From Colwellia sp. TT2012 (GTDB taxonomy: Bacteria > Pseudomonadota > Gammaproteobacteria > Enterobacterales > Alteromonadaceae), in NCBI RefSeq assembly GCF_001440345.1, contig NZ_LJYX01000019.1, forward strand, positions 62,001 to 126,000: 64,000 nt of DNA. The letters run 5' to 3'. The position numbers and the translations under genes are program-made. Positions 1-64,000 of the stretch are shown here, in pieces (the first letter of the stretch is position 1; each line of letters opens with the position of its first letter). The notes under the pieces are model-generated. The model was not told the DNA's origin. It did no database searches and worked only from the letters and a program-made list of their open reading frames with translations.

Positions 1-251
1 ATCAATACATCATTGCCGATAGTGACTTGCTCTAAATAGACATTTTCATTGATACGACAGCCACTACCAAAAGTAACTTTTTTGCCTTTCGCAATATAAA
101 CACCACCGCCAATCATGGCGGGATTACCACCTGTCGCCATGATGTTCAGTACATTTTTAAAATACCAAACACGCCAGTTAGAAAAAATAGGGGTAAAACG
201 TGCTGAGGGTAATTTACTTAAAAAGAGGTAATAAAAAAGTATTTTAATCAT
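1..251 (-). CDS. Hexapeptide-repeat acyltransferase, N-terminal part (cut by window edge)
   Basis: The reading frame starts at an ATG at 251 and runs off the left edge, giving 83 residues. The N-terminal half is hydrophobic and basic (starts MIKILFYYLF). It is followed by glycine/valine-rich repeats such as IGGGVYIAKGKKVTFGSGC and then IGND, typical of the left-handed beta-helix of WcaF/serine-acetyltransferase-like O-acetyltransferases. The start overlaps the stop of the upstream glycosyltransferase by ATGA (248-251), so the two are probably translationally coupled. A role as acetyltransferase acting on a surface sugar is inferred from context. The active-site histidine region lies outside the window. 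Confidence 0.75.
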   Translation of the reverse strand, partial: MIKILFYYLFLSKLPSARFTPIFSNWRVWYFKNVLNIMATGGNPAMIGGGVYIAKGKKVTFGSGCRINENVYLEQVTIGNDVL

Positions 252-1441
252 GTTATTTCTGCTTGTTTACTTGAATATAAAGTATTGGAATTTAAGTTAT
301 CTAAGGCTAAATTATTTAAATAATCCTTTCCAACTTGCTCCGCAGTGTAAAAGGATAAACAATTATCCTCTTGGTATTTTTTAATACTGTTACATAGCTG
401 GGCATTATTTTTGTCTATTTTTGTTATGCTTGCTATCAATTGCGCAACATTAACCGCGGTGATTTTTTCACCAATACAAACATTATTGAAATAACCATCA
501 ATACCGGTATTTTCAACATATAAAATAGGGCAACCTACCGATAACGCTTCAATATATGCCATACCAAAGGTTTCATTCATTGCTGGTAATAAAAAGCCTT
601 TACTCTGGCTCATCGCGCTTAATAACACTTGTTGAGAAACTTGCCCTTTTAAATGCACACAAGCGACAGCATTATGTTTAACAATCAGGTTTTCTATTTC
701 GGTTTGATAAACAGCATCCCCAGAGCCATAAACAGTTAACTCTATCGATGAGTTCTGTTTATTAATCGCTGCTATAGCTTCTATCAATTCAGCTAAGCCT
801 TTACGCTTATATTGATGATAACTTACCGCTGTTACATAACCATGACGTAAATCGGCATCTTGCTGCGGGTATGACAGGTTGATATTGCAGATATTAGGTA
901 ACAAACTCGTTTTAGCGATAATTGCCAAATCAATATCAAGGATTTTTTGCACAGGGACTTTAGCCCATGCACTTACCCAAAAGACCTTTTTAGCTTGCAT
1001 AAACACTTTACTAAATAAATTTTTATGCTGCGGTAAACGTCTTATATTATGCATATCACTACCACCACGTACTGATAACACATAAGGTTTATTCATTTTT
1101 TGTGCTAAAAAATAAGCCAACACACCTTCACTGGTTAATTTGTGGCCATGAATTAAATCAATATTTAGGTGTTTAATTTTTTGGTGAATATAACAAGCAC
1201 TGAGCTTCATTGAAAAATAATAAAGAAACGGTAAGGGTATCGCCCAATAAACAATACTTATGCCTTGCTCAAACGACTTAGACGAGAGACTAAATGGGTT
1301 AGAGCTACGATTAATAGAAACTACCGTATGTTTAATATTGGTATCTTGTAATTCACAACTCGAAATTAAATTCGCTACAGCTTTAGTGAATGGGTAAGGC
1401 CGACCATCGGGGTAATCTTGATGGATATGTAAAACATTCAT
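248..1441 (-). CDS. GT4-family glycosyltransferase
   Basis: 397 residues with a GT-B fold organisation. The N-terminal Rossmann-like half begins MNVLHIHQDYPDGRPYP. The C-terminal donor-binding half carries an EX7E motif around residue 290 (NETFGMAYIEA), followed by a GCP segment typical of retaining GT4 enzymes. There is no signal peptide; a cytoplasmic or membrane-associated enzyme adding a sugar to a lipid-linked repeat unit is expected. Its start overlaps the stop of the next upstream GT4 gene by ATGA at 1438-1441. The donor and acceptor cannot be told from sequence alone. Confidence 0.85.
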   Translation of the reverse strand: MNVLHIHQDYPDGRPYPFTKAVANLISSCELQDTNIKHTVVSINRSSNPFSLSSKSFEQGISIVYWAIPLPFLYYFSMKLSACYIHQKIKHLNIDLIHGHKLTSEGVLAYFLAQKMNKPYVLSVRGGSDMHNIRRLPQHKNLFSKVFMQAKKVFWVSAWAKVPVQKILDIDLAIIAKTSLLPNICNINLSYPQQDADLRHGYVTAVSYHQYKRKGLAELIEAIAAINKQNSSIELTVYGSGDAVYQTEIENLIVKHNAVACVHLKGQVSQQVLLSAMSQSKGFLLPAMNETFGMAYIEALSVGCPILYVENTGIDGYFNNVCIGEKITAVNVAQLIASITKIDKNNAQLCNSIKKYQEDNCLSFYTAEQVGKDYLNNLALDNLNSNTLYSSKQAEIT

Positions 1442-2556
1442 CGAGCGGCTCTTTCCGCTAACGTTTTTTCAATCACTGCTTTTAATTTTTGACGAAAAGA
1501 GTCAATAGAAAATAATTCTGCATTTTCTCTAACCTTTTCAGGTAAAAATACCGGCATAGCTTCAAAACGTGTAACTGCATCAACGACACTTGGAACGGTT
1601 TGCTCGGCAAAATGTAACCCTGAACCGCCATCAACAACGGTTTCTAAACATCCACCTTTACCGTAAGCAATAACCGGTGTGCCACAAGCTTGCGCTTCAA
1701 CGGGAATAATACCAAAGTCTTCTTCGGCAGCAAAAATAAACGCTTTGGCTTTTTGCATATTGTCGATTAGTACTTCGTTAGACTGAAAACCTAACAGTTC
1801 AATATTCGCGTAACCTTCCGCTATTTTTTTTATTTTATTAAACTCAGGTCCTTCACCAATCACTTTTAGCTTTTTATCTGGCATTTTAGTAAACGCTTTA
1901 ACAACCAAATCAATACGCTTATAAGGCACCATTCTTGATGCGGTCAAATAAAAGTCTTCTTTGTGAGTTGCTAAGGTAAATTGCGATAATTTTACCGGAG
2001 GATTAATGACCTCAGCTTCACGGCGATAACATTTATGAATACGTTTTTTTATAAAGTTAGAGTTGGCAATAAAGGCGTCAACACCATTGGCTGTTCTGGT
2101 ATCCCAAATTCTAAATTTATGTAGGAAATAACGAGCAATGGTCGATTTAAGGCCACGCTCCATATTACTTTCTTTTAAATATTGTGCTTGTAGATCCCAT
2201 GCATAACGCGCAGGTGAATGACAATAACTAATATGCGTTTGTTCCGGCCCTGTGATCACGCCTTTAGCTACGGCGTAACTTGACGATATAATCAGGTCAA
2301 ATGGCGACATGTCGAACTGCTCAATAGCAATAGGAAACAGTGGGAAGTAATTACGGTATTTACTTTTAGCAAAAGGTAACCTATGTATAAACGAGGTATG
2401 TATTTTACGATCACCTAACCATGCTCGATCTTGCTCAGGTAAATAATCAACTAAAGTAAAAACCTCAGCTTGTGGGTAGATGGCTAATATTTCTTCTAGC
2501 ACTTTTTCAGCACCACCGTTTACCACTAGCCAATCGTGTATTACTGCGACTTTCAT
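1438..2556 (-). CDS. GT4-family glycosyltransferase (WbaZ-like)
   Basis: 372 residues. The N-terminus (MKVAVIHDWLVVNGGAEKV) and the internal segment ISYCHSPARYAWDL resemble mannosyltransferases of the WbaZ/GumH type. The EX7E signature is near residue 280 (EEDFGIIPVEA), followed by ACGTPVIAYGKGG, the nucleotide-sugar-binding loop. The gene overlaps both neighbours by 4 bp, so it is embedded in a coupled polysaccharide operon. Mannose or a related sugar as donor is only an inference from the family resemblance. Confidence 0.85.
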   Translation of the reverse strand: MKVAVIHDWLVVNGGAEKVLEEILAIYPQAEVFTLVDYLPEQDRAWLGDRKIHTSFIHRLPFAKSKYRNYFPLFPIAIEQFDMSPFDLIISSSYAVAKGVITGPEQTHISYCHSPARYAWDLQAQYLKESNMERGLKSTIARYFLHKFRIWDTRTANGVDAFIANSNFIKKRIHKCYRREAEVINPPVKLSQFTLATHKEDFYLTASRMVPYKRIDLVVKAFTKMPDKKLKVIGEGPEFNKIKKIAEGYANIELLGFQSNEVLIDNMQKAKAFIFAAEEDFGIIPVEAQACGTPVIAYGKGGCLETVVDGGSGLHFAEQTVPSVVDAVTRFEAMPVFLPEKVRENAELFSIDSFRQKLKAVIEKTLAERAAR

Positions 2557-3644
2557 TTTATTACCATTTTTTTAGTGCTTGCGGCTATTTTTTGAGAATC
2601 TCGATAATAAATTAGCCCAAACATAGTTAAAAGAATCACAACAAATATAGATAGTTCATTTATCGTGCTTTTTGTTGTAAAAACAAGTTGTGAAATAGGT
2701 GTCGCTATGAATAAAAAATAATGCAGTACGTAAGCTAATAACGAGTTTCTTCCGATTACGTCTAAAAATGAGAAAATAATCTGTGGAGCCCATTTCTTTG
2801 TCGATAGAAGCGCCAAAACACTGCTAATAAAAATAGCAATACCTGTATATATCAATACATATGAAGGATGAGGGGGAGCTTTAAGTTCTGCGTTAGCTAA
2901 AGAAAGTAAGGGTGTTTTGCTAACATATTGTAAAATCACAGAGCCTAATACAATAAATATTAGACTCATGCAACCAAACAATAACATTCTCAATTTATCG
3001 GTAGAGATCTGTTTATAGAGTCTAGCAAGTAGCATTCCTAACATCACCAAACTAAAAAACGGGAAGAACGGATATACATTATAAAATAGAAAACGAAACC
3101 ACATAGTCGGAAATTCGGTAGCATAATGACTACCAATATAATAACTAACAGAGTAAGTTATTATGATAACGAATAAGCTTATTACTTTTTTCATTGATTG
3201 CAGCCAATACAAAACTAATGGTGCACAAGCAATAGCAAAAAAATAAAAGCTTAGTATTTCACCCGACCTTGAAAAGCTTTGATAAAATAAAGTGCTCAAT
3301 AAATACTCTTGCATTTCGGGGTATCTAACAGCTGTAGCTAAAACAATAACTTCTCGTCCAAGCAAAACAAGACCTAGACGTGGCATCAGGTTAAAATACA
3401 GGCTTTTTACATCATGTAAGCTTTGTATTTTTTTTCCGTAAGCAATCGCAAAAGTAAAACCAAACATTAATATAAAATAAGGCGTAGCAACACGTAAAAT
3501 AGATTTAATTAAAACTAAAATATCTTTTGTAATTAACTCTCTTGATTCGAGTGCACCAACGTAATGAACAGCAATTAACAACATAATTGCTAATCCGCGG
3601 CATGAATCCAACCACGTGATTCTATTCGTAAATACTTTTTTCAT
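2553..3644 (-). CDS. Acyltransferase-3-like integral membrane protein
   Basis: 363 residues with about ten hydrophobic segments. The N-terminus TWLDSCRGLAIMLLIAVHYVG fits the acyltransferase-3/OpgC pattern: a (D)xxRG motif followed by an early membrane helix containing a histidine. Such proteins transfer acetyl or succinyl groups to surface polysaccharides across the inner membrane. It is the first of two proteins of this type in the cluster. The start overlaps the Wzy-like gene by ATGA. The sugar target is unknown, and a heparan-acetyltransferase-like relative is an alternative family placement. Confidence 0.7.
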   Translation of the reverse strand: MKKVFTNRITWLDSCRGLAIMLLIAVHYVGALESRELITKDILVLIKSILRVATPYFILMFGFTFAIAYGKKIQSLHDVKSLYFNLMPRLGLVLLGREVIVLATAVRYPEMQEYLLSTLFYQSFSRSGEILSFYFFAIACAPLVLYWLQSMKKVISLFVIIITYSVSYYIGSHYATEFPTMWFRFLFYNVYPFFPFFSLVMLGMLLARLYKQISTDKLRMLLFGCMSLIFIVLGSVILQYVSKTPLLSLANAELKAPPHPSYVLIYTGIAIFISSVLALLSTKKWAPQIIFSFLDVIGRNSLLAYVLHYFLFIATPISQLVFTTKSTINELSIFVVILLTMFGLIYYRDSQKIAASTKKMVIK

Positions 3645-4864
3645 TTTGACTCTCGTTTTACAGGTAATGCAGCACGACTAATAGCAAATATAATAAGGGT
3701 AAAAAACCACATCATGGTTTGATCACGCATAAATGTAGCTTCTGTAAAATTATAAATAATCGGAATAATACAAGCGATTTTCAAATAATTATTATTTATC
3801 CCTTTATAAATAAATATAATTATTGCCATAACAGCACATGAACCTATAACACCTAATTGTATTAGTATATCGATATAGCCATTGTGAGTAGAACCAATTC
3901 GTTTTAAATAACTCCAGTCATCGTCAAACATTAGTGGTACTACACCTGTCTGAAAATAAGAGCTATAGCCATAACCTAAATAAAATTTATTATAAATATC
4001 CAAATCATCATACAACGTGGTCCAAATAAGGCCGCGTCCTGTAATAGCACTAGGACTGATATAATTACCAATATGAATAAAATCAACAAAAAAATAGCTA
4101 AACGATGGAATTAGAATAAATATACTACAAAGAACTATAAATAAACTGGGGATAAGTAATCGGCTTAAATTAGGTAAATATTTAAACAAAACTGAAAATA
4201 GTGCAAATAGCATAATACTGGTTTTACTTTGTGTCATAAGTAATAAAACAAAAAACACAGCAGCCAAATAAATTAGAATTCTACTTGATGTTACATTCAT
4301 TTTGAGAGTTAAAAACATTAAGGCCAGCAAAACCATGATATTTTGCCCCAACATATTTTTACCTTTACTAAATCCAATTAAAGAGCCTCCTGTTGAGAAA
4401 CCGGTCCCTTTTAATACAGCTACAAGCGTTAACAATAGAATTAAAACACTTGCAATAACTAAACATTTTTCAAAATTATTATGGTACAAAGTAAAATATA
4501 GTGATGTAACAACTGTGAAACAGAAAAGCATTTGAAATATGCTTCGTTTAATTGTTAATTGTGGGAAATCAGACCACAAGACACTAACCAGTGCAATACC
4601 ACATAACATCAGTAGTACTAAAATTAATCCTGCTTTTCTTTTATCAAAGACATAAGGACATTTAACACTGCGCCACATAAAAAAGAAAAACATGAAAAGC
4701 CAAAAGGCTTGTTTAACCACGTTACCTTTAGTGTCACCAGATGCTTTATAACTTTCTTCAAACATTAAACCTAGCTTTGGCGTTAAATCGGGTGTAAAAA
4801 ATCCGAAACAAAAAAGCAAGACTAAAGCAAAGCCATATTTTTCAAGTAATCGCACAAAGTACAT
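3641..4864 (-). CDS. O-antigen polymerase / ligase-type membrane protein (Wzy/ExoQ-like)
   Basis: About 407 residues with roughly ten to twelve transmembrane helices. The large periplasmic loop in the C-terminal third contains GRGLIWTTLYDDL and a later STHNGYIDILIQLG segment; the HN in a loop followed by a hydrophobic helix is characteristic of the Wzy_C/ExoQ group. The ATG at 4864 is chosen over an upstream TTG because it lies just after the stop (4869) of the upstream acyltransferase and encodes MYFVRLLEKYG. The likely role is polymerisation of the lipid-linked repeat units built by the neighbouring glycosyltransferases. Confidence 0.8.
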   Translation of the reverse strand: MYFVRLLEKYGFALVLLFCFGFFTPDLTPKLGLMFEESYKASGDTKGNVVKQAFWLFMFFFFMWRSVKCPYVFDKRKAGLILVLLMLCGIALVSVLWSDFPQLTIKRSIFQMLFCFTVVTSLYFTLYHNNFEKCLVIASVLILLLTLVAVLKGTGFSTGGSLIGFSKGKNMLGQNIMVLLALMFLTLKMNVTSSRILIYLAAVFFVLLLMTQSKTSIMLFALFSVLFKYLPNLSRLLIPSLFIVLCSIFILIPSFSYFFVDFIHIGNYISPSAITGRGLIWTTLYDDLDIYNKFYLGYGYSSYFQTGVVPLMFDDDWSYLKRIGSTHNGYIDILIQLGVIGSCAVMAIIIFIYKGINNNYLKIACIIPIIYNFTEATFMRDQTMMWFFTLIIFAISRAALPVKRESK

Positions 4865-4868
4865 AATC

Positions 4869-5834
4869 TTATTTCCCACCAAAAAAATACTGACGACTTA
4901 ACCGAGTACGTGAAAGCATATAATGACAAAAAATAGAGAATAAAATAGTGAGCAAAATAAGAAAAAATTGATTATCTAAATTAAAACCATGTTTTACCGT
5001 AATTTGTAATGGTTGATGCAGATACATGATCGTCATCGACATGCCTCCTAACATAACAAAAGGCTTTGCTAAATGGCTCATATCACTTGTTTTTTGAGCG
5101 ACAATAAAAATCACAACCGTTACGGTTAACGACAATACAAACGAGATAATTGGCATGCCTAAATTAGAATATTTAATGTCGATATAAAAAATTTCCGGCA
5201 TTAGACTAAACGCGATAAAAAACAAAACGGTATATACAATACAAAAATGATTGATGATTGAGGTGACTGAAGTATTAAATTGTTTGTACAGGTAACCAGC
5301 ATAGTAAAATGGTAGTGCATAAAGTACGGTATTAACTGCCCAGAAATAGCTTTTATCTTGCATAAATGGTTCAGCAATATAAGCTAAGAGCAGCGAAATC
5401 AACATAATAATTGATAAAACCTTCTTATTAGCAACAGTAGCGATTAAGGCAAAAACAATCTGCGTTAGAAATAAACTGGTTATAAACCAAAAAACGGATA
5501 ACTCTCCAGTTAATGCCTGACCGCCCCATAAGGCATCGGTTATTAGGGCAATATTAATCTCATGCGTTTTAAGCCATTCTTTCAATAACAATAATGAAGA
5601 AAACACCATTAAAAAACTAGCATAAGGAATAAGTAAAGCATTAGTTTTTTTGTTGATAAAGCTTTTCAACTCTTGTGGTTGCTTAAATAAGTAGCCACTC
5701 AGGAAGAAAAACAGCGGCACGTGAAATAAAAATAGTATTTCACGTAAGATACCATCTGTAATATGCCCGATGACAATAGTTAAAATACCAATACCTTTTA
5801 CAATATCAATCCATTGGTGTTTATTATTTTTCAT
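4869..5834 (-). CDS. Acyltransferase-3 family membrane protein
   Basis: 321 residues, polytopic. The N-terminus QWIDIVKGIGILTIVIGHI, followed by FLFHVPLFFFLSGYLFK, is the classic acyltransferase-3 signature, with the essential histidine in IGH and the FHVPLFFFLSG helix. This is a second membrane O-acyltransferase, distinct in sequence from the one at 2553-3644, so the polymer may carry two acyl decorations. It is separated by 34 bp from the upstream GT2 gene and lies in the same direction. Confidence 0.85.
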   Translation of the reverse strand: MKNNKHQWIDIVKGIGILTIVIGHITDGILREILFLFHVPLFFFLSGYLFKQPQELKSFINKKTNALLIPYASFLMVFSSLLLLKEWLKTHEINIALITDALWGGQALTGELSVFWFITSLFLTQIVFALIATVANKKVLSIIMLISLLLAYIAEPFMQDKSYFWAVNTVLYALPFYYAGYLYKQFNTSVTSIINHFCIVYTVLFFIAFSLMPEIFYIDIKYSNLGMPIISFVLSLTVTVVIFIVAQKTSDMSHLAKPFVMLGGMSMTIMYLHQPLQITVKHGFNLDNQFFLILLTILFSIFCHYMLSRTRLSRQYFFGGK

Positions 5835-5868
5835 TGAAATTCTACTAATAACATTATTTCATACACGC

Positions 5869-6756
5869 TTAATACAAGTCTTGAAGTTTATTCTGATAGA
5901 AATACTTTAGCTTTCCGTACCTATCGGCACTTTTAAGTAACCATTTATAATGGTGTACCTTACCAAATGGGTAACTTAAAACGGTTAATATGCTTTCAAC
6001 ACATAAAAAGACTAAATTTTTAACAAAATATTTAGTCTTTTGACTTAATGGCTTGTCATGATACCTGTACTTAGTAAAACTACTACCAATACGTATTTTT
6101 CTCTTAATAAGAAACTCAATACACAGTCTATTTTTTTCAATTTCTTCCGATACAATAGCTTCTTGACAATAAACTAGTCTATGGCCTTTTTTATGAAGTC
6201 GATGGAAAAAATCAGCATCTTCGCCACCACTCAATCCATACACTAAATCAAATAACTGCCCGTCTATTGCAGACAGACTAACCAAAGTACAATTACACGC
6301 TCCGCTACTTACTTCAGTGCCTGTAGCTCTTTCGATACGATCAAAAAAACCACCTGTTATTATCCACGATGGCGTATTTTCAGGGTATGTTGATATCACT
6401 CGCCCAAAAACGGCTTGAGCTTTATACGTTTTTGCGGTGTTAAATAACGATACAAGCCAGTTTTTATCTGCGACTTCATCATCATCAAGAAAAGCAATCC
6501 ATTCACCAGAGGCCTGAGATAAAGTCATATTCCTTGCTGCTGATATATTTTTCTTGGGTTCACTCTTATAAATCAATGAATAGGGATACGAGCCACGTAT
6601 TTCATTAACTATTTTTATTCCTGAACAATTCTCATCATTATCAACAACAATAACTTCTATCGTTGAATTTTTAGGAATATTTAGGTCAGCCAAGCTCATT
6701 AACGTATCAAGTAAATGAGCTCTTTTATATGTACATAAACAAATAGAAATGAGCAT
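5869..6756 (-). CDS. GT2-family glycosyltransferase
   Basis: About 295 residues. The chosen ATG gives MLISICLCTYKRAHLL, the standard GT-A start; an in-frame TTG ten codons upstream is less likely. A DDD metal-binding motif occurs in WIAFLDDDEVADKNW, and GGEDADFFHRL matches the ED motif of family 2. The C-terminal 60 residues are basic with one or two hydrophobic stretches, suggesting membrane association. It probably adds a branch or backbone sugar in the polysaccharide made by this cluster. Confidence 0.87.
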   Translation of the reverse strand: MLISICLCTYKRAHLLDTLMSLADLNIPKNSTIEVIVVDNDENCSGIKIVNEIRGSYPYSLIYKSEPKKNISAARNMTLSQASGEWIAFLDDDEVADKNWLVSLFNTAKTYKAQAVFGRVISTYPENTPSWIITGGFFDRIERATGTEVSSGACNCTLVSLSAIDGQLFDLVYGLSGGEDADFFHRLHKKGHRLVYCQEAIVSEEIEKNRLCIEFLIKRKIRIGSSFTKYRYHDKPLSQKTKYFVKNLVFLCVESILTVLSYPFGKVHHYKWLLKSADRYGKLKYFYQNKLQDLY

Positions 6757-6814
6757 TAAATATACTTCTAAAATGATGAACGGCAAAAATCGAGTAACAT
6801 AAAAAAATTACGTG

Positions 6815-7981
6815 TTAATCACTTCCAAACAAATCTCTGGTATAAACCTTATCCACCACATCATTCAAGGCGTCACACATGCGATTCGATACAATTACAT
6901 CTGATATAGCTTTAAATTCATTTAAGTCTTTATAAACCTTTGAATGGAAAAATTCATCTTCTTTTAGTTCAGGTTCAAACAAAATCACTTTAATGCCTTT
7001 GGCTTTAATACGCTTCATTATACCTTGTATAGCTGAAGCTCTGAAATTGTCAGAGCCTGTTTTCATAATAAGGCGATATATGCCTACAACCTTTGGATTT
7101 TTGTTAATAATGGAGAAAGCAATATGGTCTTTACGCACTATGTTAGATTCAACAATTGAACTGATCAGGGTATTTGGCACATCTTCAAAGTTAGCTCTAA
7201 GCTGCTTAGTATCTTTTGGTAAACAATAGCCGCCATAACCAAATGAAGGATTGTTATAGTGATTACCTATGCGTGGGTCTAGCCCGACACCTTCGATGAT
7301 TTGTTTTGTGTCTAAACCGTGGGTTTCAGCGTAAGTATCTAATTCATTAAAGTATGAAACACGCATTGCTAGGTAGGTATTTGAGAATAGCTTTACCGCT
7401 TCAGCTTCTGTTGAGTCAGTTAACAGAATTTCGATATCTTGTTTGATAGCACCTTGGGCTAATAAATTAGCAAATTCTTGTGCGCGCTCTGATTTTTCAC
7501 CTACGATAATTCTTGATGGATGAAGGTTATCGTAAAGCGCTTTACCTTCACGTAAAAACTCAGGTGAAAATATGATATTGCTGCAACAAAGCTTTTGTTT
7601 TATACGCTTGGTAAAACCTACTGGTACGGTAGATTTAATTATCATTACAGCGGTAGGGTTAATTGCCATAACATCTTTTATAACCGCTTCAACCGATGAG
7701 GTATTAAATTTATTGTTTACTTCATCGTAATCGGTTGGTGTTGCAATAATTACATAATCAGCATTGGCATAAGCCACGTTTTTATCTGTTGTAGCTGTTA
7801 GGTTGAGCTCTTTATTTGCTAGAAAGTCTTCAACTTCAACATCTGAAAAAGGTGATTTTTTATTATTAATAAGGTCTACTTTGTCTTGTAAAATATCAAA
7901 TGCTACAACTTCATTGTGTTGCGCAAGCAAAACTGCGTTTGATAAACCTACGTAACCTGTACCTGCAATTGTAACTTTCAT
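6815..7981 (-). CDS. ugd: UDP-glucose 6-dehydrogenase
   Basis: 388 residues, the usual size for the short Ugd form. It has the N-terminal NAD-binding [14 protein letters not shown], the [11 protein letters not shown] substrate-binding motif and the catalytic cysteine in [15 protein letters not shown]. It converts UDP-glucose to UDP-glucuronate with two NAD. galU lies immediately upstream on the same strand, so the two enzymes form a short sugar-nucleotide supply line for the polysaccharide genes downstream. Confidence 0.97.
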
Positions 7982-8126
7982 TATTCGGTAACCCTTTTAA
8001 ATAACCATTATATGGCTGAATTCTAATTAACCTTCATAAACGTTTTTCGCTATACGTTGGTTTAAATTTATTGTGATTGTTATTCGAGATTAAAACGCCT
8101 TTTACAATGACTTTTCTCGCTGCGAT

Positions 8127-8176
8127 CTTTAGCCTGTTGTCGGGTCAAGCCCCGACCTACAATTGACAGGCTAAAG
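8127..8176. repeat. Nested inverted repeat between galU and ugd (REP-like)
   Basis: An 11-bp perfect inverted repeat (CTTTAGCCTGT at 8127-8137 and its complement at 8166-8176) encloses a second GC-rich inverted repeat (GTCGGG...CCCGAC). There is no T-run, so it is not a classical terminator. It may be a REP-type palindrome or an mRNA-stabilising stem-loop between galU and ugd. Confidence 0.6.
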
Positions 8177-8188
8177 CTTAACCTTTAT

Positions 8189-9133
8189 TTATGATAGCAA
8201 AATGGATTCTATGGCTTTTTTGCTTATTTTTTTGGCATCGTCAAAGGCTAACATTTCGTATAATGCGGCCTTAAAGTCTTCGCCTAATTTCCCACACTGC
8301 ATGCCGTATTCTACGTTAGCTAACATGTAACCGAGTTTTGAACCGCAGTCATGCGACTTACCTATTATATGATAAGCATCTACCGTTTCTAGTCTTTTTA
8401 ATTGATGAAGTGCATCCGTTAATTGAATTTCTCCGCCAGCGCCAGGCGGGGTGAATTCAAGTAAATCCCAAACTTTGTTTGATAATACGTAACGGCCAGT
8501 AATGGCTAAATTGCTCGGTGCTTCACCAATGGCTGGTTTTTCTACCATGTCGGTAATTTTAACACTGTCTCCGGGCTTCATTGTTACGCCGCTTACATCA
8601 ACCACTCCATATTGATTCACTTGTTCATTAGGAACAGGCTCTACCATTATTTGACTATGTTGAGTTGTTTCAAAACGTTCGATCATTTGCGCTAAATTGT
8701 CACGACGATGATCACTTTGATATTTATCGACTATTACGTCAGGTAATAATACCGCAAAAGGGTTGTCACCTATTATGGGGCGAGCCGTTAATATGGCATG
8801 GCCTAACCCTAACGGTTGCGCTTGACGTACCGTTATAATGGTAACGCCTTTTGGAATAATGCCGCGAATTTCTTCGAGTAAACTACGTTTAACCCTTGAT
8901 TCAAGGGCAGCTTCAAGTTCAAAACTTTTATCAAAGTGGTTTTCTATGGCATTTTTACTGCTGTGGGTGACTAAGACAATTTCATTTATGCCTGCGGCAA
9001 CCGCTTCACTGACAACATATTGAATAAGCGGTATGTCAACAATAGGCAGCATTTCTTTGGGGATGGCTTTAGTGGCAGGTAACATTCTAGTACCTAGTCC
9101 CGCAACAGGAAGAACAGCTTTTGTAATTTTCAT
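8189..9133 (-). CDS. galU: UTP--glucose-1-phosphate uridylyltransferase
   Basis: 314 residues. The N-terminal [21 protein letters not shown] is the nucleotidyltransferase G-loop of GalU. VEKP and [10 protein letters not shown] further on match the family. It makes UDP-glucose from glucose-1-phosphate and UTP. It is the most upstream gene seen in the minus-strand polysaccharide block and feeds Ugd. An AGG-containing ribosome site lies about 9 bases before the ATG. Confidence 0.96.
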
Positions 9134-9626
9134 ATACAGCCTATTATCTACGATATTATTAAAATTAGTGTCTAAGAGAGTAAGGAGAGTAAGGAGAGTA
9201 AGAGAGTAGTAACTTTTTAGCTATGAAAGAATTATGACGTTTTTACTTAATATCCGTATCATCTGAGAATTAATGACCCGTCCCTTAAATCGAAAAAAGA
9301 TTATACTTACGCTGTAAATATTAGCAATTCTTATTTCCCTCTTTCATTGATAATAGGCTGAGGTATTACCAATGAAAAAGGTATAACATTACGTTAAATC
9401 ATCTAACGTAGTAAAAATGAATTTCTCATTGGCTCTATTCTCATTCGGCTATGATATGCAATATCCCTGTACAATTTGTTATTCACGACTAAGGGATGTC
9501 AGACTATTCAAATACCTGTTGATTTTATTAGTTCTACCGATTTTTGTTGATTTATAATCATTAACATTATTTAATGCTTTTCAACGGTTAATCCCTTAAT
9601 GATGTACAAGTAAACTAAGGAGTGTT
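9134..9626. other. Divergent intergenic region between galU and lapG
   Basis: No gene is seen in this 490-bp stretch. Near the galU end (about 9173-9209) there is a short tandem repeat with unit TAAGGAGAG, about three degenerate copies. The remainder is AT-rich and must hold the divergent promoters of galU and lapG, but no site is clear enough to place. Confidence 0.6.
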
Positions 9627-10301
9627 TTGAAAAACGTTAACACCCTATTATGGTTATTGTTAATCATATTATCTTGCCCATCATCCAGTCAATTAGATGA
9701 TTTTTTTTCGGCTTCCTTTTATCAAAAACTGACCTCGACTTACGGTGCAGCAGCAAAAAACCGTGCTGAAAAATGGCGTGATATCATTGTTAATAATCAG
9801 TCAGACAGTGATTGGGCTAAAATTAACAAAGTGAATCACTTTTTTAATAAAGCCATTACTTACCAAGATGATCTACTTTTATGGGGAAAAAAAGATTACT
9901 GGGCTTCACCTGTTGAAACCATTGGCCGTGGTAAGGGCGATTGTGAAGACTTTGCCATTGCAAAATATTTCACTTTGACCTCTTTAGGTGTAGATCCTAA
10001 TAAATTACGTTTGATGTATGTTCGTCAGCTAACCGTAAACCAACCGCACATGGTATTAATTTATTTTGAAAACCCAAAAGATGTACCTTTTGTTTTAGAT
10101 AACTTTAATCCTAAAGTGTTACTGGCAAGTAAAAGACGAGACTTAAAACCTATTTATAGCTTTAATGCCGAGGGATTATGGATGGCTAAAGCAAGAGGTT
10201 TAGGTCGAAAGGTAACAAATAGCCGAGGTGTTTCCGCTTGGAACAACTTAGTACAGCGCATTGAAGGAGGTGAAATGCAAACATTCGCCACCGTTAACTA
10301 A
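9627..10301 (+). CDS. lapG: LapG-type periplasmic cysteine protease
   Basis: 224 residues with an N-terminal hydrophobic export signal (WLLLIILS). It matches the bacterial transglutaminase-like cysteine peptidase family: catalytic Cys in GKGDCEDFAIAKY near residue 105, His in QPHMVL near 141 and Asp in VLDNFNP near 158. In Pseudomonas and Shewanella, LapG clips the N-terminus of a giant adhesin unless it is sequestered by LapD, and lapD follows immediately here. The start is a TTG at 9627 with AAGGAG four bases upstream. No LapA-type adhesin or type I secretion gene is in the window. Confidence 0.9.
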   Translation: MKNVNTLLWLLLIILSCPSSSQLDDFFSASFYQKLTSTYGAAAKNRAEKWRDIIVNNQSDSDWAKINKVNHFFNKAITYQDDLLLWGKKDYWASPVETIGRGKGDCEDFAIAKYFTLTSLGVDPNKLRLMYVRQLTVNQPHMVLIYFENPKDVPFVLDNFNPKVLLASKRRDLKPIYSFNAEGLWMAKARGLGRKVTNSRGVSAWNNLVQRIEGGEMQTFATVN

Positions 10302-10368
10302 GCCTAAAATAGCTTAAACCATTTAAAAGTAATATAAAAAATAATAATTTCGCAGGGAAGTAATAAAT

Positions 10369-12390
10369 ATGACTGTTTCAGTTAAAACAGGAATAAGTTT
10401 AAGAACACAGCTTTATAGCTTAGTCATTGGTATCGCGTTAATTACTTTTATTGGCGCTTCTTGGGTAAGTGTCGATACCACTCGTACTTATTTAAACGAT
10501 CAAATGCAGAGTCACGCTCAAGATGCAGCGACCAGTGTTGGCTTGTCAATTTCACCTTATATGGATGGTGAAAATTTAATGATTGCTGAAACCATGATAG
10601 TGGCAATTTTTGACTCGGGCTATTATCAAAAAGTTTCACTAACCGACCTTGATAATAAAATTATAATGTCTCGTGAAAATAATAGGGTTATTGATGGTGT
10701 GCCCTCATGGTTTATTAACCTTTTTCAATTAACACCGCCAATTATGTCAAGTGAAGTAAATAATGGTTGGAACATTGCCGGCATATTAAGTTTTCAAAGT
10801 CATGTTGGCTCTTCTTATGTGAAGCTATGGCAACATGCTATTAATAATTTTTATTCCTCTTTGGTGATTGCGCTATTTTCATTCTTAGTTGCCCATTTAA
10901 TATTACGTGCTGTGTTAAATCCGTTATCTCAAGTAGAGGCCCAAGCAAACGCTGTTAGTAAGAAAGACTTCACTTTTATTAAAAAACTTCCTGTGACCCG
11001 AGAGCTTAAAGCCGTTATTAATGCCATGAATATAATGGTGAGTAATATACAAGCGTCTTTTGATTTAGCCAGTAAACAAGCGAACAAATTGACTAAAGAA
11101 TTATTTATCGATGATTTAACTCAATTAGGTAATCGTCGTGCTTTTGAAAGCCAGTTTAAAATAACACTGAATGATTTGCAGCCTAACGACCATGCCACCT
11201 TGGGGTTAGTACAATTACACTCATTACAAAGTATTAATACTAAGCTAGGTTATAAGGCCGGTGATGAGTATGTTTGTCAAGCAGCCCAACTGATTACCCA
11301 GCAGTTAAACTCATTTATAGGGGCTAAAGTTTATCGCGTCAATGGTGGCAGTTTCTTTTTTACTATTAATACTGTCGGTGATGAGGTAATAAGATTTTGT
11401 GAACAACTTAATAATGAATTTTCTATTTTGAACTCTCAGTATTATGAAGCAGGTTTTGGTAAGTTAGTGGCAACCACTTATAATAATAGCGAAGCACTGA
11501 GTGAGTTGTTAGCAAAATTAGATACCTTGTTAACACAAGAAAAATCGGCTACGTCTTTAGGTGAAGTTTATAACGATACTAATACTAATAGCCAAACCCC
11601 ACATGGCTTACATCAGTGGTCTCAGCTTATTGATGATTTAGTGAAAACAAACCCGATTGAGTTTACCTTTCAACCAGTAATTTCAACGACTAATGACTCA
11701 ACAAGCGATGATGACGTTTTATATTATGAATTGTTTAGTAAATTTATAATCAATAATGAAGTTGTCGCGAACAACCAGTTATATTCTATGGCTGAGCGTA
11801 CCAACAAATCACAAGAGTTAGATAAATTGGTGTTAAATAAATTAGCCAATTTAACTGATATCAATTTAAATAGTAAAATAGCCATTAACCTTACCCATCA
11901 ATCATTGCATAGTGCAGAGTTTAGACGTTGGCTGGCACATTTTATTGAAGAAAATAGCAGTAACCTGCCCCGTTTGGTTTTTGAGATTAATGAAGAAGCG
12001 ATTCTTGCTGGCATAGATTCAAGTATTAAATTTATACAGTCGGTAAAATCTTTAGGCATTGAAATATGTATTGACCGTTTTGGCGCAAGCTTTACTTCTT
12101 TTAAATACCTGAAGGGTTTAGATGTCGATTATCTAAAAATCGATGGCGCTTATATCCATGAACTTGAGATAAATCTTGAGAACAAACATTTTATTCAAGC
12201 GGTGACACAAATTGGTCATGGCGTAGGCATTAAAATATTAACCAGTCATGTAGATAGTTTAGAAACCCAGCAATTATTGTCAGAGCTTGATTGTGATGGA
12301 CTTCAAGGAAACTTCATACAAAAAACATTAACTTTGATGGCAAAAGAGTCTAGTTTAGGGTGTGTTTATTCACCTATTAAGTTATCATAA
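10369..12390 (+). CDS. lapD: LapD-type c-di-GMP receptor (degenerate GGDEF-EAL)
   Basis: 673 residues: an N-terminal membrane helix, a periplasmic LapD/MoxY-type domain to about residue 155, a second helix (SSLVIALFSFLVAHLIL), HAMP, a GGDEF-like domain from about 245 and an EAL-like domain from about 430. The GGDEF site reads GGSFF (near 325). The EAL motif reads YELFSKF (near 452), and the catalytic AEGVE equivalent reads TSHVDS (near 624). Both enzymatic activities should therefore be lost, as in known LapD receptors. It lies 67 bp after lapG; c-di-GMP binding would make it hold LapG and protect the adhesin. Confidence 0.92.
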   Translation: MTVSVKTGISLRTQLYSLVIGIALITFIGASWVSVDTTRTYLNDQMQSHAQDAATSVGLSISPYMDGENLMIAETMIVAIFDSGYYQKVSLTDLDNKIIMSRENNRVIDGVPSWFINLFQLTPPIMSSEVNNGWNIAGILSFQSHVGSSYVKLWQHAINNFYSSLVIALFSFLVAHLILRAVLNPLSQVEAQANAVSKKDFTFIKKLPVTRELKAVINAMNIMVSNIQASFDLASKQANKLTKELFIDDLTQLGNRRAFESQFKITLNDLQPNDHATLGLVQLHSLQSINTKLGYKAGDEYVCQAAQLITQQLNSFIGAKVYRVNGGSFFFTINTVGDEVIRFCEQLNNEFSILNSQYYEAGFGKLVATTYNNSEALSELLAKLDTLLTQEKSATSLGEVYNDTNTNSQTPHGLHQWSQLIDDLVKTNPIEFTFQPVISTTNDSTSDDDVLYYELFSKFIINNEVVANNQLYSMAERTNKSQELDKLVLNKLANLTDINLNSKIAINLTHQSLHSAEFRRWLAHFIEENSSNLPRLVFEINEEAILAGIDSSIKFIQSVKSLGIEICIDRFGASFTSFKYLKGLDVDYLKIDGAYIHELEINLENKHFIQAVTQIGHGVGIKILTSHVDSLETQQLLSELDCDGLQGNFIQKTLTLMAKESSLGCVYSPIKLS

Positions 12391-12421
12391 GCGCAATTAT
12401 AGTATGGGAGGGAACAACGCT

Positions 12422-12967
12422 ATGAACAAGAACACTCTAGCTGCAGCACTTTTAGTCTCGTTAAGCGCAACAATGATGCCAGCTCATGCGATGGATATTG
12501 ATCCAGCAGCACAAAAAATTATTGATACTGCCATAACAAATGAATGTAACGTTGATATTGCAGATACAAAAGACCTTGATATTGCAATAACGAAAGGCTG
12601 TGACCTGAATGCAGCATTAATCGCTTCGATTACTAATAATCCAGATTTAGCTGATTCGTTAGTTGCTACTGCAATTGCTGCAGTAGGCGCAAACACTGAG
12701 GCTGCTGAAACATTGATTGCATCAGCAATAATCGCGCTTGGTATAGACTCTCCCCTCATTGCTAATATATTAAAGATTGCAACTGATGCTGGTGTAGATG
12801 GCGATACAGTTACTGCTATCGCTATTGCAAGTGGCGTTGATGCTACCATTGCTTCTGAGGCTACTGCAGCAGGCAATCCTGGAAATAATAACGTTAATAC
12901 GGGCAATACTAACCGTGGTGATTCTGGCGGTGGCGGTGGCGGTGGTGGAATTTCACCCAACCAATAA
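12422..12967 (+). CDS. Secreted Ala-rich protein with poly-Gly C-terminus, function unknown
   Basis: 181 residues from the ATG at 12422, chosen because GGGAGG lies just upstream. A signal peptide (LAAALLVSLSATMMPAHA) is followed by an acidic, alanine/isoleucine-rich region with short repeats (two DIAITK/DIADTK-like segments, then AIIALGI and AIAIASG) and a tail of eight glycines ending ISPNQ. There is no recognised domain. Its position directly after lapD and before a terminator and a Wzy-like gene suggests a surface or matrix role, but that is inference only. Confidence 0.75.
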   Translation: MNKNTLAAALLVSLSATMMPAHAMDIDPAAQKIIDTAITNECNVDIADTKDLDIAITKGCDLNAALIASITNNPDLADSLVATAIAAVGANTEAAETLIASAIIALGIDSPLIANILKIATDAGVDGDTVTAIAIASGVDATIASEATAAGNPGNNNVNTGNTNRGDSGGGGGGGGISPNQ

Positions 12968-12985
12968 ATAACCTACTTATTGTAT

Positions 12986-13013
12986 AAAAAAAGATCCTGC
13001 GGGATCTTTTTTA
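12986..13013 (+). terminator. Intrinsic terminator after the Ala/Gly-rich protein gene
   Basis: A GATCC/GGGATC stem with a TGC loop, flanked by an A-run before and a T-run after (AAAAAAAGATCC, then GGGATCTTTTTT). It ends the lapG-lapD-secreted-protein unit and separates it from the next gene. Confidence 0.85.
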
Positions 13014-13079
13014 GTATTAGCGCTATTAGTTCCTTTTTTATGCTTTCCTCTATACCACTACACAAGTAATAAGGTTCCG

Positions 13080-14405
13080 TTGAATAACTTCTTTTTTTAT
13101 AGTCTGTGTGCGCTGATTATTTATGCTCCTATCCCCTTAGGCGCTAATAGAATTTGGGCAAGCTCGACTCTTGATTTTTTTATATTTACTTTATTTTTAG
13201 GACATTTGTTTTCTACAATAAAAAATAAAAAAACGTTTCTTTGTCCTTCATATTCTCTAGCGGTTATTGTGCCCTTAAGCGTAACTGCATTATGGTTGGT
13301 GCTGCAAATGACGCCAGGTTTGGGCACGCTGTTTGGCCGTTCATTTTCAACGCTTTCATTTGATCCTTCCCTGACTCATATCATGCTATTAAAGACGCTA
13401 GCGTTAACGTTATTTGCTTGGTTAGTCTTTTATTATGTAAACAGCAAAACATTGGTTTATAAGTTTGCCCTAACCCTATTGATATCTGGCTTGATTCAGG
13501 CTTTGTATGCTAGTTGGTTAAACCTTAATGAGGGTATGATATCGCCTATTTTTTATATCCCTTATTCAACAGCAGCTGTTGGCAGTTTTATTTATAAAAA
13601 TCAATTAGCTAATTACTTAGCGCTGTGTTTGTCTATTGGTATTGGTGTATTGATCAGTCAACTCTCTTTAAAGGGTTCGAGTCAGCAAGTACGCCATAAA
13701 ATTAGAGATATTGCCTTGGTTTTATTGAGTAGTAAGATGCTGATTCGTTTAAGTTTGATCATTATGATCATTGCTTTAATTTTAACGCGATCACGCATGG
13801 GCAACTCGGCCTTTTTCTTGGCTTTAGCTGCTATTAGTCTTTTTGCTTTTTTCTTTTATAATCGTAAACCTAAGTATTTACGGCTGTTAATCTTAAGCTT
13901 TTTTATCTTAGATCTTATCTTAATTGGCTCTATTTTTGGTGTAGAAAAGGTCAAGCAACGTTTGTTAGAAACCAGTTTAGCTTCAGAAACAAGAGATGAG
14001 GTAATACGTGATTCAATACCTATGATATTAGAATACCCAGTATTTGGTATGGGAGGAGGAAGTTTCTATTCAAGCTTTTCTCAATATCAAGCTGAGCCCT
14101 ATTCAGGCTTTTATGATCATGCACATAATGACTATATTCAATTTGCGGCTGAACTCGGTTTACCTATAACGTTGTTGTTAGGCGCTATGGTGCTTTATTG
14201 CTTGTTTATTTCACTTAAGACCATAGCAAAGCGTAAAACCCCATTATACCAAGGCATCTCTTTTGGTTGTGCCGTAGCCATTATTCATATGCTTTTACAT
14301 TCGACTGTAGATTTTTCCTTGCAGTCACCTGCTATAGCTCTACTCTTTATCAGCATATTGTCACTCTCTTTAATTTCATCAAATTTGAAAAGAAAACGAA
14401 GCTAA
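13080..14405 (+). CDS. O-antigen ligase / polymerase family membrane protein
   Basis: 441 residues with about eleven membrane helices. The Wzy_C-type core is visible: LILTRSRMGNSAFFLALAA, then a periplasmic loop with EYPVFGMGGGSFYSSFSQY and the DHAHNDYIQFAAELG motif typical of WaaL/Wzy proteins. The start is a TTG at 13080 with AAGG upstream. It stands alone between two strong terminators, outside the polysaccharide cluster at 1-9133. It may polymerise or ligate a surface glycan; the substrate is not indicated. Confidence 0.85.
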   Translation: MNNFFFYSLCALIIYAPIPLGANRIWASSTLDFFIFTLFLGHLFSTIKNKKTFLCPSYSLAVIVPLSVTALWLVLQMTPGLGTLFGRSFSTLSFDPSLTHIMLLKTLALTLFAWLVFYYVNSKTLVYKFALTLLISGLIQALYASWLNLNEGMISPIFYIPYSTAAVGSFIYKNQLANYLALCLSIGIGVLISQLSLKGSSQQVRHKIRDIALVLLSSKMLIRLSLIIMIIALILTRSRMGNSAFFLALAAISLFAFFFYNRKPKYLRLLILSFFILDLILIGSIFGVEKVKQRLLETSLASETRDEVIRDSIPMILEYPVFGMGGGSFYSSFSQYQAEPYSGFYDHAHNDYIQFAAELGLPITLLLGAMVLYCLFISLKTIAKRKTPLYQGISFGCAVAIIHMLLHSTVDFSLQSPAIALLFISILSLSLISSNLKRKRS

Positions 14406-14430
14406 ATTTAAATACTGCTGGCAACAAAAA

Positions 14431-14470
14431 CAAAAAAGCCTGAATAACGAATTATTCAGGCTTTTTTTCA
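14431..14470. terminator. Bidirectional terminator between the Wzy-like gene and rplS
   Basis: Long perfect stem AAAAAAGCCTGAATAA / TTATTCAGGCTTTTTT with a CGAA loop. A-runs and T-runs on both sides let it serve the plus-strand Wzy-like gene and the minus-strand rplS operon. Confidence 0.95.
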
Positions 14471-14505
14471 AACTTTCTTTACAGAAAACTGTATAAAAAA
14501 TATTT

Positions 14506-14859
14506 CTATTTCTTAGCCAATTTTTCTTTAATACGTGCTTTACGGCCAGATAGCTCGCGCAAGTAGTAAAGTTTAGCTTGACGAACATCACCGCGACGTT
14601 TAACTGTGATTGAATCAACAATTGGGCTATGTGTCTGGAATACACGTTCTACACCAACACCGTTCGAAATTTTACGAACAGTGAAAGCAGAATGTAAGCC
14701 ACGGTTCTTAACAGCAATAATAACACCTTCAAATGCTTGAAGACGTGATTTCTCACCTTCGGTAACTTTTACTTGAACTACAACAGTATCGCCCGGAGCG
14801 AATGTTGGTAGATCAGTTTTCAATTGCTCTTGTTCGAGCATATCAAGAATTTTACTCAT
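14506..14859 (-). CDS. rplS: 50S ribosomal protein L19
   Basis: 117 residues, the normal L19 length. It contains [31 protein letters not shown] and the C-terminal [17 protein letters not shown] typical of L19. It is the last gene of the rpsP-rimM-trmD-rplS operon, 26 bp after trmD, and is followed by a strong terminator. Confidence 0.98.
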
Positions 14860-14885
14860 AATACCTTCTTCCTAGTGTGCACAGT

Positions 14886-15677
14886 CTAAGTGGTTTGCTT
14901 CGCTTGTTTTTTAATTAAAGCGAGCGCTTTTTCCTGCTCAGCTGTCAGAGCTAGGTTAGTTAATAATTCGGGTCTTCTAGTCCATGTTCTTAACAAAGAT
15001 TGCTCTTGTCGCCATAAGCGTATATGTTCATGATTACCACTCAGTAACACTTTAGGTACTGACATAGTGTCTCCATCAGGAGTCGTCATTACCTCAGGCC
15101 TAGTATAATGAGGACAATCTAATAAACCGTTAGAGAAGGAATCCTGCTCTGCTGATTCTTTATGTCCCAAAACACCTGGCACTAACCGTGCTACGGCATC
15201 AATTACAGTCATAGCGGCGAGTTCTCCACCACTTAAAATATAATCACCGACCGACCATTCCTCGTCAATATCTGACGCGATTAATCGCTCGTCTATGCCT
15301 TCATATCGGCCAGCAATAAATACTAGTCGGCTATGTTGTGCTAATTCACGTACGCCTTGTTGATCAAGCTTTCTTCCTTGCGGAGACAAATAGATGACTT
15401 TGACATTACTATCATCATCACCAGACTCTAGCGCATCTTTACGCGCAGCTTCTCTTGCCGCATGTATAGCATCGCGTAATGGTTGCACCATCATTAACAT
15501 GCCCGGACCACCGCCATAAGGACGATCATCAACGGTGCGATGTTTATCATGGGTAAAGTCTCTTGGATTCCATTGCTGAAAGTCAATAAGCCCATTACGA
15601 ATCGCTCGGCCTGTTACTCCATACTCAGTAATAGCATTAAACATTTCGGGAAAAAGGCTTATCACCCCAATCCACAT
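14886..15677 (-). CDS. trmD: tRNA (guanine-N1)-methyltransferase
   Basis: About 263 residues from the ATG giving [15 protein letters not shown], as in other TrmD proteins. A GTG twelve codons upstream (15713) is in frame and possible, but the ATG has AGAG at proper spacing. The SPOUT knot region has [11 protein letters not shown] and [17 protein letters not shown]. It methylates G37 of tRNAs, preventing frameshifting. It sits between rimM and rplS in the conserved operon. Confidence 0.96.
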
Positions 15678-15716
15678 TTTGTCATTCTCTTTAGCAGAGG
15701 TAGTGCTAGTCACAAG

Positions 15717-16247
15717 TTAAAAACCTGGATCCCAGTCAACACAAATTTGTTTATTTTCAATGCTAACAGACTCGATAACTTGTTCAAAAAGATAAGGGAT
15801 TAACCGCTCTTTTTTACTAAAACCATCATTTAAGTTAGCTTTCACAACCAGTACATCATTAGCGCCAGTTTCCATTATGTCTGAAACTACACCCAGGTCG
15901 TAACCTTTGTTAGTCACTACAGACATACCTATTAAATCGCGCCAGTAAAAATCATCTTGCGATAATTCTGGCAACGCTGCTTCACTGGTTTGTATCTCTG
16001 AACCGACTAATGCTTGCGCAATATCTCGGTCATCAATACCAGCCACTTTCACAATTAGGCCTTTGTTATGCTTGCGCCAATCAGTAATTTCTACTGTTTG
16101 TGTCTTATTCCCTAATTTTAATGACCAAGGAAAATAGTCAAGTATGGCATCGGTTTCACCAGTGAATGAATGAATTTTCAACCAGCCTTTGATGCCATAA
16201 ACAGCGCCTACTTTACCTAAGGTGATTTGTTTTTCTTCTTTACTCAC
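15717..16247 (-). CDS. rimM: Ribosome maturation factor RimM
   Basis: 176 residues. The N-terminal domain has LGKVGAVYGIKGWLKIHSFT, the RimM hallmark, and the C-terminal PRC-barrel has DLIGMSVVTNKGYDLG and ETGANDVLVVKA. It binds S19 and assists 30S head assembly. It lies 27 bp after rpsP. Confidence 0.97.
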   Translation of the reverse strand: MSKEEKQITLGKVGAVYGIKGWLKIHSFTGETDAILDYFPWSLKLGNKTQTVEITDWRKHNKGLIVKVAGIDDRDIAQALVGSEIQTSEAALPELSQDDFYWRDLIGMSVVTNKGYDLGVVSDIMETGANDVLVVKANLNDGFSKKERLIPYLFEQVIESVSIENKQICVDWDPGF

Positions 16248-16274
16248 AAAATTCCCCTACTACCTACTAAGCAA

Positions 16275-16523
16275 TTAAGCCGCAGCTTTTGCGTCTTTAA
16301 TTAACTTAGCCACACGATCAGACAAAGTAGCACCTTGACCTACCCAATGGGTAATACGGTCTAGATCTAAGCGTAATTTTTCAGCTTGACCTTGTGCTGT
16401 TGGGTTGAAGAAACCAACTCTCTCGATGAAACGACCATCGCGAGAATTACGGCTATCTGCAACAACAACCTGATAGAATGGACGCTTTTTAGCGCCGCCA
16501 CGAGCTAAACGAATGGTAACCAT
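16275..16523 (-). CDS. rpsP: 30S ribosomal protein S16
   Basis: 82 residues beginning [20 protein letters not shown], with [19 protein letters not shown]: a complete S16. It is the first gene of the rpsP-rimM-trmD-rplS operon. In E. coli ffh lies just upstream; here it is about 9 kb away. Confidence 0.98.
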
Positions 16524-16715
16524 ATCGTCCTCTATATATGTTAAGTGTTAAAACGGATTTTCCAGACACTTCCCGCCGACAAGCGACAGAAAAGCACGCG
16601 TATTTTACGCTTTTAGTGGATTTTTACAAGTTTTATTTATCTCAGGCATTAGATTAGTTTACTTATATTTGAACCTATGGCGTAAAGGGGATGCTACCTT
16701 AGTTCAACACTTAGT

Positions 16716-18350
16716 CTACTCTTGGGGAATTTGCAGCCAAGGAGGGGATTTCAACAGCAGTGCAAATGCCTTGGCATCAACGGGGCGACTAAAATGATAG
16801 CCCTGCATAGAGTCCACGCGACTAACCGCCAGAAATTCACGCTGCTCGGCAGTTTCAACTCCCTCTGCAATTATATGCAATTTTAATTGCCTAGCTAAAG
16901 CAATAATGGCTCGAGTAGCCCTAATATCTGCTGCACTTTTAGGAATGTTTTTTATAAAAACACCGTCTATTTTTAATTTATTAAGTTTGAACTTAGCTAG
17001 GTATTTTATTGATGAATAACCGGTGCCAAAATCATCAAGGGCAATCGAAACACCTAAAGCACTCAATTGCCTCAATTGCACTATAGATTGCTTAGCATCT
17101 TTCATTAGAGTGTTTTCAGTAAACTCTAACTCTAAATATTTAGGCTCTAAATGACTAGCCGCTAACGAATCAGCAACTGTGCTAGAAAGATCCGTTATGC
17201 TTAATTGCATAACGGACATATTAACGGCTATCACTAACCCCGGGTAGCCTTGTTGCTGCCAAGATTTGTTTTGTAAACAAGCTTGGTTAAGTACCCAATC
17301 ACCCATTTTTGTAATAATGCCAATTTCCTCAGCGATAGGAATAAATACATCGGGGGCCACATCACCGAGTAAGTCATTATGCCAGCGCAATAAGGCTTCA
17401 ACTGCAATGATTTCATTTGAGGCAGTTGATACTATGGGTTGGTAGTGTAAAGTGAATTCTTCCTTGTCCATGGCATCAAGTAATTGTTCAGCAATTTTTT
17501 TCTTGGTATTGACTTGTTCTTGCAGATCCTTAGAGAAAAAAGCCAAGCTATTACGGCCCTGTTCCTTAGCAAAACACATCGCAGTATCGGCATGTTTAAT
17601 TAATTCTTTACTATGCTCGCCATCATTTGGATAGACAGCAATACCAATATTACTGGTTATATACATTTCTTGCATAGCTATCCGGTAGCACTTAGCCAGT
17701 TTGACAATTAACTTAGCTGCAAAAGCGTTTATATCCTCAGTGGGCGACATTGATTCAAGTATAATAATAAACTCCACCCCGGTAATTCTCGCTAAAGTGT
17801 CACCTGAACGTAACTCGCTTGATAAACGCTTGGCGGCCTGTTGCAGTAACTTATCGCCCCCCTCATGACCTTGTTTATCATTAACAGCCTTAAAGTCTTG
17901 AATGCCAATAAATAACACCGCTATTGGCGTGCTATTTCTTTCGGCACGGGATAAAGCATGTTGCAAGCGATCGTGGCAAAGTGCTTGGTTAGGTAAGTTA
18001 GTTAAGCTATCAAAAAAGGCCAGGCGTTTAATTTCTTCTTCGGCAATAAATTGTTGCTGCATTTTTTTTCGCAAATATAAGCTATAGCGAGTCAATAATA
18101 TTAATAAGCCAAGCGCGGTAACACTGGCTAGGGTAATGATTTCATCTAATCGCCAATGTTGTTGCTGACTAGATAATTGTTTGACAAATTCAGGCACATC
18201 TAGCAAGCGCGTTAGCCAGAGTGACCCTGCGGTAATAAGGATAATAAACACGCTTTCAAAGGCAAAAGCAAAACGTTTAAAAAAGCCGACATTTTCAGGC
18301 TTGCCCGTTGGTAGACGAGCTATATTTTTGCGAGCATTGTTTTTAGCCAT
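16716..18350 (-). CDS. Membrane GGDEF-EAL protein, probable c-di-GMP phosphodiesterase
   Basis: 544 residues with two N-terminal membrane helices (around 27-46 and 72-92) and no periplasmic sensor of size. The GGDEF domain is degenerate at the active site (RITGVEFIII instead of GGDEF, near residue 190). The EAL domain keeps EALLRW (near 318), NMS, LEFTEN, LDDFGTGYS (near 441), LKIDG, AEGVET and QGYHFSRP, the residues needed for hydrolysis of c-di-GMP. It therefore probably lowers c-di-GMP and could oppose the LapD-based adhesion system in this window. It stands alone between rpsP and the hydroxylase gene. Confidence 0.88.
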   Translation of the reverse strand: MAKNNARKNIARLPTGKPENVGFFKRFAFAFESVFIILITAGSLWLTRLLDVPEFVKQLSSQQQHWRLDEIITLASVTALGLLILLTRYSLYLRKKMQQQFIAEEEIKRLAFFDSLTNLPNQALCHDRLQHALSRAERNSTPIAVLFIGIQDFKAVNDKQGHEGGDKLLQQAAKRLSSELRSGDTLARITGVEFIIILESMSPTEDINAFAAKLIVKLAKCYRIAMQEMYITSNIGIAVYPNDGEHSKELIKHADTAMCFAKEQGRNSLAFFSKDLQEQVNTKKKIAEQLLDAMDKEEFTLHYQPIVSTASNEIIAVEALLRWHNDLLGDVAPDVFIPIAEEIGIITKMGDWVLNQACLQNKSWQQQGYPGLVIAVNMSVMQLSITDLSSTVADSLAASHLEPKYLELEFTENTLMKDAKQSIVQLRQLSALGVSIALDDFGTGYSSIKYLAKFKLNKLKIDGVFIKNIPKSAADIRATRAIIALARQLKLHIIAEGVETAEQREFLAVSRVDSMQGYHFSRPVDAKAFALLLKSPPWLQIPQE

Positions 18351-18577
18351 ATAGTCGAGTACCTCAATTAAAGTCCATAACTAAAGCCTAGAGTTTAATT
18401 GCAGAGTTTATCTGCATAGTTTAATAACCTAAGTAAACAATGAGCTTGCTGCCGCCCGAGCACGTTAATTAGCTAAGCGTTTAACGCTATAAACACTGCT
18501 AAATTATGTGACTGGTAAACAAGTATAGCTAGCCTAGAAGAAAATAGTTAACAAGCAGTTAAACACCACCTGCTTCA

Positions 18578-19543
18578 TTATCGCTTAGGTAAGAGGCTTT
18601 GGGCCGCCTTTTTGAAAGGTTCAAAATAGATTTGCAGCAAACTGTTGTGTCCTTTGTGATTGACACTAATGCCATAAGTAATTTTGCCCACTTGTGAGGC
18701 TTTGATATGACAGGAAAATACCCTATCCCATATCGCTAGAGCCGAGCCAAAGTTAGTATCAAAATGTTTAGGATTGTCGCTATGATGTATTTGGTGTTGA
18801 GCTGGGCTTATCAAGTAGTTTTCCACTTTATCGCCCCAGCTTAACCAAATATGGCTATGGCGTAAATTTGAGCCAAAGAAATTAAACAAAAAGACCAATG
18901 CGTTAGCCCCTAAAATATCGTACATCTTCAATGTCGGACCAAAAAAGTAATAACAGAGTCCGACCACAAAACCTTGCGTTAATGTCATTCTAAAAGCGTA
19001 CAGTAAGCTTTCAATGGGATGGCTGCGATAAATGGTAAAGGGTGTTAGTACTAAAGCTGAGTGATGTACCTTATGAAACTCCCATAACAAGGGAAATTTA
19101 TGCAAAATATAATGTAATAAAAAACGGGTGAAATCATCAAACAAAAACAGTAATACCGTGAATATAGTTATAATTGCGGCGCTAGATAAAGCCATCGGCT
19201 CAATATAGCCAAAGACAGCCTCTATGGCAGATGAAACACCAATAGCGATGGGCGCCATGGTGATAACAACCAGTGGGAACAGTGCTGATTTTATCAGCTT
19301 GTTAACCACTAAGAGTACATAATCCTGTCGTGCAGATTTATGCGTATAAATGGATTTTGGAAAAACAAATCGTAAGAATGGCAGCAGGGAAAAGCGAGAG
19401 AATTTAAGCCAATAAACCGGAATAGCTAATGCTACAGCAGAAAGTAAATAAACAATGTAAATACGTTTATTGGCATCAAAAAAATATTGGCTGAGTTCGC
19501 TTATATTGATTGATAAAAAATCCAGCACAAAACCGCCTAACAA
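18578..19543 (-). CDS. Sterol desaturase / fatty acid hydroxylase superfamily membrane protein
   Basis: 321 residues with four or more membrane helices. The diiron histidine motifs are present: HYILHK (about 143), HKVHHS (about 158) and HQIHHSDNPKHFD (about 248). Such enzymes hydroxylate or desaturate lipids at the membrane face using O2 and two irons. It lies 133 bp downstream of the TonB-receptor gene on the same strand. Co-transcription with the iron operon is possible but a hairpin separates them. The substrate is unknown. Confidence 0.85.
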   Translation of the reverse strand: MLGGFVLDFLSINISELSQYFFDANKRIYIVYLLSAVALAIPVYWLKFSRFSLLPFLRFVFPKSIYTHKSARQDYVLLVVNKLIKSALFPLVVITMAPIAIGVSSAIEAVFGYIEPMALSSAAIITIFTVLLFLFDDFTRFLLHYILHKFPLLWEFHKVHHSALVLTPFTIYRSHPIESLLYAFRMTLTQGFVVGLCYYFFGPTLKMYDILGANALVFLFNFFGSNLRHSHIWLSWGDKVENYLISPAQHQIHHSDNPKHFDTNFGSALAIWDRVFSCHIKASQVGKITYGISVNHKGHNSLLQIYFEPFKKAAQSLLPKR

Positions 19544-19569
19544 ATTTTTAAAATATATAACTCGTTATA

Positions 19570-19603
19570 CTAAATCAAAACAGCGCATCCTGTCTTGATT
19601 TAG
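19570..19603. other. Palindrome between the TonB receptor and hydroxylase genes
   Basis: Imperfect inverted repeat (CTAAATCAA...TTGATTTAG with an inner ACAG/CTGT pairing). It has no T-run on either strand, so it is an mRNA stem-loop or weak terminator rather than a strong one. Confidence 0.5.
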
Positions 19604-19676
19604 TACGACAAGCATTAAAGCACTCGCTGAAATACGACACACTTATAGCGCGTGCCATAATTTAGGCCATAGAGCA

Positions 19677-22001
19677 TTAAAAGTTATATTGATAACCAAC
19701 AAACATTTGTTGTGGTTTACTGGGTCTAGCTCCGTAAGGTCTGCGGCTGACAATTTCTTGGCTATCAAAAATATTATCCGCTTTAATATAAACCTTACCA
19801 TACTGACCAAGATAATAGCTGGCAGATAAATCAACCACTACATAAGCTTCAGTAGTTACACCAGATAAAGTCACATCATCACCTGAAGCCTCCAGCATTT
19901 CGCCAACATAACGGGCAATAACGTTTACATCCCATTGCTCTGCCGTTAAGCCTAAATTAAGGGTTAATTGATGCTCGGCAAGATAAGGCAAGCCATCACC
20001 GGCAGTGATAGTGCCCCACATAGGGAAGTCAGACTCAAAACTTGTTTTAAACTCTGAATCAGTGTAGGTGTAAACAATTGACATGGGTACATCTAACGCT
20101 TCGCTGAGCTTAGCAGTATAACGGGTCGAAAATTCCAAACCGTAGACATCAACCGCACTACCGTTAAATTCTTTATCTAAGCTGTCACCACAAGATGATG
20201 CGGCAGAAAAGGAACAACTCTCTTTTAAGTTACTCATATCATTATAGAAAAATATCGCTTCACCTTGCAGATCGCCTTTATAGAAACGGCCACCAATTTC
20301 GTAGTTAACGCTGTTTTCAATGTTAACTTCTGGCCCTTCTTTTGGGCTAGTAGGAATAAATCCTTCATGGACACCAAACAATAAACCTAGGTGTTCATTT
20401 ACCGTATAAAAAAGGCTTAAACTTGGTAGCCAGATATTAAAACTTTTCTTTTGCCAGTCATCTTCCTTACCAGCAGCACGATTTTGATAACTAGAATCGA
20501 TAAACTCGCCACGTAAACCTAGCGTTATAGCAAGGGCATCATATTTAATAGTATCTTTAAAAAAGACCGCGATAGCATCGGTTTTTTCACGGTTAGTAGT
20601 CGTTGTTACTTGCTCGCTACCATCGGATACTAGATGACCATCACGCATATCATAACTGTCTTCGGTATGGTTACGTTCTATTTGATCTTGATGAAAACGT
20701 GCTCCAAGATTAAACTTATGCTTTAAACCAAAAAAGCTCTGCTCAAAATAAAGCTCGGTTTGAATGCCTTGGGAGTAATACTCACGAGCATTATCACCTA
20801 GGATTAATTTTTCATACTCTTCAATACTATCGGTTTGTCCGGTTAATATTTGATAAAAACCAGCATTAACATCGTCTTCTGGGTTCGCTAATATTGCTTG
20901 TAGATCACGATCAACTAAGCCACCTTTAAAGCCATTAATTTTAAACCATGAACGTTGAAAGTTATTGCGATAAACATGTGTAGTGATATCAAAATCATTG
21001 GTTTGCATAAAGTGAGTAAACTGAAACTGTTCGTGCTGCCAATCCATATTATCTAATTCACTGGCAACATAACGGCGATCTGGGTTGGCATACAAGTCGT
21101 CGTCGGTTAAACCTAGGTAGGTTTCATTAGATTTTTCGTCGGCATAAGAAAGCTTTAAACCAAAGGTATGGTCAACACTGCCGGTAGTTAAGTCATAACG
21201 CAACTTGACCATGATGTCATTTTTATCAAAACCAGTATTACCATCACCGTTGCCATACAGAGTAGAGCCACCACCATCAAGCTCTTTAAAACCATCGGCT
21301 TGCATATTTATGGCTTCAATTAACACACCAAAACCGCCAACTTTAGTGCCGTAATAACCATGAACCTTAGTGTAGCCATCAGAGCCTGCGGAAACATCGA
21401 TCATACCCTCTTGGCCATCAGGTACTGCACGTGTAGTCATATTCAGTGCGCCAGCAACGGTATTTGGACCATACTTAATTGCCGCTGGGCCTTTAAAAAC
21501 TTCGAGTGATGTCATTTTCGACATCATAGGAAAATAATAGGCGGCAGGTGCCGAATAAGGCGCAGGACCGATTAAAATACCATCTTCCATTACGGTGATT
21601 TTTTTACTTCGCTCAGGTGTTGAACCACGAAAACCTATGTTAGGTCTTAAGCCATAGCCATCTTCTTCACGAATGTTGATACCGGGCACGTTATAAAGCA
21701 CGCGATTAATATCATCAAACTTAAACTTTTCTAACTCTGCTTCACCAATTAAAGTGGCTGAACCAGCTTCGGTTCTTAGCTTGTTACCATGGCCAATAAT
21801 TTGAATACGTTCAACAAAGTCAATTTTTTTAACTTCGTTAGCGATTGCTTCAATATTGCTAATGATACTCGCGCTTGTTTGAGCATTAATTTCATCAGAG
21901 GCTATTGCCTTGGATACCGGTACTAAACAGGTAGATAAAGCGATTGAAAGCGTAAGTGCTGTGGTAGCAAAAGCAAAGTTGTTCATAGTGTTATTGAGCA
22001 T
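19677..22001 (-). CDS. TonB-dependent outer membrane receptor (FecA-like)
   Basis: 774 residues. A signal sequence is followed by a plug domain from about residue 60 (INRVLYNVPGINIREEDGYG, then FRGSTPERSKKITVMEDG, then VAGALNMTTR). A long beta-barrel ends in a terminal phenylalanine (GYQYNF) as required for outer-membrane insertion. The family is closest in look to Fe(III)-dicitrate/siderophore receptors. Its ATG overlaps the imelysin stop by one base (TAATG), and the operon has a Fur-box match upstream. Together these support iron or iron-complex uptake, although the ligand is not determined. Confidence 0.93.
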   Translation of the reverse strand: MLNNTMNNFAFATTALTLSIALSTCLVPVSKAIASDEINAQTSASIISNIEAIANEVKKIDFVERIQIIGHGNKLRTEAGSATLIGEAELEKFKFDDINRVLYNVPGINIREEDGYGLRPNIGFRGSTPERSKKITVMEDGILIGPAPYSAPAAYYFPMMSKMTSLEVFKGPAAIKYGPNTVAGALNMTTRAVPDGQEGMIDVSAGSDGYTKVHGYYGTKVGGFGVLIEAINMQADGFKELDGGGSTLYGNGDGNTGFDKNDIMVKLRYDLTTGSVDHTFGLKLSYADEKSNETYLGLTDDDLYANPDRRYVASELDNMDWQHEQFQFTHFMQTNDFDITTHVYRNNFQRSWFKINGFKGGLVDRDLQAILANPEDDVNAGFYQILTGQTDSIEEYEKLILGDNAREYYSQGIQTELYFEQSFFGLKHKFNLGARFHQDQIERNHTEDSYDMRDGHLVSDGSEQVTTTTNREKTDAIAVFFKDTIKYDALAITLGLRGEFIDSSYQNRAAGKEDDWQKKSFNIWLPSLSLFYTVNEHLGLLFGVHEGFIPTSPKEGPEVNIENSVNYEIGGRFYKGDLQGEAIFFYNDMSNLKESCSFSAASSCGDSLDKEFNGSAVDVYGLEFSTRYTAKLSEALDVPMSIVYTYTDSEFKTSFESDFPMWGTITAGDGLPYLAEHQLTLNLGLTAEQWDVNVIARYVGEMLEASGDDVTLSGVTTEAYVVVDLSASYYLGQYGKVYIKADNIFDSQEIVSRRPYGARPSKPQQMFVGYQYNF

Positions 22002-23293
22002 TAATCATTGTCTCCAGCAGAGGTTTTTGGCAGCTCTAAAGCTAGGCTGGTAATAAAGTCACTTTTTAGTTTATCGGTAATGTTTTTTACCTCGCCATGG
22101 GTGACTAATACTTTATCGGGATCAGTTACTAAGGTTGCCGCCAAGGATAGTTGATAGTTTTTAGTGTCTTCAATGGCAAGTTCCACATGAGTAGTAATGG
22201 TGTCAGCGGTTACCTCATCGCCAACATCCATTAAATAATGGCTAAAACCTAAGGTATCGGCTTCATCAGCGGTTAAACTACCTTGCATAAACATTTTTAA
22301 GGCCCGTAAATTGTTGGTGATATTAGTGATAGAGTGATTTGCATATGTTGACTCGACTGAATCTGGACAGGCTTGTGCGCCACATTCATTGGCAAATAAT
22401 CCTAACGGTTTAGCTAACTTGCCATCTTTGGTGTATTTATCGAGGTAAAAAATTGCATCACTTAGTTTGTTTACTGCTTCATGCTGGGTAGCAAAGTCAC
22501 TGCCGACAGTGCCTGCGCCTTTAAGTTTAGCGGCATAACCGCTTTTGCCATCATTGCCTAACCAAGCAGTTAATAGCTCAGTTGAATTATTTTCAATGTC
22601 ACTGGCCACTTCACTGGCATATTCACAGCGAGCAACTTTACGGTATTGTTCGGTTTGGTTATTCCATTGGCTTGGCACTGTTGAACCAGTACAGCTATGA
22701 GCGAGGTTGTCATTAAATAGCAAATACTCTATGGCAACCATACTTTTACGAGAGGCTGATCGTGTGGCTATATTATAAGGCTGGCCGTTAACACTGCCGG
22801 CTTTAAAGTAAGTAACATCAAGATCAACACCACAGGTGTTTTGTATTGGCCATGAATAGATATTATTACGTAGTGCGCCGTCACCGATAAGTAAAGGAGA
22901 TAATTGCATCATCTCTGCTTGTTGCCAACTATCCATGGCATTACGCCAGCTTTCTTTCGCTAACGCTTTGGCATCACTCACTAAGGTATCACTGCCATTA
23001 TTATCCGCAAGAGCGACTTCTTGCTGACAGTAGTTGCTGATTGCTACTTGCTGGGCAGTAGCTAGCGTAGAAAACTGCTGATAAGTTGGGGTAATAACAT
23101 TATCGACGATACTGGCAATTAATTTACCTTGGTCAAAATCAGTATTGGTATCTTGGCTGTTATTAAAACCATCACCACTGCTGCTGGTGGTGTCTTCACC
23201 GCAAGCAGTAATAATGAAAATTGAGGCAAGTGCCACGGAAATAAGCTTCTTATTGAATGAAAGAGCTAAAGAGAGTGCTTGGGAATTCTTCAT
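22001..23293 (-). CDS. Imelysin-family lipoprotein
   Basis: 430 residues with a lipoprotein signal (ASIFIITACGE), so it is anchored at the cell envelope. The imelysin (peptidase M75/IrpA-like) core shows SWRNAMDSWQQAEMMQLSPL and SRKSMVAIEYLLFND. The GxHxxE iron-site motif of classical IrpA is altered here (SMVAIE, no histidine), as in the ALEYLLF-type subgroup. Imelysins accompany iron uptake systems and may bind or hand on iron; peptidase activity is doubtful. It is coupled directly to the TonB-receptor gene. Confidence 0.88.
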   Translation of the reverse strand: MKNSQALSLALSFNKKLISVALASIFIITACGEDTTSSSGDGFNNSQDTNTDFDQGKLIASIVDNVITPTYQQFSTLATAQQVAISNYCQQEVALADNNGSDTLVSDAKALAKESWRNAMDSWQQAEMMQLSPLLIGDGALRNNIYSWPIQNTCGVDLDVTYFKAGSVNGQPYNIATRSASRKSMVAIEYLLFNDNLAHSCTGSTVPSQWNNQTEQYRKVARCEYASEVASDIENNSTELLTAWLGNDGKSGYAAKLKGAGTVGSDFATQHEAVNKLSDAIFYLDKYTKDGKLAKPLGLFANECGAQACPDSVESTYANHSITNITNNLRALKMFMQGSLTADEADTLGFSHYLMDVGDEVTADTITTHVELAIEDTKNYQLSLAATLVTDPDKVLVTHGEVKNITDKLKSDFITSLALELPKTSAGDND

Positions 23294-23408
23294 GATTTAT
23301 TTACCTTAACTTTACCTTTAGATTATCTTTAGACTACCTAAACTTTTACAACAATTAGCCTTTGGAACTTATACTAGTTACCTTTTGACTTATTAATGCT
23401 TTAAACGC

Positions 23409-23445
23409 AACAAAGCTCGAACAACATTCCTGTTCAAGCTTTGTT
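23409..23445. other. Stem-loop between the DUF4856-like and imelysin genes
   Basis: Inverted repeat AACAAAGCTcGAACA / TGTTCaAGCTTTGTT with a short loop in the 206-bp gap of the iron operon. There is no T-run on the minus strand; it may partially terminate or stabilise the mRNA so that the genes on either side are expressed at different levels. Confidence 0.55.
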
Positions 23446-23499
23446 TAAAAATTTTATTTTGCTAGCTTAAGATTTAATACTTAAACTAGCAATAAACAT

Positions 23500-25224
23500 T
23501 TACCACCCAGCAACGTTATCAGCATCAAAACTTAATGCCGTTTGCAAAATATCACGCGCCTTTATAAGGTCTGCTTGATATGCTGTAACATCAGCGGCAC
23601 CAACTAATACTGGCGCATCTTTTAAGTACATATGCATTGCTTCGAACTGAGCATCAGTCATTGGTGAGTAAGGGTTAAACTGTAAACCTAAGGCAAAACC
23701 TTTCAGTTCAGAGAAATGCTTAGCTGTATCAGTAAAGCTAAAGTCAGCAGAATCAAGCTTAGCTAAATCAGCATGTAAGTCATTAATATAATGAACAACT
23801 GTCGCAGCAACTGCATTTTCCCATGCTTTAACGGCAGCATCACGATAACCTAATAACTCAGTCATTTCTGTATCTGTTAATGCAAAACCAGCTCTATCAT
23901 TAATAAGTTTACGACCACTTAAGAAAGCTTCCATAGCTTGTTTAGTGTAATCAGTTGCAGCAGTATTATCTTTTGAACCACGATCACGTTTCGCGGCATT
24001 AACAGAGTTACCAAAATTTTTCTCTGACATTAAATCAATTACGCCATCGCCATCAGTATCATGTTGACCATTCCAGTCACTACGACCATCTTCATCAGAA
24101 GACACCTTGCCAGCGATTTCATTGTCGCTATATGACAAGTAGTCTCTTGCTGCACCGAAATAGCCAAAACCTTCATCAAACTGATGCTCTAACGATGTGT
24201 AATCTTTAGTGCCTTTATCTTGGCCGATATTGTCTGCTGCTAAACCTTTATTTTCATCTAAATAATCATCAGTCGCTTGTGAGTAAGTTACTGACATTAA
24301 CAAGAATTTTTGAATTAACTGGTTTAAATCTAGACCGCTATCAGTAACATAAACTGGGATTTTAGTGCTAGTGATTGGGTCAAAACGATCATTACCCATA
24401 GTATCAATAGCAATATCAGCAAGTTGTTGGAAGTAGGTATCAATTAAATCAACAGGAGTAGTTGAACCTTTTTCGCCCCAACCAGCAAATTCAGTGCTCC
24501 AGTCTTTATGTTGACCAGCAAGATCTTGACCAGCAACTTTGCTTTTCACACTTTTATAGCTACCTGATAACTCATTAAATAATGTTTGTTTTGCCGTAGT
24601 AAAAGTAATAGCAAGGCTATCCCATGAATTCTCATCGGCATCATACAAGCTATTTAATTTAGCAATAACATCTGCTGTAGTGGTTAAGTCACCATTATCT
24701 AAATCAGTTTGTAAACCACCTTTACCAATATAGTGCTTTAATTCTGCTATTAAGGCATGACGTGCTGATTGACCGCCGTAAGAAACACTTGAATTAATAG
24801 TTGAAGAGCTTACGTCAGCAACTTGGTTTAAAAAACCGTAATAATCAAGTAAGTCATTTACTTCAATAGTAAAGGCTTGCGTGTAGGTATTGCTGTCACT
24901 ATCAGTTACTGTGATATCAAAGGTAACACTAGTCTCTGTTTCGTAATCCAGGGCATATTCCGGCGCTAGACTTAATGTGGTTCCTGAAATAACAAAGTTT
25001 TCATTGTTAGTTGTGTAAGAAAATGTATCGTTTAGATCTAAATCTACCACAGAAATATCAGCAATCTTAGCGCCTTTCTCGTTTTCATCTACTGAAACAT
25101 TTGAAAGTTTAATTTCAGTCGGTGCCAGGTTGATTATTTCTTCGATATCGTCACTTGAACAAGCGCTTAATGTTGAGGTGGCGACCATAACGGCAATGGC
25201 TAATGCTTTTCTTTGAAATTTCAT
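23500..25224 (-). CDS. Cadherin-like plus DUF4856-like lipoprotein
   Basis: About 574 residues from the ATG at 25224, preceded by GGAG. A lipobox (TSTLSACSS) is followed by one cadherin-type beta-sandwich (from NLAPTEIKLSNVSVDENE to about residue 125, with DLDLNDTFSY and DYETETSVTFDITVTD). The rest starts YYGFLNQVADVSSST, continues SVSYGGQSARHALIAELKHY and resembles DUF4856 proteins. These are often found with imelysins and TonB receptors. It is the first gene of the operon below the Fur-box match, so an iron-related envelope role is inferred. Confidence 0.82.
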   Translation of the reverse strand: MKFQRKALAIAVMVATSTLSACSSDDIEEIINLAPTEIKLSNVSVDENEKGAKIADISVVDLDLNDTFSYTTNNENFVISGTTLSLAPEYALDYETETSVTFDITVTDSDSNTYTQAFTIEVNDLLDYYGFLNQVADVSSSTINSSVSYGGQSARHALIAELKHYIGKGGLQTDLDNGDLTTTADVIAKLNSLYDADENSWDSLAITFTTAKQTLFNELSGSYKSVKSKVAGQDLAGQHKDWSTEFAGWGEKGSTTPVDLIDTYFQQLADIAIDTMGNDRFDPITSTKIPVYVTDSGLDLNQLIQKFLLMSVTYSQATDDYLDENKGLAADNIGQDKGTKDYTSLEHQFDEGFGYFGAARDYLSYSDNEIAGKVSSDEDGRSDWNGQHDTDGDGVIDLMSEKNFGNSVNAAKRDRGSKDNTAATDYTKQAMEAFLSGRKLINDRAGFALTDTEMTELLGYRDAAVKAWENAVAATVVHYINDLHADLAKLDSADFSFTDTAKHFSELKGFALGLQFNPYSPMTDAQFEAMHMYLKDAPVLVGAADVTAYQADLIKARDILQTALSFDADNVAGW

Positions 25225-25359
25225 TACGACTCCGATTGTGCTCATTATGACTTTAAATTGTTATCTCAAAATATAAAGCGAAGAGAAAACACAGCATTAA
25301 AGTGCAGAGCTATTTTGTATTATTTTTAATTACCAGCATAATACACAAATCTAAACACA

Positions 25360-25378
25360 AATGCGAATAAATCTCATA
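25360..25378. promoter_or_regulatory. Probable Fur box upstream of the iron operon
   Basis: AATGCGAATAAATCTCATA matches the palindromic Fur pattern AATGAGAATnATTCTCATT at all but three of the 18 informative positions. It lies about 136 bp before the DUF4856-like start. Iron repression of the lipoprotein-imelysin-TonB-receptor operon is inferred. The rest of 25225-25690 shows no gene. Confidence 0.7.
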
Positions 25379-25692
25379 AAGATGTGGGTTATTGTTACTT
25401 TTATTGGTTTATAGCAAAGAAACCTAAAAATGAGCAACTAAATTAAAAAATTTGACGCGTTAAATTTTAAGTAACCTCAACTATAGATAAAAGAACTAAA
25501 AGCTGTGAAGCTGCCTTATGAAGCAAAGCTTCTTATTCATGACACTATATGGATATAGCTTATTAGATAATGCAGGAGCTATTATCCTGATGAATAAGTA
25601 GAGTCCTATTGACCATAGTGAGTGGGACATATTTACAGCGACTTTGCATAATAATGGCCGCAATAGCTTTAGTTGAACTCACGTTAGGTAAC

Positions 25693-25717
25693 AAAAAAGG
25701 CCGCGAATGCGACCTTG
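25693..25717 (-). terminator. Intrinsic terminator of ffh
   Basis: Read on the minus strand: AAGGTCGC, loop ATTC, GCGGCCTT followed by a T-run (one U-G pair). It lies beyond the duplicated ffh 3' end, so the echo at 25750-25809 is inside the ffh transcript. Confidence 0.85.
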
Positions 25718-25749
25718 ATGTAAAGAGTTAAATAATGATCAACTGAGGA

Positions 25750-25809
25750 TTAACGGCCGAACATACCACCCATGCCGCCACCCATACCACCACCTGGTGG
25801 CATCATGCC
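25750..25809 (-). repeat. Echo of the ffh 3' end (60 bp)
   Basis: This 60-bp stretch is identical to the last 60 bp of ffh at 25856-25915, including the stop codon. The two copies are separated by a 46-bp AT-rich spacer (25810-25855). The copy would encode the same last 19 residues (GMMPPGGGMGGGMGGMFGR), but it has no start of its own. Confidence 0.95.
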
Positions 25810-25855
25810 TTGCCTTATGTTGTACAAGTACATCATTTTTATTTTAAAAATAGAC

Positions 25856-27247
25856 TTAACGGCCGAACATACCACCCATGCCGCCACCCATACCACCACC
25901 TGGTGGCATCATGCCCTGCATGCTGCGCATCATTTTTTTCATGCCGCCTTTGCCTGACATTTTTTTCATCATTTTTTGCATTTGAGTAAATTGCTTAAGT
26001 AATTTATTCACATCTTGAATTTGAGTGCCCGATCCAGCCGCAATACGACGTTTACGTGAACCTTTAATAACATCAGGACGTTCACGCTCGCCAGGTGTCA
26101 TAGAGTTTATAATGGCTTCCATGCGCACGGTTACCTTGTCATCCATTTGATCTTTTATTTTAGCCGACATATTGCCCATGCCTGGAAGTTTATCCATCAT
26201 GCCCATCATGCCGCCCATATTTTTCATTTGCACGAGCTGGTCACGGAAGTCTTCTAAGTTAAAACCCTTACCGCTTTTGACTTTTTTGGCTAATTTCTCG
26301 GCTTGTTTTCTATCAACCTTGTGCTCTATTTCTTCAACCAGCGAGAGCACATCACCCATACCCAAGATACGCGAGGCAATACGATCAGGATGGAAAGGCT
26401 CTAACGCTTCGATTTTTTCACCGACACCCATAAATTTAATAGGTTTACCGGTAATATGGCGAATAGAAAGCGCTGCACCACCACGGGCATCACCATCAGT
26501 TTTGGTTAAGATAATACCCGTTAACGGTAAAGCTTCATTGAAGGCTTTGGCGGTATTCGCCGCATCTTGACCTGTCATGGCATCAACAGTAAAGAGGGTT
26601 TCTATCGGATTAATGGCGGCATGAAGCTGCTGAATCTCGGCCATCATGTCTTTATCTATATGCAAACGACCCGCGGTATCGACAATAAGTACATCGAAAA
26701 AGTTTTTCTTCGCATGATCAACAGCAGCAGTAGCGATATCAATAGGTTTTTGTTTATCATCACTAGGGAAAAAAGCAACATCAATTTCTTTGGCTAAGGT
26801 TTCAAGTTGCTTTATGGCTGCTGGGCGATAGACATCGACACTGACCACCAGTACTTTTTTCTTTTCTCGTTCGGTTAAAAATTTTGCCAACTTAGCAACG
26901 GAGGTTGTTTTACCTGCGCCTTGCAGACCCGCCATTAATATTACGGCTGGTGGCGCCGCTTTTAAGTCAAGCCCTTCATTGACTTCACCCATGGCTGCTT
27001 CAAGTTCTTTTTGTACAATTTTGACAAAAAATTGTCCTGGGGAAAGGCTTTTAGAAACATCCTTACCAACAGCTTGCTCTTTTACTTTAGCAATAAATTC
27101 ACGAATGACGGGCAAAGCGACATCGGCTTCAAGTAATGCCATACGAACTTCGCGTAAGGTATCTTTAATATTGTCTTCGGTTAAACGGCCACGGCCACTA
27201 ATGTTTTTAAGTGTTTTACTTAAGCGATCGGAAAGATTGTCAAACAT
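25856..27247 (-). CDS. ffh: Signal recognition particle protein Ffh (SRP54)
   Basis: About 463 residues from the ATG giving MFDNLSDRLSKTLKN. The N domain is followed by the GTPase with GLQGAGKTTSVAKLA (P-loop), VDTAGRLH and TKTDGDARGGAALS. The C-terminal methionine-rich M domain ends MPPGGGMGGGMGGMFGR. It binds 4.5S RNA and signal peptides of nascent membrane proteins and delivers ribosomes to FtsY. Its extreme 3' end is duplicated downstream. ypjD and a CorC-type gene are divergent, as commonly seen near ffh. Confidence 0.97.
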   Translation of the reverse strand: MFDNLSDRLSKTLKNISGRGRLTEDNIKDTLREVRMALLEADVALPVIREFIAKVKEQAVGKDVSKSLSPGQFFVKIVQKELEAAMGEVNEGLDLKAAPPAVILMAGLQGAGKTTSVAKLAKFLTEREKKKVLVVSVDVYRPAAIKQLETLAKEIDVAFFPSDDKQKPIDIATAAVDHAKKNFFDVLIVDTAGRLHIDKDMMAEIQQLHAAINPIETLFTVDAMTGQDAANTAKAFNEALPLTGIILTKTDGDARGGAALSIRHITGKPIKFMGVGEKIEALEPFHPDRIASRILGMGDVLSLVEEIEHKVDRKQAEKLAKKVKSGKGFNLEDFRDQLVQMKNMGGMMGMMDKLPGMGNMSAKIKDQMDDKVTVRMEAIINSMTPGERERPDVIKGSRKRRIAAGSGTQIQDVNKLLKQFTQMQKMMKKMSGKGGMKKMMRSMQGMMPPGGGMGGGMGGMFGR

Positions 27248-27362
27248 GAAATACTCTAACAGCAAAATATGGGTGAGGTAATGCTGCTATTATACCCAAA
27301 TATTTCTAAGATGCGACAGCAGATAGTCTTGCATGTCATTTAGTGCGGATAAAAATGAAATA

Positions 27363-27678
27363 TATATACCCAAGCGACTTCAATATGCTCGTTTGAGGAC
27401 ACCTGAGCGACTCATGATCAAGGCGCATATTTTATTCATGGTTGTTCAGGAGAATATGCTCCTGCATTCTCTATTAAGCTGCATCCATGCAGCGTCCTTA
27501 ATGACATACGCAACGATGAACATGATTTGCTCAGATGCCCCCGTAGGGCTGGTTTAGAAACGCTTTATTCATCGTTATTGATTTCGATAATAGAATAACT
27601 ATGCTCTTCAATCAATGCCTTGCCTAAAGGCGTTTCTCATTCCAGCTCAATCCTGCATTTTGAGGTGGCTTGGGTATA
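27363..27678. mobile_element. MITE-like element, family A, full copy
   Basis: About 316 bp bounded by imperfect terminal inverted repeats (ATATACCCAAGCGACTTCAA at the left; complement of ATATACCCAAGCCACCTCAA at the right). The interior matches, in inverted orientation, the element at 53720-53988 (shared GGCAAGGCATTGATTGAAGA and the AACCAGCCCTACGGGG segment). It has no transposase and fills most of the ffh-ypjD gap. Confidence 0.8.
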
Positions 27679-27850
27679 TGACTTGACTGAACCCACGGAT
27701 TATCTTTTTAGTAATTAAGCCACTGATAAAATAACCCTTAGTTTTCTTTAATTTAAGTCAATACTTTATACGAATCACATGGCGCAGAAGATTATATCTG
27801 ATAGAATCAATTTTTTAATGGATATGTTCAGCCGTTTTAGGGGTTAGTTA

Positions 27851-28648
27851 GTGGATTTTTTGGTTATAGGTTCAAGTTTAGCTTTTTTGCTTTATATACT
27901 TGCGACGTTAGCAATCGTCACACGATTATTTCACCCTAAAGGACCGAATCTCACCTTAGTATTAAGTTTAGCTACCGCGGCTATATCAATACATGCTTTT
28001 AATGATGGCTTATTATTTTTCTCCCAGGACAGTATCAACTTTAATTTACCCAATGTAATTTCCTTAGTCAGCTTAATTATCACTGTGGTGGTTACCTTGG
28101 TAGCGCTGCGCTTTAAAGTCAATTTATTGCTACCCGTGGTCTATGGCTTTACCGGTTTATGGCAGTTAGTCATACTTTTCCTTCCGCCTATTGAATCCAT
28201 TCCTTTGGTGGTAGAAAAAGTCATTTTATTAAGCCATATCAGTTTTGCCTTAATTGCTTATTGTATTCTCATCATTGCTACTTTATATGCGTTCCAAGTA
28301 ACCTATATTAACTTAAAGCTCAAAAGAAAAAACTTAACCGCTGTGGCTCATTTACCACCACTAATGCAAGTAGAGAAGCAACTATTTAGTATTTTGACCT
28401 TGGGCACAATATTTCTTTTTATAAGTCAAGTTATTGGTTTTCTTTTCCTCGATGACTTTTTTGCGAAAAAAAACGCTCATAAAACAGTACTATCATTACT
28501 AGCCTTTGCTACATACGGCCTTATTCTATGGGGACACTTTCAAAAAGGTTGGCGTGGTCACCGCGTATTAGTGTTAATGATCAGTGCAAGTGGGTTACTG
28601 ACCTTGGCTTACTTTGGCAGTCGTTTAGTGAAAGAATTCATTTTATAA
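27851..28648 (+). CDS. ypjD: Inner membrane protein YpjD (CcsA-like cytochrome c assembly family)
   Basis: 265 residues with eight or so hydrophobic segments and a GTG start. HISFALIAYCILIIATLYAFQ and WGHFQKGWRGHR resemble the conserved membrane histidines and HRV region of the CcsA/YpjD family. The proteins are related to haem-handling cytochrome c assembly factors, but YpjD itself is of uncertain function. It lies between ffh (divergent) and the CorC-type gene, a typical arrangement. Confidence 0.85.
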   Translation: MDFLVIGSSLAFLLYILATLAIVTRLFHPKGPNLTLVLSLATAAISIHAFNDGLLFFSQDSINFNLPNVISLVSLIITVVVTLVALRFKVNLLLPVVYGFTGLWQLVILFLPPIESIPLVVEKVILLSHISFALIAYCILIIATLYAFQVTYINLKLKRKNLTAVAHLPPLMQVEKQLFSILTLGTIFLFISQVIGFLFLDDFFAKKNAHKTVLSLLAFATYGLILWGHFQKGWRGHRVLVLMISASGLLTLAYFGSRLVKEFIL

Positions 28649-28760
28649 ATAGCGACTATTTATCCCTACCCTTGTCGCCATGACATTGCTGGTATAAGCT
28701 AGCAGTATTCGCTAATCATTTTAGTTTTTAACTTTTACTTTAATAGAGGAAATTCCCTTT

Positions 28761-30047
28761 TTGGACAGTATATCCACCCAGATGCTCTTTACCATTCTTG
28801 GCATCTTAATATTTCTTTCTGCCTATTTTTCAGGTTCAGAAACCGGCATGATGTCGTTAAATAGATATCGTTTACGCCACCTCGAAAAACAAAAACACAA
28901 AGGTGCTATGCGAGTCAGTAAATTACTTGCTCGTCCAGACCGCCTTATTGGTTTAATTCTCATTGGTAATAACCTGGTTAACATCTCAGCCTCGGCTATT
29001 GCAACCATAATAGGTTTACGCCTGTTTGGTGACATGGGAATTTTGATTGCCACCATAGTATTAACCCTAGTAATCCTTATTTTTGCTGAAGTCACCCCGA
29101 AAACACTCGCGGCGCTATACCCGGAAAAAGTCGCCTTCCCTAGCTCGATAATTTTAACCTTCTTACTGAAATTACTTTTCCCGCTCGTGGTAGTGGTAAA
29201 TTGGATAACCAATAGTCTTTTGATGCTTTTAGGGATTAATGCCGAACAAAGAGAGCAACATAGCCTCAGTAGTGAGGAGTTAAAAACGGTGGTAAATGAA
29301 TCTGGCGCGTTACTACATCCGCGTGACCAAGATATGTTAGTCAGCATTTTAGACTTAGACAAAGTTGTCGTGGAAGATATCATGATCCCACGCAGTGAAT
29401 TGGTGGGTATAGATGTTAACGATGATTGGAAAAAAATACAAAAGCAACTTACTCAAGGAAACCATACTCGAGTATTACTTTATCGCGATAACATAGATGA
29501 TGTGGTCGGTTATATACATGCCCGAGATGCGTTAAAGCTTTTATCAAAAAATCAATTTACTAAGGCGACATTACTGAGAGCGGTACGTGAATTATATTTT
29601 ATTCCCGAAGGCACACCATTAAATATTCAACTATTAAAGTTTCAACATGCTAAAGAGCGTTTGGGTTTAGTGGTTGATGAATATGGCGACATCCAAGGTT
29701 TAGTCACTTTAGAAGATATTCTTGAAGAAATTGTCGGTGACTTTACTACAACCATGACACCAACAACCAGTGAAGAAGTTAACTTGCAGCCTGATGGCAG
29801 CTATTTAGTCGATGGTAGCGCGAGTATTCGAGATATTAATAAAGAGATGTCATGGAAATTGCCCACAGATGGCCCTAAAACCCTTAATGGCTTGATTCTC
29901 GAATACTTAGAAGAGATTCCACAGAGTAATATCAGTTTACGCATCTCTGGCTACCCTGTAGAGATCATTGATGTTGCAGACAATAAAATAAAAACCGTTC
30001 GAGTAATGCCTGAACATTATATTGATGAATACCCTGAAGATGAATAA
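28761..30047 (+). CDS. CorC/HlyC-family (CNNM) membrane protein with CBS domains
   Basis: 428 residues starting at a TTG with AGAGGA ten bases upstream. An N-terminal CNNM/DUF21 membrane domain (FFSGSETGMMSLNRYRLRHLEKQ, several helices to about residue 170) is followed by a CBS pair (VEDIMIPRSELVGID, then RLGLVVDEYGDIQGLVTLEDILEEI) and a CorC_HlyC C-terminal domain. The arrangement matches E. coli YfjD. These proteins are linked to Mg2+/Co2+ handling. It follows ypjD on the same strand. Confidence 0.92.
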   Translation: MDSISTQMLFTILGILIFLSAYFSGSETGMMSLNRYRLRHLEKQKHKGAMRVSKLLARPDRLIGLILIGNNLVNISASAIATIIGLRLFGDMGILIATIVLTLVILIFAEVTPKTLAALYPEKVAFPSSIILTFLLKLLFPLVVVVNWITNSLLMLLGINAEQREQHSLSSEELKTVVNESGALLHPRDQDMLVSILDLDKVVVEDIMIPRSELVGIDVNDDWKKIQKQLTQGNHTRVLLYRDNIDDVVGYIHARDALKLLSKNQFTKATLLRAVRELYFIPEGTPLNIQLLKFQHAKERLGLVVDEYGDIQGLVTLEDILEEIVGDFTTTMTPTTSEEVNLQPDGSYLVDGSASIRDINKEMSWKLPTDGPKTLNGLILEYLEEIPQSNISLRISGYPVEIIDVADNKIKTVRVMPEHYIDEYPEDE

Positions 30048-30073
30048 TTAAACAGGAAAAAGTTAATCACAAA

Positions 30074-30136
30074 GTTATCCACAGAATAAGATTTTCGAAT
30101 AACCTTATTCATCTTTCCACAATTTCTGTGGATAAC
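30074..30136. other. Inverted pair of DnaA boxes in a nested palindrome
   Basis: GTTATCCACAGAA (30074-30086) and its exact complement TTCTGTGGATAAC (30124-30136) form a 13-bp inverted repeat. Each arm contains a perfect DnaA box, TTATCCACA. Inside it, GAATAAG (30085-30091) pairs with CTTATTC (30104-30110). There is no T-run, so it is not a standard terminator. The remaining bases to 30379 show no gene. Confidence 0.75.
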
Positions 30137-30379
30137 AATAGCCAACCCTATCGGTAGCAGCATTTTGTTATTTCAACAAATATTTAGTAATAAAGCAGCC
30201 TTTATTTTCTGTTTATTTAATGAAAACACTAGCTATTGCTGTAGCTATTATCACAGCTAGGCTTGCTGGTTTTATATTGTAAAAACTAAATTGACAAGCT
30301 TTATTTTAGAGTAACTATTATCATTTAGACAAAGTTACTGGTTAAATACGATCATAATGACTTTCATATAATGGCTGGA

Positions 30380-31000
30380 TTAACCAAAGAATAATCGCCA
30401 CAACCAACCATGATCTAGGTCTTTTTCACAAGCCTTTAATTGACTACTGTAACGTCTAGCTCGGTTATCCACTTTACGCGCGACTTTCACTAACCAAGGT
30501 TTTTTCTTATAACTTTTATGTTTAAAGCCCCCCCAACCCTCGTGATAATTTAAGTACTGACTATATGCGTCCCATTTAGAGACCCTATTCACCTTTTGGG
30601 TTTTAAAAATAAACCAGCCCATGAAATCAATTGCGTCATCAAAATCATCTCTATCAGCTCCTGAGTTACCTGTTTCACGCATATAGTCTTTCCAGGTCAT
30701 CGTTTTAGCCTGCGAATACCCATAGGCAGTACTTACCCTACCCCATGGAATAAAACCTAACAAATAGTCTCTTGGTGGCAAAGCATCGTGACGAAATGAG
30801 CTTTCTTGATACATCATACTCATAGGAACATGAATAGGTACGCCCCAACGATCACGGGTATCTTTAGCCGCAAAATACCAATCGCGATGTTCACGAAATA
30901 TTTCACATATATTCTCAGGATTTTTTGGTGGTGGGGTTGCACAACTTGCGAGTAATAAAACACTTGCGGCGATAACTAAGCTCGTTTTACATGAAGGCAT
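30380..31000 (-). CDS. Transglycosylase-SLT-like lipoprotein
   Basis: 206 residues from the ATG at 31000; an in-frame TTG at 31006 is possible but less likely. The lipobox (VLLLASCAT) predicts membrane anchoring. The core VPMSMMYQESSFRHDA has the catalytic-type glutamate of lytic transglycosylase SLT domains, followed by AYGYSQAK and SQYLNYHEGWGG. It is shorter than most lytic transglycosylases, with only the catalytic region. A peptidoglycan-cleaving role is inferred from the motif. Confidence 0.8.
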   Translation of the reverse strand: MPSCKTSLVIAASVLLLASCATPPPKNPENICEIFREHRDWYFAAKDTRDRWGVPIHVPMSMMYQESSFRHDALPPRDYLLGFIPWGRVSTAYGYSQAKTMTWKDYMRETGNSGADRDDFDDAIDFMGWFIFKTQKVNRVSKWDAYSQYLNYHEGWGGFKHKSYKKKPWLVKVARKVDNRARRYSSQLKACEKDLDHGWLWRLFFG

Positions 31001-31160
31001 ATACAAATAACAATTATGAAAACATACCGTTCACTCTACCACTACACACCAAAGCAATGGCAGTTATTGCGAGTAAATTTATTAGCTAAATATTAATTTA
31101 TACAATAATTTTAAATCAATATAAATAATTTGAACTAAACTATAAAACAGCACTCTTACT

Positions 31161-31231
31161 TAACAGTTATGTTATTCCCTTAGTGTTTCATGTTTTATGC
31201 GCCCTCTAGTTTTAGTTGGGCGTTTTTTTTT
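31161..31231 (+). ncRNA. Candidate small RNA, unit 0
   Basis: First unit of the array. The 5' hairpin is partly degraded (TAAC-AGTTAT-GTTA), but the 3' end is the best terminator of the set: GCGCCC, a 13-base loop, GGGCGT and a run of T. It carries a 15-bp shorter terminator loop than the other units. The promoter is not identified. Confidence 0.4.
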
Positions 31232-31248
31232 GATGAGAATTTACAGCT

Positions 31249-31341
31249 GGAATAACAGCTATGTTATTCCGCCTCTTATTAGAGACTTTTCATGTTTTAC
31301 GCGTCCTCCTATCTAGAATAAGTAGTTGGGCGTTTTTTTTT
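31249..31341 (+). ncRNA. Candidate small RNA, unit 1
   Basis: Begins with the perfect hairpin GGAATAAC/GTTATTCC (31249-31270) and ends in GCGTCC...GGGCG plus nine T. Identical to unit 3. The predicted RNA is about 90 nt. Confidence 0.45.
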
Positions 31342-31358
31342 GATTAAAATTAAGAGAT

Positions 31359-31451
31359 AGAATAACAGCTATGTTATTCCGCCACTTATTAGAGAAGCTT
31401 CATGTTTTACGCGTCCTCCTATCTAGAATAAGTAGTTGGGCGTTTTTTTTT
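31359..31451 (+). ncRNA. Candidate small RNA, unit 2
   Basis: Same architecture as unit 1 with substitutions upstream of the hairpin, one terminal base change in the hairpin (AGAATAAC) and changes after it (CCAC for CCTC, GAAGC for GACTT). The terminator half is unchanged. Confidence 0.45.
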
Positions 31452-31468
31452 GATGAGAATTTACAGCT

Positions 31469-31559
31469 GGAATAACAGCTATGTTATTCCGCCTCTTATT
31501 AGAGACTTTTCATGTTTTACGCGTCCTCCTATCTAGAATAAGTAGTTGGGCGTTTTTTT
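31469..31559 (+). ncRNA. Candidate small RNA, unit 3
   Basis: Identical to unit 1 except for a T-run shortened to seven. It is followed at 31577-31620 by a degenerate fifth hairpin (GAATAAC...GTTATGC) that lacks its terminator. Confidence 0.45.
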
Positions 31560-31871
31560 GTCTGAAATTCGACAAGGAGAATAACAGCTATGTTATGCCA
31601 GCTTTTATTAGTGAGGTTCCATGTTTAAAGTTTTATCAGCGAACTATTTAGCCAGTACTGAGGCATAGCTTTATCTATTAGATCAGCAAAGATAGGCATC
31701 TACTAAGGGATGAAATTGATGCCCTGGAGTGAGAATTTAATAATAAAGGCATTAACGGATAATTTATTTTGAAATAAAATGAACTTATCAACTTTTATGA
31801 CGTCTTACTAATTGAAACATTCTTCCCTGGATTGCTTTCATTTGATCTAAGTATTGTTTACTTAGATAACC

Positions 31872-31898
31872 AGCGCGTCGCCTTGACGCGCTTTTTTT
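31872..31898 (+). terminator. Strong plus-strand terminator before gshA
   Basis: Perfect GCGCGTC/GACGCGC stem with a GCCTT loop and seven T. It faces the 3' end of gshA and no plus-strand gene precedes it. It must end a transcript coming from the array or an unrecognised RNA in 31620-31870, where a CTAAGTA/TACTTAG hairpin also lies. Confidence 0.88.
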
Positions 31899-31955
31899 AT
31901 CTCTATTATTCTACTTTAGCTAGCAACAATTCACGTAATATATTGCCTTTTAATT

Positions 31956-33560
31956 TTAGGCGAAATAATCAGTTAAAAAATCATCAAAATTTAGTTTATC
32001 TGCTGCTTCTATATCAGCTTGCGCTTGATGAGACGCAGGTACACTTTCGTCAAAAAATGCTTGGCTATAAAATTGGTAATCACGTACTTTAGCCTGTTGT
32101 CGATATTTAGTTGCTTTATCTAAAGCATACTGAGATAAAGACTGCTCTTGAATAGCCGTTAATAGCTGTGCCGAAGGCGTTAAATTCGGATCATTAATTT
32201 TAGCTTGCTCACGAACAATGGCTTCACTGTATTTACTGGTTTGGTATGCTTTATCCAACAACTCGGCCACAAGTTTCAGCTGCTCAAATAATTCATTACC
32301 CCAAGTGGTAACCGATTTTAGGACAACTTCCCCTTGGTTATTGCTATCAGACAATAATAACTCTGGGTCTCTACCGCGCAATACCACCTCATTCATATTC
32401 GATTCATGTACTTTTTGCGCCGTACAATCAAGCTCTTTATTATCAACAAAAGCACAAAAAGTAATAAAAATATCTAAGAAATAAACTTGCTCAAGGCTAA
32501 TACCAGTATCAGAAAAAGGATTAACATCGAGTGCTCTAACCTCAATATACTCGACACCACGTTCTCCTAACGCAACGGATGGCTTTTCTCCAGATTTAGC
32601 GACACGTTTGGGACGAATAGGCGCATACAGCTCATTTTCAATTTGTAGTACATTGTCGTTTAACTGCTGATATTCACCATTAACCTTAACACCAATGCCG
32701 GCAAAGTCTTTCGACTTTAATTTTATCGCTTGTTGCACGCCATCAACATAATCAGCCAAATTGTTATAACAAATTTTCAAGGTCGATTGCTCAGCACTGG
32801 TATAACCTAAATCACTCATGCGTAATGAGGTGGCGTACTCAAGGTAAAGCGTACCAAATGGTGTCTTTTTAAAAGGTAACTGAGACTTTTTACCTTGTAA
32901 AAATGAGCTACAAATTGCCGGAGAACTACCGTATAAATAAGGGATCAACCAACAATAACGTTTGTAATTTCTTAAGATGGAAAAGTAACGATCGGAAATA
33001 AAGTCACCTAGCGGTAATAACTTATCACCTGATGATTTTATTTGTGAAGTCTGATGTAGCTTATGTTGTACCTGCCAAAAGTCTTGTGAAAATGAGAAAT
33101 TAAAATGAATTCCTGAGATGACTTGCATCATAGAGCCATAGCGATTTTTCAGACCTTGACGATAAACAGTCTTCATTTTACCAATGTTAGAGCTACCATA
33201 CTGAGCTAGTGGTATTTTTTCAGCATCGTTAACAAAACATGGCATGCTCATTGGCCACAGCAATTCACCGTCAATATTATCAAAGGTGTACTTTTGAATA
33301 TCTTGTAGTTGAGCTATCGCTTGCTCGGGGGAGTGACTTACTGGGGTAATAAATTCAAGTAACGTCTCTGAATAGTCTGTGGTTATCTGTCCATGAGTTA
33401 GCGCTGAACCAAGTTGATGATAATGACCATGCTCTGATAACTTTCCTTCGGGCAATATTCGCAATGCCTCTCGCTCTATACCGCGACCAATACCTGCAAC
33501 AGCAGCCAAATTTTCACTTTGGCTAAAAGCGCCAATATAATCAGTTAATGAGAGTGTCAA
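31956..33560 (-). CDS. gshA: Glutamate--cysteine ligase
   Basis: 534 residues, in the range of the E. coli-type GshA (518). GIGRGIEREALRI at the start is the ATP-grasp-like glutamate-binding region, and GIHFNFSFSQDFW, SLRMSDLGY and VEYIEVRALDVNPF match the family. It forms gamma-glutamylcysteine from glutamate and cysteine, the first step of glutathione synthesis. It is separated from the upstream M16 peptidase gene by a terminator, so it is probably monocistronic. Confidence 0.95.
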   Translation of the reverse strand: MTLSLTDYIGAFSQSENLAAVAGIGRGIEREALRILPEGKLSEHGHYHQLGSALTHGQITTDYSETLLEFITPVSHSPEQAIAQLQDIQKYTFDNIDGELLWPMSMPCFVNDAEKIPLAQYGSSNIGKMKTVYRQGLKNRYGSMMQVISGIHFNFSFSQDFWQVQHKLHQTSQIKSSGDKLLPLGDFISDRYFSILRNYKRYCWLIPYLYGSSPAICSSFLQGKKSQLPFKKTPFGTLYLEYATSLRMSDLGYTSAEQSTLKICYNNLADYVDGVQQAIKLKSKDFAGIGVKVNGEYQQLNDNVLQIENELYAPIRPKRVAKSGEKPSVALGERGVEYIEVRALDVNPFSDTGISLEQVYFLDIFITFCAFVDNKELDCTAQKVHESNMNEVVLRGRDPELLLSDSNNQGEVVLKSVTTWGNELFEQLKLVAELLDKAYQTSKYSEAIVREQAKINDPNLTPSAQLLTAIQEQSLSQYALDKATKYRQQAKVRDYQFYSQAFFDESVPASHQAQADIEAADKLNFDDFLTDYFA

Positions 33561-33631
33561 AATAATTCCTATCTATACCAGTCAGCCACATAGGTTAACC
33601 GTTAGCTTAATTTAGCATTTAGCGAGTAAGA

Positions 33632-33675
33632 GGTATAAAATAAAACCCCTTATTAATACGATATAAATAAGGGGT
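33632..33675 (-). terminator. Terminator after the M16 peptidase gene
   Basis: Stem ACCCCTTATT/AATAAGGGGT, followed on the minus strand by TTTTATTTTAT. Confidence 0.82.
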
Positions 33676-33738
33676 CTTTTAATGATTTTCAATACCTATG
33701 TTATATATATTCCGCTTTATTTATTATGCGGACTGATA

Positions 33739-36630
33739 TTATTTGGCCAATTCCAGTTCAACCACTTCAATATTAAGTGCTTCTAATTGCGCCCTAACTA
33801 CTTGACCGTCGCCAACGACAATCCATTGCATAGGTTTTGCCAATTGTTTTGCTGCAATAGCATTTAATTGCTTAAGGGTGATGTGATTGATAATTTCACC
33901 TTGTTGCTCACCATAATTAACCGGTAAGTTAAATTGTAACAATTGTCTTAAGAAACCGCTTTTTTGACTCGGTGTTTCAAAGCTTAAGGCTTCGTTTTGT
34001 GAAATAGCTTGACGCATAAAGGTAACTTCATCTGCCGTTAAACCATGCTGTTGGTAGTTTTTCAGCTCTGTTTCAATTTCTACCATAGCGTCATAAGTAT
34101 GCTCTACTTTAACACTAGCGCCAGCACTGAAGCGGCCAAGCGTTTTACCGGCTGAGAAGTAACTGGATGCACCATAGGTGTAACCTTTATCTTCACGTAA
34201 ATTTAAATTGATGCGGCTATTAAAAGCACTGCCTAAGGGGTAATTCATCAAGGTCGCTTTAAAGTATTCACCGGTTGCATCATAAGTCATTGCTCGACGA
34301 GATAATTTAATTACCGACTGAGTGGCATTAGGTAAATCAACAAAATAAAGTTTATTTGGTGTCACTGCAGGGAACTGATAATCACCATGAATCTGGTAAT
34401 CTTTCCCCTGCCAAGCTTGCAAAGTATCCAACTTAGCTAACAACTCAGCTTGCTCAATATCGCCAACGACCACTAAACTCGCTTTAGCTGGTGAGAAGTA
34501 TGCTTGATAAAAAGCTTTAACATCTGCAAGAGATATGGCTGATACTGTCGCTATGGTACCACTATCAGCTAAGCCAAAACGATTATCTTTGCCGTAAGTG
34601 ACTTGCTTTAATGCTCTACTTGCTAGAGTACGCGCATCTTTATTACCTTGTCGTAAGCCTTGTATTAACTGATTTTTAACTCTATCAAAATCAGCTTGAG
34701 CAAAAGCTGGTTTAAACATCATTTCATTCATTAACGCCAGAGTCGCATCAAGGTTTTTCACCAAGCTATTGACTTTAATATAGGTATTACGCCCTGCTGC
34801 ACCAATAGAGATATCACTACCAAGTTTTGCCAGTTCATTCGATAGCTCTTCTTTGCTACGCACCGTTGTGCCCTCATTCATCAAACTAGCTGTTAAGCTG
34901 GCTAAGCCAGCTTTGTCGACTGAATCAAGTAAGACACCGCCATCAAGGCTTAATAACAAACTAACGGTGGGTGTTTCACTGTTTTTAGTGGCTATGATTT
35001 CAATGCCATTAGCAAACGTTTCCCGCCATAAAGTCGGGACGGTAATTTGTGGATTAGGGCCAGATATTGGCATAACACTACGATCAAAGTCACTGGTGTT
35101 TTTCATCAGTGGTGTATCAAGTTGAGCCAGCGTTGCTGGTTTACTGACATCAGGCAGAGTAAAGTTGTTTATTTTCGCGATTAGCTTTTCTTGCCCATGT
35201 GGCACTATCGACAATATCGCGGCACCTTTACCCTGGATATACTTTTTAAAGACTCGCATGACATCCGCTTTGCTCACATTATTATAACGAGCAACTTGCT
35301 GCGCGGTATAATTGGCATTACCTAACATAGTTTGATAATGCGCTAAGTTAGAGACCTTACCGGAAACACTTTGCAAGCCATAAATAGTACCGGTTTCAAT
35401 ACCCACTTTGGTTTTTAATAAATCATCCGCATTAACACCACGCTGTTCAAACTCAAGCAGAGTATCATTAATCACTTGCTCAATTTTTGCCAATGATAAA
35501 CCTTGTTGCGGATTTGGTAGAGCAAAAAAGCTCATTTGACAAGCTAGTTCACGACATGGGTGGCTTGCCCCTGCTTGTACAGCAACGCCAGATTTCACTA
35601 AGTTTTTATAAAGTAGTGACGTTGGCCCGTTGCCTAATATATTGGCTAAGACATCCAAGGCTGGTTCATCTTCATGCATACCATAAACGGTGGGAAAACT
35701 AATATAAAGTAATGGTAAAGAGACATTATCGGTAAAAGAGTAATAACGATTGTCACTTAGTGTTACTGATGTTTTTGCAATATTTTCTACTGCGGGGCCG
35801 GCATTTAGTCCGCCAAAATATTTATTCACCCAAGCAAGGGTTTGTGCTTCATCGATATCACCACCGATAGTCAGTACCGCATTATTAGGTCCGTACCAAC
35901 GAGAGAAAAACTCTTTTAAATCGCTTACTGTGCCACGATCAAGATCAGACATATAACCAATGACCGGCCATGAATAAGGATGTTCGCGTGGGAAAATCAT
36001 TTGATTTACGGTTTCATTTAATCGGCCATAGGGACGATTATCAACATTTTGGCCACGCTCATTTTTTACTGTCGCACGTTGTATCTCAAATTTTTCTGGC
36101 GTGATGGCTTCAAGCAAAAAACCCATACGATCAGACTCAAGCCATAACATTTTTTCTAATTGGTTTTTTGGAACGGTTTCAAAATAGTTGGTACGATCCG
36201 AGTTAGTTGTACCATTTAGGTTACCACCACTTTGCGTGACCACTTTAAAATGCTGCTCATCGGCAACATTTTGTGAGCCTTGAAACATCATATGCTCAAA
36301 GAAATGAGCAAAGCCTGATTTACCCAATTGTTCACGGGCAGAGCCGACATGATAGGTGACATCAACGTGCACTAAAGGATCAGAATTATCTTGATGTAAG
36401 ATCACCGTTAAACCATTCGCTAACTTATATTTTTTAAAAGGGATATTAAGCGTACCTTGCTGAGCTATAACCGTTTCAATCAAACTTACGCCGGTAGGTA
36501 ACTGAATCGTTTCTTGGCTACTACAAGCAAATAACAATGCTGTGCTAGCGGCTATTGCCGTGACTTTAAATGTAGCTTTAACTTTATTTATTATCTGGGT
36601 AGATAGGCGCGGTTTATAAAATTTTCGCAA
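33739..36630 (-). CDS. M16-family zinc metallopeptidase, lipoprotein
   Basis: 963 residues with a lipoprotein signal (ASTALLFACSS). Two M16 repeats are visible. The first has the inverted zinc motif HFFEH (about residue 110) and NERGQNVDNRPYGR; the second begins around 525 with TVSLLLSLDGGVLLD and lacks HxxEH. This is the pattern of two-domain M16 peptidases whose second half is inactive. It probably degrades peptides in the periplasm or at the outer membrane. Divergent from the pseudouridine synthase gene. Confidence 0.93.
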   Translation of the reverse strand: MRKFYKPRLSTQIINKVKATFKVTAIAASTALLFACSSQETIQLPTGVSLIETVIAQQGTLNIPFKKYKLANGLTVILHQDNSDPLVHVDVTYHVGSAREQLGKSGFAHFFEHMMFQGSQNVADEQHFKVVTQSGGNLNGTTNSDRTNYFETVPKNQLEKMLWLESDRMGFLLEAITPEKFEIQRATVKNERGQNVDNRPYGRLNETVNQMIFPREHPYSWPVIGYMSDLDRGTVSDLKEFFSRWYGPNNAVLTIGGDIDEAQTLAWVNKYFGGLNAGPAVENIAKTSVTLSDNRYYSFTDNVSLPLLYISFPTVYGMHEDEPALDVLANILGNGPTSLLYKNLVKSGVAVQAGASHPCRELACQMSFFALPNPQQGLSLAKIEQVINDTLLEFEQRGVNADDLLKTKVGIETGTIYGLQSVSGKVSNLAHYQTMLGNANYTAQQVARYNNVSKADVMRVFKKYIQGKGAAILSIVPHGQEKLIAKINNFTLPDVSKPATLAQLDTPLMKNTSDFDRSVMPISGPNPQITVPTLWRETFANGIEIIATKNSETPTVSLLLSLDGGVLLDSVDKAGLASLTASLMNEGTTVRSKEELSNELAKLGSDISIGAAGRNTYIKVNSLVKNLDATLALMNEMMFKPAFAQADFDRVKNQLIQGLRQGNKDARTLASRALKQVTYGKDNRFGLADSGTIATVSAISLADVKAFYQAYFSPAKASLVVVGDIEQAELLAKLDTLQAWQGKDYQIHGDYQFPAVTPNKLYFVDLPNATQSVIKLSRRAMTYDATGEYFKATLMNYPLGSAFNSRINLNLREDKGYTYGASSYFSAGKTLGRFSAGASVKVEHTYDAMVEIETELKNYQQHGLTADEVTFMRQAISQNEALSFETPSQKSGFLRQLLQFNLPVNYGEQQGEIINHITLKQLNAIAAKQLAKPMQWIVVGDGQVVRAQLEALNIEVVELELAK

Positions 36631-36707
36631 AATAACATCCTGTAAAAAGAGTAAAATATAAGTGTTTGAATTATCATAGCAAACATCATTACAAATCGGC
36701 TATTTAA

Positions 36708-37400
36708 ATGTATCAAACTATTGCAGAACACCATGATTTTATTGTTATTGATAAAGAGCCTGGCAGCAACTTTCATGATGAAGGCGAACTTGGCTCAGGG
36801 CTCTTTTCACAGGTAAAGAGCCAGTTAAAAAAGCAAAATAAAAATGTAGATCTCTATCCCGTACATCGACTCGATAAAATGACTTCAGGGCTGGTTATCT
36901 TTGCAAAAAACCTAGCCTGTGCACAAACCTTTGGCCGGCTTTTTAATGACCACGATATTGAAAAATATTACCTGGCCATTAGCGATAACAAACCGAGTAA
37001 AAAGCAGGGCTTAATTAAAGGTGATATGGCAAAAAGCCGGCGCGGTATGTTCAAGCTATTACGCACCATGGAAAACCCTGCAATTACCCAATTTTTCTCT
37101 TATAGTATTATCAACAAACAAAGGTTATACCTGCTTAAGCCTCATTCAGGTAAAACCCACCAATTACGGGTAGCGCTTGCCAGTATAGGTGCGCCCATTG
37201 TTGGCGATCCGCTTTATTACAGCACATCAACAGCGGACCGAGGTTACTTACATGCTTTTGCTTTAAGGTTTAACTATTTAGGTGAATCGTTCGAGTTTAT
37301 AAGCATGCCCAGTAGTGGTGAGTACTTCTTAACAGAACAAGTTAATGAGCAATTATCGGCATTAAAAAAACCTTGGCAGTTAAACTGGCCAAGGCTTTAG
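36708..37400 (+). CDS. RluA-family pseudouridine synthase (TIGR01621-like)
   Basis: 230 residues without an S4 domain. The catalytic aspartate motif HRLDKMTSGLVIFAK (about residue 50) and KPHSGKTHQLRVALASIG are the RluA signature. It resembles the short TIGR01621 group, whose RNA target is not established. It overlaps no neighbour and is convergent with the NSS transporter gene. Confidence 0.9.
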   Translation: MYQTIAEHHDFIVIDKEPGSNFHDEGELGSGLFSQVKSQLKKQNKNVDLYPVHRLDKMTSGLVIFAKNLACAQTFGRLFNDHDIEKYYLAISDNKPSKKQGLIKGDMAKSRRGMFKLLRTMENPAITQFFSYSIINKQRLYLLKPHSGKTHQLRVALASIGAPIVGDPLYYSTSTADRGYLHAFALRFNYLGESFEFISMPSSGEYFLTEQVNEQLSALKKPWQLNWPRL

Positions 37401-37413
37401 CGCGAACAAGTTC

Positions 37414-37445
37414 CCGCCTACAGGTTATCAATAAATCGTAGGCGG
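37414..37445. other. Palindrome after the pseudouridine synthase gene
   Basis: CCGCCTAC (37414-37421) and GTAGGCGG (37438-37445) form an 8-bp stem with a 16-base loop. There is no T-run. It may be a weak terminator or a REP-type palindrome. Confidence 0.5.
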
Positions 37446-37478
37446 CTTATCTTGAATATAAACTAATCACGCAATTTT

Positions 37479-37525
37479 CTATAACGAGTGCCAAAAAACT
37501 AGGCCAATAGCGGTCGGACAAACGA
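37479..37525 (-). repeat. Echo of the NSS transporter 3' end (47 bp)
   Basis: Matches the transporter's own last 47 bp (37577-37623) at 44 positions. All three differences are synonymous third-codon changes (ACA/ACC, GCC/GCT, TCT/TCG), so the peptide CPTAIGLVFWHSL and stop are unchanged. The spacer between the copies is 51 bp (37526-37576). Confidence 0.93.
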
Positions 37526-37576
37526 GCTCATCGTAAGTAACAAAAGCACCAAGGCTATGGCCGTATTGATAACTAG

Positions 37577-38923
37577 CTATAAAGAGTGCCAAAAAACTAG
37601 GCCAATGGCTGTCGGACAAACGAACTTGGTATACCAAGGCCAGATTTTCCAGAAGAAACTGTGCTCGACATTTTCATTACCTTGCTTGATTTCCGCTAAA
37701 ATTTCATTTCTATACCAAATCCAACCAACAAAAATACAACATAACATGGCAATAATAGGTTGACCGTATACCGTAGAAACATTGATCACCAAACCAAATA
37801 ACAAGTCAAAATTTACCACTATTAATGCGCTTAACAGTAAAATACTGATACCTATTACTGTAGTGGCTTTTTTACGTTCAATATTATGACGTTCAACCAC
37901 AAAAGATACTGGCCCCTCTAACATAGAAATTGATGACGTTAATGCCGCTATCGACATTAAAACAAAAAAGGCAAAAGCAACAAATACACCAATATCACCC
38001 ATACCAGTAAATAAGCTAGGTAATACATCAAAGACTAAGTTAGGACCCGATATTAAACTGCCATCTTCGGCAAAAATTGCCACCCCTTGCGCCTGTGCAA
38101 CATACATAGCAGGGATAATTAATAAGCCTGCTAAAAAGGCAATAGAGACATCAATTAAAGTGACTTGGGCAGCAAGTGTCACTAAGTTCTCTTTTTTAGC
38201 AATATAAGAGCCGTAAATAATCATCACGCTAGTACCCAGTGACAAAGAGAAAAATGCTTGCCCTAAGGCACTAATTAAAAGATCAGGTTCCAACACTCGA
38301 GAAAAATCAGGATTTAAATAGGCATTAAAGCCCTCGCGAGCACCATCTAAGGTAAAGACATAGATGATCAATAAAATAAGCAAACCGATTAACATTGGCA
38401 TCAAACGTTTTGACCACTTTTCAATGCCCTGCTCAACACCACGGCGAATTATCCCTATGGTTAACATCATAAATAATGCGCTGAATATTAAGTCTCGAGG
38501 CACTGATTGGACGGTTAACCAACTTGAGACTTGCTGAAAACCAAGTAATTGGCTGATGGGTTCAATTGCATAGGCCATCATCCAGCCAGCTAAAACACCA
38601 TAAAAACTTAAAATAAGTGCCGCGCAAATAATGCCGCCAAAACCGATAACAAAGGCAAAACGTTTTTGCCATAAATTACGTGACATTTTTTGCATACTGG
38701 TTACAGCATTAGCTTGACCATAACGACCAATTAACAACTCAGCCATAAACGCGGGATAAGCTAAACAAAAGGCTAACACTAAGTACACTAAAACAAAGGC
38801 AGCACCACCATTACTCGCTGTTTGCGTGGGAAAACCCCAAATATTACCTAAGCCAACAGCAGAGCCTGCCGCTGCCATAATAAAACCAAATCGCGAACTA
38901 AAGCCGCCTCTTGCAACACTCAT
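37577..38923 (-). CDS. Sodium-dependent transporter (NSS/SNF family)
   Basis: 448 residues with about eleven helices. The N-terminus FSSRFGFIMAAAGSAVGLGNIWGFP is the NSS family signature (sodium-site helix 1). SLSLGTSVMIIYGSY and ALTSSISMLEG mark helices 6 and 8. It probably imports an amino acid or similar with Na+. Substrate unknown. Its 3' end is followed by the echo repeat at 37479-37525. Confidence 0.93.
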   Translation of the reverse strand: MSVARGGFSSRFGFIMAAAGSAVGLGNIWGFPTQTASNGGAAFVLVYLVLAFCLAYPAFMAELLIGRYGQANAVTSMQKMSRNLWQKRFAFVIGFGGIICAALILSFYGVLAGWMMAYAIEPISQLLGFQQVSSWLTVQSVPRDLIFSALFMMLTIGIIRRGVEQGIEKWSKRLMPMLIGLLILLIIYVFTLDGAREGFNAYLNPDFSRVLEPDLLISALGQAFFSLSLGTSVMIIYGSYIAKKENLVTLAAQVTLIDVSIAFLAGLLIIPAMYVAQAQGVAIFAEDGSLISGPNLVFDVLPSLFTGMGDIGVFVAFAFFVLMSIAALTSSISMLEGPVSFVVERHNIERKKATTVIGISILLLSALIVVNFDLLFGLVINVSTVYGQPIIAMLCCIFVGWIWYRNEILAEIKQGNENVEHSFFWKIWPWYTKFVCPTAIGLVFWHSL

Positions 38924-39147
38924 TTACTTCCCCGAATTTTTTGCGAAATTATTTTTATAATTATTCATGAAGGTCTGTGCCTTATGATGAGAGCACTAAT
39001 TTACGCAATAACGCACAAGAAAAATAGAGGACAAGGCATTTATTATTTATTTAATAAACACCGAAATGTTAAATAGACTGTAAACATAGTGATACTGATA
39101 AATTAAAAAAATAACGCTGGTATAGCCGCGACAAAAATTATCTAATT

Positions 39148-39305
39148 ATACCCGTTTCATTAAGTTTGTGATCTTGTTGTGCATAGGAAAAATAAATCAG
39201 GGCAAGGCGCTCGATTGAGCAATAGCGAGCTATTGAGATTGAGAGCAACGTAGACATGGGGTATTTTACCCCCACAAGTGAGCAATCATTTAATGAAATT
39301 GGTAT
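39148..39305. mobile_element. MITE-like element, family B, full copy
   Basis: 158 bp with imperfect terminal inverted repeats (ATACCCGTTTCATTAAG... and ...TTTAATGAAATTGGTAT). The interior includes ATAAATCAGGGCAAGGCGCT. It is the same length as, and highly similar to, 53564-53721. It sits in the intergenic region 38924-39424, which otherwise shows no gene. Confidence 0.82.
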
Positions 39306-39424
39306 TAACAGCTTAAACAGCTACATTTTTCATCCCGCTCACCTAAGATTGCTGGCATGATAAAAATAAACCAGCAAGAGCTGCCTCTTTACTGGTTTAT
39401 AATTAATATTCAATCAATTGTAAA

Positions 39425-42400
39425 TTACAAGCGGAAAATATTATCGGCACTATCTCTATCCACTAAGCGAATAAAAGGATCTACGCCGGCAAATTTAGGC
39501 TTACCTTTAACTCGTACTGTTATTTTGTTGGTACCTGTTTTGATCTGATGTTTAGCAAGATATAAAACAAAATCTTGTGCAGACAAGTCTTCCGGATTTG
39601 CGCTAAATAAACCAATATCAATTTCATCACTAAAATCAACTTCAGTTTCTTTACCTTGACCATCGGCACGTTTAAGTGCCGCTTCAATGGTTAAGGTCAC
39701 ATCAAAAGTATCTTCAATATCAGCCACTGCCACAACTTGTACATCGGTAGTTTTCAAATCATACAAGCTAATATGTTCAAACAGGTTGCTAATAAAACGC
39801 TTTTCTTGCTCATTAGTATCTTGGTTAAGGTAAGCCATTAAATCTAAGGTGGTTGGATACGGCGTACTTTGATACTTAAATTCATTGAGGAAGTTTTGTA
39901 AGGCGCTATTTAAACGCTGTTCACCTAATCTGTCTTTAAGTGCCATCATCACGATAGAGCCCTTGTTATAATGAATATACTGCTGATTCTCACTACGGTA
40001 TAAAGGCATCTCTTCTAACGCTTCAGTACTGCGCCCGCTAAGATATTTATCTAATTCATACTTTAAAAATTTACGCATGTTATTCTGGCCGTATTTTTTC
40101 TCCATCACCATTAATGCGCCATATTGCGACAAGGTTTCAGACAAAATAGCACTGCCTTGCACATTAGCCGCACCCACTTGATGTGCCCACCATTGATGGG
40201 CGACTTCATGGGCGGTAACATAATAAGCTATATCAATATTGTTCGGATCGCGTAAGTCACTAATAAAGCCAATCTTTTCAGAAAAAGGCACGGTATTAGC
40301 AAAACTTTGCGCAAAACTGCGATAACCTGGGTATTCGATTATACGCATTTGTTTGTGCTGATAAGGACCAAAATTCTCACTAAAATAATCAATCGAATCA
40401 CGTACTGATTCCATCATACGGTCAACGTTCATAGCGTGATTCTTATGATAATAAACCTCAATATCAATGCCTTTATAGTGCTCTTTTTTCGACTTTAATT
40501 TTGCTGACATAAAAGAATAAAAATTAACCATAGGCGCGTCCATTTTATAATGGAAAGTACGGCGACCATCTTGCAATGTTTCGCTTTGCAAGTAACCTGG
40601 CGCGATAGCAAACTGATCGGCTACCGTTGAAATGGTCGCTTCAAAGTCAATAAAACCAATGCCGTTGCCAAAGAAACTTTCATTATAAAACCGTTTATCT
40701 TCGAGTTTATTGGCGCGTTGCAACGGCGCTAAATCATGCTGTCGACGTTTATGACGATCATTTAACTGCCAACCTTGTTGATAACCAAAGTTTGGAAATA
40801 AAGCGAAGTTGTCAATAAAAGTACCATTGTCCAGTAAAGTATAATCACCATTAGTTTCACTAAATCCCTGATGGACACGGGTAACGCTTAACTTGCCCTG
40901 ACGTATTTCACCTGGCAATAGCGGCTCAGTAAATGTAAACCATGCGGTATCAAACTCTTCATCTAATTCACCTAAAACCCCACCATCAATCTCCACCGAC
41001 CATTGTTTACTATGGTTAGGTTTTGCTACTAAAAATTTAGTGATTGCTTGGTCGCTGGTATTGGTTAAGCTTAATTCGGCTACCGCTTCAATACGGCGTT
41101 CACTTGGATAAATATCAACTTTCGCATGTACTTTAGTAATGGTGGGAATAGCTGCATTGAGCTCACTAACATACTTATGCTCATATGCCGCACGGTTATC
41201 ATCTATATCATCGCTAATAACAAAGTCATTAAGTACACGGGTATTGTAGTGAATAACACTGCCTGCACCGATAAAAATAATTAAGCCTAGCGTAATAATG
41301 GCTTTGCCTGACGTTGATAAGTGATACGAAATATTTTTAATACGCGTTTTTAATGATTGCGCCGGACCTCGATGCCATAAGGCATAAGTTAAACAGGCGA
41401 AGACTAAGGTTAAACCGCTCCAATAAAACATATACCAATGATGACTGGTTAAAAAGTGTCCGTAACCATTAATATCCGAATATAATACTGGCGGCGCACC
41501 GCCAAATTGAAACATATTATGACTAAATCCTAAACTGCTTAGCGTTATTGAACTGATTATAAATAATACAAATAACAACATACCAATATATTTATTTGGA
41601 CTAATCACTTGTAAGAAAAAGGCCAAAACGGCGGTAAAAATAAAAGGCACTAAATTGATGTAACCTAAGCGCATAATATATTGCGATAACTCTATGTGTT
41701 GATGGCCTTGTAATAGCTGATTAACAACTGTAACCGAAATACCGCAGACATAAAGCAAGGCTAAGACCAAACTAATGGCTATGATTTTCGATAGCCAAAA
41801 AGTAATATTATTTACCGGCATTGAATCAACAATATCACCCATGCCTGAATCTCGTTCACGCCAAACAATTTCAGCACTGTAATAAGTCAGTACTATCATC
41901 ATTAACATACCTGTCGAGCCAGCGATAACTTCAACCATGTTTTGTGTTAATGGCCAGTTAGGCGTGCCATAGCTGCCTAAAGAGCTCATAAGTATTGAGA
42001 TAAGCATAACCATAGTAATTAAGGCAAGTACGAAAAAAGGTGCGCTGAATACAACTTGTTTGATTTCAAATAAAATACGTAAACGTAAATGTGCTGCGGT
42101 TTGAATACCCGAGCTTTTAGCGGTGATATTATTGTTTAATAACGCCGGGATTTTTTCATCTTGCATTAGCGCTTGCTGCGCTGCTTTTTTCTGTGCCTTT
42201 TTACTGAGTTTTTTTACTTTCGCGCTAGATAAACGTACCTTAGACCTAAAACCACCAAAGACTGCCAGTATAAATACCGAAATAGCCAACCACAGTAAAC
42301 GGTTTTCTAATAAGGTGCCGCTTAACTCAATGGTACTATTATTCTTATCAAACAAGGTCCAATAACGCGTCATTTCACTAAAGGTGTTGAATGCAAAAGG

Positions 42401-43036
42401 ATCAAGCAATGCGGCTATGGTACGGTATTCTGGGTCACTCAAAAGCTGCCCTGACACAGAATAAAGAACAAATAGGCCTACAGCCGATAGGTAAACCGCC
42501 ATCATAGAGCGAAACTTAAGGGCTACCGCATAAAAAAAGCACGACAAGACCAATAAGGTCGGTAAAGACAGATAAAAATACGCACTAAAATAGTAACTTA
42601 GATTGGTAGCACCTAAACGCTCAGGATCAACCCAACCGACTAAACCGCCCAATAAAGTTCCAATTAAAATACCTAAGGGTACAAAAGCAAAAACCGTGGC
42701 AACGACGGCAAAAGAGCCTAAAAATCGCCCTAATTGATAGCTCAGCGGATTTATCGGTTTAGAATACAGTAACTCTGACATCTTGCTAGTGTCATTACGG
42801 GTTGCGGTGCTGGCAACAAAATTTACCACCAAAAACATGGCAAACAAGCCCATGATCAATAAGGTTTGCGCAATAGCAAAAGGCCCATTATATAAAACAT
42901 TACCACCGCCACCCAATTGAATATCGTCACTAATGGTGGCAAAAAAGGTCAGCAAGAAAAAAATTAAACTGGTGACATAAAAAGAGGGCTGTCGAGTAAA
43001 ATAGCGCCATTCAAAGGCAAACATTTGCATTAACAT
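39425..43036 (-). CDS. ABC permease fused to an M1-family aminopeptidase
   Basis: 1203 residues. The N-terminal 550-600 residues have about twelve membrane helices in two ABC-2-like permease halves. The C-terminal part is an M1 metallopeptidase with HEVAHQWW near residue 940 and the third zinc ligand in ILSETLSQY. The ATPase partner is encoded just upstream (43067-43987), 30 bp away. Such permease-peptidase fusions are known in gammaproteobacteria, but their substrate is unclear. The peptidase should face the periplasm if the helix count is even. Confidence 0.9.
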   Translation of the reverse strand: MLMQMFAFEWRYFTRQPSFYVTSLIFFLLTFFATISDDIQLGGGGNVLYNGPFAIAQTLLIMGLFAMFLVVNFVASTATRNDTSKMSELLYSKPINPLSYQLGRFLGSFAVVATVFAFVPLGILIGTLLGGLVGWVDPERLGATNLSYYFSAYFYLSLPTLLVLSCFFYAVALKFRSMMAVYLSAVGLFVLYSVSGQLLSDPEYRTIAALLDPFAFNTFSEMTRYWTLFDKNNSTIELSGTLLENRLLWLAISVFILAVFGGFRSKVRLSSAKVKKLSKKAQKKAAQQALMQDEKIPALLNNNITAKSSGIQTAAHLRLRILFEIKQVVFSAPFFVLALITMVMLISILMSSLGSYGTPNWPLTQNMVEVIAGSTGMLMMIVLTYYSAEIVWRERDSGMGDIVDSMPVNNITFWLSKIIAISLVLALLYVCGISVTVVNQLLQGHQHIELSQYIMRLGYINLVPFIFTAVLAFFLQVISPNKYIGMLLFVLFIISSITLSSLGFSHNMFQFGGAPPVLYSDINGYGHFLTSHHWYMFYWSGLTLVFACLTYALWHRGPAQSLKTRIKNISYHLSTSGKAIITLGLIIFIGAGSVIHYNTRVLNDFVISDDIDDNRAAYEHKYVSELNAAIPTITKVHAKVDIYPSERRIEAVAELSLTNTSDQAITKFLVAKPNHSKQWSVEIDGGVLGELDEEFDTAWFTFTEPLLPGEIRQGKLSVTRVHQGFSETNGDYTLLDNGTFIDNFALFPNFGYQQGWQLNDRHKRRQHDLAPLQRANKLEDKRFYNESFFGNGIGFIDFEATISTVADQFAIAPGYLQSETLQDGRRTFHYKMDAPMVNFYSFMSAKLKSKKEHYKGIDIEVYYHKNHAMNVDRMMESVRDSIDYFSENFGPYQHKQMRIIEYPGYRSFAQSFANTVPFSEKIGFISDLRDPNNIDIAYYVTAHEVAHQWWAHQVGAANVQGSAILSETLSQYGALMVMEKKYGQNNMRKFLKYELDKYLSGRSTEALEEMPLYRSENQQYIHYNKGSIVMMALKDRLGEQRLNSALQNFLNEFKYQSTPYPTTLDLMAYLNQDTNEQEKRFISNLFEHISLYDLKTTDVQVVAVADIEDTFDVTLTIEAALKRADGQGKETEVDFSDEIDIGLFSANPEDLSAQDFVLYLAKHQIKTGTNKITVRVKGKPKFAGVDPFIRLVDRDSADNIFRL

Positions 43037-43066
43037 AAGAAATTCCTTGTCATTGGTTTGCTTGAA

Positions 43067-43987
43067 TTAAGCCACTTTTTTTTGTGCTGAAGTAGACTGA
43101 GTTGCAGTGGATTGATCTGAAGCACGATATTCATTTAACGTAGAAAAATAGACATCTTCTAAATTCACTGGCGCGGCTTCAAAACCAAAGGGAGCACTTT
43201 CGGCTATGACATGCACAATAGTTTGTCCGGCAAATAAACGTTTCGAGATCACGTTAAATTCTTGCTCAATAACGTTAAGCTCTGATTGAGCAATCGCTTT
43301 ACGCCAGATTTGACCCTTGAGTTTATTGGTTAATTCGATGGGATTACCTTGTAGTACAATTTTCCCTGAGGCAAGTACCGCCATATTAGGGCAAAGTTCG
43401 GTAACATCCTCAACAATATGTGTTGATAATATAATGGCTTTTTCTTCACCTAAGGCGACTAATAAATTATGAAAACGATTACGCTCTTCTGGATCTAACC
43501 CCGCAGTAGGTTCATCAACAATTAATAAGTCAGGATCGCCAAGTAAGGCTTGGGCAATACCAAAACGCTGACGCATGCCACCAGAGAAACCACTAACGGC
43601 ATTTTTTCTATGCTGGTATAAATTCGTTTGTGCTAATAAACCTTCCACCGCTTCTTTACGCTCTGCTTTATTTTTCAAACCTTTTAAAATAGCAAGATGG
43701 TCAAGTAATTCATAAGCACTGATACGAGGATAAACACCAAAATCTTGTGGCAAGTAACCCAAACGTTGTCGTAGTGCTTGTGGGTCTTTTAAAACATCAA
43801 TACCATCAAAGGTAATACTGCCACTATCAGCATCTTGCAAAGTGGCAATGGTACGCATTAATGACGATTTACCAGCACCATTAGGGCCTAATAAACCAAA
43901 CATGCCTTTCGGGATTTCCAGCGTAATATTATCCATCGCTTTAACTCCATTATCGTAAGTCTTGGATAAATTTTTTATTGTTAACAT
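43067..43987 (-). CDS. ABC transporter ATP-binding protein
   Basis: 306 residues with Walker A (GPNGAGKSS), signature SGGMRQR, Walker B with D-loop (LLIVDEPTAGLD) and an H-loop (STHIVED). A C-terminal extension of about 90 residues follows, as in CcmA/NatA-type ATPases. It pairs with the permease-peptidase fusion downstream in a two-gene operon. Confidence 0.95.
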   Translation of the reverse strand: MLTIKNLSKTYDNGVKAMDNITLEIPKGMFGLLGPNGAGKSSLMRTIATLQDADSGSITFDGIDVLKDPQALRQRLGYLPQDFGVYPRISAYELLDHLAILKGLKNKAERKEAVEGLLAQTNLYQHRKNAVSGFSGGMRQRFGIAQALLGDPDLLIVDEPTAGLDPEERNRFHNLLVALGEEKAIILSTHIVEDVTELCPNMAVLASGKIVLQGNPIELTNKLKGQIWRKAIAQSELNVIEQEFNVISKRLFAGQTIVHVIAESAPFGFEAAPVNLEDVYFSTLNEYRASDQSTATQSTSAQKKVA

Positions 43988-44165
43988 TATTATTCCTTGC
44001 GTTAATTTTTATTTATTATTTTTTTGCCAATTTCGTTGTAGATAACTCAACAAAAAATTTGTAGGTTTAGCCTACTGCATTGTTAATATTATGTAAAATA
44101 TAACTTGACCACTCACAGTAAGAGAATGTAATAAAACCGGCCTTACACCCTTTTTAAAAGAGCAA

Positions 44166-44212
44166 CAAAAAAGCCCGTAGTTATTAGCAATTTATGCTAA
44201 TAACTACGGGCT
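44166..44212 (-). terminator. Terminator of the prfB-lysS operon
   Basis: Long perfect stem AGCCCGTAGTTATTAGCA and its complement with a short loop, followed on the minus strand by TTTTTT. It lies 52 bp after the lysS stop. Confidence 0.93.
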
Positions 44213-44263
44213 TCATCATGCTTATTTGACTACTTTCAAATAACGTTTTTATTCAAAACGTGT

Positions 44264-45841
44264 TTATTTCTCTGCTTCAGGACGCATATGTGGGAATAAA
44301 ATCACGTCTTTAATGGTTGGTGAATCAGTGAACAACATCACTAAACGATCAATACCAATGCCTTCACCGGCCGTTGGTGGTAAACCGTATTCTAAGGCGG
44401 TGATGTAATCCGCATCATAATGCATAGCTTCATCATCGCCGGCATCTTTTTCTGCTACTTGTTTCTTAAAGCGAGCGGCTTGATCTTCAGCATCGTTAAG
44501 CTCTGAGAAGCCATTGGCTATTTCACGACCACCAACAAAGAATTCAAATCGGTCGGTAATAAATGAGTTGTTATCATTACGACGTGCTAAAGGTGAAACT
44601 TCCCACGGGTATTCGGTGATAAAGGTAGGTTGATCCAATAAGTGCTCTGCTACTTCTTCAAAAATTTCACAGATATACTTGCCTGGTCCCCATAACTTAG
44701 CAGCCTCACCTTCTTTAACACCCACAGCTTTTGCCATGGCTTTAATCGCGGCAAAGTTATTTTCCGGGTCACGTAATGCGGCTTCATCAAGGTGCTCAGC
44801 TGCGCGATGCTCTTTACCGTATTTTAAAATGGCGTCGACCATAGATAAACGCACAAATGGCTGGCCAAAATCGTAAAATTTCTCTTCGATCACTTCACCA
44901 TCAGAATTTTTAACGGTATTACGAATCATCGTTGTACCCAGTACATCTTGGGCAACAGTACGTAACATTTCTTCGGTAAGGTTCATCATGTCATTGAAAT
45001 CAGCATAAGCTTGGTAGAATTCAATCATGGTAAATTCTGGATTATGACGGGTTGAAATACCTTCATTACGGAAACTACGGTTAATTTCAAAGACACGTTC
45101 GAAACCGCCGACCACTAAACGTTTTAAGTTAAGCTCTGGCGCAATACGTAAGTACATATCAAGATCAAAAGTATTATGATGGGTCATAAAAGGTTTAGCC
45201 GTTGCACCACCTGGTATGATTTGCAGCATAGGGGTTTCTACTTCCATAAAATCACGTTCAACTAAAAACTGTCGAATTCCTGAAATAATTTTTGAACGCA
45301 TTTTAAAGGTATTACGGGTCTCTTCATTGATGATCAAATCAATATAACGCTGACGATATTTAGTTTCTTGATCTGACAAACCATGAAACTTTTCAGGTAA
45401 TGGACGTAGTGATTTAGTCAACAATGAGTATTCATTCATATTCACGTAAAGATCGCCTTTACCTGACTTATGCAAAATACCTCTAATACCAATAATGTCA
45501 CCAATATCTAACGAGCCCCATTTAGCTCTTATTTCTTTCTGTACGGTTTTTTCAGCATAACCTTGAATACGGCCTGACCCGTCTTGTATCACTAAAAAGG
45601 GTCCACGTTTTGCCATAACACGGCCAGCAATAGCATAAGTAAGCTGTAGTTCTTCAAGTTCTTCTTTGGTTTTTTCACCATGTTCAGCTTGAATATCAGC
45701 GGCTAAATGTTCACGATTAAAATCGTTAGGAAAACCATTCGCGGAACAATTAGAGCGAATCTTCTCAAGCTTTACACGACGCTCAGCAATCAGTTTATTT
45801 TCATCTTGTGCTACAGGTGTACTTTTAGCTTTATCTGTCAT
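44264..45841 (-). CDS. lysS: Lysine--tRNA ligase (class II)
   Basis: 525 residues. An OB-fold anticodon-binding domain ([21 protein letters not shown]) is followed by class II motif 2 ([20 protein letters not shown]) and motif 3 ([11 protein letters not shown]). It lies downstream of prfB in the same order as in E. coli. Between them is the 108-bp tandem repeat at 45919-46197. Confidence 0.97.
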
Positions 45842-45918
45842 GTTAGTTTCTCAACGTTATCTTTAATTTGATCAATTTAATTAATTATTTGTGGTTAGCT
45901 TTTATTTTTAGCTTAATG

Positions 45919-46197
45919 CTACAATCCAGACTTTAAGCTGGCTGCTAAAAACTTATCAATATCACCGTCTAGCACGGCTTGTTTGGTTCATTCTGCTTCT
46001 GTTTTCAATATCTGGGAAAACCGTTGCTACAAACCAGACTTTAAGCTGGCTTCTAAAAACTTATCAATATCACCGTCTAGCACGGCTTGTTTGGTTCATT
46101 CTGCTTCTGTTTTCAATATCCGGGAAAACCGTTGCTACAAACCAGACTTTAAGCTGGCTTCTAAAAACTTATCAATATCACCGTCTAGCACGGCTTG
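45919..46197 (-). repeat. Tandem 108-bp repeat derived from the prfB 3' end
   Basis: Three copies of the terminal 63 bp of prfB (46135-46197, 46027-46089, 45919-45981), separated by two 45-bp spacers (45982-46026 and 46090-46134) that differ at one base. The distal copy has two substitutions in the coding part: one synonymous (GGT to GGA), one changing a residue (E to A). The prfB stop is in the first copy, so the other two are in the prfB-lysS intergenic mRNA. Confidence 0.95.
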
Positions 46198-47233
46198 AGT
46201 ATTTCTATTCTCAACGCCAGTGCGTAAATCTTTAATGCGGCTATCATCTAAAACATAAGAGCGAATTTGGCTGCCCCAGCCGATATCTGACTTGCCATCT
46301 TCAAGCACTTGTTTGTCGGCATTTTGTTTTTGTATTTCAATTTCATACAGCTTGGCTTTTAATAGCTTCATCGCTGTTGCACGGTTTTTGTGTTGCGAAC
46401 GATCACTTTGACATTGTACTACTGCACCGGATGGAATGTGCGTTATGCGAATCGCTGAGTCAGTTTTATTAACATGTTGGCCTCCTGCGCCCGAAGCACG
46501 ATAAGTATCAACACGAATATCAGCAGGATTAATCTCAATTTCAATGCTGTCGTCAATTTCAGGGTAAATAAATGCTGAGGCAAATGAGGTATGACGACGA
46601 CCAGAGGAATCAAACGGTGATTTTCGTACCAGTCGATGTACACCTGTTTCAGTGCGCAGCCAACCATAAGCATATTCACCGGTGTACTTAATAGTACAAC
46701 CTTTAATGCCGGCAACATCACCGTCAGTAACTTCTACAACTTCTGTTTTATAGCCGTGTGCATCACCCCAACGTAGATACATGCGCATCAGCATTTCGGC
46801 CCAATCTTGCGCTTCAGTGCCACCCGAGCCAGATTGAATATCTAAATAACAATTATTTATGTCTTGCTCGCCCGAAAACATCCGGCGAAATTCTAATTTA
46901 GCCAAAATGGCATCTAAAGCATCGGCTTCAGTAATAGCTTCATCAAAGGTTTCTTGATCTTTTTCTTCCACCGCTAATTCAACTAAGTCGGCAATATCTT
47001 CACAACCAGTTTCAAGTTCTACTATGGTATTAACGACTTCTTCTAAGGCGCTACGTTCTTTACCAAGGGCTTGAGCCCGCTCAGGTTCATTCCAAACTTC
47101 AGGCTGCTCTAACTCTCGACTTACTTCAATTAAACGCTCAGCTTTAACATCGTAGTCAAAGGTACCCCCGAAGCGAATTAGCGCGGGCACGGATTTCTTT
47201 TAATTTAGTGAGTATTGGGTTTGTTTCAAACAT
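46135..47233 (-). CDS. prfB: Peptide chain release factor 2, with programmed +1 frameshift
   Basis: 365 residues when the frameshift is counted, the E. coli length. ATG at 47233 gives 25 codons to CTT, then TGA (47156-47158). The upstream CGGGGG Shine-Dalgarno-like element and CTTTGAC slippery site are canonical, and +1 shifting at 47158 joins the second frame ([11 protein letters not shown]). The second part has [16 protein letters not shown], the SPF tripeptide in RKSPFDS and the GGQ motif in [10 protein letters not shown]. It terminates at UGA and UAA. The downstream 3' end is repeated (see 45919-46197). Confidence 0.97.
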
Positions 47234-47432
47234 AAATCTTCAAACATAAATTTAATGTGTAGTCTTTGACGGCATTGAACAGCAAAAGACAAATAGTCGC
47301 GCATTGTAACGTAAATAAGGGGGTAAATATACGGCTAACAAGTCCGCTATGTTACTTTTATCGTTACTATTTATAGCTATTTTTTATAACAACTTTGCTA
47401 ATCACCCGTCATAATTACTTAGTAAGATAAGA

Positions 47433-48140
47433 TTATTGAGGCTTTGCTTTGTTTAAGACTAAAAATATCGCCGATGCTAATCCCGCCGAAGCAAAGACCA
47501 TACACATCACCATAATTTGATAGCGCGCGGCGATAAAAGGCGAGACGCCAGCAAGGATTTGCCCCGTCATCATGCCGGGTAAAGAAACAATACCGACGGC
47601 AAATAAGGCATTAACATTAGGGATCATCGACGCTTTAAAGGCAATATTACGTGACTTTTGATAAGGTTCACCACGGTTAAGTTCAGCATAAAAACGCTCG
47701 CCACATAAACTGACGCTATTCATGCCATTGGCAAACACCATGCCAGCCAATGGCACTAAGGTTTTCGCTTGATGCCAAGGCTCTAAGTTCAACACTCCTT
47801 GCGTAATAACGAATAAAACAATAAAGCTACTGATAAAAATGGCCAAAAATGCACTGCTAAACAGGGATTTTTTCGGTGACTCTATATTATTTAAGGCTAT
47901 GTAAGTTGAAAATAGCACCATCACTAGCAGTAAGGAGCCAATAATCCAGGCATTGTCGCTGGCAAATAGATAACTTAAGACATAACCCACTAACAATAAC
48001 TGCACTAACATACGTACTAGCGCATGCAAGGTCCGCTTTTGTGGCAATGACCAGCGAGCTAAAATAAGCAGTACCAGTACCACCGGAATAAAAGCGATGG
48101 CAAGTTTAGTGAGTGGAATAGTGACCAGTGCTTGCTCCAT
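47433..48140 (-). CDS. FetB/YbbM-family (UPF0014) ABC permease-like membrane protein
   Basis: 235 residues with about seven helices and the UPF0014 pattern (PLAGMVFANGMNSVSLCGERF, then SLPGMMTGQILAG). The E. coli homologue FetB works with the ATPase FetA in iron export/homeostasis. No FetA-like ATPase is in this neighbourhood: recJ lies upstream and prfB downstream. It may use an ATPase encoded elsewhere. Confidence 0.85.
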   Translation of the reverse strand: MEQALVTIPLTKLAIAFIPVVLVLLILARWSLPQKRTLHALVRMLVQLLLVGYVLSYLFASDNAWIIGSLLLVMVLFSTYIALNNIESPKKSLFSSAFLAIFISSFIVLFVITQGVLNLEPWHQAKTLVPLAGMVFANGMNSVSLCGERFYAELNRGEPYQKSRNIAFKASMIPNVNALFAVGIVSLPGMMTGQILAGVSPFIAARYQIMVMCMVFASAGLASAIFLVLNKAKPQ

Positions 48141-48182
48141 AGTTATGTCCTTAGTAAATCCTTAATTAGCTATAAATTAATA

Positions 48183-49970
48183 TTAAACGACCCGAATATC
48201 TTCAATCATCAACTGCACGGTACGTTTACCTCTGAATTCATTCACATCCAGACGGTAAGCAAGGTGAACTTGTTTCGCTTGGGCATTTGGCCAAGCTTTA
48301 ACATCAACATTAAAAGCTATGCCATCAAAGACTTGTTTACCTTGAACCGTGTCTTTTTGTACCACAATTTTCAAATGTTTTTCCCCCACAATTCGCTGCT
48401 GCACTATGGTGAAGGTATCATCAAATAAAGGCTCAGGAAAATTTTGTCCCCAAGGACCGGCTTCTCGTAATTGCTCGGCAAATTCAAGGGTAAGCAGATC
48501 AGCACTTAATTCACCATCGGAAAGGATGATGCTCGCTAAGTCTTCAGGTTTTAGCCATTTTTCAGCCAATTCATTAAATTGTTGTTTGAATTGAGTAAAG
48601 TCTTTTTGCTTAATCGATAAACCAGCCGCCATGGCATGACCACCAAACTTAAGAATTAATCCCGGATTTTGGCTATCAATATGCTCGAGTAAATCACGTA
48701 TATGTAAGCCAGGAATTGATCGCGCCGAGCCTTTAATTTCAGCATTGTCACCCTGCTCGCTATCATCGCTGGCATTAGCAAAAATAATACACGGGCGGTG
48801 ACATTTTTCTTTTAGTCGCCCGGCGACAATACCAATAACCCCTTGGTGCCAATCTTTTTGATATAAGGCTATAGCAAAAGGTAGCGGCTTATCTTCACTT
48901 TCTTGATTGAGACCGCCAACTAAGTCAACTGAGTTCATCACTCGCTCTGCTTCAACTTGCATGCCCTGTTCTATTTCTCGACGGGTTTTATTTAACTCAT
49001 CAAGCTCTGCCGCCATTACGCGAGCAGTCGATAAGTCAGTAGCCAGTAAGCAATTGATACCATAAGACATATCATCTAACCGTCCTGCCGCATTTATTCT
49101 TGGAGCTATGGCAAAGCCAAAGTCACTGGCAACTAGCCTTTGCTGGTTCTTATTGGCTATTTCTATCAATGCTTGAATGCCAGGCCGTGTTTGGCCCGCG
49201 CGAATACGTTTTAAACCTTGGGCAACTAAAATACGATTATTAGCATCAAGTGACACCACATCGGCCACGGTCCCTAAAGCAACCAGATCCAATAACTGAG
49301 CAATGTTAGGCTCAGCAATACCTTGCTCAGAAAAATAGTTACGTTCTCGACAATACTTTCTTAACCCTAACATTAAGTAAAAGGCGACACCGACGCCGGC
49401 AAGGGCTTTACTGGGGAAATTACAACCCACTTGATTCGGATTCACAATGGCATCGGCAATAGGTAACGTATGCCCAGGTAAATGATGGTCAGTAACAATC
49501 ACTTGCATGCCAAGATCTTTAGCGCGTTTAACACCGGCAATACAGCTAATGCCGTTATCGACGGTAATTATCATTTGTGCTTGCTGTTTTGCGGCGATAT
49601 CAACTATTTCAGGAGTTAAGCCATAACCATATTCGAATCGATTTGGCACAATAAAATCATGATGGGTACTACCAAACAGACTAAGCGCTACCATCATTAA
49701 GGCGGTACTGGTAGCACCATCGGCATCAAAATCACCAACAATAACAATACGTGTTTTACTTAATAGCGCTTGATGTAATAATTGGCAGGCTTTGTCCATG
49801 CCCATCAGCGCGGTGTCATCCGCCATACCTTGTAAACGAGCAACATTAAGTTCAAGTTCTTGTGCAGACTTCATGCCTCGGCTGGCATAAATTTGTTTTA
49901 TGATTTCAGGTAAAGTATCTGGCAAATGAGCAGTGGCGACCTGTGCTCGGCGAATAATTTTTTTACTCAT
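48183..49970 (-). CDS. recJ: Single-stranded-DNA-specific exonuclease RecJ
   Basis: 595 residues. DHH phosphoesterase motifs are present: VIVGDFDADGATSTALMM near residue 75, TVDNG, VTDHHLPG near 155 and the C-terminal DHHA1 GGHAMAAGLSIK. A 5'-3' ssDNA exonuclease in recombination and repair. It lies next to dsbC on the same strand, as in E. coli. Confidence 0.96.
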   Translation of the reverse strand: MSKKIIRRAQVATAHLPDTLPEIIKQIYASRGMKSAQELELNVARLQGMADDTALMGMDKACQLLHQALLSKTRIVIVGDFDADGATSTALMMVALSLFGSTHHDFIVPNRFEYGYGLTPEIVDIAAKQQAQMIITVDNGISCIAGVKRAKDLGMQVIVTDHHLPGHTLPIADAIVNPNQVGCNFPSKALAGVGVAFYLMLGLRKYCRERNYFSEQGIAEPNIAQLLDLVALGTVADVVSLDANNRILVAQGLKRIRAGQTRPGIQALIEIANKNQQRLVASDFGFAIAPRINAAGRLDDMSYGINCLLATDLSTARVMAAELDELNKTRREIEQGMQVEAERVMNSVDLVGGLNQESEDKPLPFAIALYQKDWHQGVIGIVAGRLKEKCHRPCIIFANASDDSEQGDNAEIKGSARSIPGLHIRDLLEHIDSQNPGLILKFGGHAMAAGLSIKQKDFTQFKQQFNELAEKWLKPEDLASIILSDGELSADLLTLEFAEQLREAGPWGQNFPEPLFDDTFTIVQQRIVGEKHLKIVVQKDTVQGKQVFDGIAFNVDVKAWPNAQAKQVHLAYRLDVNEFRGKRTVQLMIEDIRVV

Positions 49971-50040
49971 GCTATTCGGTCTCGGTTATTCTCATGATGG
50001 TTTCAATGACAAGAAACGCTTATGACATATTTTTAACATA

Positions 50041-50076
50041 AAAAAAGTACTTACTGATAATCAACAAGTACTTTTA
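50041..50076 (-). terminator. Terminator after dsbC
   Basis: Stem AAAGTACTT...AAGTACTTT followed on the minus strand by a T-run (TTTTTTT). It lies between dsbC and recJ. Confidence 0.8.
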
Positions 50077-50108
50077 AAGGACAATTTACTGGCGCATTGA
50101 AAAATGAA

Positions 50109-50903
50109 TTAAGTATTTTTCAATAACTCTTCTAATTGTGCTGGCGGTTGGTAACCTGGAATCATCATACCATTTGATAAGATAATTGCCGGCGTGCCGT
50201 TAACACCAATTTGACGACCAAAATCGTACTGCGCTTCAATAGGCGCTTCACAAATGCGATAAGCAATACCACTACCTGATTTAGCTTTGGTTAGTGCTTG
50301 GGCGGTATCTTCACTACACCACACTGAGCGTAAATCTTTAAAGCCTTGACTGAGATTTCCCGCGCGGTCTTTAATACCTGAACGTGGATAAGCTAAATAG
50401 CGAAAGGTTATGCCCCGTGCATTGTAATCTGCCATTTGCGCATGCATTTTTCGACAATAGCCACAAGTAATATCGGTAAACACTGTCACCACATATTTTT
50501 CATTTTCTGCTTTATAAACAATCATGTCGTCTTTAAATTTTTCGATACCTTCAAGACGAATTTTCGCCAAACTCTCTTCGGCTAAGTCTTTCACTTCATT
50601 GCCTAAGCTATATATTTTACCTTGAATGAAATAATCACCGTTATAGCTCGCATAATACAAGCCTTGATTAGTAACAAGCATAGCGATACCTGGTACCGGT
50701 GTTTTTTCAACTTTAACAACGGTTAAGCCTAAAGAGCTGTTAATTTTTGCCTTTAAAGCTTCAACATCAAGCACACTTGGGTCAATTGCCGGCTTGGCTA
50801 ATATTTCCGGTACATTCGCTTGCGCGGCAGCATGGCCGCTGGGGACAAATAAAGCCAAGGTAAGCGTAGTCAGTACTGCGCTAAAAAAGAACGTTTTATA
50901 CAT
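50109..50903 (-). CDS. dsbC: Thiol:disulfide interchange protein DsbC
   Basis: 264 residues with an N-terminal signal peptide (LALFVPSGHAAA). A dimerisation-type N-terminal domain precedes the thioredoxin domain with CGYC (TDITCGYCRKMHAQM) and the cis-proline VNGTPAI. A periplasmic disulfide isomerase. It lies upstream of recJ. Confidence 0.95.
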   Translation of the reverse strand: MYKTFFFSAVLTTLTLALFVPSGHAAAQANVPEILAKPAIDPSVLDVEALKAKINSSLGLTVVKVEKTPVPGIAMLVTNQGLYYASYNGDYFIQGKIYSLGNEVKDLAEESLAKIRLEGIEKFKDDMIVYKAENEKYVVTVFTDITCGYCRKMHAQMADYNARGITFRYLAYPRSGIKDRAGNLSQGFKDLRSVWCSEDTAQALTKAKSGSGIAYRICEAPIEAQYDFGRQIGVNGTPAIILSNGMMIPGYQPPAQLEELLKNT

Positions 50904-51199
50904 AATGATTCCTAAAAATTCCTAACAAACTTCTAATGAGCTTTGAATAACTTCTATAAAGTAATGGCAATAAAGCTATAAAAACAAGCCTAACATACCT
51001 GCTCATTGGAATAGACCTAATTTTAAGCAAAGAAATTACAGCCATAGGACTTTATTTGCAACTTAAAATAGCGAGTATAGTGAATTAACTGGTAAACAAA
51101 GATAAATGTTTTTGCTAAAATCCCAGTGAAATGGCTCTATGTTCCTGAACATCTATCTTGAAATAGAGCGGATATATAATAAAATTTGGAAATAGCAAA

Positions 51200-51718
51200 A
51201 TGAAAATTGGTTTGTTTTATGGCTCAACCACTTGTTATACAGAGATAATTGCCGAAAAAATTCAGGCATTAATTGGTGCCGATCTGGTTGATATCATTAA
51301 TATCAAAGATCAGTCTTTAGCGCTGTGCTTGGATTATGACTTTATTATTTTTGGTATCTCAACCTGGGATTACGGTGAGATACAAGAAGACTGGGAATCA
51401 ATTTGGAGTGATATTAATCAATTAGACCTTTCCGATAAGATTATTGCTTTATATGGTATGGGTGATCAAATTGGTTACACCGAATGGTTTCAAGATGCTT
51501 TGGGTATGTTACACGAACAAGTACTAGTACAAGGGGCAAAAACAATAGGTTATTGGCCAATTCAAGGCTATGAATTTACCGCCTCAAAAGCATTAACTGC
51601 TGATGGTAGCCAATTTGTCGGTCTGTCGTTAGATGAAGATAGCCAATATAACTTAACCGATGAACGTTTAGATAGCTGGTGTGAGCAAGTCTTAGTCGAG
51701 TACAGTAACTTACTGTAG
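51200..51718 (+). CDS. fldB: Flavodoxin FldB
   Basis: 172 residues. FYGSTTCYTEIIAEKI is the FMN phosphate-binding loop; STWDYGEIQEDWE and GMGDQIGYTEWFQDALG match FldB specifically (FldA differs). The flavodoxin family donates electrons to redox enzymes. It is divergent from dsbC. The 5' leader has a GCTCTAT/ATAGAGC hairpin (51134-51169) enclosing GTTCctGAAC; regulation is not evident from the sequence. Confidence 0.93.
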   Translation: MKIGLFYGSTTCYTEIIAEKIQALIGADLVDIINIKDQSLALCLDYDFIIFGISTWDYGEIQEDWESIWSDINQLDLSDKIIALYGMGDQIGYTEWFQDALGMLHEQVLVQGAKTIGYWPIQGYEFTASKALTADGSQFVGLSLDEDSQYNLTDERLDSWCEQVLVEYSNLL

Positions 51719-51794
51719 CGTATTCTTTTCGTTTATCACTTTGCCTGATAGCATTTATTCTTCACCATATCCAATTACGTTCTGCAAACAAGAA

Positions 51795-51832
51795 TTTAGC
51801 CCTTGCGATAATTAGTTACAGCAAGGGCTAAA
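51795..51832. other. Palindrome after fldB
   Basis: TTTAGCCCTTGC and GCAAGGGCTAAA form a 12-bp perfect stem with a 14-base loop, but it lacks a plus-strand T-run. A weak terminator or mRNA-stabilising hairpin. Confidence 0.6.
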
Positions 51833-51861
51833 AACATTATAATTGTCGCCATATTATCATT

Positions 51862-52024
51862 ATACCAATCTCACACATTAATTAGTCATATCTACGGGTT
51901 AAAATAACCAACCACTTCGTTATTTATTTAATAATTTAAACAACTAGTTATTGTAAATAAATGCCTTGTATTTGGCGATTTTCCCTATGTATAAAGTAGA
52001 TCACTTATTTAATGAAATTGGTGT
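51862..52024. mobile_element. Diverged MITE-like element, family B, upstream of srmB
   Basis: About 163 bp bounded by ATACCAATCTCA and TTTAATGAAATTGGTGT, the family B ends; the interior is different from the other two copies. Its right end reaches to 27 bp before the srmB start, so the srmB leader and perhaps its promoter lie within the element. Confidence 0.55.
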
Positions 52025-52050
52025 TATTAACTCTTAGTGAATTATCCCTT

Positions 52051-53307
52051 ATGTTTGAGCAATTCGATCTAGACTCAGAATTATTAGCCAGTATCAAAAA
52101 ACTTGGTTATACCAAGCCCACCTCAATTCAAGATCTAGTGATCCCTGAGGCGATGGCAGGCAAAGATATACTAGCATCAGCCCCGACCGGCACGGGTAAA
52201 ACCGCCGCCTTTTTACTGCCCATTGCTCAACATTTATTAGACTACCCGCGTACCCAACCGGGCTTTCCTCGGGTATTAATATTAACCCCGACACGAGAGT
52301 TAGCGATTCAAATTGGTGAAGACTGTAAGCAAATTACCGAGCTAACTAAAATAAAAACGGGTGTGATAACGGGTGGCGTTAACTACGGCAGTCATACTGA
52401 TATCCTAACAACGACAACAGATATCTTAGTGGCAACGCCAGGTCGATTATTAGAATATATTGAAAACGAGCAGTTTGATGCCCGTGAAATTGAAATATTG
52501 GTGCTAGATGAAGCCGATCGCATGCTCGATATTGGTTTTAGTGACGCCATCAACCGCATTGTTGCTGAAGCTCGCTGGCGTAAACAAACCATGCTATTTT
52601 CAGCCACTTTAGAAGGTGCTGGTGTACTAGGTTTTGCCAAAGAAGTACTAGACGATCCTATATTTTTAGAGTCAAACCCTTCACGTAAAGAAAAAGCGGT
52701 CATTCATCAATGGCTACACTTAGCTGATGATTCAAATCACAAGTTAAATATGTTGATCAATATATTGAAGCAAGAAGGCGTCGAACGTACTGTCGTTTTT
52801 GCCAATAAACGTGAAACTGTACAGACTCTTTCGGGCAAACTATACGCTGAAGAATTACCTTGTGTCTGGCTAGAAGGAAAAATGCCGCAAGATAAACGTA
52901 ACAAAGCTATTGCACGTTTTAAAAGTGGTGAAATTAAAGTATTAGTGGCAACTGATGTTGCCGCTCGTGGTTTAGATATTGACAACATCACTCATGTCAT
53001 TAATTTTGATATGCCACGCAAAGTTGATATTTATATACACCGTATTGGCCGCACAGGTCGTGCTGGTAATAAAGGTACCGCCATCTCCTTAGTTGAAGCA
53101 CATGATATGGCTGTTATTGGTAAAATAGAGCGTTATACCAAAGAACGTTTGCCACGTCGTGTTATTCAAGATTTACGACCACAGCACAAAGAATCTCGTG
53201 TGGTTAATAAGAAGGTTAAACTTAAGCTCACTAACTCGCAGAAAAAAGCAAAAACTAAGAAACAAGTAAAGAGAAAAGCTAAGCAAGCAAAAAAAGCAGC
53301 GAAGTAA
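52051..53307 (+). CDS. srmB: DEAD-box ATP-dependent RNA helicase SrmB
   Basis: About 418 residues. The ATG at 52051 (MFEQFDLDSELL) is chosen; an in-frame ATG at 52012 lies within MITE sequence and is unlikely. Helicase motifs: APTGTGKTA, PTRELA, TPGR, DEAD, SAT, then DVAARGLD and HRIGRTGRAG. The QWLHLADDSNHK segment and the following VVFANKRE resemble SrmB, with a basic C-terminal tail. It assists 50S subunit assembly. Confidence 0.9.
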   Translation: MFEQFDLDSELLASIKKLGYTKPTSIQDLVIPEAMAGKDILASAPTGTGKTAAFLLPIAQHLLDYPRTQPGFPRVLILTPTRELAIQIGEDCKQITELTKIKTGVITGGVNYGSHTDILTTTTDILVATPGRLLEYIENEQFDAREIEILVLDEADRMLDIGFSDAINRIVAEARWRKQTMLFSATLEGAGVLGFAKEVLDDPIFLESNPSRKEKAVIHQWLHLADDSNHKLNMLINILKQEGVERTVVFANKRETVQTLSGKLYAEELPCVWLEGKMPQDKRNKAIARFKSGEIKVLVATDVAARGLDIDNITHVINFDMPRKVDIYIHRIGRTGRAGNKGTAISLVEAHDMAVIGKIERYTKERLPRRVIQDLRPQHKESRVVNKKVKLKLTNSQKKAKTKKQVKRKAKQAKKAAK

Positions 53308-53520
53308 GCAATAGCAGTGTTGTCAGCGAGCGAGGTGATAAATATCAATAAATCCTTGCCTATGTCACCTACTTATTTAACGGCTATAAGTTAAAACATC
53401 AAGCTGGCCTGCAAGAGCAAAAATGGTAGATAACGCCAATGATGGTGGCGTTTATCATGGTTGGGGCTTTTACTGTCCCAATGCGTCGCTACTAGTAAAA
53501 ATCTAGTTCATAGTTCATAA

Positions 53521-53558
53521 AAAAGACCGTAATGCTTTAAGCAATACGGTCTTTTTTT
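53521..53558 (+). terminator. Terminator after srmB
   Basis: AAAAGACCGTA/TACGGTCTTTTTTT stem with a long loop and a T-run. It lies about 210 bp after the stop; 53308-53520 in between has no gene. Confidence 0.9.
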
Positions 53559-53563
53559 ATCTA

Positions 53564-53721
53564 ATACCATTTTCATTAAGTTTGGGATCTTGTTGTGCGT
53601 AGGAAAAATAAATCAGGGCAAGGCGCTCGATTGACCAATAGCAGGCTATTGGGATTGAGAGCAACGCCGCCTTGGATATTTTAACCAGCACAAGTGGGCA
53701 ATAATTTAATGAAATTGGTAT
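53564..53721. mobile_element. MITE-like element, family B, second full copy
   Basis: 158 bp, the same length as the copy at 39148-39305, with the ends ATACCATTTTCATTAAG and TTTAATGAAATTGGTAT. It abuts the family A element at 53720 with no spacer. Confidence 0.85.
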
Positions 53722-53988
53722 ATACCCGTGTTACTTCAAAATGCAGGATTCAGCTGGAATTAGAAACGTCTTTAGGCAAGGCATTGATTGAAGATAATAG
53801 TTGTTCTATTGTCGAAATCAATAACGCTGCATAAAACGTTTCTAAACCAGCCCTACGGGGATGTATGAGCAAATCATGCTCTTCCTTGTATCTGTTTTTA
53901 AGGGAATAACCCTTAATAAAAAGATACGCCTTGATCATGAATCGCTCAGACATCCTGAAACGCGCATTTTGAGGTATCACGGGTATAC
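53720..53988. mobile_element. MITE-like element, family A, second copy
   Basis: About 269 bp with terminal inverted repeats TATACCCGTGTTACTTCAA and the complement of TATACCCGTGATACCTCAA. The interior is the inverse of 27363-27678 and is shorter. It ends 18 bp from the stop of the TIGR03545-like gene. Confidence 0.82.
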
Positions 53989-54005
53989 ATATCAAAGAGA
54001 ATGAA

Positions 54006-55823
54006 CTAACCAAATAAGTCACCGAACTTATTTTTCAACTTATCCTTTAACTTATCTTTGGCTTTATTCTTAAGTTTATCTTCCAGATTTTTCTGTTGCT
54101 GTTTAACAATATCTGAATTCTTTAAGTCAGCCAGCGCTTTATCGGTATCGGTTAATAAGGCTTCAAGATCAAGCAGCTCTGCTGTTTGGCTATCACCTAA
54201 TTTCAAGGCATTAGCTAATTTCTCGTTTAAGCCCTTATTCACTTTATCCTTAAAGTCAGTAAGCTTGCCGGCAAGCTGCTGCTTAAAAGCCCCGGTTAAG
54301 GCGTTACTTAAAGATGAAGCAATAGTAAATTTAGGCTTCTTAAGCTCGCCATTAACACCAATATCAATAGTTAAGCTATCTAATGACTTCATGGTAGCCA
54401 GTAATAACTGGGTAATTTTTGAGTTAGCCTGGCCTTGAAAACTTGCCTGCTTAAGAGACAAATGGTTAGCCGCTGAGATGTCATTATTGCTTAAGCTAAA
54501 AGTACCCTTACCACTAAGCTGTGCTTTATCAAGGGATAAGGTTAATGTCTTGCTTTTTGTTAACTGAGTATTGGATAACCAGCGATCATTAACAAACCAT
54601 GCTCCGCCAGCATTGAAAGCACCCGATTGACTTAGCTTAAAGTGACTCGTTAGACTAAGTTCACCATTTGCTGTTGAGTTAATGTTTATCAGGCTATTTT
54701 TACCTCTAAGCCAATGCTGATGTGTTAGCTCACTGCCACTAACGATGACTTCACCCTGCGCCAGTTGAATTGAGAACAGGGCTTTTTTGATCAAGACCGA
54801 TGGTAGCGGGGACTCTTCTTTAAAGAAGATAAATCGCCCGCTAGTATGAGTTTTTACCTCATTAGCCGTTGCTTCAGTTTGACTATTATCCAGAAAGGGT
54901 GATATTTTTTCATAGGCCCATTGTGCCTTTTGCACATGGTCACGCGCTTGCTCACCAAAGAGAATATGAGCAAAGTCTTCGGCATCAATACTTTCAAGTT
55001 GATAGGTTTTTTCAATTTGCTGCCAATCTTTGCTCGGGGCATTTTTTAGCTGAGTAACGTGCTTAGCTAATAAGTCCTTACTGGCTAATACTTGCTGCTT
55101 AGCTTTTTTAACAAGTGCTTGATCCGCTTTAAACTCGACTTTAATTTGCTCGAATGCTGTTTTTATTTTTTCTATATCGGCTAACGAATTAACTTTCATC
55201 TTACCTAAAGCTTTGACTTTATCTTGGTAGGACTTCATCTTTGCTTTATTAGGCAATTGCGCCTTTAATGCTTTTAATTTCACTTGTTCGGCTTTATAAC
55301 TATGTTGTAATTGTTTGCTGGCTTTAACCGTTAATAAGTTACTGTCATTAAGTAAGGTTTTAACATCCGGTAGCTTGATATCAACTTCAGGTAGTAGGTC
55401 TTTCGCTTGCTCAGCTAAGCTTGCTTGTGCACCCTCATCACTTGCTTGTTCATCAGCATACACTCTACCCGCCTGAGCACGAACGCTTGAAAAAGCAAGC
55501 TGACTGACTTCAAGTTCATCAATGATAATTTTACCAAATAAATATTGCCACACATCAATACCAGCAGTCGCCCGTTCAAAACTAAATAAATTTTGTGTTG
55601 GTACTTCTTTATCGGTAACTTGCAAGCCTAAAACGCTTATCTGCAGAGGCGAATAAACCAGCTTTACCTCGGCAATATTTACTTCTGCACCAAAAGCACT
55701 TTCAGCCGAACTAACAAGGGCTTTTTTTACTAAGCTTTCCGCAAAAAAATAGCCGAACACAACCACTAAAGCACTTAAAACAAGAAAGGCAACCATGCCT
55801 TGCCAACGAATAAATCGTGCCAT
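54006..55823 (-). CDS. TIGR03545-like protein (AsmA-like membrane protein)
   Basis: 605 residues with one N-terminal helix (VAFLVLSALVVVFGYFFAE) followed by a long, mostly extracytoplasmic region. It contains a coiled, lysine-rich stretch from about 190 to 270 and AsmA-like beta segments (KKALVSSAESAFGAEVNIAE). The C-terminus is lysine-rich (DKLKNKFGDLF). It starts at the stop of the TIGR03546-like gene by a one-base overlap. The pair is seen together in Shewanella, Vibrio and Colwellia. The function is unknown. Confidence 0.82.
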   Translation of the reverse strand: MARFIRWQGMVAFLVLSALVVVFGYFFAESLVKKALVSSAESAFGAEVNIAEVKLVYSPLQISVLGLQVTDKEVPTQNLFSFERATAGIDVWQYLFGKIIIDELEVSQLAFSSVRAQAGRVYADEQASDEGAQASLAEQAKDLLPEVDIKLPDVKTLLNDSNLLTVKASKQLQHSYKAEQVKLKALKAQLPNKAKMKSYQDKVKALGKMKVNSLADIEKIKTAFEQIKVEFKADQALVKKAKQQVLASKDLLAKHVTQLKNAPSKDWQQIEKTYQLESIDAEDFAHILFGEQARDHVQKAQWAYEKISPFLDNSQTEATANEVKTHTSGRFIFFKEESPLPSVLIKKALFSIQLAQGEVIVSGSELTHQHWLRGKNSLININSTANGELSLTSHFKLSQSGAFNAGGAWFVNDRWLSNTQLTKSKTLTLSLDKAQLSGKGTFSLSNNDISAANHLSLKQASFQGQANSKITQLLLATMKSLDSLTIDIGVNGELKKPKFTIASSLSNALTGAFKQQLAGKLTDFKDKVNKGLNEKLANALKLGDSQTAELLDLEALLTDTDKALADLKNSDIVKQQQKNLEDKLKNKAKDKLKDKLKNKFGDLFG

Positions 55824-56356
55824 TATAAAGCTCCTTTAATTAGGCTAGTGTCGCCAGAAAAACTGCTATATAAACGATAAAACTTAGACGCCTTTAATGT
55901 TTGTACAATTCTAAATTTCTCAAAAAACGTCATGATATGCAGACGATATTTTTCTATTAAAACTTTACTAATAAAATATACCGGAACACATAATACTAGC
56001 CCTAAAACAAAGGCACCCAGGATATAAGTATGGTGCCAATGAGCGAGTTTAAATAAGCTTAGTTGGTAGAGCGAGGTAAAAAAGTCAGTCAACGCTGGGT
56101 GGGTAAGTAATGACTCACCTACCAGGACGATGACAGGAGATAGTATATAACTCATGCCAGAGAAAAGACCGACCGCAAGAATAAAGCTGCCTAAATGTAC
56201 TCGAATGAGTAAAACAAAAAATATTATTACTATATTATGCAAGGTTAAGATGGGTGATAAACCAACCACAAAACCCAAGGCTATGGCTAACGCTATTTGC
56301 CTGATGGAACTATCACTGTTTAAGGCATGAAAAAGCTTGGCGAGTAAAGTTAACAT
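55823..56356 (-). CDS. TIGR03546-like small membrane protein (DUF2062-like)
   Basis: 177 residues with about four membrane helices. AIALGFVVGLSPILTLHNIVIIFFVLL resembles the DUF2062/TIGR03546 group. A strong AGGAGG site precedes the ATG at 56356. Its stop overlaps the start of the TIGR03545-like partner. Function unknown. Confidence 0.82.
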   Translation of the reverse strand: MLTLLAKLFHALNSDSSIRQIALAIALGFVVGLSPILTLHNIVIIFFVLLIRVHLGSFILAVGLFSGMSYILSPVIVLVGESLLTHPALTDFFTSLYQLSLFKLAHWHHTYILGAFVLGLVLCVPVYFISKVLIEKYRLHIMTFFEKFRIVQTLKASKFYRLYSSFSGDTSLIKGAL

Positions 56357-56370
56357 GTCACCTCCTGTTA

Positions 56371-56410
56371 AAATGTTTAAATGTTTAAATGTTTAAATGT
56401 TTAAATGTTT
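56371..56410. repeat. 8-bp tandem repeat upstream of the TIGR03546-like gene
   Basis: Five exact copies of AAATGTTT plus a partial sixth, directly before the Shine-Dalgarno sequence of the gene at 55823-56356 (minus strand). The number could vary by slippage and alter the leader. Confidence 0.93.
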
Positions 56411-56448
56411 AAATATGATGAAAGCCAAAGCCAAGATTAACTTGGCTA

Positions 56449-57222
56449 CTAAAGCTCTTTACGAGTAAAAACCCATTCGTTACCTTGTGATAAACTGTCA
56501 CTATATTGATAGCCAGCCAAATCAAATTCTTTAATTTTCTCAACCGACGTTAATTTATTTTGAATAATGTAACGTGCCATAAGACCGCGAGCCTTTTTGG
56601 CATAAAAACTGATTATTTTGTATTGACCATTTTTCCAGTCTTTAAATGCGGGTGTGATAATAGTGGCATTTAACGACTTCGTCTTGACCGATTTAAAATA
56701 TTCTGTTGAGGCAAGGTTAATAAGGACCTCATCACCTTGCTCACTCAAAGCTTTATTAAGCTCGCCCGTTATGATGTCACCCCAAAATTGATACAAATTA
56801 GCACCACGACTATTGGCAAGTCGACACCCCATCTCCAAGCGATAGGCTTGCATTAAATCAAGAGGTTTTAACAAGCCATACAAGCCCGACAATATTCTAA
56901 AATGTTGCTGGGCGAAATCAAAATCTGCATTACTAAACGACGCAGCATCAAGCCCTGAATAAACATCACCATTAAAACTTAAGATGGCTTGCCTGGCATT
57001 ATCTGGGGTAAAGGGGGTTGACCACTGGCCAAAACGTGCTGCATTTAAGCCGGCAAGTTTATCACTCAGTTTCATTAAACTGGCGATGTCACTGGGAGCA
57101 AGCTTGAGACAGTCATCGATCAATAACTGACTTTGCTCAAGTAAATTAGGTTGACTGAATTTTTCTGTCGCTAGCGGGGATTCAAAGTCTAATTTTTTTG
57201 CAGGTGAAACAACAAGTAACAT
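56449..57222 (-). CDS. yaaA: Peroxide stress protein YaaA
   Basis: 257 residues from the internal ATG at 57222 ([17 protein letters not shown]), the length of E. coli YaaA (258); an in-frame upstream extension to 57417 is not supported by homology. [26 protein letters not shown] and [23 protein letters not shown] match the family. It limits free iron and damage under peroxide stress in E. coli. Confidence 0.94.
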
Positions 57223-57488
57223 ATTTTTAGCTGATTTTAGTGAGTACTTTATAACGGGTAATATATCATAAGCTTTAAGCAAGTTAACAGCGTTTAATCT
57301 ATAGCAAGGCAAGCCCAAACAATGGCGTTTGGCGTAATTTAAAAACAAAAATGCCTTGATCTGGTAAAAACAGCGCAATAAAGGGTGCTTTTTTATTTTT
57401 ATGTTGTAATATTTCACCAGCTACATTCATTATCGAATTTAGAAATACTTAGCAATCAAATTTCCCCCGATATAATTAAGGTAACGCC

Positions 57489-58451
57489 ATGACAAACTCT
57501 CCTTCACAGCTTGCACAATTAAAACTAATGACCACAGTTGTGGCTGACACAGGTGATATTGAAGCGATAGCAAAGTTTCAACCACAAGATGCTACCACAA
57601 ACCCTTCGCTTTTATTAAAAGCAGCGTCTTTAGCTAATTACCAAGGACTAGTAAAAGATGCCGTTGCTTGGGCTAAAACACAATCAGTCAGTGCTGAGCA
57701 ACAAGTTATTGATGCCACCGATAAACTGTCAGTGTTAATTGGTCTAGAAATACTAAAAATTGTCCCTGGCCGTATCTCGACTGAAGTAGATGCGAGATTA
57801 TCTTTTGATACTGCCGCATCAATGACTAAAGCATATAAGCTCATTGCCATGTACAACGAAGCCGGCATTAGTAACGATAGGATTTTAATTAAACTTGCTT
57901 CTACCTGGGAAGGCATTAAAGCAGCGGAGCAACTTGAGCAAGAAGGTATTAATTGTAACCTAACATTACTGTTTAGCTTTGCCCAAGCACGTGCCTGCGC
58001 TGAAGCGGGCGTTTATTTAATATCGCCCTTTGTCGGTCGTATTCTCGACTGGTACAAAAAAGATACCGGTCGAACTGACTATGCCAGTAATGAAGATCCT
58101 GGTGTTGTTTCAGTTACCAGTATTTATAACTATTATCAACAGCATGGTTTTAATACTGTGGTAATGGGTGCTAGTTTTCGAAATACTGGCGAAATTCTTG
58201 AACTCGCCGGTTGTGACCGGTTAACCATTAGCCCAGCGTTAATGGCTGAACTAGCGAGTAATACTGATACTGTTGTACAAAAGTTAATAACTTGCCAAGC
58301 AACTGCTGAGCAAGAAGCGGCTTTAAGCCAAGCTCAATTTCGCTGGCAGATGAATGAAGACCCTATGGCAACAGAAAAGCTTGCTGAGGGCATTCGTAAT
58401 TTTGCCATTGATCAAGTAAAACTTGAACAACAATTAGCCGCTATGCTCTAA
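57489..58451 (+). CDS. tal: Transaldolase
   Basis: 320 residues; [29 protein letters not shown] and [16 protein letters not shown] (with the Schiff-base lysine) are class I transaldolase motifs. It interconverts sedoheptulose-7-P and glyceraldehyde-3-P with fructose-6-P and erythrose-4-P in the pentose phosphate pathway. Divergent from yaaA. Confidence 0.97.
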
Positions 58452-58665
58452 ATCCAGGATAAAATATTTCATTTTTCATACTCTTTATGATTATTTTAAG
58501 CGCATATTTTATAGAAATATACGCTTTTTCATATTCATCACTAACAAACTATGCTAAAAAAGATAGTAATTCTTTTAAGTTACTTGCCAGTCAGCAAGTG
58601 TTAATTTAATAGAATCGATCTAGGCATTTATTTTTCGATGTGATGGTAAAAATAAGGGGCAATTT

Positions 58666-58839
58666 ATGGATAAGATAAACCAAATTTTCAAGTCAACAAC
58701 ACAAGTAGGTAAAAAGCGCGTAGCATCAACAACTAAAAAAACATGGCGTGAAATTGAATCGATTCGTGATAAGTTTCAGCTAGAAAAAGATCTACGCATG
58801 TATGAAGACTCATTAGAGTATATGTTAGAAGAGCTCTAA
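58666..58839 (+). CDS. Small basic/acidic protein of 57 residues, function unknown
   Basis: ATG at 58666 with AAGGGG seven bases upstream; ends TAA at 58839. The N-terminal half is basic with many lysines and threonines (MDKINQIFKSTTQVGKKRV); the C-terminal half is acidic and helical (YEDSLEYMLEEL). It is followed by a perfect terminator. No domain is recognised. The clear ribosome site and terminator support a real gene. Confidence 0.75.
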   Translation: MDKINQIFKSTTQVGKKRVASTTKKTWREIESIRDKFQLEKDLRMYEDSLEYMLEEL

Positions 58840-58875
58840 ACAGTAAATAAGCTCAATTCCATCGACAATAGTCAT

Positions 58876-58899
58876 AAGCCCAGCATGCTGGGCTTTTTT
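58876..58899 (+). terminator. Terminator after the 57-residue gene
   Basis: AAGCCCAGCATGCTGGGCTT with a run of T: AGCCCAGC/GCTGGGCT stem and a very short AT loop. Confidence 0.95.
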
Positions 58900-58998
58900 A
58901 TAACGGTACAATTTATCGCTTTAAAGTAACTAACCAGTTGACAAAATTTAAACAGCCGTTTAAATTTTACCCATAACCTTTTTATCCAAATACATAAA

Positions 58999-59802
58999 AT
59001 GCAGAAACAAATCATAAATTTTGTCCACGCTAACGGTTTTCCTGCAGGCAGCTATCAAACGTTATTTGCTTACCTACCTGACAACATGCAGGTTATCGCC
59101 TTAGATAAATATGGTCATAACAAGAAAAATCCGGTTAATAATAACTGGCAAGCTCAAGTAGAAGAGTTAATAATTTTTGTCGAAGCTAACCAAGTTGATG
59201 GCAATAAAGTCATTTGTCTTGGTCATTCATTTGGCGGCGTGATATCTTTTATTGCTTGCTGTCAAAGGCCTGATTTATTCAAAGGACTTATCATGCTAGA
59301 TCCTCCCGCACTCAGTGGCGCGGGTGCTCTAGCGGCAAGGTTGGTAAAGAAAACCAAGTGGATAGATAAGTTTAGCCCTGCAGGACGCGCTAAAAACCGT
59401 CGTGCTCAGTGGCCATTGGGCTCTGATATAGGTGCACTATTTTCTGGAAGAAAACTGTTTAAGAACTTTGATAGCCGATGTTTAACCGATTATATAGCTC
59501 ACGGTATATGTGAGCGCAACAATCAGTTAGAGCTGACATTTGACGCGCAAATAGAAGCCAATATTTTTCGAAATATCCCTTCAAATTTATCACGCTACAA
59601 AAATAAGTTAACCATACCTGCCACCTTGGTCTATGGCACTACTACCGATGTTTTTCCTCATCATATCTTTAGTCGCTTTGTTAAACTTAACAAACATATA
59701 AAGCTACAGACCACCCCTGGTGGTCACATGTTTCCATTAGAGCGCCCAGAGCAAACCGCTAAGTTAATTACAGATATAATAAACAGTTTTCCTGAAGATT
59801 AA
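58999..59802 (+). CDS. Alpha/beta hydrolase
   Basis: 267 residues. The nucleophile elbow GHSFGG is near residue 76, with VHANGFPAG near the N-terminus (oxyanion region) and a C-terminal histidine in TTPGGHMFPLE. No signal peptide. The substrate is unknown; esterase or lipase-like activity is likely. Followed by a 58-bp palindrome and a terminator. Confidence 0.88.
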   Translation: MQKQIINFVHANGFPAGSYQTLFAYLPDNMQVIALDKYGHNKKNPVNNNWQAQVEELIIFVEANQVDGNKVICLGHSFGGVISFIACCQRPDLFKGLIMLDPPALSGAGALAARLVKKTKWIDKFSPAGRAKNRRAQWPLGSDIGALFSGRKLFKNFDSRCLTDYIAHGICERNNQLELTFDAQIEANIFRNIPSNLSRYKNKLTIPATLVYGTTTDVFPHHIFSRFVKLNKHIKLQTTPGGHMFPLERPEQTAKLITDIINSFPED

Positions 59803-59809
59803 ATATACA

Positions 59810-59867
59810 TATACCCGTTACCATTCAAGATGCATGTTTCAGAGTGCTTTGAATGGTAACGGGTATA
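59810..59867. repeat. 58-bp perfect palindrome with family A ends
   Basis: TATACCCGTTACCATTCAA and its exact complement (19 bp each) enclose a 20-bp loop. The arms resemble the terminal repeats of the family A MITE, so this may be a terminal-repeat-only remnant. It starts 8 bp after the hydrolase stop. Confidence 0.9.
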
Positions 59868-59884
59868 GTTAACACTGCAGACAT

Positions 59885-59929
59885 AAAAAAGCACGCTTGC
59901 CTTTACAGGAACAACCGTGCTTTTTTTTG
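59885..59929. terminator. Terminator between the hydrolase and eno
   Basis: AAAAAAGCACG/CGTGCTTTTTTTT stem with a 22-base loop; A-runs and T-runs on both strands allow bidirectional function (the hydrolase on plus and eno on minus). Between it and eno (about 59985-60065) lies another short inverted-repeat-like sequence. Confidence 0.85.
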
Positions 59930-60080
59930 TCTACTAATGCTAATTATTAACTAATTTGCATTAAATAATATTTAAAATTAAAGCTAATTAGTTTTAGAAC
60001 AAGGCGCTTGCGCGGAGTTGACGTTAGTCAATGAGCACAAGCAACGAAGTTATCAAGCTAACTAGCAATAAGTTTAAATG

Positions 60081-61600
<1,520 letters not shown>

Positions 61601-61734
61601 ATAGAATAACTATGTTTAACAAATTTTGCTTGTTATAAGCTCGCTACTATAACTCTAAGCTGACCAATTAATTAGTGCAATTGTTATAGTACTTTGAACG
61701 GTAAAGTTAATGTTAATATTGCTAAACTGAAAGC

Positions 61735-61763
61735 AAAAACCGCAGTGCTAGCTACGGTTTTAA
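61735..61763 (-). terminator. Terminator of pyrG
   Basis: On the minus strand AAAACCG...CGGTTTTTG with a GTAGCTAGCACTG-type interior, lying 9 bp after the stop. The T-run is short (five). Confidence 0.72.
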
Positions 61764-61771
61764 TAAAGTTG

Positions 61772-63873
<2,102 letters not shown>

Positions 63874-64000
63874 ATGACTATAGAACAATTAAACAACACC
63901 TTATCCGCCATTGACGAAGTTAATCGCCAAGACCCGAATACAATACTATTTAACGGTACTAGCCAAATAAAAGAATTAATTTATGGTCAACAAATGACGG
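63874..64000 (+). CDS. DUF4202-like protein, N-terminal part (cut by window edge)
   Basis: ATG at 63874 gives 42 residues to the right edge (MTIEQLNNTLSAIDEVNRQD, then PNTILFNGTSQIKELIYGQQ). The pattern of an AID..N.QDPN segment and KELIYGQ.MT resembles DUF4202 proteins. Function unknown. Not MazG. Confidence 0.7.
   Translation, partial: MTIEQLNNTLSAIDEVNRQDPNTILFNGTSQIKELIYGQQMT

Follow-up and report, generated by a model that had tools for sequence, protein, structure and literature searches.

Downstream copies of gene 3' ends in Colwellia as probable remains of tandem partial duplications

Results

Three genes in the window, the 64,000-bp stretch of Colwellia sp. TT2012 DNA analyzed here, have their own ends duplicated downstream: ffh, an NSS-type transporter gene, and prfB, all on the minus strand, each with a copy (hereafter, echo) ending at the stop codon. 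Each echo probably represents the remains of a tandem duplication of roughly the last 100 bp of its gene, in some cases with additional downstream bases, in which the spacer has decayed and the tail has been kept.

The last 64 bp of ffh (25856-27265, named by NCBIfam TIGR00959), including the stop (25856..25919), were followed by a 42-bp spacer (25814..25855) and an echo identical at 63/64 positions (25750..25813), giving a period of 106 bp. Downstream of this echo lies the ffh terminator region, which is also present in several relatives. In the NSS transporter gene (37577-38923, Pfam PF00209), a 50-bp tail (37577..37626), a 48-bp spacer (37529..37576), and a 50-bp echo with 92% identity (37479..37528) were found at a period of 98 bp. 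The 63-bp tail of prfB (gene, 46135-47190, NCBIfam TIGR00020; tail including the stop, 46135..46197) was present three times at a period of 108 bp, and the spacer was repeated as well. This A-B-A-B-A layout consists of the tail, a 45-bp spacer (46090..46134), an echo identical to the tail across 63 bp (46027..46089), a near-identical second spacer (45982..46026), and a second echo with two differences from the tail (45919..45981), after which the lysS leader follows. The first-pass annotation had described echoes that include the stop and recur at a period of 98–108 bp, as was observed here; its echo lengths of 47–63 bp and spacers of 45, 46, and 51 bp were slightly off (measured, 50–64 bp and 42, 48, and 45 bp). 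A fourth array in the window (31213-31626; period 110, 3.8 copies) is intergenic. A blastn comparison of the prfB end with plasmid records was uninformative: 17 records contained partial prfB-like matches, each covering less than 80% of the query.

The last 150 bp of each gene was scanned against its own 450 bp downstream with a score cut-off of 18 or more. This score was reached by 9/693 genes (62, 42, and 65 for ffh, NSS, and prfB, respectively) and by 0/693 when downstream regions were exchanged among genes, which confirms that the three-gene architecture is real. Near-stop echoes were found in 3/45 genes of the window and 6/1010 genes of the sampled genome. Three of the nine rows were excluded from the genome count: a row at distance 274 that ends 49 bp short of the stop, a row scoring weakly at 22, and a row in a probably spurious ORF. 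No probability is claimed for the clustering of the three genes, since it was this cluster within 20 kb that drew attention. An outgroup sample (G026) does not serve as a clean negative, since 3/358 of its genes had 3'-end rows; one of these is a 170-bp array, and the other two lie in a tRNA array where the ORFs are probably spurious.

The genome scan, which had been proposed as a check, placed echoes well above the swap control but about level with a 5'-end control. With the window included, 3' and 5' ends scored equally at the cut-off of 18 or more (9 vs. 9 of 693 genes), and 3' ends led at higher cut-offs (7 vs. 5 at 24, 7 vs. 3 at 30, and 5 vs. 3 at 40), a lead to which the three window genes behind the original observation contribute. 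In a larger sample of 965 genes excluding the window, where a single repeat may be counted at both gene ends, the counts were 5 vs. 5 at a score of at least 30 and 6 vs. 11 at a score of at least 19; thus, no preference for gene 3' ends was found outside the window. Because the query is cut off at the stop in the 3'-end scans, an echo end at 0 carries no meaning there, and true echo ends were taken from unclipped scans. In these, three other echoes of the window genome extended 9, about 51–53, and 103 bp beyond the stop, and an exact stop boundary is therefore not a general rule.

In relatives of the window genome, whose sister is Colwellia marinimaniae (G035), periods at the same genes varied: 87, 106, 184, 195, 225, and 237 bp for ffh in six genomes, 64–311 bp for NSS, and 106–120 bp for prfB. 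Among non-genic repeats in a sampled 1.2 Mb, the period was 95–112 bp in 6/53 and 95–150 bp in 20/53. Three periods inside 98–108 bp are mildly unusual, yet other periods occur at the same genes elsewhere, and the similar sizes, earlier taken as a sign of a common mechanism, do not bear that weight. Copy number also differed: the prfB tail unit occurred three times in G000 and G035 and once or twice elsewhere, and a VOC-fold gene had four copies. The prfB echo was absent from 29/39 genomes, and in the echo-free G048 and G015 the stop is directly joined to the sequence found downstream of the echo in G001 and G044. The ffh echo of C. marinimaniae comprises just 21 bp and a further 13 bp of downstream sequence in common, compared with 64 bp at 98% in the window genome. 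In the count on the tree, genomes without a fetched gene were scored as echo-free (three for ffh and two for NSS); the scan of relatives missed prfB of G003 and NSS of G006 and G039, which were added from separate comparisons. The cases form a decay series, from weakly decayed spacers (prfB of G031 and G016) through well-kept tails (the window) to relics (prfB of G049 and NSS of G039).

The origin of the prfB spacer was found in relatives in which it is less decayed. In G016 (31/35 identical), G031 (34/35), G003 (37/40), and G001 and G044 (33/34), it duplicates the stretch of gene that immediately precedes the tail, and the spacer of a YlqF-family GTPase gene in the window genome matched the preceding gene segment at 57/74 positions. 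Each of these matches was reached by 0/500 shuffles, and no other tested gene window scored as high. Seven of 19 tested spacers attained this level (prfB five times, the YlqF-family gene, and ffh of G035); among the other 12, one was borderline and 11, including all three of the window, were too decayed to tell. Spacer-to-gene likeness in the three window genes was not significant (reached by 95, 189, and 117 of 500 shuffles for ffh, prfB, and NSS, respectively), and the best NSS match was that of G006 (6/500). As the spacer copies the gene segment that precedes the tail, roughly the final 105 bp of prfB appear to have been duplicated in tandem, and the first part of the duplicate has since drifted. 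A duplication process as such, one of the two explanations first offered, is thereby borne out, and ffh and NSS may well have the same origin.

The other explanation, tiny elements that integrate at the 3' ends of genes and supply a replacement coding end, would account for the exact stop boundary in three genes, for the clean junction in echo-free relatives, and, with the window included, for the greater frequency of strong echoes at 3' ends (7 vs. 3). The boundary, which all three window cases share, remains in favor of such targeting. The gene-derived prfB spacer, the even 3' and 5' counts outside the window, and the 64–311 bp range of periods argue against it, as does the lack of a spacer sequence in common: no dispersed family or motif was found in 1.26 Mb for four spacers (the three window genes and one VOC-fold gene), as the first-pass annotation had noted for the window. 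AATCCCTTTCGG occurred in a VOC-gene spacer and in pseudo-tRNA copies, but it is rare and not general. Scars of such elements are thus mostly refuted and very improbable as the source of the echoes.

Spacers resembled one another between species. The ffh spacer of the window was homologous to that of C. marinimaniae, the NSS spacer to those of G036, G037, G006, and G050, and the prfB spacer to those of G001, G044, G016, G050, and G031 (0/200 shuffles each), but the prfB spacer did not resemble that of the close relative G036 (114/200). It is only through such similar spacers that the three window genes are linked to the gene-derived ones. Spacers copied separately from one gene segment would resemble one another too. 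Nine of 10 aligned prfB echoes had an insertion of ~10 bases that the genes lack, which would not be expected if descent from the gene were all they shared. This insertion and the likeness of NSS spacers across five genomes speak against independent slippage in each gene and lineage with no common history. The prfB echo of G003 lacks the insertion, and ffh periods vary so widely among lineages that several events are likely at ffh; even so, we regard slippage of this kind as a highly unlikely explanation of the whole.

Each window echo was nearer to its own gene than to the gene of any other genome: 0 differences in 63 bp for prfB (next genome, 2), 1 in 63 bp for ffh (next, 5), and 4 in 50 bp for NSS (next, 7), although a low difference count alone is weak evidence since the gene tail is conserved genus-wide. 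The prfB echo of G050 likewise showed 0 differences from its own gene and 2 from the next. The pattern was patchy: prfB echoes of G016 and G031 and NSS echoes of G036, G006, and G050 were nearer to another genome's gene, the prfB echo of G003 had 13 differences from its own gene and was far nearer to another genome's, the first echo of G035 lay closer to the gene of the window genome, and G001/G044 tied with G048. In the Colwellia MAG L244, the prfB spacer was 49/51 identical to that of the window, whereas the prfB genes are 75–86% alike per 100 bp, a disparity that suggests transfer by homologous recombination. The L244 echo has a hairpin that is missing from the window copy, as judged by eye.

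Selection on the echo as a functional element (a 3' UTR RNA, a regulatory element for the following gene, or a spare coding sequence for the tail) was also weighed. Tail-echo differences in 18 comparisons were 59 synonymous vs. 29 nonsynonymous, against an expectation of 74% nonsynonymous under random change; this count omits prfB of G044, of G035 (third copy), and of G049 (6 synonymous, 12 nonsynonymous), and the VOC fourth copy (4 and 2). The stop terminates 21/22 echoes, the ffh echo of G035 and the prfB echo of G001 had RNA folding z values of −4.97 and −2.27, respectively, and compensating changes were seen by eye between the prfB hairpins of G001 and G036. The synonymous excess was rejected as proof of selection, as import of functional ends from other species yields the same pattern. 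A hairpin function was likewise set aside: the three window echoes folded no better than shuffles (z −1.21, −0.02, and −0.57), and prfB of G036 hardly did (−1.30). Echo-only changes were 14 nonsynonymous vs. 3 synonymous, although polarization favors nonsynonymous calls, and the absence of the prfB echo from most genomes and the plain decay of some echoes (G049) also count against function. Selection of this kind is therefore considered improbable.

Discussion

Taking the echoes as decayed tandem duplications, the following history is proposed. The final ~100 bp of a gene, at times together with downstream bases, would be duplicated in tandem, and the duplication would be tolerated because, in the cases read, the gene remains intact as the first copy. 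The spacer, as the far part of the second copy, would then drift by substitutions, indels, and small hairpin-forming changes until unrecognizable, while the last 50–64 bp would remain gene-like or be restored by recombination between copies. Such recombination may also enlarge arrays, as in prfB and the four-copy VOC-fold gene, and could delete an echo without a scar. Spread across species would rely on ordinary homologous recombination in which the tail copies serve as arms, as suggested by homologous spacers in scattered species and by a spacer far more alike between two species than the adjoining gene. The edge at the stop may reflect loss of homology in unconstrained DNA past it. Two observations count against this history: it does not directly account for the exact stop boundary seen in each of the three window genes, and persistence of a deletion-prone layout across the genus is unexpected without selection or re-import.

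It is tentatively suggested, at less than even likelihood, that the tail echo makes the spacer a homology-armed cassette, mobile because it is flanked on both sides by sequence matching a conserved gene's 3' end. Segments of ~45–70 bp could then be gained, lost, and moved between species without harming the gene; a gene-derived scrap would persist as a scarless, passively mobile passenger, with recombination into the gene keeping the echo coding-like.

The object itself is of a known kind, probably a tandem partial gene duplication, and its dynamics are the interesting part. The echoes offer a natural series for following such a duplication through decay, homogenization, and perhaps change of host, and they warn that a gene end repeated beside its gene need not signal an integrated element. 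No description of this architecture was found among the literature matches listed, part of the subscription literature being out of reach.

The A-B-A-B-A layout of prfB is shared by the repeats downstream of Escherichia coli tyrT/tyrV (annotated as the RttR region and known as rtT). In strain MG1655, copies of the 19-bp tRNA-Tyr end lie at +178, +356, and +534, separated by spacers that are nearly identical. This system differs in that it involves tRNA rather than protein genes, a 178-bp period, and a 19-bp tail. The E. coli region also has an annotated small RNA, whereas none is known for the Colwellia echoes, and Rfam and tRNA scans of the window gave no match.

In diversity-generating retroelements, template and variable repeats include an approximately 100-bp copy of a gene 3' end just downstream; the Colwellia echoes, in contrast, lie at housekeeping genes and their changes are not limited to adenines. 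Integrative elements at gene 3' ends leave the gene with a restored coding end and a displaced copy next to it; the Colwellia cases differ in their gene-derived prfB spacer, the lack of a fixed size, and the lack of a 3' preference outside the window. According to Achaz, Rocha and colleagues, bacterial close direct repeats reportedly arise as tandem copies that are later eroded, deleted, or homogenized by recombination. The Colwellia echoes are alike in being short-spaced tandem copies with such a fate; they differ in that the retained part is the coding tail, and the species comparison shows one half of the duplication decaying and the other maintained.

Tail echoes at three genes of the window and elsewhere in the genome

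The genome of Colwellia sp. TT2012 (G000) comprises 4.42 Mb in 223 contigs, the window being positions 62001-126000 of contig C197, and a three-gene tree places C. marinimaniae (G035) as its sister. Profile matches identified ffh (TIGR00959), a sodium:neurotransmitter-symporter (NSS) family transporter (PF00209), and prfB (TIGR00020), the last followed by lysS. The tail-spacer-tail pattern described for these genes in the first-pass annotation was present at all three. The last 64 bp of ffh recur beyond a 42-bp spacer (period 106 bp), the last 50 bp of the NSS gene beyond 48 bp (period 98 bp), and the last 63 bp of prfB beyond 45 bp (period 108 bp); all of these repeats terminate with the stop codon. 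In the prfB array the tail is present three times and the spacer twice, and the third tail copy continues to match for 2 further bases. A fourth array in the window, intergenic and away from gene ends (31213-31626; period 110 bp, 3.8 copies), contains the palindrome GGAATAACATAGCTGTTATTCC and A or T runs; the same-strand gene upstream encodes glutamate-cysteine ligase.

Three further genes carried echoes, all running past the stop codon: a VOC-fold gene (C1:255619-256011) with four tail copies 114-115 bp apart and about 50 bp past the stop common to the copies, a CheR-like gene (C1:562504-563334; period 149 bp, 103 bp past the stop), and a YlqF-family GTPase gene (C103:318441-319373; period 167 bp, 9 bp past the stop). 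A boundary exactly at the stop therefore characterises the three window cases and is not a general rule. By eye, a decayed relic was apparent in the related genome G048 at the place corresponding to the VOC-fold locus (C1:255619-256360). Likewise by eye, tandem tRNA copies about 141 bp apart at C1:440849-441600 give way to two degenerate ones at 184 bp, with inserts in the anticodon half and an intact 3′ half, a half-decay of the same kind as at gene tails.

Frequency at gene ends and gene starts

With their own downstream regions, 9 of 693 genes reached the score cut-off, compared to 0 of 693 with swapped downstream regions. Echoes thus exceeded chance in the scan, but specificity for gene ends was not borne out, as the identical test on gene starts also returned 9 of 693. 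At higher cut-offs the 3′ ends led (7 vs. 5 at 24; 7 vs. 3 at 30), a lead that rests on the three window genes. In a sample comprising the window, 800 kb of contig C1, and 400 kb of C103, hits scoring at least 19 occurred at 9 ends and 12 starts of 1010 genes, and at 6 ends and 11 starts of 965 genes once the window was removed. At scores of at least 30, ends and starts were equal outside the window (5 and 5 of 965), which argues against the earlier proposal that tiny integrative elements target gene 3′ ends.

Merged local repeats numbered 43 in the C1 sample and 19 in that of C103, compared to 9 in 400 kb of the congener G037 and 6 in 400 kb of G026 from another family; the window genome therefore seems repeat-rich, judged from small samples. 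With crude ORF calling, 39 of 66 merged repeats in the window-genome sample touched no called ORF, the VOC-gene array being counted among them. In G037, 1 of 296 genes gave a gene-end hit; G026 gave hits at 3 of 358 genes, of which two lie within a tRNA array.

Distribution and possible exchange among relatives

Echoes of prfB were found in 10 of 39 genus genomes (nine from the scan, with G003 added), a distribution that takes at least seven changes to explain on a three-gene tree from which the last 180 bp of each gene were excluded. Repeats at ffh occurred in 6 of 36 genomes (periods 87 to 237 bp) and at the NSS gene in 7 of 37, including a truncated one (G039) and a different 311-bp repeat (G035). 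Among the best 80 named loci, the scan, which misses the prfB echo of G003, found it in three: C. marinimaniae, a Colwellia MAG, and an Alteromonadaceae MAG with a decayed echo. In the echo-free G048 and G015, the prfB stop runs directly into sequence found after the echo in G001 and G044.

Each window echo was closest to its own gene: the prfB echo differs from it at 0 of 63 bp (2 for the next genome), that of ffh at 1 of 63 (next 5), and that of NSS at 4 of 50 (next 7). The prfB echo of G050 behaved likewise (0 vs. 2). Outside those cases homogenisation was patchy. Over 48 bp of prfB, other genomes' genes were nearer to the echoes of G016 (6 differences), G031 (7), and G003 (13), and the first G035 echo was nearest to the window genome's gene. 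The G036 echo (7) tied between its own gene and that of G035, and those of G001 and G044 (2) tied with each other and G048. The NSS echoes of G036, G006, and G050 were also nearer to foreign genes; that of G050 differs at 4 positions from the genes of G004 and G009 and at 10 from its own, and the sequence beyond it is similar to that in G009 and G044. It looks as though a gene end and its spacer had been inserted ahead of the resident one.

Movement is most clearly suggested by the Colwellia MAG locus (L244), whose prfB spacer is identical to that of the window genome at 49 of 51 positions, while the adjoining prfB is 75-86% identical per 100 bp. By eye, its echo has a hairpin, as in G036, and the window copy has none. 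Strong constraint on the spacer could produce the same identity, but the spacers of G050 and G001 are much further from that of L244 (38/51 and 37/49). Because homogenisation is patchy and strong echoes lead at 3′ ends once the window is counted, integrative elements retain a slight chance, although we consider them very improbable.

Origin of the spacer

Nineteen spacers were aligned to the 90 bp of gene directly before the repeated tail, with 500 dinucleotide-preserving shuffles and gene-body windows as controls. Seven gave scores reached by no shuffle and no tested gene-body window: prfB of G001, G044, G016, G031, and G003, the YlqF-family gene, and ffh of G035, which is included since its recognisable tail is short. 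For the NSS spacer of G006, 6 of 500 shuffles reached the score; likeness was not significant in 11 of 19, including all three window spacers (25 to 189 of 500). The window prfB spacer resembles those of G001, G044, G016, G050, and G031 (each 0/200 letter shuffles) and G003 (4/200), and is unlike those of the close relative G036 (114/200) and G049 (91/200). Likeness to the window NSS spacer extends to those of G036, G037, G006, and G050 (0/200) but not to the shortened G039 spacer (60/200).

Taken alone, such likeness could also arise if one gene segment had been copied separately each time, by independent slippage in each gene and lineage. However, an insertion of about 10 bases relative to the gene is common to 9 of 10 aligned prfB echoes, an indication that most of these go back to a single old event. 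Since G003 is the exception and separate copying fits the spacer likeness, slippage keeps a small share, but is hardly to be expected. The common insertion, together with the gene-derived spacers of relatives, indicates that about 105 bp at the end of prfB were duplicated in tandem. Analogy and partial similarity suggest the same origin at ffh, NSS, and VOC. Tandem duplication of gene ends with a decayed outer part is the probable explanation, slightly weakened by the 3′ lead with the window counted and by the patchy homogenisation.

Selection or neutral decay

Eighteen gene-echo comparisons, which are not independent, gave 59 synonymous and 29 nonsynonymous differences, against a random expectation of 74% nonsynonymous (nominal p = 1e-15). 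Recombination with functional ends would fit this excess, and so would selection. Echo-only changes were 14 nonsynonymous and 3 synonymous under a polarisation biased towards nonsynonymous calls, and fit neutral decay between exchanges. No function is claimed for the echoes. Inverted repeats in decaying echoes downstream of ffh in G035 (folding z -4.97) and of prfB in G001 and G036 look like template-switch (quasi-palindrome) changes.

Comparison with known systems

The echo phenomenon is real, largely explained, and moderately interesting. Close direct repeats that originate as tandem copies form a well-established general class, and the new element here is the comparative picture across genomes. 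In Escherichia coli tyrT/tyrV, as read from the sequence, the final 19 bp of the tRNA recur at +178, +356, and +534 with near-identical spacers, the same layout as the prfB tail-spacer array.
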